Source: Pegea sp. RAD2-039
Taxonomy: Eukaryota; Chordata; Thaliacea; Salpida; Salpidae
NCBI GenBank assembly: GCA_034620365.1
Contig: JAQGEQ010000192.1
Coordinates: 739,001-803,000, forward strand
Reading direction: 5' to 3'
DNA: 64,000 nt
Below the pieces are notes generated by a model. It was given only the letters and a program-made list of their open reading frames with translations, did no database searches and was not told where the DNA came from. Made by a program: the position numbers and the translations under genes. Shown here one piece after another: positions 1 through 64,000 of this stretch; position 1 is the first letter of the stretch; every line of letters begins with the position of its first letter.

Positions 1-4
1 AACT

Positions 5-124
5 AGTTGTTGTCAGTAGCAACCAGTTGTTGTCAGTAGCAACCAGTTGTTGTTAGTAGCAACCAGTTATTGTCAGTAGCAACCAGTTGTTGTTAGTAGC
101 AACCAGTTGTTGTCAGTAGCAACC
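5..124. repeat. Six 20-bp tandem repeats at a splice donor
   Basis: Six near-identical copies of agttgttgtcagtagcaacc. They fill the start of the NF1 intron that follows exon 286-124. The donor GT of that exon lies in the last copy, so the array begins exactly at the exon edge. The array continues past the window edge or ends there; this cannot be told. Confidence 0.9.
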
Positions 125-3100
125 TGAAAAGCAGCTTCGGAGTATTTGTAAATCTTTCGAAAGACAGAGGAGATTTGATGAATAATTTTTTCATTTGATT
201 TTGTGTGAATTAAATTTCCAAGATTTCTGTAAAGCTCGTGAACATCCGGGAATGTTCTTCCTAACGCAAACTCATCAAATGACCATCTATAAGATGAGTT
301 GATTAGTGATGAAGATCAAAAGATGAAGTAAAGACCTCAATTCAACTTCTTCATTAAGGTTATGAAAGCAATTGAGCGTTGCTATGACAATTTCAGTATC
401 TGTGCTGTGCAGGAGACTCATCAAAGTTGTTTCCAACTTCCTCTGAAATCAAATGAAGATGCAAGTTAGATGAAGATGAGGATCAGATGAAGATGAGGAT
501 CAAGTGAAGAAGAGGATCAGATGAAGATGGAGACGAGGATCAGGTGAAGATGAGGATCAGATGAAGATGAGGATCAGATGAAGATGAGGATCAGGTGAAG
601 ATGAGGATCAAATGAAGATGAGGATCAGATGAAGATGAGGATCAGATGAAGATGCAAGTCAGATGAAGATGAGGATCAAGTGAAGATGAGGATCAGATGA
701 AGATGCAAGTCAGATGAAGATGAGGATCAGATGAAGATGAGGATCAGATGAAGATGAGGATCAGATGAAGATGAGGATCAAATGAAGATGAGGATCAGAT
801 GAAGATGAGGATCAAGTGAAGATGAGGATCAGATGAAGATGAGGATCAGGTGAAGATGAGGATCAGATGAAGATGAGGATTAAATGAAGATGAGGATCAG
901 ATGAAGATGAGGATCAGATGAAGATGAGGATCAGATGAAGATGACGATCAGGTGAAGATGAAGATCAAATGAAGATGAGGATCAAGTGAAGATGAGGATC
1001 AGATGAAAATGAGGATCAGATGAAGAAAAGGATCAAGTGAAGATGAGGATCAGATGAAGAAGAGGATCAGGTGAAGATGAGGATCAGATGAAGATGCAAG
1101 TTAGATGAAGATGAGGATCAAGTGAAGATGAGGATCAGATGAAGATGAGGATCAGATGAAGATAAAATGAAGATGAGGATCAGATGAAGATGAGGGTCAG
1201 ATGAAGATGAGGATCAGATGAAGATGCAAGTTAGATGAAGATGAGGATCAAGTGAAGATGAGGATCAGATGAAGATGCAAGTCAGATGAAGATGAGGATC
1301 AGATGAAGATGAGGATCAGATGAAGATGAGAATCAGGTGAAAATGAGGATCAGATGAAGATGAGGATCAAGTGAAGATGACGATCAGATGAAGATGAGGA
1401 TCAGATGAAGATGAGGATCAGATGAAGAAGAGGATCAGATGAAGAAGAGGATCAGGTGAAGATGAGGATCAGATGAAGATGAGGATCAAATGAAGATGAG
1501 GATCAGATGAAGATGAGAATCAGATGAAGATGAGGATCAAGTGAAGATGACGATCAGATGAAGATGAGGATCAGATGAAGATGAGGATCAGATGAAGAAG
1601 AGGATCAGATGAAGAAGAGGATCAAATGAAGATGAGGATCAAGTGAAGATGACGATCAGATGAAGATGAGGATCAGATGAAGATGAGGATCAAGTGAAGA
1701 TGAGGATCAGATGAGGATCAAGTGAAGATGATTATCAGGTGAAGATGAGGATGAAGATAAGGATCAAATGAAGAAGAGGATCAGATGAAGATGAGGATCA
1801 GATGAAGATGAGGATCAAGTGAAGATGAGGATCAGGTGAAGATGAGGATCAGATGAAGATGAGGATCAAATGAAGAAGAGGATCAGGTGAAGATGAGGAT
1901 CAAGTGAAGATGAGGATCAAGTGAAGATGAGGATCAGATGAAGATGAGGATCAGATGAAGATGAGGATCAGGTGAAGATGAGGATCAAGTGAAGATGAGG
2001 ATCAGATCAAGTGAAGATGAGGATCAGGTGAAGATGAGGGTCAGATGAAGATGAGAACTCACCCAGGTTCTTTGAATTAGTTCAACTTCTTTATGCAAAA
2101 GAGGATTTTCTTGATTTTGAGCAATAAACTCAATACGACAAATAATCACTTGTTGTAACCATAGCAACGCGTGACGGACAACTTCCGGTGAAAGTGTCTC
2201 ATGAGGAGAGAAGTAATCACAAATCTTCTCAATGATACTGGTACTGCAACATCCACAAGGTTCAAAATTGATCTTAGGATCAAATCAACTTACCTGGTGT
2301 TCCAGAAAACAAAATAAAGTTGATCTGGAAACCAGATTACGTTAAGATGAGGATCATGAAGATGTAGAAGAGCATCAAAAGCATCACAAGATATCTGGAG
2401 GTTCACAGAACCAACAGATGTCTTCAAGACACATAATCCAGTCAACAAAGATATAAACTCATTGAAAGCAGCTCGTTTTGAAATTGTCAAATTCTACAAA
2501 AATATATGTGTTACTATGACAACGTGACGTCACAAACTTATATGTGTTACTATGACAACGTGACGTCACAAAGTCATACGTGTTACTATGATAACGTGAC
2601 ATCACAAACTTATATGCGTTACTATGACAACGTGACGTCACGATCCTATATGTTACTATGACAACGTGACGTCATAACCCACACCTGTAGAAAGATAGCA
2701 GGATCAGCAGTGATGAGACGAACAGTAAGTTGAAGAAGATCCTTGTATCCGGGTTGGATTTCCTTGTATCCGGGTTGGAGAGATCTTTTAAGACTCGCGT
2801 TCACCTTTTCCATCTTTTCGCGAAGTGACTGCTGCTAAGATACATCGATGACGTCATCACTGTTAGATGAGCAACATCACCTGAGTGCTTCGCGGTGATT
2901 GGTTTGAATGAGAGCCTTTGATCGCGCATTCGGTAAAGATCTTTCGAAGATTCGAAGAAAAAGAATAAAGACGCGACACCTTCGGCCACCAAGACATTCG
3001 CGGCTGCAATGATGACGTCATCAGATAGTGACGTCATCGCTTTCAAACCTCACCTGACTACAAATACAATGTAGAGATTGAATAAAAATGAATTTGTGGT

Positions 3101-5370
3101 AAAGACTGGTCGCAGGAGACGAATATTTGGGGACCAGGTAGTCCTGGTCAGGTCTTAATCGAAACGATGACACAAAACACTCAATGGCGGTCAGCTGCTC
3201 GCAGGTTCGAAGGACTGGACGCTCGAATATATCCTTCTGTTTGTATGAAGGTCCTAAAGGGTCGAGATGAAATTTTTTAGGGTCTTACTTGTAGTTCTGT
3301 TAGATAAGAATCAACTACAGAATGTATAGGAAGTTTAGGGTCTTGTTTGTTGGACACATAAGTGGACACTTTGAGTAAACGGACCAGGGATTCGACACAA
3401 GAGTCATGGATGCTTCGAGAATTACAATTCTGAAGATTTTTTTGAAGTTGCAGCAAAAAATCTGCCTAAAAAAATTACAGATCAAAAAAGTTTTCCGATT
3501 TCTTCTTCTTCAAAATTTTACTTTATTATTTTTAGTTGCTTCGGTGTGAGTCGAGATGGTTGTCATGACGCCCTGCAAACAAAATGGTCAATTACTGACC
3601 CGCTGTAAGTGGACTTACTGGACAGAAAGATATGAGAAGTATTTGAAGGGGCCAATAATAAGATGACTTTTTCTTGGAGCCGTCTGAAATCGACTCTATC
3701 GCGTCAAAGAGCTTCTCCGCCGATGACGTCAGTTCCTGGTAGTCTGATTGGTTCTAAAGAAGAAATCATTTTTGTAAGGACTTTTTTCAAAGATCTCAAA
3801 GACCTTTTTGGCTTCCCAATCCTTGTGGAGTTGATTTAGTTGAGTTGTAGCAGATGTAGAAACCCACTTCCATAAAGCCTAGTATCAAATTCAGATGATT
3901 AGGAAGTTTAAAGATCAGTTAAAGATCAAATACTTTATCTAAACTTGTTAGAAAAGCAACTTGAAGAGGTCTTCTTAAATTGTTGAAATGTTGAACAATA
4001 TCTGCGAAAATATGCAAATTAGTAGCTGAAGATATCAGCTGATCTCTCAGACCTTTAAGTAAGATTGTGATTCTTTCTAGATCAAGATGAAGATGTTGAA
4101 TAAGATCAAAATCACCATAATCTATAAACTCTTCTCCACTAGCAGTCAATTCTTTCAACCTGTACACAAGTATCATCAATCTGATGAGGATCAGATGAAG
4201 ATCAAGACCTGTTTGAGATCCGACAAAATACAATATTGAAATTATTTTCGCTGATCTGATAAAACACTCGAGAAGCAGAGGACTGAAGACTTCCAACTGC
4301 TGGCTTGTCATTGGCTGGTCGATGTAAGAATTGACAAATTTCTGGTAGAAGTTGTTTCGTCATGATGACGTCATCAGGTAAAACTGAATCTTTCTACAAT
4401 TAGAATCATTTGTAAATCATTATTCAGCATTTTTTCACGTGACTAACTGATAAGCAACGTTCTAGTAGCTCCATTACCACCAGCTGACAAGTATACAAGT
4501 TGTATTCTTGTTGTTCTCCATAAATCCTCTGGTGATAAACAGTTGGTTACTTCTACACTAATCTGTTTTTAAATCTAAATACAAACAGTTTCAAAATACT
4601 TACAATGATAGAAAGTTTTTTCAAGCTATTAGCTAGTCCATTAATAACAGCTGGACATTTACTTTGACTGATATTTATCAGACATTGCTTCAAATGCTCT
4701 AAATGAGCTGATAAACAAGATCCTTGTGTCACTGAAAGTTCCAACTAAAAGAAATTTGTTATTTGTTAATTACTGATATAAAAATATTAGTTTTTAATAA
4801 TGATACTTTTTAATTGAAAGTTTTATTTATGTTTTTTATATTCAAATTCTGATTTGTTTAACAAATTTTGAGAAAAATTTAAAGAATTTTGCTTATTTAG
4901 GAGTAAAATAAACAAAATTGAACTTTGTAAACTAACAAAGAACTTGTATTATTCCAAAAACAATATAAAATAAACAAAATATTTACTATGAGATATTTAT
5001 GTTTTAAAACACAACAAATTTACATAAAATAATTCAAATTACATCTAATATTTTTAGGACTAAAATGCAATTTTTTTATATTTTATTTCTACAAAAAAAC
5101 TCATAGAAAATAGATATCAATTTTCAATAAAGAAATTACAGAATTGATACAACATTAAATTTAAAAAATAAGAATTTATGAATGGATTGCCACATCTGGA
5201 TACCACAGAAGAAACCAAAATTAATTCAAAAAATTTGTTTTTAAATTTTTGTAAAGAATTTAAAAACAATTAAAGAATAAATTTTAGTCGTCATTCAATT
5301 TCATACTAACAAATTTATCTAGTCTTGATAATACAGCAGAAATCCATTCTTTTGGTCTTTGACATGACAT
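124..5370 (-). CDS. NF1: Neurofibromin, N-terminal part (gene runs off the left edge)
   Basis: Neurofibromin is a large Ras GTPase-activating protein. This window holds its first 15 exons, about 744 residues, upstream of the catalytic domain. Exons: 5370-5311, 4744-4604, 4528-4448, 4341-3934, 3878-3804, 3753-3619, 3572-3522, 3465-3289, 3236-3054, 3003-2881, 2831-2685, 2493-2294, 2243-2063, 442-336, 286-124. All junctions are GT/AG and in phase. Human-like blocks, recalled from memory, include RPKEWISAVLSRLD at the start, ECLINIS-like KQCLINISQ, RIYGEQQEYNLYTCQL, WPLQILLISFCP, MSWWPKV, LTVRLITADPAIFL and LLWLQQVIICRIEF. The ATG at 5370 gives an N-terminus matching the family. Introns range from 49 bp to about 1.6 kb; four contain TGACGTCA, and the long one carries a 17-bp array. 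A 21-bp in-frame duplication (QPGYK twice) lies at 2741-2779. The rest of the gene lies left of the window. Confidence 0.93.
458..2054. repeat. 17-bp satellite array in an NF1 intron
   Basis: Imperfect tandem copies of about 17 bp (agatgaagatgaggatc) fill almost the whole intron between NF1 exons 2243-2063 and 442-336. Variants replace the last part with gcaagtc or change one or two bases. The transcribed strand gives a pyrimidine-rich RNA. No gene is seen inside it. Confidence 0.93.
2505..2680. repeat. 36-bp minisatellite carrying TGACGTCA in an NF1 intron
   Basis: Five copies of a 36-bp unit (the last shortened), each with ttactatgacaacgtgacgt followed by ca. Four of the five keep an intact TGACGTCA. 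The array fills NF1 intron 2494-2684 and ends at the donor of exon 2831-2685. Confidence 0.88.
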
Positions 5371-5956
5371 AATGTTTACTTTCTCAGGAAATGGTTGATG
5401 TATCAACAATTTATCGATTTACTAAATTTCAACATTACATTCATTCACAAAAATCAGAAATTAATTGAAGTTTTTATAATGCTCGTCAATAAACTTGCTA
5501 AAATATGCCTTAAATACGATTTCGCCCAATTATTAAATTTTAAATTAGATTAATAAACAAAAAATTGATATTTAATGATTAATAATTTCTTTACTTATGT
5601 TTCAAAAGTTCATAAAATTAAAAAAAGTTATTTTATTATTTAAAACCATCGAAAAAGCTAGGTATAATTCGTACAAATAATACAAGCATATCATCACAAA
5701 AGCAAAACTGAGTTCATAAAATTGTAAATTCTGTAAAACTAAATTAATAATATCAAGAACAAAAGTAAACCTTTTTGCAAAAGTTTATTTTTTGTATATT
5801 TAGATTAGTAATTCGATATTGTTTAATAGAATAAAATTTTACTTGTTTATCGTATTTTTTTAAATCGTTTGAACTCAGAAAGATACAAGTAAGTTTTACT
5901 CATTCTTATTTTATGTAGACTCCAAAAAATTGTAAAATCACTCACTTGAAGCACAG
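5371..5956. other. Upstream region of NF1, nothing recognised
   Basis: AT-rich sequence between the NF1 start codon and a LINE fragment. It should contain the NF1 promoter and 5' UTR, but I see no distinctive motif. Confidence 0.4.
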
Positions 5957-6597
5957 CTAAAAACGCGAAGAAAGGTGACTAAAAGAACAACTCTTGCTAA
6001 CACACACTCTCACAAATAATATAATTATTATATATGATAAGGATAGAAATATATAAAAGATAAATGTAACACATGGAGGTTTAGGAGTTCCTGTACAATA
6101 GTACATTGAATAATTATTTAGAATGTTAATAATAAAAAAAATAAAAAAAATCACAGTTTAGAAATGACAAAGCTGGCAATAATTAGACGGTTCAACTTCT
6201 GCTTGAACAACGCGAGTGATTCTAATATAACAATATAGAATACAATACATGGAACAATGGCAGTTGGTTCCATGTACTAATTGTGCGGTGTGAGAAAAAA
6301 TTTGCTCTGACCAATGTACTAGGTGATATGGACTTATTAACATGTAATGGGTGCCGTCTGAGCTAATATAGCTTGAGGGAAGGACTAATGGAAAATAAAT
6401 CATCAAACTGAATGTCAATTAAATTGTGAATAATTTTAAAAATGAGAATTAGGTCGTATTTAATCCGTCGAATTTCCAGAGTATCTAAATTGAAGAAGCT
6501 GACAATATGTTCATTCCTATTGTACTTAATATTAAGTTTCCTGCTTAATAATCTTGTAAATGTTATCTGAACAGATTCGATTTTTCTGCTTATCAAT
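5957..6597 (-). mobile_element. 5'-truncated LINE copy, 3' end only
   Basis: The minus strand encodes the C-terminal end of a non-LTR retrotransposon polyprotein (TLEIRRIKYDLILIFKIIHN, then SISPSLKLY), then a diverged tail and 3' UTR. The same protein end and 3' UTR occur in the longer copy near 60640-61220 on the plus strand. Loss of the 5' end is typical of LINE insertion. The borders are approximate. Confidence 0.75.
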
Positions 6598-9500
6598 TAA
6601 AATTAGACTACAGAATAATTACAATTGTTTACATTTTAGTTAATTATTTTAGACTACAAACTATTCACTTATGTAAAAGTTTTTTAAAGTCTTTTTTCTG
6701 CAACTAACTTCTTTCTTGCTATACCAACTTAACAAATTTATTGAAATCACAGTTATATACTATTTCTTAGCTACTTGAACTGAAACAAATAATTTCAGCC
6801 AATTGTTTTAAAATATTTAAGGAATGAATTATTTTAATTTGAAAGAATGATTACTGTATTGTGGACATATTTTGAATCATAAATTTGTTGGTAAAACTTT
6901 ACAGACTGCTTTTCAAGTAGATAGTTAACAATTCACTGCATGAACTAAGAATATCTAATCTTTAGAAGAAATAAATTTGTTTGTGTTGATCAGTATTTTT
7001 TACATGCTTAGATTCTAACTCAATAAATTTTCTCATTTTGCTTGAATATAAAAATATAAGTTATTACTTAATCAAAAGTTTTACTTAATACAAATAGGAA
7101 AACTACATTTTTAATACTTTATTTTCGGGCAAATTGTTATTATAGAATATTTTTGTTTGCTTGTCTAATAGCGTGATAAAAAAGTTGATTTTTTACTATA
7201 ACAACTAAATCATACGTAAAGTACCTAATAAAGAGTAAGTCTGCTACTACATAGCACTATAGTATTGCATAATAAACCATATCACAAAATAGTAGTAATA
7301 ACAACAAACAATTAATGACATTATGGTGATATATGTTTGTTTATAAAGATTTTTTTACTACAATCGTATTACGAACTAGATTGAAAGAAACAGTTTCATA
7401 AATTCTATTAAAAATGATTCCTAAAAGAATGAATTTCTTCAAAATTATGCAATATAAAAATCTTCTAAATTATCATTTCTTTTTAAAGTTTATAAATTAT
7501 GGCGCTAAAGCACTAGCTCTTTTCAGTTTTCTGGAACTTGAAGCACAACAATTTTTGCAATATTAAATTAGATTTAAAGCTTGACTTTTGTTTTATTTTA
7601 AAGTTGTGTAGTAATTGCAATGTTTGCTAACATAGTAAATCCAAATTGACTTTTATTAAAGAGAAGAACTGGGAACGCTGCAACATTTCATTACTTTACA
7701 CTCCTCGATGACACGCTTAGTAAAACTTCTTTCTGAGTTTACTCTTATAGTCTTTGATTATCCCAAAATAACCACAAGGCTTTTTACTATTTACCCATAA
7801 TTGTAATACTATAAAAGTAATAAATAAAGTAAGTTTTACTTTGAACTATTTTTAGACAAAATTATTGTTTTATTTTTTTAACTAGTAAACAAAATAATAT
7901 TAATTTTTATACACCAACTTGAACTGCAAATTGAACTGCATGGATATTTTTGATAGAGGATATTCTGTTGTTTATACAGACTCTAAAAACCACCATTTTA
8001 TTCATTTTTGTGGGCGAATAAGTTTGTATCTCATCTATCTTAAGCTGGTAAACGATTATATCATTTTATACTTATCGTTTTGAAGTGATATCTGTAAAAT
8101 ATAATTATTATTCATTTTGTTTAAATTTAGAAATATGTATTTTATTAAATATTGCAAATATATCTGATTGTTTCATTTTCAAAAATTCTTCTTGTATTTT
8201 TTATTGTTAAAAATCTTGTAAGTTATCATTAAAAAATCTGTTAAATAACTTCTTATTTCTGCTTGTCTTTCTTTCAAAATAAATCTTTGAAATTTTCATG
8301 GTAATAACTGTAAATTATGAGAATTTTTACAAATTATTCAAACATTTTAATTTTTCTATTTAGAAATTTGAATTCTTATGAAATTTGTCTATTTTTTTAT
8401 TAAACAGTTGGTTGCAATTTCATAGATTGGTTTGATTATAGAATTTGATTGATGTAATTGTTCAAATAATTCTCTTCATAATGTTTTAGATAATGAAATA
8501 CTTTTTATATTGTATAAAAAACTTCTTATCAAGTGACTATTGTTATAACTAGTTTAATAAGATTATTATTATTATTTTATATTGCTATCTTTGTTATATT
8601 TATCAAATTTTAAAACATAGTTGAAAGAAATATTTTTAATAAAAAGTTATTTTCTGCAAACTAATTTTAGAAATTAAATATTCAATGTTATGAAATCTTA
8701 TTTTATATTTTTCATTTTAGCTTAATCATTATATTTTTATTTTATAAAAGTTTTTTTCGTTTCTTTTTATTTTGCAAGATTGTTTTTTATTTTGTATCAA
8801 CTTATTATTCAAAGAGCAAAGTTTCAATGAAGCTTTAAATGAAACTTTACTTAAGCTTTTCAGCCTTTTTATTTTGCTACCTTAGATAGACGATAACATC
8901 TGTTTTTTGAACATAATGTCTTTGATGTCAAAATGTCTCTTATGATCTGAGTCTATCAAAAGGATATAATTAGATTGAAATATTATACTGAATATAATAT
9001 AACTCTTGTTTATTTTATTGCTGTGAACGTTTTAAGGTTTTGATTTTTATGAAATTAGATAAAGAATAAAGGAGTTACTTGGTTAGAAACAATTGACTCT
9101 GGTTGGTTGTTTTTAAGAAATCGCTGTTTAATGATTGTATGTTAAAAAAGGTTGGAATTGATAGATTTGTTCTTATGAAAACTAAACATTGAAACTTCTT
9201 AAATCTATATTTGAAAATATAGAAAATTCTAGAAAATATTTTATAATTATATTATTATTATTGTTTAATATATTTTGGTTGAACAAAATATTTTTATTAT
9301 GTACTTTCTTTTGAAGTTCTTGTTTAGTTTTTATTTGAAACTTATATTTGTTTTGAATTTGTTCCTAATACAATATTGTAATGACTTACTTCACTCGAAA
9401 ACAGTCATGCTGGTAACCAGGGCAGTTATTATTGGGACCTAGCCTGTCCATCCTCTACAATAACAAGGTAAGAACAGAAGGACTGATGCAGCTACGCCCA

Positions 9501-10794
9501 GCTGGTGTTGCAGAAGTTGTCAGAACGACACTGAGTACAGTTACAAACTGCCTACGAGACTCCAACTCCAGTTTTAAATTCGGAGTTTTGGTCTCTTAGA
9601 AGTGTTGTCATAAAACTAAGTAGCAAGATCCTTCTACTTGAACCTATAATTTGTGATTAATAACTATATATATTATATTTGTATGACAAATATAATAATA
9701 AATAGTTTAACAAAATATATTTATAATAAAATGATATATTAACAACACTTGAGTTATACAATGATCTTTTCTTTCAAATCTTTAAGCAGCTTGTTTTTTA
9801 TCAAATTTCATTTAATGTTTTATTTTCAGCAATTTTAATCAGAAGTTAATTTGAATTTACTCAAATTAAAGTTACTTAAACAACTATTTTTGCTGATTCA
9901 TATTTAATCTTTATATTTAGATGGTGTTTTGTAAAAACTTTCAAAATATCATCATATCTTAATATGTTAATTGCTTTTTCAGTCATTATTATACCCAAAT
10001 AATTACTTTTTTTAATTTTCTTGTTAAAACAGACAATTTAAAACAATAAAAAACTGTTTTATTGAAGTTGAAATAGTAACACTCTGGTGTTGATGGTTCT
10101 TTTCGGCCACATGATATTTGACAATTATGCTGAGATGTCATTTTCTTAAAAGTTTGGGATTGTATTTTTAAAACAATATATTCTTATTAATTCAAAATGA
10201 TTTTTGAAAGAATGAACAATGAATGATGTGTTCAAAAGGAACTTATGTTGTTTATTATTGTTATTTTAGCTTGTATTTTCAAATTGATTGTTTATAAGTT
10301 ATCTTATACTGAGATTATTATAACTTGGTAAATATAAATAGATTTTTTCTGGTTTCCTTTTATGTTTTTTATAAACATCATATACATGTAAGCCTAAATT
10401 TAATATTTTGTTTTTTATGATTTTTTTTTCCAGTTTATGTAATTCATTTCTCATATGATTTCTTAATTTATGATTTTAATACTCTTATACATTTTTCTTG
10501 TTTTTATATCTATTTTTAGAAAATATTATTGTGAACAAGGTTGTTTTTTTTCTCAAAATTTGACTTTGTTTTTATCAAAAAAAGTAAATTTGCTTTTAAG
10601 ACGACATTTTTTTGCGAAAATCTTTGTTTTGATGTAAAATAATACTTGAATTAATATTGTTATTTTGTGTACTTTAACCTCACTTCAATTTCATTCTAAC
10701 TCCTAACACAAAAACACTTTTCTATCTCCAGAAAGTAAAATGTTCTCATTAAGAACTTTGAGTAATCGAATTTACCTTTAATTATTTGCTAGAT
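6598..10794. other. Gene-poor AT-rich region
   Basis: About 4 kb of AT-rich DNA. No convincing open frame is present. The only distinctive patch is the GC-richer stretch at 9400-9625, listed separately. The right end should hold the 5' UTR or promoter of the BTB zinc-finger gene. Confidence 0.5.
9400..9625 (-). repeat. Dispersed repeat, copy 1
   Basis: A GC-richer patch in AT-rich DNA. Read on the minus strand it begins with tgacaacacttctaagagac followed by aaactccgaatttaaaactg. A very similar start of about 45 bp occurs at 19508 on the plus strand. The family is not recognised; a decayed transposon or LINE 5' end would fit. Confidence 0.5.
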
Positions 10795-12153
10795 ATGAAT
10801 TACTCAGAAAAACTTTTAAAGAATTTAAGAGACCAAATGCGAGCAGGGGTACATTGTGACATCCAGATACAGGTGGAAGAGAAGATATTTAACGGACACA
10901 AATGCGTTTTAGCAGCGACCAGCTCTTGTCTAAGAAGTCACATCGAGAAAGCGGATAAAGCATTCATCAAAAGTGGAACCACTAAACCATCTCAGATCAA
11001 ATTAGCTGGAATATCAAAGACGGGTTTTGATACTGTTTTTGAGTATATGTACTCCGGAGAGGTTGACATCAACAATGATACAGTTGATGTCATCTCTAAC
11101 GTTGCTATGGTGTTGGACATCACGGATTTGATCACTAAATGTGCGGATTACAAGAGGAAGCAGTTAGTGGTGACATCATATTCTACTTCTCCTAAATTAG
11201 GACCCCAACAACCACACGCCCCATCTCCAGTTATCGTCAATGTAGGTGAAGAAGCTGCATCTGAGACATCTAATAATGGATCAAATTATGATAGTGTTTT
11301 AGAAGCTGAGTCAGAAACCTCCGAAACTCAACTTAAATTTATGGACCTAACCACACCTCAAACTCCTGACCCTCAAACTGACCAGGACAATCAATTAGAG
11401 GTGGCCACCACCTCAAAATTAAACCCTGAAAATTTGAGCAGTTTTGTCCAATCTTTTGAAGCTATGGACAAGGACCCATCAGCCCTACCCACTTTACTTC
11501 CTATAAGGACCTCAATGCTGACTGAAAATCAGGACTGGTCCCAAACTAGCTTGGCCAATTTGGGTAATTTTAACCAATTTAATACTTTTAAATCGACGAA
11601 GAACCAAATTGCTGAAGAAGTAGACAAACAAGGCAACCTAACTTGGCGGTGTTTAATTTGCAACAAATTATTTCACAAATTATCCTATTTGAAGTATGTT
11701 CATATTCGATTACATGATGGTATTAGACCTCATACATGTACCATGTGTGGTAAAACGTTTGCAACTAAAGGCAATTTGCTGCAACATCATAAGAGTCACA
11801 TGGCTAGAAATGGAATTCTGCCATTTAAATGTCGTTATTGTAAGAAAGGTTTCTCGTTGAAAGGTAATTGTATGAAACATGAAAAAACTCACACAAAACC
11901 ATTTAGATGTGAATTTTGTTTGAAGTCCTTCACCTTAAAGCCCCTTTTGCTACAACATATTGCCAAGATGCATGAAAATGTAGCCGACCAATCCACAGTT
12001 GGTTCTCAATGCTCTAAATGTCATAAGGTTTTTTCTGAAGCTTTTGGTGATGAGTATCTTTCACATAAATGTGGAGTCTTTCTCACCATAGAAGCTGATG
12101 TAGATCAAAAAGTAAGCTCTCCTCTCAACATCTGCTCTTTGCCTTCAATTTAA
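10795..12153 (+). CDS. BTB/POZ domain C2H2 zinc-finger protein
   Basis: A 452-residue probable transcription factor in one coding exon. Residues 1-125 form a BTB domain, with the typical HCDIQIQVEEKIFNGHKCVL block and later FEYMYSGEV. A low-complexity Ser/Thr/Pro-rich linker follows. Four C2H2 fingers lie from about residue 284: CLIC...H, CTMCGKTF, CRYCKKGF and CEFCLKSF, then an irregular fifth (CSKCHKVF...HKC). The first has 13 rather than 12 residues between Cys2 and His1. The ATG at 10795 follows a good 3' splice site (ttatttgctag), so an upstream non-coding exon is likely. A polyadenylation signal, aataaa, lies at 12573. I cannot assign an orthologue. Confidence 0.9.
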   Translation: MNYSEKLLKNLRDQMRAGVHCDIQIQVEEKIFNGHKCVLAATSSCLRSHIEKADKAFIKSGTTKPSQIKLAGISKTGFDTVFEYMYSGEVDINNDTVDVISNVAMVLDITDLITKCADYKRKQLVVTSYSTSPKLGPQQPHAPSPVIVNVGEEAASETSNNGSNYDSVLEAESETSETQLKFMDLTTPQTPDPQTDQDNQLEVATTSKLNPENLSSFVQSFEAMDKDPSALPTLLPIRTSMLTENQDWSQTSLANLGNFNQFNTFKSTKNQIAEEVDKQGNLTWRCLICNKLFHKLSYLKYVHIRLHDGIRPHTCTMCGKTFATKGNLLQHHKSHMARNGILPFKCRYCKKGFSLKGNCMKHEKTHTKPFRCEFCLKSFTLKPLLLQHIAKMHENVADQSTVGSQCSKCHKVFSEAFGDEYLSHKCGVFLTIEADVDQKVSSPLNICSLPSI

Positions 12154-13060
12154 GTTGCAATATTTCTTCTTATGGCATATAATTTTTTGTTGATTGCTAC
12201 CAAATTGGCTTTCAATATCAAAAGGTCCTCACCTAATAGTTTCAAAAAGCTGAAGATTTCATCAATTGCTGATTACACTAAGACTAATTGCCGAGATAAG
12301 AGAATGTTGGGATATGTTTGTGGTTTACTTGTTGAAAGGTAGAAACACTGCCAATAGCTTATAAGCTATCAACCACCAAGAGACGTTTTCAACATCAACA
12401 GTTATTTGTGAAGTTAAAGAGTTTTTTTTCGAGAAGTCAGCAGCGATTTGGATCAAGTTTTCAAAACATGTGATTCATAATTGAGAATCTTTTTAAACAT
12501 TTAAATCAATTTTTTTTTTAATTATCAGCATTTAAATCACTTCTAAATGAATTGGGTGAAATATATGATAAAAATAAACATTATAAAGTTTCTTATTCTT
12601 AAAAAAGTCTCTCGTCATTGCATATAAAGACTCTTTCATCTTCTTGCGCTAGTCTCTTCCATCTAATAGTCTCTTTCCATGATATATATGCAACGTTTTG
12701 ATGCCATGAACCCGGTAGAGTTAAAATAAAGAAGAAGCTGAAGCTGAAGAAGTACAAAATTGTCTTTATGTTTCAAATCATCTTTGATTCTCTCACTTCG
12801 ACTTGGGATTACTATTTTTGTATATGCCACCACTCTTGTTGCCACTATTTCTTAATACAACGACTCAAAATTTAATTTGGTTTATGTCAGAGACAGCAGT
12901 AGCATCTGTTTACCAACTAGCTAGAAAAACAAACACCTACCTACCTAACTACCTTCATAACATTACACTTGTTTGTTATCTTCTATTTCAAAACATTCTG
13001 TAGTTCAATCGCTAACACACATTTAATTCAAACAAATGTTTAATCAAAAACAAAAAAAAA
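12154..13060. other. 3' regions of two convergent genes
   Basis: This holds the 3' UTR of the BTB zinc-finger gene (aataaa at 12573-12578) and, from the other side, the 3' UTR of NELFE. Small open frames here show no protein signature. Confidence 0.5.
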
Positions 13061-15463
13061 CTAAGCGCTAAAGAAGTCATCGTCTTCATACGTCACAAGA
13101 TCTCTTGAATCTCTATCATTTGATCCTTTATCACTTCTCTCATGAGCTGTAGAAGAGATTGATTAACATGAGATGATAATGGAAGCCGCGAGACTCACAT
13201 AATTCTTTCCAGCGTTCTTCAACTACATGGCGTAGAGGTTGATGACGAGCTAGTGATACTTTGATTCTACATTCATCTACAATCAAGTCATCAGCTTCCG
13301 TGATTGCTCTTTCAGCAGCTTCATATGTATCAAAGCTGATAAAACCTGAACTGAACAGAATATCGTGTTAGTTGAACGATTCGCCCAATAATCAGATAAT
13401 TTCTTTCTTACTTTTTTCCTGTTCCTTTCATTTTAACATCGATGATGTTACCGAAACGTTTGAACGTTTTCTCGATGTTTTGTTCTGTAATTGAGCTACC
13501 ATAAACATAAACATAGATGGTGTTTCCTGTATTTGAAACAACCAGTTAGAACCAGTAGTTGGTTATATATGGTTGTAACCTGGTCTTTGTTGAGGTTTGC
13601 GAGGTTTGATAGAAATAGTTTTTTTAATACTTTGTCGATTTTGAAATGAGGCTCTTTTGTTCGGAAAACTTTTTTCATTTTCAAACTGAACAAGTTAAAG
13701 TTAAGAAAGATAAAAAAAAAGATTTGAAAACCTCAACATTGTTTGAAGTCTCTTTAATTGTATCTTCTTTTTTCTCTTCTTTCAACTCCATGCCTGCCTC
13801 TGGATTCATCTTCTCACTTAAACGAGATTTCTTCACATTTGATTCCTAAATCACAAAAATCCAATCAAAAATCTTGAAAAAAGATCTTCAAAAGAATCCA
13901 ACTTCAGTTTTTGTTCTTCGTTTAAGATTTGAAGATCTTTTAAAAGAGGTTTTCTTCTCTATATTCAACTTAATAGCTCCTGAAGCAAGCAGCTTTTTCG
14001 CGTTTGCTGTATTAGCTGCTGCTTGTGCTGATGTAATTGGTTTGATATTTGTCGTTACAGCACCACGGAACCCTAATTCATTCGCTCTGGGCGTATTGTT
14101 ACCCTGTAAAGTAACATCTCTTGTTAGTAATTGTAGGTTCTTGCTGTTTATAAATATTCTGTTGAAGTTGTCTCAATCAAGTTATTAATGTTTGATTTCT
14201 TTAATGCTTTTAAAGCTTAATTTCAAATACTGTGAGAAAATGGTCGAAATACAAAAACTCCCCAAAAAAAATTAAAAATTTTATTCTTGGAATAAAATCA
14301 AATCTTTTGAAGATTCTTAAAAAGAAACTTTATAAAATTTACAAATTAAATTGACAGCTCTTAACTCGATTCAAGAGTTGTCATGAAGCTGACAACATAA
14401 AAGACAACAATGATGACATCATCGACGCTTTACAGCGACGCTAAACTAACTTGTTGCAACAATCACCTGTTAAAACTAACTGAAGTTTGTTGGTACAAAA
14501 ATTTGAATCAAATTTTTCAAGAAATTAAAAAAAGAATAGAAATTTTTTTCCATTAAAAATTTGACAATTTCTATATCTTGTGTTTTTTTTCAACAACTTT
14601 TTAATAAGTATCTTTAAGAGGTTAAACTTTAAAAATCATGTCAGCAAACAGAAGATAATTTAGTTTGTAAGAACATTCTTGTAACATTTAAAAAAAAACA
14701 TAATTAAGATGGTTTAGCATCACACAACTATTTGACTTTTTTAACAACAAGTAAAAAGATAAAAACACAAAAAATTGTTGGTTAATTAATAAAAAATTGA
14801 AGAACAATTACTCATGACTACAAAACATGATAGAACATTTAGCAATCAGAAAACTAGCTTTTATCATGGTTGTTATTACTTCATTTTTGTAATTGTGTAA
14901 GAAGCAAATAGGTTGTTTTAACATGTTTTAAAAACCAACTTAAAAGTAATCGATTAATCATCTGACTTTTGTGATAAACATGTTTTAGTATAAGCAAAAA
15001 AGTCATAACTCATCATAACAAACTACTATATAAATAGATCAAAGTAGATACTTGGCTATTAGCGTTTGATGGTTTGGATTGAGTTTCTTTTTGAGAAGAT
15101 TTTATGCATTCTTTCAGTTTCAACAGTTCTTGTTTCTATAAACAAATTTTAGTAATAGAAGTTTGTTGAATTTTTAAAGTATTATTTAATGAAGTATTTT
15201 TAAATATTGATGATATAATCCAAAATATATTTCTAAAAATTTATGAAAAAATTCTTGGACATATATCTAGTGTATATGAAAATATAATTTCATTATTACA
15301 ACAATTAATTGGATAAAAGAAACTTTTTATCAGAAATTATCATCATATGAAGCTACATAATACTAAATAGGATAGTTGAATTTATTTTGTAGCTTACTAA
15401 TTCATGTAATTCTATGTATTGGTCTCTTAGAGCTTGTTCTGCATCTGATAATTTTGGTGACAT
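13061..15463 (-). CDS. NELFE: Negative elongation factor E
   Basis: NELF-E is the RNA-binding subunit of the complex that pauses RNA polymerase II. Eight exons: 15463-15398, 15135-15052, 14103-13903, 13845-13732, 13685-13580, 13526-13412, 13350-13199, 13146-13061. They join to 307 residues. The N-terminus is a helical leucine-rich segment (ALRDQYIELHEL, KQELLKLKEC). A NELF-E hallmark follows (AANTANAKKLLASGAIK, then SFKRSSNLK). The C-terminal RRM starts GNTIYVYGSSI and ends IKVSLARHQP. Vertebrate NELF-E has a long Arg-Asp repeat before the RRM; this protein lacks it and has only about 70 residues there. No TGACGTCA is present in its seven introns. Confidence 0.9.
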
Positions 15464-17138
15464 TTTGACCACAGAAAAAACCAAACCAAAAAGAACTCCT
15501 GCATTAATTTAAAAAAAAAATAGAATAATTAAAATGTTTTCAAATGATACTCAATAAAATAAGAACTAAATTAGTAATTGAAGAATAAAAATAAATCTTT
15601 AGAATAAAAAACAATATATAATTTAATCATTTAATAAACTAGTTTACAATAAGTTGAATGCTTTGAATAAATCAAAAATTTTTTATTAAAAATTATCTTT
15701 TGATTAGATAACAAATGTTATTTATTAAAATTTATTTGAGTGGTTAATATAAATAATTGTAAAACAAAACTTTAAAAAAATAAAAAAGTTTAATTTACAA
15801 AACAAAGTTTTATTTTTCTAATAAATTAAATCAGAAGGAATATTTTATTTTAAAAAACAGTAATTAAAAGAAACAAGAAAACATTTGTGGAAAGAAAAAA
15901 ATTTTTAATCAATAAAAATAGAAATTAAATGTTTGTATATTCAAAAATTCAGTAGAAAACAAATTAAGAAAATAATAAAAAATGAAAGAAAGTATGTAAA
16001 GTATGAAGATTATAAAAGAATAACTGAAATTTTATTCAGCTTAATAAGTATTAAAAATAGCGAGAAAATTAACAATAAAACGAACAATTTTCTCAATATT
16101 ACTTTTATTTTGTTTGGAAGTTGTTTTTCTAGGTTCGTTATTCAGTCGATGGATATGAGATGGGTTAGAAAAATTTGAAAGAATAATTTTTGAAAACTGA
16201 AATTTAATAAATAAAAAAATGTTTTAATTCATCATTATAGATTTGAATAAAAAAATTTAGTACAAGTTTTAGATGATTAGAAATAGAAACCTTTTTAAGA
16301 GTGGTTGTTGAAAGTATTTACAAAATTGAGGAGGTCATTGCAAAAGGATAATATTGCAATTTCTAAAATTGTTAAACTTAAATTTTATCTAATTTCAACA
16401 GTTGTTCATCTCTTGAAAAACTGTTGGTTTACAACAATGATAATTTATTTGTATGTTGCAAGAACTTAAACAAATATCAAATGTAGGATTTGAGCGGTTT
16501 ATAATCGCTCATCTAGAAAATAGTAAATGTGAAAGTAGTGGTGACTGAAAATGTAGAAGCGTCTTTTCAGTAAAAGTAATATAGTTACAAATATAGTTAA
16601 AATCTGAATTAATTTATAGGAATCATGTTATTGCACTCATCATATGAAGCCTTAAAAACCAACCGAAATTATTAAAATGTCGAAATTGTTTAAATGTTAT
16701 TATCGTTTGCGTGTTTTATAATTTGGAATTAAAAATATCAAATTCTTTGTTGGTATTATATTTTAATAAACTAAAGCATAAAATTTCAGTTTTGATTAGA
16801 TTAAAATAAATATATTGTTGAGAATAGAAAACTTTCTTGAAAATCTTTTGTTGAATTCGTTTTTAATTAAACGAAAAATAACTTTTTGTAAATTTTTAAA
16901 CTTTTTTCTGAACACATCTTCAGTTTTTTTTAAACTTTCAACTTTTAAATCTTTTTTTAGCAATCTCTAATATTATTCAAACTTTTTGTTCCTTTATCTT
17001 AAGTTAGAAACAAATGAAAGTAATTTGAATTTAATAAATCTATTCTTAAACTCAGAAATCAAAAGATGTTTGATAAAAGATGAAATCATTTTAAATCTTC
17101 AGATGAAAGAGTCTCTTTCACTCAATCAGTAGCAACTC
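15464..17138. other. Gene-poor AT-rich spacer
   Basis: Region between the NELFE start and the MAK16 stop. It should hold the NELFE promoter and MAK16 3' UTR. Its only sizeable open frame, near 15933-16178, is Lys/Ile/Asn-rich as expected from AT-rich DNA. Confidence 0.45.
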
Positions 17139-18506
17139 TCAGTTAACTTCTCGTCTTTTTGAGGAGCTTTCTCCTTCAACTTCATATTCAACTTGAACTT
17201 TGGCTCTTCGTTTCACTGCCTTCTTCACTATATCTTCTTCCTCTTCTTCATCTGATGAAAATTCATCTCCAAAATCTTCAATATCACTCAAATCACTCTC
17301 ATCAAAATCATCATCAGCAACAAATTCATGTTCACCCTAAAAATAGATCTCAGACTTCCGGAAAGATCACTCATAAGATCAACCAACCTCTTCTTCCTCT
17401 TCCTCATCTTCTTCTTCATCATCTTCAGACTCTTCTGCTTCTCCGTGATCCATTGCACGATCAAACGCAGAAGATGGGAAGTTGTAGATGTCTTTGTAAG
17501 TTCCTTCTTTTAATCGTTCAAGTAATTGCTTCTCAATAGCAGAGTCGAGACGAGCAGCGATAAGAGCCTTCGACTACAATCAAATGGTTTAAGAACATCC
17601 TTAAATCCTCCCCAGATCGTCTTACCTCTTTCTTTTCTTCTCTTTTATCTTTCTTACGATGAATAGGAACTAACTTCTTCCTACAAACGTAACAAGTTTT
17701 AATTCAAATCACAAAACTTCAAATAAACAACTCACTGTCGTTTCAAAGTCAATTTTCTGATGCGGATGAGATATTGATACATTTTAGTAAATCGCTGTTT
17801 ACATTTGTGGCGAAGAAAATAGGGCCAATATATCAGGTTGGTGTCGATTTGTTCAAGAGCTTGTTCATAATTTCGTGACAATTTGACTTTTTCCCAAAGT
17901 CTTGAAGGAAAAGCAGCTCTCTCAATGGTTTTCATGTACAAGTAACAAATACCTGAAATAAAAAAGTTTAAATCCCTGAAAAATTGAGGAAAGAAAACAC
18001 CTTTCTCTTCTCTAACAGTCGCATATTGACTATTTGCTAGTGGACATGAATTTCTGCTACATAATCCTGTCACATTGTATTCATTTTTACAAAAACGTTG
18101 TGTTTTTGATGTCCTTGCCCTAAAATATGATGTTGTTAAAAGTTTTTGAAATAATTCCAGATGAAGCAACTTACTTCACTTTATAAGAACAGAAATTTGT
18201 ATTTCCTATAGTATCCCATAAAACCTGTCAAAAAATTTAGTTAGAAAATAAATAATTATTTCATTTATTACTACAGAAAGATTAATCATGAAAAAATTTG
18301 ATAATTCTACAAAATAATATTTTAAATTTTAAAAACATATTTAACAAACTATCATAAAACAAGCATTTAAAAATTATAAAAAAATAAAAATAGTTTTTTT
18401 ACTAGATAATCTTATAATAATTTATATTATAGCACTATATTTTATTTAATTATATCAAACTTTATTGACTAAATTTTAAAATAATTCTTACATCGTCATG
18501 TTGCAT
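17139..18506 (-). CDS. MAK16: MAK16, ribosome biogenesis factor
   Basis: MAK16 is a nucleolar protein needed for 60S ribosomal subunit assembly. Seven exons: 18506-18492, 18224-18175, 18119-18001, 17952-17736, 17680-17626, 17573-17388, 17336-17139. They join to 279 residues. The first exon is only 15 bp (MQHDD) and is supported by family identity (MQxDDVIWDT). Near-invariant blocks follow: [63 protein letters not shown] and KDIYNFP. The C-terminal third is acidic (Asp/Glu runs), then basic, as in the family. The length is close to normal. No TGACGTCA occurs. Confidence 0.96.
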
Positions 18507-21500
18507 ACTGAAAGATACTTCTTAAAACTTCTATAAAAGTTGATAAATTAAATCTGCAAAATTATTTCAATGATTAATTTCATAAATAAAATTTTAATTA
18601 TGAGAATAAAACATCAAAATACTAGCCTGTTTGCTAGATAATAATATATAATAATAATAAGCTAAATTTGATGCTAGCATCAATACAAAAGACAATTTTT
18701 CATAAAATAAAATTTATCAATAATATAAATTAATTTTGTCTTAATTGTAATGATAATTACTTTAGAATAAAAAAATATATAATATCTTTATTATAACAAT
18801 ATATACACTTTAAATATCCTAAAAAATTTGAAATTTTATTTATATTTATCATTAACAAACAATATCTTATTTTAAATTAATTTTAATAACAAGAATTAAA
18901 AACTTTAGATTATAAAATTTTCAACAATATAAGTCAAAAAATTGATTAAATTGGTATCATTAAAGAAAAGTTGTCTTTTCAGCTTTTTAAATTCAACCAA
19001 TTCAATATTTGTCTAATATTAAAAATAAAATTTAACATTAACATAAGATATTCATAAAAAATTATAACTAAAATGAATTTAAAAAATAATTTGCAACAAA
19101 TTTTATTAACTTCTAAGAATCAAATTATATTTTCTAAAAAATTTATGAAGTTATCTTTGATAAGTTACAACTTTCTTTGCAAAAAAACTTTTTCAGCAGT
19201 GATAATAGACAAATATGTAAACCTTACAAAAATTAATAATTCTATTAACAATTTAAATTATAAAATGTAAATAAATATTTTTTGTAACTATAAAAATTAC
19301 AAGAATTGCTTTAAAATCAGACAGAAAATTAACTTATTAAAAATAAAAATTTATTTCTAAAGCATATAAAATGGTTCCTCGCTGACAGCATGTACAAAAC
19401 AGTTTAGCCACAAAAGGGCGCTAATAAAAAACGTACAAAAAATACATTTAATTTATTAGGATTGGAAATACATGAAGCCGATTAGAAGAATCTTTTGAGC
19501 CTGATAAATGACAACACTTCTAGGAGACGCAAAACTCCAGAATTTTAAAGCCGGAGTGGCAACAACAGTTGGTTTGTTCCGCTGTATACCTTGCTGTAGT
19601 GGAGAGTGCGCGACAAATACACAAAAAATAAGGTTTGAAAACTTACTTTACTTTAATTATTTCAAACATATTTATTTAGTAATTTCTACTTAAATACGAT
19701 TATAGGTTATATTCAATTTGAACAAGGCTTCTATGAGTTTATATATTTCTTCTTGTGACACGGATCTATAAAAAAAAGATTCTAATGCACTGGATATCAC
19801 CTGTAGCTTAAACTGCATCAATGATAAGAATTTATCAGGAATACATTTATCGAAAGGTCGAACTGAGATTATTTGAAATCGATACTAATATTTCTAATAC
19901 CAATAGTATATCTACCTCACATAATTTAAAAAGTAGTTCTTGTAACATAAGATTTACGGCAAAAAATAGAACTTGTATTGTTGATTCTAACTAAGCCGAC
20001 TTATTTTTCCTAACTGAGTCCTATCTTAAAAAGTTCAAACTTAACGGTGTGTCCCTCTAGTTTTGAGATGATTAAACATGATGACATTAGCGTTAGAACA
20101 GCAGATGTTTATATTCTATAGAATAGACTTGAAAGTTAAACAGGTTTTTACAAATTTAAATTATTTTTAATTTTCCAAAATTAATTCTAAAATTATTTGG
20201 GTTGATCTTTTTAACTTGAAATCTAAAATCAGATTCTTTTGTATTTGACTCTTTAAATGATTCATATTTATTTAATCCTCTTTAACGTTTCGAAATAACT
20301 AAATTTGATATTTTTCTGCAAAAATCAAATTCTATTTGCTTCTTACAAATTAAGATATTATAAAGAGCAATATTCATTTTTACTTTTTAAAAGATTTTAA
20401 TTTTCCGCACACAGATTTGACTGTTCTGCCCATGGTACCTTTCTCAATCTTACAACTACTATTTATTTAACTCAATGTGAACCCTTCTATGTTGTGGCAC
20501 TCTTAATCCATCTGTAATATTTCTATTAGTTGAAATCTTTGTCTACTATTCAGTGGTTTTAATGACTTTAAGGACATTGTAGATACAGAACATTTTAAAA
20601 GTCGAACTTTAAAACCAGTGAAGAAGCCCTTTTGGTGCATTTGTTGCTCAACATATTCTATGAATGGAAGAATATTCTTTTAGAAGAAATAGTGAAAGCT
20701 TTCTGCAGTGGAAACTGATCAAATCATATTGGAGTAACTCAAAGACTTATCAACAAGTGGTATATGTCTTGGCATCATTGTACTTAGAGCATCTCATTGC
20801 TAAGATTTTGACAGAATCAAATGTGTAAAAAAATCATTTTTAGCTGCTGCTAATTCTGTTTGGCAACATCTAAAGCAGTGCATTAGTTCAGCTGCGCAAA
20901 ATGTTTTAAAAGGTTGTTTGATCTTATTCTGTAAATGTACAAATATTTCCAAAATTAAAAACATGTGCTCCATGATAAAATATAAGTTTCTTATTTAGCA
21001 CTCATAATTATTATTACCATTTTTCAGCGTTTATAAATCCTTACTACAAAAAATAAGGTTGAAGAAGCTTACACAATTTCTTAAAGGCTTTCTGTAAAAA
21101 ACTTTTAAAAACATCTTGCTGATAAAAATACAACTTATTTCCAATAAACAACCAAGCTAAAATATTTAGAGATATGTTGTTTTGCTTTTAATGAAATACT
21201 TTGTAAATCCTATAATAGATGCAGATGATGATTCTGATATTATTCACTTAGAAATATCTAATTCGACTTTTCAAGTCGAGTTTAGTAGAATAAATATCTC
21301 AATAATATGTTTTTTTTTTATAAAATTCATCATAAAAAAATATATTATTAGATATATTTATCAACATTGAATCTTTAGAAGGTTGCTTTCTTATTTGATT
21401 AAATACACAAAAGTACTTTTTAATAAACTGTTTTAGAAAATCAATTTAACCTATGAGCTGCTTTGAATGCCGACTGTTACTCCAAAATGGATACTTTAGT

Positions 21501-22377
21501 ACTGGGTGCAAATTGTAAAAGTAAGTCACCAAATTGAAGTGACGTTGTCGGACCTTTTATTTGCATAAGTATTTGGTTACCTTAGTGCGGTACATTTGAA
21601 AGTAACAGCAGAATATCTTGCCGCTTACGTAAATGTGTCATTCTATTTTATATAGACCTAGTTTATTATGTGGCTGACTTGGTTTTGTTTCTTGCCTGTA
21701 TCATTGTTACTTGTTGTTATGGTTAGTTGCCGTTTATAAATTGAATAAAGTTCTCTAATAATTACATTTTTTTATTTTGTTTTTGACCTGCAAACTACCT
21801 TTGAGTTTAAAAGAGTGAACTCAGACAAAAACCTACAAGCTAATGATAATTGAAGCGCCAATAGGCGAATAGGGAAAGCAGAATAGTTCCTAATTTCTTT
21901 TAACAATTCGATTTACAAATTTCATTAAAAAAAATTCTTCTCATTGAAAAAGTCGAACAATTTTACAAATTAGAAAATTTAATTTAATATTTTTAATTTC
22001 TGTTTAATGTAAACACGAGATAGCCTAATTATCTATATTTTCAAATTTAATTACAAACAACAGCAAAGAAAATTTGCTGCAATAAATGTAATTAAATATT
22101 AATTTCAATTAAAAAGCACCGAAGAGTACGTCTTTAATAAAATATTTTTTAAGATATTTTTGAAATATATATTTTGAAGCGTATTGATCACAATAAGTCA
22201 AATCTTTATCATTTTTCTTTATTCTTTTTCACATAAAATAATTGTTGATTTCATTTAACTTTTATAATCTTGAAGCTCTAATTTTAGGCTTGGTTGTTGA
22301 AAATTGTGTTTCCATGGTGATACATCTAAAAGTTTGACTAATATTTGTCAAAATATAACAAAAAACAAGTAAGAAAT
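18507..22377. other. Gene-poor AT-rich region with decayed repeat traces
   Basis: Nearly 4 kb with no intact gene. A dispersed repeat starts at 19508. Around 19950-20050 a broken frame reads IVDSN-stop-ADLFFLTESYL, faintly like the start of a LINE endonuclease domain. The stretches 20400-20900 and 21440-21760 are less AT-rich and may be old coding or transposon remnants; I recognise nothing in them. Confidence 0.4.
19505..19600 (+). repeat. Dispersed repeat, copy 2
   Basis: It starts tgacaacacttctaggagac then caaaactccagaattttaaa, closely matching the minus-strand reading of the patch ending near 9615. Similarity fades after about 45-50 bp. Confidence 0.5.
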
Positions 22378-24147
22378 TTACTTTTCATATCCTTCATCAC
22401 TAAGATCGTCAATATCAATCCAATCTCCATCATGCTTCTCTTTCCTCATACGAGTTTCCCTGACAAAAAATTCATTTGAATATTTCTAATCATCTCAACT
22501 CAGAAAATTCAACTTACACTTTCTTCTTTAAAATTTTTCGGAATACTTGACTACTACTTATAAAACCAAACTCTAAGATAGAAATAAAAAGACAAAGTAC
22601 TGTCAAGATATTCATGTACCGAAGAAAAATAGTTTTTTCCTGATTAAAAACATCTAAAATAAATCAGATAGATTATTACATGTTTATGAATCTCACATAA
22701 GAGCGGGAAATCCAACAAGGTACATAGGCAGATGTTGTTTTTTCACCGAGAGCTTTATTCGCTGAACAAGCTGTACGTAACTGTTCAGATATAAGAATAT
22801 CACATTTATAAAAACCAGGAACTGACATCCAAACATATCTTCCAATTTCTTTTATATTGTAGCTCGAATTTCCATTCTTGTAGAAAGTTATTTTAAAAGT
22901 TAGAAAACTTTAAAAACTATTTAAATTACTTGAAGGCTAAATATCATAAAGCCATAATAGATGAAAATAGATTCGTTGATGATACGAACAAATAAGCTGC
23001 AAACGTAAGCGATCTGCACTTTCCAATTTAAAGGTATCTTAAAAGTGAAATGATATTAAATTTTATGCTTTCATCTAGTAGCAGTACTTCTGAATTCTGA
23101 CCGCTACCAATCACTTTTTTTATCCGAATCTTGCCAAGATTTGATTCATATTTTTTCAGTTTTTTCATTTCTTTATCAGTCTGTTAATGAAATGAAGTTT
23201 TAGAAAAGTTTTATTTTTTTGATTTTAAGAAATTATTTTATAAATATCACGAATAATCATAAAAGAAATATTTTTTAGAATTAAAAAGTAAAAAAATAAT
23301 TTGAAACTGACTAATTTAATATTATCATCACCAGCTTTTGAGTCTTTATACTTCTTCTTAATTAACTTCATCTTTCGATATACACTTGTCACATAAATAT
23401 TGTAAAAATGAAAACATAAAGTTGGCGTGACAACAGCAAGAAGCTTCAAAAAGAAGAAATTGAAATTTGAAAATTCAGTTAATAAACTTACTTGCATACT
23501 CCAAAAACGAACATGAGATATTTTGATAAATTCATTGAAACACATCGACTGACAACCATAATTAGTTTCTCCTGAACATTCAAACTGTGAACGTTCATCA
23601 GAATAAACTACAAAAAACAAAATCATTGAATATTTGATTGTTCTGATCTAGGTGAGTACCTGAATTACCCAAAGTAACCACCACAATAAGACGGTATATA
23701 AAAACCAAAATGTACCATAATCTTCCCAATATAGATGTATATCTTGTTACCTATGACATGAGTTTGAAATTATCTTTTAATCATGAGATTAAATGATTAG
23801 TTTTATCAGCTTGATTTTTTAAAAGTTTTGAAAAGTCAAGCTGATAAAAAAGCAGTTTTTTTTTGTTTTTAAATGCTTGGTAGCAAAACACATTTGTCTT
23901 TAAACTATTATTTAAAGTCTTTCAATTCTATTTTAATTATTTGAACGTTCGAAAAATAAATAGAAAAATTTCTATTTTCACGAAACCTTTATTTTCAATT
24001 TAAGTTTTTAGTGTGACTGTAAGAAGCTTTTTAAATCAAAATTAGTTCAGTAAATTAAAAATTAATAATCTTTAATAATCATCTCATCAATTTGAGCAAA
24101 TAACTCACAGAGCTATTAATTTCTGTTAAAAAGCTCCACACATTCAT
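22378..24147 (-). CDS. Connexin, gap-junction channel subunit
   Basis: Four-pass membrane protein forming intercellular channels. Nine exons: 24147-24109, 23750-23660, 23607-23492, 23443-23312, 23180-23115, 23037-22930, 22876-22697, 22639-22518, 22459-22378. They join to 311 residues. The start MNVWSFL matches the connexin N-terminus. The first extracellular loop holds Cys 54, 62 and 66 (CSGETNYGC, CQSMC), one residue wider than the usual C-x6-C-x3-C, followed by KISHVRFWSMQ. The second loop ends PCWISRSYEKTIF, matching the family's CFLSRPTEKTIF, but its cysteine spacing is much longer than C-x4-C-x5-C. The cytoplasmic loop is Lys-rich. The family is chordate-specific, so this gene fixes the lineage. 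Intron 1 contains a 14-bp perfect inverted repeat at 23801-23849. Confidence 0.92.
23801..23849. repeat. Perfect 14-bp inverted repeat in connexin intron 1
   Basis: ttttatcagcttga at 23801-23814 is followed, after 21 bases, by its exact reverse complement at 23836-23849. It could form a hairpin in the transcript. Confidence 0.85.
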
Positions 24148-24617
24148 CTTAAAATGACCTTAAGTCTCTATCTGATTAACTTACTGGTGATTTTTGTCAA
24201 GATTGAACTCTAGTACCACTTTTTCATCAACTTATTTACTCGCAAAAACAGATCTTTTATTTTAACCAATCTTTTGAGCTTCAAAACAACCTCAGATATT
24301 TTGATCAACAACTTAATTTAATATCCGTTTATTAAAAGATCTTAAGAAATCGATAATTTTTTCAAATAAATTTGAAAATCGGTTTCTTGTTATTAAAGAC
24401 TTTCTCTGAAATACAATTTTCTGCTACATCTTTTTACGAACGTCAGAATTTGGCAGTTAAGGTCAACGTCTTTTACCTGACAACTTTCTAATCTTTTAAA
24501 ATCTCAAATAAGAAAAATTCAAACGTCAAACGAAGGTTGAAAGGTTTTCGAAATTGAATAAATAGAAAAGAAAAAGTCAATCATAAAAGAAATTCTGGAA
24601 AAATCGCGTTAAAGACG
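24148..24617. other. Spacer between connexin and KATNAL2
   Basis: About 470 bp holding the connexin promoter side and the KATNAL2 3' UTR. No motif stands out. Confidence 0.4.
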
Positions 24618-27831
<3,214 letters not shown>

Positions 27832-30800
27832 TTTGAATGTTTAATTGTAACAAAATTTTAATTGTAGGCATGTTACAGTAGTAACAGCTACATCTAATGT
27901 AGACGCTCACTACGATAAAAAAGTGCTTCTAATCGTAAAACTGAAATTTATTGGAAAAAATATTAGACAATTAAAGAATTAAATTATTAAAATAAATTAG
28001 ATTCATGTACATTAAACGTAATTAAACTTGTCTAGAAAATTTTTTCATTATTTTCCAATAACTTTTACGGCTTATTTCTACTTTTTTTATTTTTAAATTT
28101 GAGCCAATTTATGTTTTTGAACATAATATAAAAATAAGTTTTATTCGATATTAGAAACCAGACTAGCTGAAAGTTAATAAAAAAATTCCATTAAAAACAA
28201 ATTATCTAACAATCTTTTTAAATGTGATTTTTTTTTTAATTAGGTTTTTATGATTGATGGTTTTAAGATACTTTATATCATATGACTGTTTATGAGTCGG
28301 AGAAAAAAATGACCCAATAGTTATTTCTGGCGAAAAATATTATTCAATGTTCGATATTAAATTTATTTCGTCTCTAGTCTTGAAAATAACTGATAGCAAC
28401 GATAAGTAATTAAACGCACAGATTTTGGAAGCTTAGTTCAAATACGTCCAAAATATATACATTGAATTGAAATAAGTTTGGAGTAGTTCCAATAGTTTGA
28501 TAGAAAGCTTTTTGAAAGTAACTTATATTGATATCTAGAACTTTTGTATTATAAAATTTCCCCTTATTGCAATTCAAATTTGAAAGTCTGTTTTTGTGAC
28601 ATAATATCTTCCAATTAAAAGTTACTTTAGTTATTAAAAGGTATCTTATTTCTAGCTTTAGTAACAAATCATAACAAAACTTATTTTTATATTTTTTAAT
28701 GTATTTTTAAAAATTAATTTTGATTTATGGTTGAGATCAAATAAAAATTCCAGATAGTTATATAGTTCGACTATATTGCAATTTAACGGCAACATACAAT
28801 TGGTAGAAGTATTGTTGTGATTGTACAGCCAAATCAGTCAATGTTTTCTATCTATCAAAACGGAATTGGTTTCAATTGTTTCAATATTGAAAAAAAAAAC
28901 ATCTAAAAGTTTCTTATTTTTAGATTAAGTCAATTAATTTGATAAAATAAACAAACGGAAAATTATGGCTTCTAAATTAATTGGCTTTTGTTGTTTTTGT
29001 AAACAAATGAGGTAGGTAATAAAATTTAAAATTCTTTTCTGGAAACATTTTAAATTTATTGAATTTAGAATTAAGAAATAAATTTGTAGAATCCATTAAA
29101 TTTCTAATAACCATTTCAACAGTTTTGTTATTATTCCACAACTAATACAAAAAAGTTTTTCAATGAATCAATCTAATTACAGAATACTTATTGTAAACAA
29201 GCTTTTAATTTTAGTTACTTTCCTAATAATATCGAAAATCCTAATTAAATGATTAAAAAAATTGATCAAAAATTAAACCAATATTTTCGATCAAAATAAA
29301 CTTCAAGATAAAGAAACTATTCTAGTAATTTAAAGAAAGAGATAGCATATAAAAACATTATCTGTTTTGTTATTGTGATTCCTTCTATAATTACATTAGT
29401 AAGTACTTTAGGTTTCGATGAAACCGTTTTCTGTTGAACACAGACATATACAAGTTTGTTTAAAACTGAATTCATTTTCGAATTTAATCTTATTTGTTTA
29501 CTTCATGGCTTAATATTGAATTCAGACATTTAAAATAATGACATTTCAATTGACAAACTTTATATTTACTTTTTTCAACTTGAATTTTACTGTCTGTTTA
29601 TCTAGTACATGTCTGCGGCAATAATTGCAGTCAATGAAAAGATACTGGTGCAATAAGATGAGTTGCCTGTTGGTCAAAGACATCGATTAAAAACTAGTTG
29701 GATCTCGACTTTTTGCCAACTTTATTTATTTCAAACTTTTTTAAAGTTAATTGCAATAAGTTAAAGAAAGTGAAGGTTTTATTGCAATGTTGTTGCTATT
29801 TAATTCTAAAAAGTATTGATTTTAAAGCCCATCTATTGTTAATAAAGGTTAATTTGACTTCTAAATGATATATTAACATTTTCAATAAATAAATTCGTTA
29901 GATTCGGATGTAGACTACATTTGAAATTCTATTATTAGATGAAATGAAGAAAATCTAAATTTTTCATCGTTTATCAAATGAAATGTGACGTCATCACTTT
30001 ACTAATCAAGGAAACAGTACAAGCGTCATTAAACGTTGTCTTACCGACGCCGCGTGCATAATTAAAATAGCTTTAATAAGGATGAATTAGTCGCCACCTT
30101 CAACAGCAAATTGTTCAAATCAACTAAAAAATGTTTTTTTTTTGGGCTTTTTTATCTAAAAATTTTTCTTTCCATTTTTGTTATTTCTACAAAGTAACTA
30201 TTTTAAGCAATTTCTTTTTTAGTTATTTAAAAAAAAAACTGAACAAATTGGCTTCAAACCAAAATGGTTTGAAGTTTGAGTTAAAAATGATGACTAGTTT
30301 AAAATCTTGTTCCAGACTTATGACAAAATTCATGACAAAATTTGCTTACAAAAAAAAATTGTTAAAAAATATCTAACAAATATTTAAATATCTTCAAGTT
30401 TAATGGAAAATTTAATCTTAAAACCTAAAGTCACTTCAAATTCCTTCAACTTTTTCGTTTATCAGTTTTTAGTTCCAATTTAAATTTTATGATTGTTGAA
30501 TCAATTGGAAGACTAAAATAGAAATTTCGAGAAAAGTACTCAGGAAACACTACCTTGACTGCTTTTCAAATTCAAATTGACTAACTTACAAATCTATCGA
30601 TTTTCAGCAAGTCGACAAACTAATGTTGTCTTTATCACTGTTGAAATATGAACTAGTTAACTTGAATTTTTGCTTGTTAAGATGGTGTTAAGAGTGAACA
30701 GAAATCAGTTTTGACAAAAAGGAAATTCTATTTAAGAAAATTTGACTTTTTGAACGTTTTAAATTTGAAGTTTATTGGCAATTAAAAGTTGGCTAAAAAA

Positions 30801-31241
30801 TTGCGGTTAAAGTCATAAAAAAGAAGGAATAAAAAAACTGTTAAAAAAGCGATGAAAAGAAGAATGATTTGTTGTCGTGACAACAGTATCTTAAATATTT
30901 AATGATCATGACTTCATATCTAATCAAGCTACTTGATGACGTCATATTTAACTTGTAAATATTAGCTTGTTGCTATAAAATCCCACGCCATCAGAAGTAG
31001 TGACGTCATCACTTTCTCAGATCAATTACAAGTTGTTTGTTGTTCTGATGACGTCATCATTGAATAAGCTGAGAACCTTTAAAGACGGAGTGATGACGTC
31101 ATCACCCAGCACTTTTTTCAGCTACGTCAATACTACGTCATCATTTTAATCGACTTTTATTCAAACGAACGACATCAACAACAACAATAAAGGAAATATA
31201 AAAAAGCGATTTTGAACTACGTCATCAATGACGTCATCATC
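27832..31241. other. Gene-poor spacer between KATNAL2 and the Ras-like gene
   Basis: AT-rich for most of its length, with no supported gene. The last 310 bp, nearest the Ras-like gene's stop codon, changes character: it contains about five TGACGTCA copies (30937-31230), most extended to TGATGACGTCATCA. An isolated copy lies near 29986. Confidence 0.5.
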
Positions 31242-33022
31242 TTAAAACAGTCGACTGTTGTCATTAGAAGAGTTTTTTCTGCGCATGCGCATAATATCGC
31301 CAACTGCTTCTCGTAATGAGCTTCGGCGTCGATCTTTACGTTTAAATCGTGATGCTTCTGATGACGTCATCATGACGTCATTACAAGAAACCCGATCCTC
31401 TTCCTCACTACCAACAATAAACATCGGTTTCGAGTCGATGACGTCATGACGTGATGAGCGTGTGACGTCACTACCACTCTTGAAGAATATCTTCAGCAGC
31501 CGCTGCGTCGGACTTCGCTTCTCGGCGTCGGTGATGACATCATCAGTAGAGGAGATGACGTCATTAAATCGAAATCGCGAGTTGTTCAGAATGAGAGGGG
31601 CGGAGTTGGGAGGTGTGGTGACGTCATCATCGTCATCATCTTCTAGGGACTCTCCGTCGGAGTTTGCAGGAAGTCGGATTTTCAGATTTTTTCGCTTGAT
31701 TGGTCGCGATGACGTCGCTGTCGGTGATGTCACGTTGCTAGTAGCAACAAATGCATCATCGTCAGCAGCGGAGAAATCACTGAGAGAAGCATCAGTGGTT
31801 GTGGAAGACACTCGACTATCTGGAGAAGATCCTTCTTTATGACGTCGCCACCAGACTCTTTCGCTTCTTCGCGACCCACGTGACACCCTGTCGACACGCC
31901 CGGATGACCTCTGACCTTCTTCCGCTTCCGCTGGATGCTCACTGAGCGTTCCCAAGGATCGACATTTTGATGGTAACGTTTGATATTTTGTTACATCTTT
32001 TGATGACGTCACAACCGGTTTCGGTGGACGCGGTGGTGGTTGGGGCGTTGAAGAAGTGACTAAAGGGGCCATTCCATCAAGAGAAAGTGATCTGGATCCA
32101 AGAGGAGGTCTTCGGTAGTGATCTAAGATCATTTGCTTCACGTGTGTCAGACTCTTTTTTCGACGCTTGTGACCACTAGATGGCGTTGTTGAGTTATTGA
32201 CGAGCTGGAAGAGCGTCGCGAAGACTTTCTGGACTTCTGTAAATGATTCTGCTGCTGACGATTCTGAAAAGTGGCAAGATCCGATCTTATCAGCAGCTCT
32301 TCGTCCTTCTTGAACCCCAACTTCTCTACAAACATAAAAACCATCAGCACGCGCGCGCCAACTGATGACGTCATCACTTACCGAAGATGCTCCAAATCAG
32401 ATTTGTTGCCAACCAGGAGGATCGGAGTCAAGGAGTCCCTGGATGCAGGATTTTGGTCACAGCGCATCCTAGTGGCCACTGAGTTGGCAAATTCGAATGA
32501 GTTCCGATCAGAGATGTCGTAGACAATCACACAAGCATCACACTTCGAGACTACTCGTGTCAGATCTTCTTCATTCTGTGATGACGTCATCATTAGTGGA
32601 TGCTGGTGACGTCATTCAGCTTACCTTCGAGACGAACGAATCGAGAATTTCAGTTGAAATCGAAACTCCGGCGAAATTCACTTCCTGTTTATACGTCATT
32701 TCTGTTAACAACAAAATGGCGTCAATATGTGATGATGACGTCATCACCACTACGTACCGACGCCCGAAGCATATTCACCGATGAAGCGTCGCGTCAGAAA
32801 TCGAACTACAAGAGCTGCAAAAACGGAAGTGACATCATTAGCAAATATATTGACTCTTATCAGAATCAAAGATTTCATCGCGGCGCACAAAAGTCGTGGG
32901 CCAGAAATAAAAAAAGCCAGAAAAGTGATATAAATAAATGTTTGTCTTCCTGTAGCGTGTGAAGAGTCAACACTCAAATATTTGCAGTCCAGACTCTAAC
33001 GATGACCCTTTGATGACGTCAT
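30935..33022. repeat. Dense TGACGTCA palindrome cluster over the Ras-like gene
   Basis: About 18 copies in 2.1 kb. They lie in the 3' flank, in the last coding exon (encoding D-V-I, M-T-S or V-T-S) and in all four introns. This is the densest stretch for its length apart from the MRCK coiled-coil region. Confidence 0.88.
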
Positions 33023-33203
33023 AAAGTAATCACGACTCCGTTGTTAGTCGCGGGTGACATTATGTGGTTGTTTTAGGAATTTTTTAGAGAATATTTTGAG
33101 TAAAAAACGATTTTTTACCTGATTTTCCGACGTTTCTGTCTCCGACGATTAAGATTCGAATCACTGTTGATCCTGGATTTCCATTTTCGTTTTTTCCCAT
33201 CAT
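31242..33203 (-). CDS. RERG/RASL-type Ras-like GTPase with long disordered tail
   Basis: Five exons: 33203-33119, 32814-32758, 32701-32625, 32575-32382, 32325-31242, joining to 498 residues. The P-loop GDRNVGKS is at 21-28, switch I EMTYKQ at 48-53, G4 NKSD at 130-133 and G5 SESSA near 158. LVVRFLTRRFIGEY and YDISDRNSF resemble RERG and RASL11/12 proteins, and THVKQMI resembles the end of RERG. The G3 site reads ILDSFVSK instead of LDTAGQE, so the usual DxxG glycine and catalytic Gln are absent; GTP hydrolysis may be altered. About 270 residues of Ser/Arg-rich, probably disordered tail follow, far longer than the family norm, and much of it is built from TGACGTCA copies. The family is clear; the exact orthologue is not. 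Confidence 0.85.
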
Positions 33204-35029
33204 AAGAAAATTTAAATAAAAAAATTTGCTACAAAAAAAAGGGTTTCCGGAAAAAATTTTATAAAAATAAAAAAAGCTAAAAAAAAAAAATTTAAAGTTT
33301 TTAAAAAGATTTCGAAAAATTAAAAAAAGAAAATAGAATTTGAATTAATCGATTTTTTATTGATCAACAAAACCAAGTAAAAAAAGTCAAAAAAATTTCT
33401 TAAAAACCCCAAAATAAGTTTTCAAATTTTTAATCCTTTCACCATTAACTATTTTCTACAAATAATTTTGCTGTTTTCTACCAACAAATACAATTAAGTT
33501 GATTTTTAGCAAACAAGAAAAACTTTTTTTCAATCAATGGTTTGCTTGTAAACACTTAACGAGCTCTTTACTGTCACCACGTGGCCGAAGTATATCTCAA
33601 CTACTGCATTAAAAGAATTTAATCTTTACGTGACGTTATCATGACGTCATACGTGCTCTTTGATTGAAAGATTGAGTCTTCAAGTTTTACTGAATTAAAA
33701 ATTTTAACAAAAAGTTATTTATTTGAAGACAAAAATGTTTTCAAAAAAAATTAAATCTTAAAAAATTTGAATTTCATATTTTGAGTATCTATGAAAAAAC
33801 TAATAAACTTGCAGTAATAATCAGGCAAAAAGAGCTTAAATAAATTAATTCAACTTTTCAATCGTCGAGTTTTTTAACTTCTGTCTTCTTTTAATATCTT
33901 TTCGTCTTTTAAACTTTTTCCTTTTTTTTTATTTTCTTTTTACAGTTTTGACCGCTAGCGGCGCTGTTGCAAATCAGACATTGATGACGATTGTTTATTC
34001 CAATTCAATATTCAGCATTCACCTTTTTTGTCCATCTTCAAAACCAACCTAGAGCCTTTAAAGCTCGCCTTCGAAGAGACTTTAGCGTTTTGACGTCATT
34101 AAAACCGTTGATCTCGAAGTGCACGTGTTTTCTTGTCTGTATAAAATAAAAAAATTAATTTTTCATCAAAATTTATCATAAATTTTTCATATTTGTAAAA
34201 TTATGATTTTTTCTTCGAATTTTTGGATATCTGCCAGCATTAAAGTTGCTATGATAACTATTCATTCAAATTGTAACTAGTTGATTCAAATGCTTGCTTC
34301 TGATTGGCTGATTAAGTGATTGATGATTTAATTTCAATTTTGAAGAACTTTGTCGCGTGACTAAATCATTGGAAAATGATTTCACTTTTTTAATTTAACA
34401 ATTTAAATTATCCTAAAAATTCTAAATTAAAACTACAGATATAAATAAATAAACATTTCTCTTTAGTTACATTAGTGATAAATATAGTAAATAAATATCA
34501 TTAAAATTATTTCACTTAAGGAGAAGTATTTGAAAAAAGGTAAAATTGATTAATTAAGAATATCTTTAAAGATTCTCATTAAGTATCAATTAGGTTTTTT
34601 ATTCAATTTTATAGAATTTAGTGGTATTTTATGAGATAGTTATATTTTAAATATAAAAGTTTAACATTTTTTTATGTAAAATGTGTTTTTCTTCAATTTG
34701 TTTTAAATTATTTGCCTTTAAATACAGGTGTTGTTGATACTATAAACCATAAAAAGAAAAGCAAAAACGTTTTATTGAGTGCCACTTATATAGTGATTCA
34801 ATTCAAACTTGTCTGGAAAAACTTTCTATTTTTTTCATAAGACTAAAAAATAAACAACTTGTCACCAAAAAAATGTAAAAAAGTTATCGATGCAAGATTT
34901 ACAAATGATTTTTTTGTAAAATTTTCAAACTTTCGCAAATTAATTATTTATCACATAAAATTTTAAAGGCTTTCAATCAATGTAAACTAAATAAATTATA
35001 TATTTGACAACTACAGACAGAGGCGTAGA
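33204..35029. other. Upstream region of the Ras-like gene
   Basis: AT-rich DNA with two isolated TGACGTCA sites, near 33644 and 34093, roughly 440 and 890 bp upstream of the start codon. In animals TGACGTCA is the full CREB/ATF site, so these could be promoter elements, but in this genome the word is common for other reasons. Confidence 0.35.
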
Positions 35030-35111
35030 GCTGCGATGGCCGAGTGGTTAAGGCGTTGGACTCGAAATCCAATGGGGTCTCCCCGCGCAGGTTCAAACCC
35101 TGCTCGCAGCG
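35030..35111 (+). tRNA. tRNA-Ser (anticodon CGA)
   Basis: Acceptor arms gctgcga and tcgcagc pair perfectly. The anticodon arm is ttgga-ctcgaaa-tccaa, giving anticodon CGA. A long variable arm follows, as expected for tRNA-Ser, then T-arm ggttcaaaccc. The A box tggccgagtgg and B box ggttcaaac are intact. No intron; CCA is not encoded. A T5 run at 35116-35120 is a good RNA polymerase III terminator. Confidence 0.96.
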
Positions 35112-37511
35112 TAAATTTTTAAAAAAATTTTATTTGCTTTAAAAATCGATTAATTCATTTCTGCCAATTAAAGTAGACAATTTTGTTTGTTTTAATTAAC
35201 TTTGGCGGTTTATCTGAAACCTTTTGCCAAATTTTGAAGCATTTAACAAAGACTGCTGTTGTATAAGTTAATTAAACAGCATATCAATTTTCGTCAAACT
35301 AAATTCTTTTTTTTTTTGTATTATTTAAATATTAAAAAAATAATCTACCTTTTGTCGTCTGTTATTTTTCATAATCTATTCTAATATTAGAGCTTTACAT
35401 ATAACAATTGTTAAAAGAAACGACAAAGCTCGTCACAGAATAAAGTTTAGCTTCGATTTACAGCATTTAAAAAAAAATTGAAGAAATTGTTAGATTGAAA
35501 GTTCAATTATTCCTTATTTTATTTTTGGAATAATTTCGAAGCTTATTAAAGCCATTAAAACGCGACCAACGATAATATACAGAAGCTGAAGTCCAAATAT
35601 CGATTCTAAAAATCTTTTTTTTACCCAAAACTCATTTTTAACAAGTAAAAATTGAAATCATTCAAGCGGAACATTACATAGTGTGAATTCATTGAAGCGT
35701 GAAGAACAGAAGAGTTTTTAACAATAACGTTTTAGGCTGTTAATCTAAGATGAAATCTCAACAAAATTTGCGATGAAAAAAATCTAGAAAAATCTTGTAA
35801 ATTAGATAAGTCTAAACTTGACTTGTTCTTTAGAATTTAAAAGAAACATGAATAATTAATTTATCAACATTACTTAGCCAATTAAATGATTGTTCTAGAT
35901 AAAAAGCTGTTTATGGTTTAAAGTCAACTATTCAACTAATAATTACAAAATTACAACCTTCAAATTTTAATCATTTTTTATTTAATGTAATAATTAAAAA
36001 AAAATTTTTATTAAAAATTTGAAGTCAACAAAATATTAGAATTAAATTTCAGTAAGAGATTTGTTTTTAAAAATTGTTGTTAAAAGAGCTTTAAAATCAA
36101 CAAATAGAAAATATAATTTCAACTGTAATAACAAACTGAAAAACAAGCACAAAAATTCGACTTTTTTGTAGCTGACAAATAATTTTTTATTATAAATGAT
36201 TCAACCAATCAGCGATCAGCATTTCAAATTTTTGCAATTTGAATTTCTTTAAATCAATTTCTTTCAAAAACTCTATTTTTAAAAAAATCTTTTATTTTTG
36301 TGATCTCTGTGTGATCATGGCGACGATGACGTCATTACAAATGGGCTGCGTCTATTAAAACGTCATCAAAGTCTACAAAGAGCGGTCATTTGAATCTTTC
36401 ATCTTGACCGACTTCAAAGCCACTTTTATTCCGGGAATTCCCCCTCAACTCAAACTTCTGTTGTCATGGCAACCCACAATATAACCTTTGAAGTGACCAG
36501 TTGTTGGGCTCGATGATTGAAATTTAGAGGAAAATGTTTGGAAACTCTCAAAACTGCCGCTTATTCACTGAAATCTCGAAAATTGATTCAAACTTCACGA
36601 CGGAAATTTGGTTTTTTGCATTTTTCTAATTTTCTGTTGTTTTTGTAAAATTTGTGATTTTTGAATAATCGAAAACACTTGACTTTGAGAATGACGTCAT
36701 CTGATCAAGTGTGAATGACGTCACAACGTAGAACGCGATGTTTGAAAAGCTGAAAAACTTTATTATAATCTAAAAATAATTATTTTTTTTGGTAAATTGA
36801 AAGAAAGTTACAAAAATGTTGTTTGTTGTTAAATAGAAATTGATAAATGCGAAGATCAAGGTTACGATGTGAAGAAGTTGTTTTGACGATTTTCATCAAT
36901 CGCTTTTTAAAAATAAACTTTCTAAAATTAGATTTAAGCTCACTAGCGCCGTCTAGCGGATGAAATTTTAAATTTATTCTAAAGCTCGTTGAAGGTTTAG
37001 TTGCTTGATGTAAAGATCTCTAAGTTTTTGTGTCTGAAGATACTGAGGTAGCACACAAGATGTAAGATGAAATATTTTATTATCAAACTGAACATGCCGA
37101 AAATTTGTTTATTATTTTTTGTCATTAGTCAGTTTTGCTACTGTCATATGAGAGGTGAAAAAGAGGTTTTTGGGACAAAAAAAAAAGGAAAAAAAAAATT
37201 CAAAAGATGGATTTGGAAGAAAATTGTTTATTTACATTTGGGAAGAAAAAAACAAACAAACAAACAGATAAAAAACAAACCCAAAATTTAGTGGCGTGAT
37301 TTTACAAAAACACTAAAAACTGATACGAGATTTGATATATAAAGATAACGACAACATGGGGGTAAGCACCTAATGACGCGGGTGACGATGTACCGCGTAA
37401 AAATAGCGACCGCTGAGTGGCGCTGTTTGATTTTGAGTGGTCAGGATAGAGAAATGAAAATGATACAAAAAAGTGGTGACGTCATCAGTCGATAAAGCGC
37501 GCGACGTCGTC
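35112..37511. other. Spacer between tRNA-Ser and the end of the MRCK gene
   Basis: AT-rich, with a less AT-rich patch near 36300-36500 containing TGACGTCA near 36327. Further copies lie at 36692, 36715 and 37479. The end nearest 37511 is MRCK 3' UTR. A short frame at 37067-37291 looks like a signal peptide with a basic tail; see findings. Confidence 0.4.
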
Positions 37512-47167
<9,656 letters not shown>

Positions 47168-50100
47168 TTCTGCGAAAGTAGAAAATTGACCTTTTCAAGT
47201 CACACCTCAAATATTTTGTCAATGATGAAGCAAGTTATTAAATTTATAAAAATAAAATCATAAAAAAGGAGAGATATTCAATTTCAATTTCAAATAATAA
47301 TTTCAATAATTCAATTTTGAGCAATCAAAAAGCGATTAGGTTATAACCTCCCTAAAACAATTACCAATATGGTTGGTTATTAAACTAATTAGAAAATTAT
47401 TTAATAAAATGTTTGGTTAATACTTTCATATATAGAATAACTTATAAGTTTAAAGTTATAAATAAAATGAAATTATAAAATGTATTGTCAACTTTACCTT
47501 TATATGAAAAAAGTTCTTATAAAATGAAAATGAGAGTCCATATGAAATAAAAGTTAAAAAGTTTAACAATTTAATATAAAAAACAAATAGATGATCTATA
47601 CAAAGAATCTGCAAAAAAATATAAATAATTGTTCAAAAAATTGAAACTTTTAAACATTAGAACACAAAAGTTTTTGAAAAAAATTTTATTAAAAACTTTT
47701 ATTGAGATTAACTTGAAGATATTTTTTATTATTCTAAAGTTGATCACAACTTTGCTATCTTCGAATTATTTGTATTTTCTCTTCCAGTTGTATCTTCTTT
47801 AGTCATCTTTGAATGTATTCAAGAGTAACTAATGATTCACAGTAATAAGTTGTTCCATAAAAATGAAAACATAATTGTTACAATAATCTTAAAAGAGAAA
47901 TATTCTATATTGATTTTAAATAAATAAGCTCATAAAAAAGTAGTTAATATACAAATAGATACTTTAAAATATAATTTTAAATGCTGTAACTGCTTTATTT
48001 TCATTTGAATTTATGCGAACTTTAAACAAAAATTGTAAAAGTTTTTATGAAATTTTTTATTATGAAATTCAGTAAAATGTTTATTTAATATATTTGATAC
48101 CAAAATAAAACTGAAATTATTTTATAAACACAAGTATTAATAGAATAAGTAAACTAATACATATTAAAACAATTTTTTATCCTTTAATTAAGTCTTCTAA
48201 TAGTTTTTTATTCATTAAAAAGTTTTTTGTTTAAACAAACAATTTCGAATTTGAAACAAATAAGAAGTTGGTGGATTTTCTACAAAAATGTGATAAACAT
48301 TGCTAATTAAGTATACAAACAAGTAAACTTGTAGTAAAAACGAGATAATATTAAAGCTTTTAAAATTCTAACTATAAAAAAAAGGTTTTTAAGAAAAAAA
48401 AAGTAGTAATAAATAAAACCATTTCATTTGTAACATTTAATTTTGGACTTCTGAGTCATCACAAATAACAAAAACAATAAAACCCTTTGTACAAAAACAT
48501 AAACAATAACAAAGTTGATATTATTGTACATGATGATAAGTTTCAACTAATTCCAATCACTTATACAAAATTCAATTTTGAAAAGTTTACACAATGAAAA
48601 TAGTAGTAAGAATTTCTATAGTATTTTAGATATATTCAAATTATTAGAATGTCTTTAAATATTATATAAATGATTAAAAATAAATAAAAAATTTGATTAG
48701 AATAGGTAGACCAAAATAAATCTACATTAGAAATATAAAAAAATTAATATTTAAAGATTCAACTTTCGAATCAGTCAAAAAAATGACTTCAATAAAAACC
48801 CTAATTGTGAGTTCATTAATTGTTTACTTAAAATTATCAAAACAGATTGAAAGAAAAGTTTAAATGAAAAATTAGAAGTATTCTTTTAAATTATATCATT
48901 GGTTAAATCAATTTCTTTCGAAAGAAATTGTTTGAATAATAATAGTAAATCGAAAATTTTGTGAAAACAAAATGAAAAGTTTAAGAACATCCAACAAAGT
49001 TAGATGGAATTAGACAATTTCGCCCGACTTCATTAACAACTTGGATTTCATAGAAAAAGTTTTTTAGAATGCTACAAAAAAATAACTCAACAAAGAAACT
49101 AAAAATTATGAAAAAGTTTACTAAAATCCACCATTTTAGAGTTTACTAAAATAATTTTGTAGCTTTAAAGAAATTAAGAATGAAAAGTATATATCTATTT
49201 TACCTCTTGACATAGACTGCAAATTCACTTTTACAAGCAAAATAATTAGATTATAAAAATAAGTGAAAAGTGTTCAAATATAATATAGAAAAAAATAAAA
49301 AAAGGATTGTAATAGTTAGCGAGGAATGATTACGTGGTCAAGACTACTGACTAACCTAATTTTCCGAATAAGGTAAAAACCAAGTCCTTCCAATTTATGT
49401 TATTATTATATATCTTATATTATTTGATATTATTATTAAGTATTTTAGTAGTATTTTACATATAAAAAACCTTTAAAAATATTATTTTAAAACTTACTTA
49501 TCAAACAAATCATTAGAAAAATAAGATTATACATCAGCGTTTTTAGTGGGAACTGTTATTATTCCTAATTCTTAACAAGCTTTTTATTTTCAATTTAAAG
49601 CAAAACTGACTTTGTAAATATGATTAAAAATGATTTATACAGAAAGTACTTTGACATTTTTTTATGATTTGGTTTTAAATTTGCTTTTTTACAGGATCTT
49701 TAAAATCTGATTTCACTGGAAGATTTTTTTAAGCTCATTTATTTCTTAAAATAAAAGACTGAACCAGATGTTAGAAAAAATGTTTAAAATGACTATATCT
49801 TCTGTTAAATGCTTAAAAAGTCATTAGAATATACTAATTAAAAAATTGGTGAGAAACGAAACAACTGAATCTTTTGTTTCAACAAAATTCGTAGTGATGG
49901 TTATTTTACAATAAGATAAAATTTCGTAATTAACAAAGAATTTTAGCTTAAACCTAAATCTTTAATTACTTCTTACAGTTTTTTAGGAATTACAAAATAC
50001 TAGTAATGTGACTATAAAAATGACTTCAATATAATTCAGGAGTCATGATTGATAAACAAGAAGAGATGTACACGAAGATAAATTTATTGATGATACGATT

Positions 50101-50757
50101 AGTTGCTTGATTGAAATAAAAAATAAATTTGATGAAAATACCGAAAGATTTAAAATCCATATATCGAGAAATTATAAACAAATCTTCTAAAAGATCATTG
50201 TGGAAATTAGATTTCATTTGAAATTATTAAAAAATGAAAATAAATTTGGAAAAGATGAACTTTTCCAAGTTTTTAACTTTAAATGAAATTAATTATTTCT
50301 GTAGTCATCACAGTTGTTAGGATATATTGATGCGTTTTTTGAAAGATCTATTTGATTTGAAAATGATTTTTAGTTCAAATAATCACTTCATTACAACATA
50401 AAAATAATCAGTAATATTTACAGAAAGTAAAAAAACTCAACTTGGTAGTGGTGACAGAAGCAACTGATAAGATCTGCAGTTTTCAAAATTGCTTACTGAT
50501 AATTTCGTGCACCATCATTTTGCAGTGAAAGAACCAAAATGGTCTTTTTTGTTTATAAAATAAATGAAAAAAAGCACCGAAGAAAAACTAAAGTATGAAA
50601 TAAGGTTGCTGCTGCCGCTGTATTGAAATATAAGATTAAAAAATTCAAAGCAACAAAACTGTACCAAGTGATTAGAAAAAAAAGTGAAAAAGATTTTACA
50701 AATATGCAACAAAATCAAACAAGGTAACAAGACTACTAAAGCAGGCATGTGAGTGTA
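47168..50757. other. Gene-poor region upstream of MRCK
   Basis: AT-rich spacer holding the MRCK promoter side and the 3' UTR of the nectin-like gene. No TGACGTCA and no supported gene. Confidence 0.45.
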
Positions 50758-53700
50758 TTAAACGACATGAGTGTCTGGTTGATGTTTACGAATCTGTGCA
50801 TATTCAACTGGTTCCTCACTTCGACGAACTGCACCTGTAGAAGATTTCACTTCTAAAAGTTTGTAAGCAAATCATAATTTCAGATTTGTTGATAAAAATA
50901 TCAGAACAAAAGTTCCTCAAAGTAATAAATGGTTTATCTACTGGTTCAACAAATGGTTCATTTACTGGTTCAACAAATGGTCCATTTACTGGTTCAACAA
51001 ATGGTTCATTTACTGGTTCAACAAATGGTTTATCTACTGGTTCACCAAATGGTTCATTTAATGGTTCAACAAATGGTTTATCTACTGGTTCAACAAATGG
51101 TTTATTTACTGGTTCACCAAATGGTTTATCTACTGGTTCACCAAATGGTTCATTTACTGGTTCACCAAATGGTTTATTTACTGGTTCAACAAATGGTTTA
51201 TTTACTGGTTCACCAAATGGTTTATTTACTGGTTCAACAAATGGTTTATTTACTGGTTCAACAAATGGTTTATTTACTGGTTCAACAAATGGTTCATTTA
51301 CTGGTTCAACAAATGGTTTATCTACTGGTTCACCAATTGGTTCATTTACTGGTTCAACAAATGGTTCATTTACTGGTTCAACAAATGGTTCATTTACTGG
51401 TTCAACAAATGGTTTATCTACTGGTTCACCAATTGGTTTATTTACTGGTTCACCAAATGGTTTATCTACTGGTTCACCAAATGGTTCATTTACTGGTTCA
51501 CCAAATGGTTTATTTACTGGTTCAACAAATGCTTTATCTACTGAATGGTTCACCTTCAACTAACTAATTAAATGAAATAAATATCAAATATTCACGAGAT
51601 CGCGTTATCGCGTCAATTATCAAAAGTAAACAACTTTTATTATAAATTTGAATCAACATGTATTCGGTTACCGTGGTTACTAGGTCTGTAGGTTGTGTGG
51701 TCGATCTCTGAATAGTTACCCTCGTAGCCTCTCGCTGCCGGCGCCGGAGGTTGCTGTAAACATCGATGACGTCATCAATCGCGTATGATATGACGTCATC
51801 AAGCACTCACCATGTAGTTGAAGGGTTTGTGTTGACTAAGACGCGATGGAGTCCGACTCGTCTGGTGATAGGGCGAGTTTCCGGGGCGTTGACGTCGCGC
51901 CTATAAACAAAAACAATGACGTCATCTCAGCACAATGACGTCATCTCAGCACAATGACGTCACTAATACTCACTTCAGGGAAAATCCAATAAGGCTAGCA
52001 AGTTAGTAAGCAGAAAAATATTAGCAGCGCAAAGAGGCGATGACGTCACACTTACTTGAAAGTTAAGAGACGCGCGACTGGTGATTGTTCCTTTCATGAC
52101 GTCATCGTCATCAGCGGTTGGTTTTGCAGCATCGATGGTGGTGTATGGATTAACTTCGATGTCTACGTCATGATTGCCTTCATCATCAGAACTCATCTCA
52201 CTTCCGCTGTTGGGGAAAGAGGGCGGAGGTCCTTTGGGACTTGGGGGAGGTCCCCGGTTGCTCATATGCTCGATCATTGGGCGGCGACTACAAACAACTC
52301 GATTAGTAATGACCAGTGATGACGTCATCAGCACCTGTCGCGCGCAGTCTGGGGCAAATAGGGACCAGGATCTTTAGATCGCGAAGGTTTTAAGATAAAG
52401 ATGTAAACAAGAACTATGATGACTCCAAGGAGGAGTAAAACTCCAATCACAACTCCCACAATCGTTCCCGTCATCGATGATTGCATCACTACAATTGATG
52501 ACGTCATTGATGATGACGTCACTGATGAGGTAGTGGTCACCTGGTTGCGGGGTTAGAATCTCGTCTAAAGTCATCACTAACATCTTGCTTCCTTGTACGT
52601 TGGTTGCTACGCATTTGTAGCTGTCATTCAAACGACCCGCGCCTTGCGCGTCGATGTCGATGACGTCACTGATGATGTCATCACCGCTGGGTAGTGACCA
52701 CATGATAGTGGCGGGTGGGTTTGCGTCGGAAGTGCAAGTGAGTTGAGTTTGATCCTTGTTTGGTGTGATTGAGGGGACATCCGGGGGGTCTGAAGATCAA
52801 GAAGAAGATTGGGATCAGATTAGGATGTTGGAAGACTTACATGAGACGCTGAGAGTGATGGATTTTTCGAGAAGTTCCTTGAAAGCGAAATGAGAGACGC
52901 TGCAAGTGAAGAGTTGATTGTTGTAATATTTAGAAGGTGAGATGAAGAGTTTGGATGTAGTGGTGAAGAAGTCATCAGATTTAGAAACAGAACTGAAAAA
53001 GGGCGTTAAAAAAAGTGATAAAATCAGGGGCACCTACCTATTGTGAGTGAATTGTAAGTTTCGTTCTGTATCCCACGTGATTTTAGCTTCCGGTTTACCT
53101 GTAGTGATGACGTCATCAACACATCAAACAACACGTGACAACTTACCGTTGAGCGCGATGCATCGAGCTGCTTCAACTAACCGATTTTCTTCTTCCGGAA
53201 GTCTTGCTACAAGATCGATATTAGAGGATACTTCAACTTCCGGTTGGACTAAAAATTGAAAGATGTTGAAAAGACTTTTTCAGATCACTTGATTGAATTT
53301 ACTATAAACTTGGAGGTCGGTTTCTATGATTTCTTCTTCAAATCCAAGGCCATTTGAGGTGCAACTAAACCTTCCTTCATCTGCTAATGTCACATGATCA
53401 AGCTCTAGTGATCCAGTTTGTGATACGATGATCCGATCTGATCTTGATGTTGGTGTTTCATAAAATCTGAATTCAGTTTTATCATACTGAAAAATAAATA
53501 TTAGAATTTGATAAAATATTAAATATTGAAACTTACAAATATTTCTGCGAATAATTCATCGTCAAATTTCACTTTTACTAAAGCATTTTGTATACGAAAA
53601 ATGCCTGAATTGAAGCAAGTAATTGAGGTGCTTGACCCTTTTACCACTGATACAGTGTAGACGCCTGAAAATTGAAAGTCTCAGCCTTTGTTGGTCACTA

Positions 53701-53769
53701 AGATTCAAACTTACCAGAGGTATAAACAAAATTTAGTAAGAAAATTAAAATGAAACTGATTAATTTCAT
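50758..53769 (-). CDS. Nectin/CADM-like immunoglobulin-domain membrane receptor
   Basis: Single-pass adhesion-type receptor. Thirteen exons: 53769-53715, 53664-53537, 53486-53303, 53248-53147, 53098-53038, 52992-52841, 52789-52541, 52488-52335, 52287-52056, 51994-51974, 51900-51811, 51753-51672, 50834-50758. They join to 528 residues. Signal peptide at 1-18 (KLISFILIFLLNFVYTS). A V-type Ig domain ends with LADEGRFSCTS. A second Ig follows with KITWD and FTCSVSH. A third has LTCTSDANPPATIMW, a nectin-type motif, and SYKCVATN. The transmembrane helix is near 318-342 (IVGVVIGVLLLLGVIIVLVY). The tail has tyrosine motifs (NYMQP, GNYSEI, VEYAQI) and ends DTHVV, which is not the nectin afadin-binding end. 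One exon is only 21 bp. Six of twelve introns carry TGACGTCA. Confidence 0.88.
50927..51545. repeat. 24-bp minisatellite in the last intron of the nectin-like gene
   Basis: About 26 copies of a 24-bp unit (ggtttatctactggttcaac plus four bases). Because 24 is a multiple of three, frames stay open for 200 or more codons on both strands. The flanking exons 51753-51672 and 50834-50758 splice in phase without it, so I treat it as intronic. Confidence 0.9.
51765..53115. repeat. TGACGTCA palindrome cluster in the nectin-like gene
   Basis: About twelve copies by eye, ten in introns and two in exons. Intron 51901-51973 holds three in a 19-bp tandem repeat. Confidence 0.87.
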
Positions 53770-56069
53770 TCTTGTTCTATTTCATCAACAATTTATAACT
53801 TTAAAATAAATTTCTATTGATAAAAAATCATAATTTTTAGTTTATAGTACTGAAATAGATAATAAACTAATATTAGATAAAATAAGAATTAAAAAAAATC
53901 TTATTCATAAAAAAAACTTTAAAAATCTTCCATATATATATATAGATAAATCTATGACAGTATAAGTCTAGATTAAATATAAAAATTAACCTAAACCTAT
54001 ATATGAAAATGCAGAAAAAATAAATTGTAAACACATAAAATTTCAAAATACTAATTTATTGCAAGAATTGTTTTCTAATTTTTAATACAAATTCAAAATG
54101 TTACAAAATACAAAAAGTTTACAATATTTTTTTAAAGTTAATTATAGAACAAATTTTTAAGATTTTTCTTCACCATTTAAAAAGTAGCTTATAAAAATAG
54201 AAAATGTAAATTTAGACAGAAATTTGTAAAGAATGGTCTTATAGATAACACATTAAGTAATTCCTAAAAGTAAATTTTTTTATTGATAAAAAAATTGTAT
54301 AAATATCAGTACTACAACAAATATATTTTAAGATATCAATAAATTAAAATTTAATAAAACCACAAAGATTTTCTTAACTTTCCAAAAATTGTAGTAAAAA
54401 ATATATCTCAAAAAAAATGAGAAACAAATTTGAAGAGTTTAAAATTTCAAAATTCAGCTACTTGTACCAAATTTAATAAAACGAAAGCATATTAATCAAC
54501 CAAACAATTATGTTTATTTTTTGGTATGAATTAAAACTTATTTAACAATAAATCTATATACAGAATTAAAGTACAATAATTCCATTAATAATAAAGCGAT
54601 TGAAAATGAATTAAATTTAAACTAAATTTAGAAATTTTCAGCAAAAATTTTCAAATATTTATAAATTGCCCAAATAATTAACAAAGTAAAATCAACTAAC
54701 TTAAATTTAATAAATCCAAATTTAACTTTATATTTTAAATAAATGTTTAAAAATTAAATATTATTAATAAATGTTTTTTCAACTTAAAACTAAATAAAGT
54801 TAAACTTTTTTTTAATCTCTTAATAATTTGCTTCAGTTAATTATTTCTTTTTTTGTTTCTGTGTAAGTTTCAGACTAAAACTTCTTCATATTTTTAAGTA
54901 AGAACGTTCGATTTGAAATATGAACAAAAAATAGAAATCTCTTTAAAAATCGCGAAATAAAACTGAAAAAAAGATATACTTTGAACGTAAAAAAGTATTT
55001 AGTAGACAACCAGAAGAAGAACCATTTTGAAGCTTGTAACTTTGTGTAAGACTATACTAAATTTACTATCATAGGAATACTGTTTAATTAATAAAATAAA
55101 TGATTAAGTAAATAAATCCACGAAAAAAAAGTTTTGGTTGAAAAAATTGTACTTCAAACTATTATAAACTGTATATCAATCTTCAAACTAAGGAAATATC
55201 AAATTTATTAGTAATATATATGCAAAATAATTTCTTATCAATGATATGTTTTATTACTTACTGAAACTGAATAATAATCCAAGCATAAAGCTTATTCAAA
55301 CAATAAATATGTTTTTAAGTGTAGTTTCATATAAATATCTATTGATATATTGTTTCAAAAGTACGACAATATGTTGAAACTATATAAACAAAACAATTTG
55401 TTTATTTAAAAATATTGCATGAGTATATTTGAAATAAGAAACTTAAAAAAGTATACTCGGTTTAATTAACATTTATAGCACTAGTTATAAAATGGTCACT
55501 TTTATTCAAATAGTATATATAATTTTTCTCAAATTTTTATTTGCAAATCTATCATCAAAATTTTTTATCCTTAAAAAGTCAAAAAAATTTTACCTAAATA
55601 TAAATATGTATATAATAGTCGGGAAATTACATAATAAATATAAACAAATTACAGTAATTGTAATGATTTAGTATATATTTTTAGCATTTTGTGATAATAG
55701 TTGTTTTTGCACCTTTCTATTTAATAAGAAATAAGTAATTTGTTCTTTTTCTAACAAATATTTTTTTGCAATAATAAGTTTTTGCCTAATGTTTCCAATT
55801 TCTTCAAACACTCAGTAAAAAGCTCTAATCTTTAAAAATGAATTTTGGTATCAAAAAAATTTAGTTTTAAATTGACATGAAAAGATCAGGCAATGATTTT
55901 ACAAATTTGTAAAAGATATTGATATGTATTTCATATTTAAATATCATTTGAATGAATATAAATTGTTTTCTTTCTGTACTTTCTCCTATTATTTTTTTAC
56001 AGTTTTTCATTATTACTTTAAATTTGTAAGTTGGAAATAAGTGATAAGCCTACAAAAGAAATTTTAAAA

Positions 56070-56420
56070 TCTGCTGATCAACAAAAAGCAGTTTGAAATG
56101 GGACTTTTGATGAAATGAATATTTTGGCAACAAATCATCCTATAGATAAAGATCACATAAAAATTGATGAACCAAAAACTCCTTATAGATATGATGAAGA
56201 TGAAATGGAATCCTTCAATAGATTTAGAAGATTAATTTTCATGTTTGCAGCAAAAATGTAATCAACTTGCATCTCATGATAAATTTGAAGAGTCAATGTC
56301 ATCTGAAAAAAGAGAAAATTTGAAGAAGCAAGAAAAAATAACGTGAAGAAGCAGATGAAACGTGCTAGAGAGTTGATGAAACTTGAAAAAAAAATGAAAA
56401 TCAAATATATAAAGATATAA
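56070..56420 (+). pseudogene. Protein phosphatase inhibitor 2 (PPP1R2-like) pseudogene
   Basis: Plus-strand frames read [16 protein letters not shown] followed by [16 protein letters not shown], matching the core of PP1 inhibitor 2 ([21 protein letters not shown]). After in-frame stops, a shifted frame reads RKFEEARKNN and RARELMK, matching its later helical part. Stops and frame shifts make it non-functional as one protein. No introns are evident between the blocks, so it may be a retrocopy. Confidence 0.7.
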
Positions 56421-57109
56421 AATAACTTTTTAAGAATATTTTTTAAAGTTTACCTTAATATGTAATTTTGTTGTTTATCTTAAAAGTTTGTATTTTACTT
56501 TATTTTAATAATATAAATTGTTGATAGTTTATATTGGATTATTATTATTAAATTTTATTTTTCTTTGAGATATTTGTAGCATAAAAAAGAAAAGTATTTT
56601 TCTGATAAGTAGTAATGTTTATATATTAGTTTATTATCTAATATATATTTAGTAGTTATTAATATCTTTAGGATTTGATTAAATGTTACAAAATATTTAC
56701 TTATTAAAAATATTTATTGTCAAAAACATGAGATTTAAGAAGAGGAATTCTTATCTCATCTGAATATTATTTTTTATAAAATATTTTTAACTGACTTATA
56801 TTATCCATTATTATATGAAATATAGAATATATTAAAATGCAAGTAAAGAATTTTTATGTGGTTTAAATAAGATTAATTGAAAACTTACTTATGTTTATCA
56901 GTAGCAACAGTATCTTTGCACTAAGAAAGAGGTTCATTTTCATGTTGTTGCTTAGAACAGTAATTATTTGAAAAAATACTAATAAAATTTGTTCTAATTA
57001 TTTGTAGCTTAATCTTAGTTAATTTTTTGCTTCTTTTCGTGATAATTACTTCAAGTAAATGACTGAACTATTGAACGAACGAGTTGTAACCAAATTTTCA
57101 TTTGAAAAT

Positions 57110-57850
57110 GAAACATTAAAGGTTGATTCGTCTTGTACAAGTACAATAATTTAGACAAAAATTGTGTCTAAGTGATGATAAAGATCTCTTCTTTGTACTT
57201 GATGGAAGTGATGCTTATGCCAAAATTTTATTATTTTATTAGTATACAAAAATTTCTAAATAATCAATTTAAACAGAATATTTACTTATAAATATTTTTT
57301 ATTACAATTTACAACTTGCAAGATAGAAATAGAGACAGAAACTTATGCAAGATGTTGGCTCCTGCCACAGCTTTTGGTGATTTTGTTTACAAACAAAATC
57401 TTGTCTTTCTACTGTCACTTGTTCTAATAGAATCAATTTATAATTAAATTAAAATTAATTATCTGAATAATTTTAATTCTGAAATTCTATTTAAAAACTT
57501 CTTTTTCTTGATTACAATAAAACTTGTCAATAATTTCAAACTTTCGCTTTCGCCGCTGTTTTACTTTTGAAGTCATCAGCGGGAACAGCTTTTTATCTTT
57601 TAAAAGTCTTCCAACATTTTAGTTAAATAATCCTTGCAATTGATGGTGCTGTAGAATTCATGGCTAAAAAAATTGGAGCCCGTAACAGTGGGTAAGAAGC
57701 ACGTGACCATTTATCTTTACAGATTTGTGAACAGATGATGAAATGTTGTTTATCTGATAACAATTTCAGACTTGGTACTGATAACATGACTGTTGTCATA
57801 ATTGTTCTGAAAAATAATCATTCTTTTGATGATAATTGTCAGAAATGCTG
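57110..57850 (+). pseudogene. PP2C-type protein phosphatase remnant
   Basis: Two separated pieces. Near 57170-57240 a frame reads DDKDLFFVLDGSDAYAKI, like the FFxVxDGHGG region of PP2C with the metal-binding glycines changed. Near 57630-57815 it reads LAIDGAVEFMAKK, then ICEQMMKCCLSDN, then LGTDNMTVVIIVL, like the PP2C ACDGxxD and DNMTVVIV motifs. Stops and AT-rich filler separate them. It is probably a dead gene; a fast-evolving gene with unseen introns is less likely. Confidence 0.5.
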
Positions 57851-59639
57851 AGATCCTCTATATATAGATATAGTATGCTGTCTACTTGATCAAAGTGTTT
57901 ATCTTCACTATCATCTCTTCATCTTTGTCAGGCGAGTTTAATCAACTTTCAACAACTATGAATAAATAAATAATATATTAATTTTTAGTTAATTTTCTAA
58001 TGTTAATCAATTATTCAATTGATGCAATTTAACATTTATTTGTGATTTTATCGAAAAAATTTTAATAAAAAAATTACTGTTTGCTGAATTTTGTGCTTCT
58101 AGCATTTTGAAAACTCAATAATAACAAATATAAAATAACTTACATAATTAATACATAATATTAAATTAAAACTAAATTCGTAATTTAAACTTTTTTAAAA
58201 AAAAATTTAAAACAAATTCGTCTTTTCGAATTTATTAGAAAAGTTCTAAAAAGTTGTTATAAATATTTTTATAAACTAAACAAAATAAATATATTATATA
58301 TAAAATATATAGATACAATTTAGAAAATTATTTTTTTATATTTAGATTCATCAAAAATTACTTTAAATTAAAAATAACTTCTCAACGTGCATCTTAAAAA
58401 ATCTATATTTTTATGACAAAAACATCTTCTAATTAAATATTTGAAAACTTTTGATTATATTTTGAAATATTAAATAATCTTATTTGTTCATTTTATCCAA
58501 CTAATAAATTAATAACGTGATTGCTTCAATATTAGGAGATGATGTCCTAAAATGGTCGTTTTTATTTATGCGCTTTTATTAAAGCTTCAACAAAGTTTTA
58601 AACATCTCAAAAAAACTCGATTTATTGATAAAAAAAGTTGTGAGAGAAAGTTGAATATGAATAATTTCTACTTTTATAATCAAGTAAAAAATTTATTCCT
58701 TACATCTGGATTAAGCAAACATTAATTTCTTAAAGTTTTCATTTATAGAAATATCTCAAATCAACTAAATTTAGCATAACAAGTTTCGTATTAGGTTCAC
58801 TTAGTCAAAAATATTAATATTACATGAGGTAAAAAACACATTAAAAATTACTAAAGTTGCTTTAGTATCCTAAGATTAAACTTATCTTTTATCTATAAGA
58901 CCTACTCAATTACAACTCTTGAAAACAATCTTTGTGTGGGTCTTTGTTAGAACCGTGCAAAAAGAATTTACGGAAAAACTCTGAATTAAAAGATAACAAG
59001 ATTTTTAGTAAAAAAATGGTTAAATTTTGAATATCAAAATGAATGTTATTGGAAAGTATGATATGATGAGTTCTTGAAATTAACTATACTATCAAGTGTG
59101 TTAATAATAGCAATAATGGCCTGCTACGGCTATGCTGAATGCGCTCTAGAAACAGTGCTATAAAAACACATTGAAATATGAAAGAACAACAAAAAGTTGT
59201 TAAACTTTCTTCCTTTAATTGATTTTAGTCTTTTTTTTCTAATATTCATTTAATTGCAGAGTAAAGAGTACTATTTGAAGCGATATCTTCCCATTTGCTA
59301 GTATCAATATTAAGTGATTTCATAATTTTATTATATATAATTGACAATTATACTTAATCTTATTTGCATCAAATTCTTTAGTTTTTCTATGAAATAATTT
59401 TGAATTTTTCAGTTTAATTTAGATTTTAAATTTTTAACTAAAAATAAAGGTTTAAGATTACGATGTATTTTTGCAAGTTACTAAAATTTTCAAAATGACT
59501 ATGAAAAAATAACAAAGTTGTTTTGGCTGATAGAGTAAATAAGTTTGTAGCTTTCTAAATCTTTAAATATCAACATATTTTTTCAAACATTTTTATTGTG
59601 TTACTAATTAATTTTAGGTAAAAAAAAACAATAAAATTG

Positions 59640-61225
59640 AATAATTTTGATAATGAAAATGATTGAAGTTAAGTTTTTTTTAAGATTGTTTATAACCACC
59701 GCACTTAACTACAGACCAGTTTCGCTGACTTCAGTTATCTGCAGAACTCAAAAGCATATTATTCACAATCATATGACCAGTCATTTAATAAAGCATCATC
59801 CAATATCTGAGGTCCAGCATGGCTTTGTGAAACGGAGACCTTCCCTGACTCAACATCTCACTTTTCCTAATGACCTTACAGCCCATTATGAAAGTAATAT
59901 TCCTTGTGACATCATGTACAGGAATTTTGCTAAAGCGTTTGATTCTGTCCCACACACTAAACTCAATACTGTATTGAAAAAACTTAAAAGTCAACAACTT
60001 TATATTACAGTGGATTGAAGATTAATTATCAGGTAGAACCCAACAAACTCGTATTGAAAGATCTTTATCTACTTCTAGTCAAATCACTAGTGGTGTTCCT
60101 CAGAGTTCTGTTCTGGGTCCCCTTCTCCTTTTAATTTTCATCGAAGACCTCATCAGAAGACTAGTAGCAGTAGATGATGTCAGTGTGTTTGTGTATACAG
60201 ATGACATCAAGCTATTATCTTGTAATCCTTCAAAACTTCAAACTGCACTACACATTGTAGAAAACTGGTCTACGAATTGGCAGCTCAGAATCCAGCCCAC
60301 AAAGCCTGAACTTATAACTTCTTCACGTAAACCAGCTGTAAACTTGCTTGAATCCAATATTCCATCAATGGATTTATTATTCAACGAGTATCTTTGGTCC
60401 TAGACCCTGGTATTACTCTGTAATCTAACTTTAAATGGAACAATTATGTTTCCAAAATCTTTGCAAAATCAATTAATTGTGTGTACCTTATTATAAAGAC
60501 CTTTAATTCTAATGATCCCTACTTCTTTATCAGTTTCTTTAAATTGTACGTACATCCAATTCTTGAATAAAATGTCAGTACATGGATACCATATTAAATT
60601 GATAATATCAAAGAAATGGAATCTGTTCAGGCCACATTTACGAGATTGATATGCAGGAAACTTAATATTAAATACTATAGTTTTAAACACTTTCTCAGTT
60701 TCTTAAATTTATCTACTTTGGAAATTCGACGGATTAAATACGACTTAATTCTTATTTTTTAAATTATCCACAATTTAATTGACCCTAAATTCGATGCTTT
60801 CTTTTCCATTAGTCCCTTTCTCAAGTTATATTAACTCAGACGACACACATTACACTTTAATAAACCCATATCACCTGGTACATTAGTCAGAGCAAACTTT
60901 TTCTCATACCGCACAATTATTACTTGGAACCAGCTGCCATCAGACATTGCCATCTCGGAGTCGCTCGCGTTGTTCAAGCAGAAGTTGAAATTTTATAATA
61001 ATGCCAACCTTATCATTTCTAAGGTGTGATTTTTTTCCTCTTTTATATTATTAACATTCTATGTAATTGTTCATTGTTATATGTTTTGCGACTACTGAAA
61101 TGCCATGATTTACACCCTTTTCATCCTATAATTCTAATTTAATAGGTATTATTTGTAAGAATGTGTGTTAGCGAGAGGTGCTCTCTTCAGGCACCTTCCT
61201 TCGCATTTATTGTGATAAATGAATA
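59640..61225 (+). mobile_element. Decayed LINE (non-LTR retrotransposon), reverse transcriptase and 3' end
   Basis: Reverse transcriptase blocks in order: NYRPVSLTSV, FAKAFDSVPH, SGVPQSSVLGPLLLLIFIEDL, and the active site FVYTDDIKLL (YTDD for the usual YADD). They are broken by a frameshift near 60010 and a stop near 60400. Further on, TLEIRRIKYDLILIF and ITWNQLPSDI are the C-terminal end, followed by the 3' UTR shared with the copy at 5957-6597. No endonuclease domain is left. The family is CR1/jockey-like in general form; the exact clade is unknown. Confidence 0.85.
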
Positions 61226-62279
61226 ACTAAAAATTAGCACTAATGTCAAATACCATTAGTTATTAAAGTATGTTATTTTCAAAAAGAAATAAGATTTTAT
61301 AAGTAATTGTGCTTAGTATTTAAATCATAAAGTATCATCGATAATTTCTAAACTCCGTACTTGTTTGTTTGAATATGTTTATAAAGTTTTTAAATTATTT
61401 TTGTTATTTATTAAACTGTTCCTAAACAAACTAAAGTTAAATAAATTGCTGAAAATAAGCTTAGCTATGATTGATCTTGGTAAGAGTGATATGAATTGGT
61501 TCTAAGAGATGTGTCTAAAACTATTTATTAAATCTTCATAAAATTAATAAAAACGTTTGAAATTAGTATAATTAATTAGTCATCAAGCATTTTTATTTCA
61601 AATGAAAAGAAATCTTTCAAAATTAATTGTATGTCCTTCTTTTTATTAATGAAAATTTGTATAAGTAATTTTAAAACCTATTCACTTTTGCAATTACATC
61701 CATTTGATTCTAAGACAGTATAAATTCTATTCAAAATCACTTATTTTTAAATGAAACTAATAATTTATAGTGTTTTTATGACATATCTATTCGGGAACAT
61801 TCTACAACTATGTAGTCACTGCCGATTTTAAACTATACTAAGATATCTTGTTAGATTTTTACATGTGTATTTGAATGATAACTAATTTATCTTAAAAACT
61901 AAAAATAAATGTTTATGATTTTTTATATATAAGTAATGCTTTTATGATCACAAAAAATAATCAGATTTTCAAAAAAATTGTAAATATTTTATTTTTCTTG
62001 AGTCATATAAGATTCTGTTTAGTACAAAATTAATATCTTTTTCCAATATAAAGCAAGTTTATTTTAGAACAAGATGTATTTTTGAATATTAGAAATTATA
62101 GAGATATAAATTATCTTTTTTCAAATGCATTATCTTATAGGTTTATTATGTTAATAACTATTATTATAAATATATCATCTATTTTAAATCTTATAGTTCT
62201 TAAGAAATTTGATATTTTTATTTTATTTTTTGTAGAGTTTTTATCTTTACTGTTGTAACAATCTCTACAAAACAAGAAA

Positions 62280-64000
62280 ATGAGCTCGGTGCGTTTTCAT
62301 TTGATCAAGTTCATTTTTACATTTAAAATAATCAAAAAGGAAATAGTTATTTTAATAACTAACATTTTGTTCAGAGTTTTATTCCTTAAAAATTTAAAAG
62401 TTGAATTAATTAAAAATTTAAATATAATATCCCAGTTTAATTGAAAAAACTTTTATTTTTAATGTATTTTAGCTTTGTTATTATTTGTTATTATTAATTT
62501 TTTTGAACTTTATGTTCAATTTAATTTAAACTTGATTTTTATTTTTAAAATTTTATATCAATGTAAATTTTTCCAATATTTAAAATCATATTTTCAAATA
62601 ATAAAATTCAGTTGATCTTCATCATTAACTTCATTTATAATTTAGGGGGATTCAAATGACTTCAAGGTCCGCGGCAATGAGGCTCTTTCAAACGGTAAAA
62701 TCGATGATGCTATCAGTCTATACACTCAGGTTTAAGAAACTTTTAACCAATAATTCAAAACTAACTATCAACTTTTATAGGGTGTCAACATTGACCCCAA
62801 AAACCATGTTCTATATAGTAATAGATCAGCTGCTTATGCCAGGAAGGAGAATTATCCATTAGCTCTGGAAGATGCAGAAAAAGTGATTGAGATAAAACCT
62901 GATTGGCCCAAAGTAATTTATTCAAATATCTTTTTAGCTTTTTGCTTTCAACTTGTAACATTTTCAGGGTTATTCTAGAAAAGGTTCTGCCCTCGAATTT
63001 ATGAATCGTTTTGAAGAGGCAAAGTTTGCTTATGAAGCTGGTTTAAAGTTATTTCCTGATAATGAACAGCTCAAAAATGGACTTTCATCCGCTAAAAGCC
63101 ATTTAACTGGTTAGTCTATTCATCTACAAACTATTTATCATCATTTATATCATCTTAAAGGTCCTGGAGGTAGCCAACCTCTTAATTTGTTTGGGGATTT
63201 CAATACAATGATTGCAAAGTTGAGTTCTAACCCTAAAACTCGTCAATATCTGAGCCAACCAGATTATTTGCCGATCATTCAATCTCTGTCGAGTGACCCT
63301 AAAAATTTAACTAAGTGAGTATCACCATCAAAACTTCTTTTATAACTTAACTTTGGAGTAGAAATATGGGTGACCCTCGTGTGCAAGACACTCTAAGCGT
63401 TCTTCTTGGTATTGATCTTAAAATGGGAAGTCCTCCAAAAGATGAGAAGATGGAAACAGAACCCTCACCTCAAGCTCCAACACCACAGAAACCTGCTTCA
63501 CCGGTTAAGAAAGAAAAAACTGATCAAGAGAAGGTCCTTAAATCCTCATCTTTAGCGTCGTCTAATCTTTCTCTTATAGTCTCTTGAATTGAAACAACTT
63601 GGTAATGAAGCTTACAAGAAGAAGGACTTTGAAACAGCGATTGAACATTATGACGCCGCCTTCCAACTCGATCCTACTAACGTCACTATACTAACAAACA
63701 AAGCAGCAGTGTTCTACGAGAAAGGCGAGATGGAAAAATGTCGTGAGATTTGCACAGAAGCCGTCGATGTTGGTCGCGAAAACCACGCTGGATTTAAACT
63801 AATTGCCAAGTACTCATCTCGACAACATCGACTAGCTGATTATGCAAATTTCGAACAGAGCTTATGCAAGAATGGGTAACTCGTATATGAAAGAAGATAA
63901 CTTTAAAGAGGCGATCAAGTATTACAACAAGTCCTTACTTGAGAACCGAACTAAAGAAGTTCTCAACAAACTCCAGCAGTGTGAGAAGACTCTCGCAGAA
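62280..64000 (+). CDS. STIP1: Stress-induced phosphoprotein 1 (Hop/Sti1), 5' part
   Basis: Co-chaperone linking Hsp70 and Hsp90 through TPR domains. Exons: 62280-62288, 62646-62729, 62781-62912, 62968-63109, 63161-63314, 63362-63533, 63580-63809 and 63859 to the window edge, giving 355 residues so far. The first exon is a 9-bp ATG exon (MSS), inferred from a donor and phase; it is the least certain part. TPR1 runs from [18 protein letters not shown] to about residue 115. A DP1 segment includes [13 protein letters not shown] and [17 protein letters not shown], then a Pro-rich linker. TPR2A starts [19 protein letters not shown]. The matches to animal STIP1 are near-continuous. Introns at its 3' side are 46-49 bp but lack TGACGTCA. 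Confidence 0.94.

Follow-up and report, generated by a model that had tools for sequence, protein, structure and literature searches.

An octamer of CREB/ATF type is iterated across the genome of the tunicate Pegea, chiefly in pockets rich in CpG within and beside some of its genes

The DNA analysed here is a 64-kb stretch of the Pegea genome (the window), in which several genes hold copies of the palindromic 8-mer TGACGTCA (Table 1). We use CRE for the exact 8-mer only; its longer palindromic forms are ATGACGTCAT, GATGACGTCATC and the 14-mer TGATGACGTCATCA. The names MRCK, BTB zinc finger, Ras, TPR, bZIP, BAH and C5 DNA methylase come from database matches, and KATNAL2, RGK, MAK16, STIP1, Ig receptor, LINE, CREB, JUN, DNMT1 and DNMT2 are tentative names, some of them given by eye. 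For two of the window's proteins the nearest named relatives among the protein matches are from ascidians. In four genes exons and introns were delimited by hand; a joined protein, P0009, matches two of the boundaries in the Ras-like gene, and those of KATNAL2 are drawn tentatively after the human sequence. Many CREs that seem exonic in six-frame open reading frames actually lie in short GT..AG introns, and one further CRE of the MRCK gene stands directly behind the stop codon.

Table 1. Genes, CRE clusters and arrays in the window.
Feature	Position	Strand	CREs and remarks
First cluster	2525..4373		9 CREs (4 in the 36-bp array), in and around a minus-strand gene
36-bp tandem array	2496-2674		4 CREs
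Katanin-like AAA gene cluster	25291..26813		9 CREs, 6 of them in short introns
KATNAL2-like short introns	25291-25352, 25444-25493, 25883-25931, 26744-26813		Hold 6 of the 9 CREs
Lone CRE	29986..29993		AT-rich DNA without assigned gene
3' flank of Ras-like gene	30937..31241		5 CREs, counted over 30900-31241
Ras/RGK-like GTPase gene, last coding exon	31241..32325	-	7 exonic CREs
Ras/RGK-like gene, four introns	32326..33118	-	5 CREs; introns 32326-32381, 32576-32624, 32702-32757, 32950-33118
DNA without assigned gene	33642..36723		5 CREs, at 33642, 34091, 36327, 36692, 36716
MRCK (CDC42BP) kinase gene, CRE-rich part	37477..45977	-	21 CREs in 16 introns, 8 exonic
16-bp-unit tandem array	39502..39809		CACGTG E-box core; within an MRCK intron
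MRCK exon	42266..42430	-	CRE in conserved peptide, SDVIH in 4 of 5 compared proteins, VDVIH in Ciona
MRCK block	45199..45537	-	Two CREs in each of three 44-51-bp GT..AG introns, one per intervening exon
MRCK 5' introns	46179..46971	-	5 of 5 without CRE; 3 CpGs in 278 bp
Ig-domain receptor-like gene	51754..53146	-	12 CREs; 6 of its 10 introns contain 10 of these
19-bp array	51913-51962		3 CREs
15-bp duplication	52496-52528		2 CREs

Exact counting gives 83 CREs in the window, where 0.5-0.7 are expected, with 47 copies of ATGACGTCAT, 25 of GATGACGTCATC and 15 of TGATGACGTCATCA. An earlier note on this DNA had counted about 85 copies by hand against roughly one by chance, had seen many of them extend to the 14-bp palindrome and had recognised the 8-mer as the full CREB/ATF site, all of which holds. 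Its picture of copies scattered singly and not in one array fits most of them, which are dispersed with unrelated flanks, but nine or more of the 83 belong to small tandem arrays or duplications. The spread that it described does reach several genes but is uneven: 74 CREs (arrays masked) fall in 25.3-53.2 kb and none at 4.4-25.3 kb or 53.2-64 kb, the first of all starting at 2525 and the last occupying 53108-53115.

The 105.7-Mb genome holds 27,792 CREs and 1,972 copies of the 14-mer, and 969 and 0 copies of the respective reversed control words. Markov models of orders 1-4 predict 400-790 CREs, an excess of 35-70 times, and the count of the reversed 8-mer ACTGCAGT agrees with what such models predict for it (957-1,033 at orders 1-3; order 4 gives 1,626), which rules out a composition artefact. 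The genome-wide comparison with a Markov model that the earlier note had proposed thus came out in its favour, and the copies are not confined to one recent duplication, having unrelated flanks and a genome-wide spread. This confirms that a tunicate genome can have a single palindrome iterated throughout at dispersed sites. CRE density is 1.3 per kb in the window and 0.26 per kb on average in the genome, a roughly fivefold difference. In 269 kb of local sequence (20 sampled loci, three clusters and the window after masking of its arrays), TGACGTCA ranks first by far among all 256 eight-base palindromes, with 162 copies against 2.0 expected; the runner-up is TCACGTGA (19 against 2.0), and GCGCGCGC occurs 6 times against 0.2. 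The sampled loci, placed at round coordinates and not drawn at random, hold 40 CREs, half of them in the single locus L021. Eight CRE-rich stretches contain 121 CREs where 0.59 are locally expected, about 200 times as many. The papers listed in literature searches included no report of such palindrome iteration in an animal. Abundance of this kind, for the most part in pockets rich in CpG within and beside particular genes, is unusual in an animal, and any function of it is putative.

In the CRE-rich part of the window, observed-to-expected ratios are 399 in introns, 644 in 3' flank, 116 in other DNA and 75 in exons. Introns hold about 15 CREs per kb and exons 2 per kb; among the 47 short introns of four genes, those of one gene not being independent observations, 28 carry a CRE and 19 do not. 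A first tally had placed KATNAL2 25494-26743 (unmodelled) and the large tandem MRCK intron under exon, and the refined tally adds one KATNAL2 intron and masks arrays, its exon class still containing unmodelled KATNAL2 introns. Within short introns a CRE may start anywhere from 4 to 49 bases in. The number per intron (mean 0.85, variance 0.69) is not over-dispersed, so that pairs are not required and hairpins between paired CREs of an intron are excluded.

The exonic copies arose in place. When the eight exonic CREs of MRCK are compared with five proteins, four lie in alignment that is gap-free throughout and in two more a single protein shows a gap; of the remaining two, one adjoins a gap and one lies in a length-variable linker. 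Since most align with few or no gaps to other species, the aligned exons show an origin by substitution, and insertion into exons is excluded. The peptides encoded by the exonic CREs of the Ras/RGK-like gene are kept in P0009, a relative of 91-92% identity, bar two changes: a T to S at the edge of one CRE and an S to T just next to another. An embedded repeat or MITE is likewise excluded, the flanks carrying little information past about 3 bp on each side. A second haplotype copy of positions 44060-45900, which would allow CREs to be compared with neutral sequence, was not found in the genome, and a search of viral contigs for DNA of the close relative of P0009 gave no match.

The flanks that do carry information are graded, as RTGACGTCAY. 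Among 324 half-sites, position -1 is A in 237, G in 70, C in 12 and T in 5, with G at -2 in 173 and T at -3 in 173; loci L001-L004 were left out of these counts because they had been fetched for holding the 14-mer, and their inclusion gave the same picture (L002 overlaps L005). The two halves vary independently (14-mer, 19 observed against 18.5 expected; A..T, 83 against 86.6; Fisher p 0.17-0.87). Template-driven correction of the palindrome through a hairpin would couple both flanks and is therefore rejected. Apart from the products of CpG decay, hardly any halo of single mutants surrounds the exact word: 22 of its neighbours number about 1,184 each, against 1,154 for those of the reversed control, and TGATGTCA and TGACATCA jointly reach 11,070 genome-wide, TGATGTCA standing at 1.7-2.8 times expectation. 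A weaker bZIP variant, TTACGTCA, is enriched 9.6-fold within 250 bp of CREs (11 against 1.1) and stands at 0.9 elsewhere; AP-1 TGAGTCA is not enriched within the same 250 bp (0.6). The motifs given in one study are GATGACGTCATCA for FOS, ATGACGTCAT for FOSL1::JUN and TGACGTCA for CREB (PMC9164029). With its bZIP-like flanks and independent half-sites, the palindrome behaves like a bZIP (CREB/ATF/JUN) site, at which binding is putative. There are 12 bZIP matches (PF00170) in the genome, and the two that were read look CREB-like and JUN-like by eye.

CREs are also associated with CpG. With CREs masked, CpG observed/expected is 1.18 in the 28 CRE-bearing introns, or 1.04 when three more bases are masked on each side because the preferred flank can itself contain a CpG (CGATGACGTCATCG), against 0.26 in the 19 CRE-free introns (Mann-Whitney p 3e-4). 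Under the extended mask, the values at 0-15, 15-60, 60-250 and 250-1000 bp from a CRE are 1.34, 1.24, 1.01 and 0.74 in the window, 1.47, 1.03, 1.05 and 0.82 in three fetched clusters, and 1.49, 1.08, 0.79 and 0.46 in 19 sampled loci, from which L021 is excluded because it holds half of the sampled CREs. The control word TGATTTCA has no comparable CpG trend with distance. In the same 19 loci GC climbs from 0.28 far off to 0.37-0.43 towards CREs. A second CpG-containing palindrome, TCACGTGA, occurs 4,614 times genome-wide against 237 for its control, so that the excess is not limited to one word, a limit that the earlier note had named as support for its view; it is enriched 20-fold within 250 bp of CREs and 4.5-fold outside, and 10 of 41 copies lie within 250 bp of a CRE, against 2.5% at random. 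Among 11 matches to the C5 DNA methylase family (PF00145), the three that were read appear by eye to be DNMT1, a DNMT1 paralogue and DNMT2. The link between CpG and CREs could be effect, cause or the result of a shared cause.

We tentatively favour the reading that CREs are bZIP sites under weak selection in unmethylated pockets, and give it a little under half of our credence; binding, methylation state, selection and causal order are all inferred. Point substitutions would have created CREs singly, tens of thousands of times over, and the sites would then have stayed intact. Most occupy short CpG-undepleted pockets of a subset of genes, in introns, in a 3' flank, at exon positions that tolerate change and in some spacers. 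In the germ line or the early embryo, bound bZIP dimers would keep these pockets open and unmethylated, and their CpGs, CREs included, would escape deamination, CpG methylation elsewhere preventing or erasing CREs. Tunicate populations are usually large, and a weak benefit per site would therefore suffice to hold so many. Several observations count against this reading: the intron density is far beyond any need for regulatory sites that we know of, coding exons hold CREs too, the bZIP complement shows no obvious expansion, and the AT-rich cluster L021 (20 CREs in 10 kb) has no CpG gradient past 15 bp. A bolder possibility, which we doubt more than we believe, is that Pegea has the first highly iterated palindrome (HIP) of a eukaryote, in which a bZIP-tied process or collective benefit would write and rewrite TGACGTCA across unmethylated chordate DNA, introns and coding sequence alike, turning a transcription-factor site into a structural punctuation mark of the whole genome from which unmethylated pockets are seeded.

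It is unlikely that a mutation or repair process of HIP type, of no use to the host, turns near-misses into TGACGTCA and mends copies that have been damaged (one example would be a site-specific modification linked to mismatch repair, a mechanism put forward for the HIPs of cyanobacteria), even though the exact, dispersed word with its almost absent halo, its excess in all compartments counted in the CRE-rich part of the window and the origin of exonic copies in place would all suit it. The graded flanks, independent halves, enriched TTACGTCA and second transcription-factor palindrome TCACGTGA fit binding better than one enzyme and one word; the methylases read resemble DNMT1 and DNMT2 by eye, and no enzyme of TGACGTCA specificity is known to us. 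The earlier note's likeness to HIP1 accordingly holds for the dispersal through exons, introns, 3' flank and spacers, and fails in these four features and in the way copies track CpG-undepleted DNA (L021 excepted). In a study of HIPs, a change of HIP word in three cyanobacteria accompanies the gain of matching methyltransferases (PMC4390886). Passive survival of ordinary CRE numbers in unmethylated DNA, with deamination elsewhere, is highly improbable: it would account for the avoidance of CpG-poor introns and the surplus of TGATGTCA, but the roughly 200-fold local excess contradicts it as sole cause and no other CpG palindrome in the local set comes near TGACGTCA, so that survival alone is insufficient.

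We think it rather improbable that CREs are meiotic hotspots of M26 type, at which bZIP-bound sites would open chromatin and draw double-strand breaks, GC-biased conversion then enriching GC and CpG around them. Conversion normally eliminates hotspot-making alleles, so CRE copies should fall in number, not rise. The rise of GC towards CREs in the 19 sampled loci is what such conversion would produce, and a fission-yeast study gives M26 as ATGACGT, bound by Atf1-Pcr1, with breaks beside the site and not on it, but also states that not all CREs act as hotspots (PMC9775316). A role of the palindrome, single or paired, in splicing or transcription of very short introns has a slight chance at best: the intron density and the share of short introns with a CRE speak for it, and the variable start, the 19 introns without a copy and the CREs in exons, 3' flank and spacers speak against it. 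That a mobile element or recent duplication carries the word deserves next to no credence. The copies in small arrays and duplications would fit, but copies share nothing past about 14 bp and so do not form an element family, are spread genome-wide and, in MRCK exons, mostly stand in alignments with relatives that are gap-free or nearly so; one CRE-rich stretch of 1.8 kb occurs only once in full in the genome, its partial matches of 44-50 bp lying in one array only.

The nearest known systems each match in part. Cyanobacterial HIP1 and other HIPs are likewise short palindromes dispersed far beyond Markov expectation, coding sequence included (PMC4390886), and the Pegea octamer exceeds that expectation across the whole genome, in coding and non-coding DNA and outside any one repeat family; Pegea, however, is a eukaryote, its leading word is joined by a second in excess, its flanks are bZIP-like and its halves independent, its copies are mostly tied to CpG-undepleted pockets, and no cognate methyltransferase was identified among the three PF00145 stretches read. 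The CRE of vertebrate CpG-island promoters is the same octamer in CpG-preserved DNA (PMC1796609, PMC2267717), and in Pegea too it is accompanied by CACGTG E-boxes and two NRF1-like palindromes, TGATGTCA-type variants being the commonest neighbours. By the vertebrate definition of a CpG island (PMC1796609), CpG near Pegea CREs is commoner than in the surroundings, though not clearly so in L021, but GC is mostly 0.35-0.47, and lower in L021, rather than above 50%. In the human genome the CRE is reported to occur at 25% of the expected number (PMC1796609, whose authors do not show the data), as against the genome-wide surplus in Pegea, where copies are dense in introns and also occupy exons and 3' flank. 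Among other mouse-promoter sites that contain CpG, those of ETS and SP1 show no greater enrichment close to CREs than elsewhere, and the BoxA octamer does not occur, a pattern that counts against the bZIP reading.

M26/CRE hotspots in such numbers are not known to us. Those of fission yeast have the ATGACGT core in common, are bound by a bZIP pair and act within coding sequence (PMC9775316). In Ciona, one study describes gene-body methylation in a subset of genes (PMC6389100); CpG-poor and CpG-rich segments alternate in Pegea as such a mosaic predicts and the genome has a gene for a C5 DNA methylase, but the alternation, with CpG observed/expected as a proxy for methylation, runs within a single gene and follows one word.

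If the reading of CREs as bZIP sites is true, the genome of one chordate supplies about 28,000 natural replicates of the same transcription-factor site, and within a gene introns bearing it can be compared with introns free of it. It could then be tested whether the methylation mosaic of invertebrate genomes is moulded by bound transcription factors, and whether a word can spread genome-wide, coding sequence included, through weak selection or through a repair drive. If motifs were simply counted in such a genome, very many of its genes would be taken for CREB targets.

Our count of the CREB/ATF octamer TGACGTCA (hereafter CRE) in the window upholds the large excess claimed in the earlier note, which gave about 85 copies: there are 83, against 0.5-0.7 expected, and 15 copies of the 14-mer palindrome that extends it. 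The window is G000:C3:739001-803000 of an assembly of 105.7 Mb and 387 contigs, across which the octamer occurs 27,792 times and the 14-mer 1,972 times, compared with 969 and 0 for the reversed control words. Markov models of orders 1, 2, 3 and 4, trained on 200 kb of sampled loci, predict 525, 400, 590 and 791 octamers, so that the excess is genome-wide and amounts to 35- to 70-fold, whereas the control word stands at 0.6-1.0 times its own prediction. The copies are clustered: in the first 1.56 Mb of contig C1, 29% of gaps are shorter than 500 bp (3% expected), and 7 of 20 sampled loci hold all 40 copies found there, 20 of them in the single locus L021.

The word is also sharp. The exact copies belong to 64,917 genome sequences within one mismatch, among which the CpG deamination products TGATGTCA and TGACATCA together account for 11,070, and the remaining 22 neighbours average about 1,184, compared with about 1,154 for the neighbours of the reversed control. 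Eight stretches, picked for CRE richness, contain 121 exact CREs (0.59 expected) and 27 of all 24 neighbours together (about 12 expected). Few neighbours beside so many exact copies means that the copies are young, or kept, or restored. The Ras/RGK-like gene has seven exonic CREs, and protein comparison with a 91-92% identical relative finds the encoded peptides kept, with two changes (T-to-S at the edge of one CRE, S-to-T beside another); over so few residues, this conservation does not exceed that seen in the remaining protein. Such peptides would speak against all copies being very young.

Four minus-strand genes were modelled by hand: the CDC42BP-type kinase gene (MRCK), the Ras/RGK-like GTPase, a katanin-like AAA protein and an Ig-domain protein. 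Protein matches confirmed MRCK (closest in Phallusia, Clavelina and Ciona, 51-52%). For the protein of a single-exon BTB zinc-finger gene the best named match comes from Ciona (P0004, 41%), and a further relative in JGI/lgn data reaches 90%. The animal is therefore most probably a tunicate, though not one of those named. The 47 short introns of the four genes (GT..AG, 44-83 bp, median 51, 2,570 bp in total) carry 40 CREs, at least one in each of 28, starting anywhere from 4 to 49 bases inside the intron and without over-dispersion of the counts (mean 0.85 per intron, variance 0.69). With arrays masked, all modelled introns together have 14.8 CREs per kb; exons have 2.1, the Ras-like gene's 3' flank has 14.6 and other DNA of the CRE-rich stretch has 0.6. 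This stretch is bordered by 20.1 kb and 10.3 kb without any CRE. Once local composition is allowed for, CREs are in excess 399-fold in introns, 75-fold in exons, 644-fold in the 3' flank and 116-fold in other DNA; the excess is therefore not confined to introns, and the lower exon value is what a limit set by protein constraint would give. When the eight exonic CREs of MRCK were compared with four tunicate proteins and one reptile protein, four lay in gap-free alignment in all five, and for two more a single protein had a gap; one CRE falls within a conserved peptide that reads SDVIH in four of the proteins and VDVIH in Ciona. The exonic copies of MRCK thus arose by substitution. Tandem arrays fill or dominate four MRCK introns, most others being about 50 bp long, and the 16-bp array unit contains a CACGTG E-box.

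Features and loci with their positions (G000, genome assembly; C-numbers, its contigs)
Feature	Position	Remark
BTB zinc-finger protein gene	window 10795-12150	single exon
Tandem-array introns of MRCK	window 37909-38766, 39502-39809, 40497-42059, 43168-43756	units of 15, 16, 20, 40 bp
Switch from CpG-poor, CRE-free introns to CRE introns in MRCK	window 44013-46971	abrupt
Two open frames resembling LINE-type reverse transcriptase	window 59641-60400	by eye; CRE-free DNA
L021, CRE-rich sampled locus	G000:C22:100001-110000	AT-rich
L025, PF00145 copy	G000:C57:823601-826500	single frame; one of two read
L031, PF00145 copy	G000:C32:36201-38700	single frame; one of two read
L026, JUN-like bZIP	G000:C34:57901-58700	

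CREs mostly lie in CpG-undepleted surroundings. With CREs masked, CpG o/e is 1.18 in introns with a CRE and 0.26 in those without. Widening the mask by three bases per side gives 1.04 (28 introns) and 0.26 (19 others), or 5.3 and 0.96 CpGs per 100 bp (Mann-Whitney p 3e-4, which overstates independence because introns of one gene are neighbours). CpG is absent from 14 of the 19 introns without a CRE, but also from 6 of the 28 with one. The five 5' introns of MRCK lack CREs and have 3 CpGs in their 278 bp; of the eleven introns that follow, ten contain CREs. Binned by distance from a CRE (0-15, 15-60, 60-250 and 250-1000 bp, wider mask), CpG o/e was 1.34, 1.24, 1.01 and 0.74 in the window, 1.47, 1.03, 1.05 and 0.82 in three clusters from C1, and 1.49, 1.08, 0.79 and 0.46 in 19 sampled loci; in finer bins the fall is not strictly monotonic. 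The control word TGATTTCA gave no such trend. Against the link, the AT-rich cluster L021, with its 20 CREs in 10 kb, showed no gradient beyond 15 bp.

Some, but not all, CpG-containing promoter sites accompany CREs. The E-box palindrome TCACGTGA is a second over-represented palindrome (4,614 genome copies, 237 of its reversed control); in the first part of C1, 10 of 41 have a CRE no more than 250 bp away (random placement would give 2.5%), and its enrichment is 20 times expectation within that distance, compared with 4.5 times in other DNA. For TTACGTCA, a weaker bZIP variant, the corresponding values are 9.6 and 0.9 times, and NRF1-like TGCGCATGCGC occurs twice within 250 bp where almost none is expected. 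Within the same distance AP-1 TGAGTCA is not enriched (0.6), and this count has no BoxA octamer CTCGCGAG. Two further sites show no difference between CRE neighbourhoods and other DNA: ETS CCGGAAG (2.8 near, 3.8 elsewhere) and SP1 GGGCGG (2.5 near, 2.1 elsewhere).

What is recognised appears from the flanks of 162 sites (324 half-sites), the four loci chosen for holding the 14-mer being excluded. The base directly before the octamer is A in 237, G in 70, C in 12 and T in 5; the next positions outward favour G (173/324) and then T (173/324), with little signal beyond. The two flanks are independent (Fisher p 0.17-0.87), with 19 full 14-mers (18.5 expected) and 83 A..T pairs (86.6 expected), which is the pattern given by two half-sites of a dimeric protein. 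That independence speaks against a 14-bp unit having been duplicated. It also tells against correction templated by a hairpin, under which the flanks would be coupled. The FOS, FOSL1::JUN and CREB motifs in a table of PMC9164029 agree with the flank consensus.

We consider it quite possible, approaching an even chance, that the copies are bZIP-bound sites living in unmethylated pockets and maintained there, a binding and a methylation that we infer from sequence; bZIP binding may make the pockets, or the pockets may merely allow CREs. HIP1 is a cyanobacterial octamer linked to methyltransferases (PMC4390886). A HIP1-like drive that writes TGACGTCA would explain sharpness and spread as well as bZIP occupancy does. 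However, such a drive would lead one to expect neither flanks that are graded and independent nor an excess of another transcription-factor palindrome, and we regard it as unlikely. Loss outside the pockets cannot, as sole cause, make a 200-fold local excess. PMC1796609 reports that Ciona CREs have no positional bias, that 62% of human canonical CREs surveyed around start sites lie in CpG islands, and that human CREs stand at 25% of expectation ('data not shown' there). A search limited to open-licence papers turned up no tunicate, nor any other animal, described as having a CRE iterated across its genome.

The genome encodes a C5 DNA methylase domain, which makes CpG methylation in this animal plausible. 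Seven of the PF00145 matches each occupy one open frame (832-873 aa), and C57 has two of these seven, on opposite strands; four such copies (three on C32, one on C52) score far below the other three. L031 has C5 methylase and BAH matches, lacks the usual PCQ and ENV motifs, and may be an inactive DNMT1 paralogue. The basic region of the JUN-like bZIP at L026 reads AAHKC where human JUN has AASKC.
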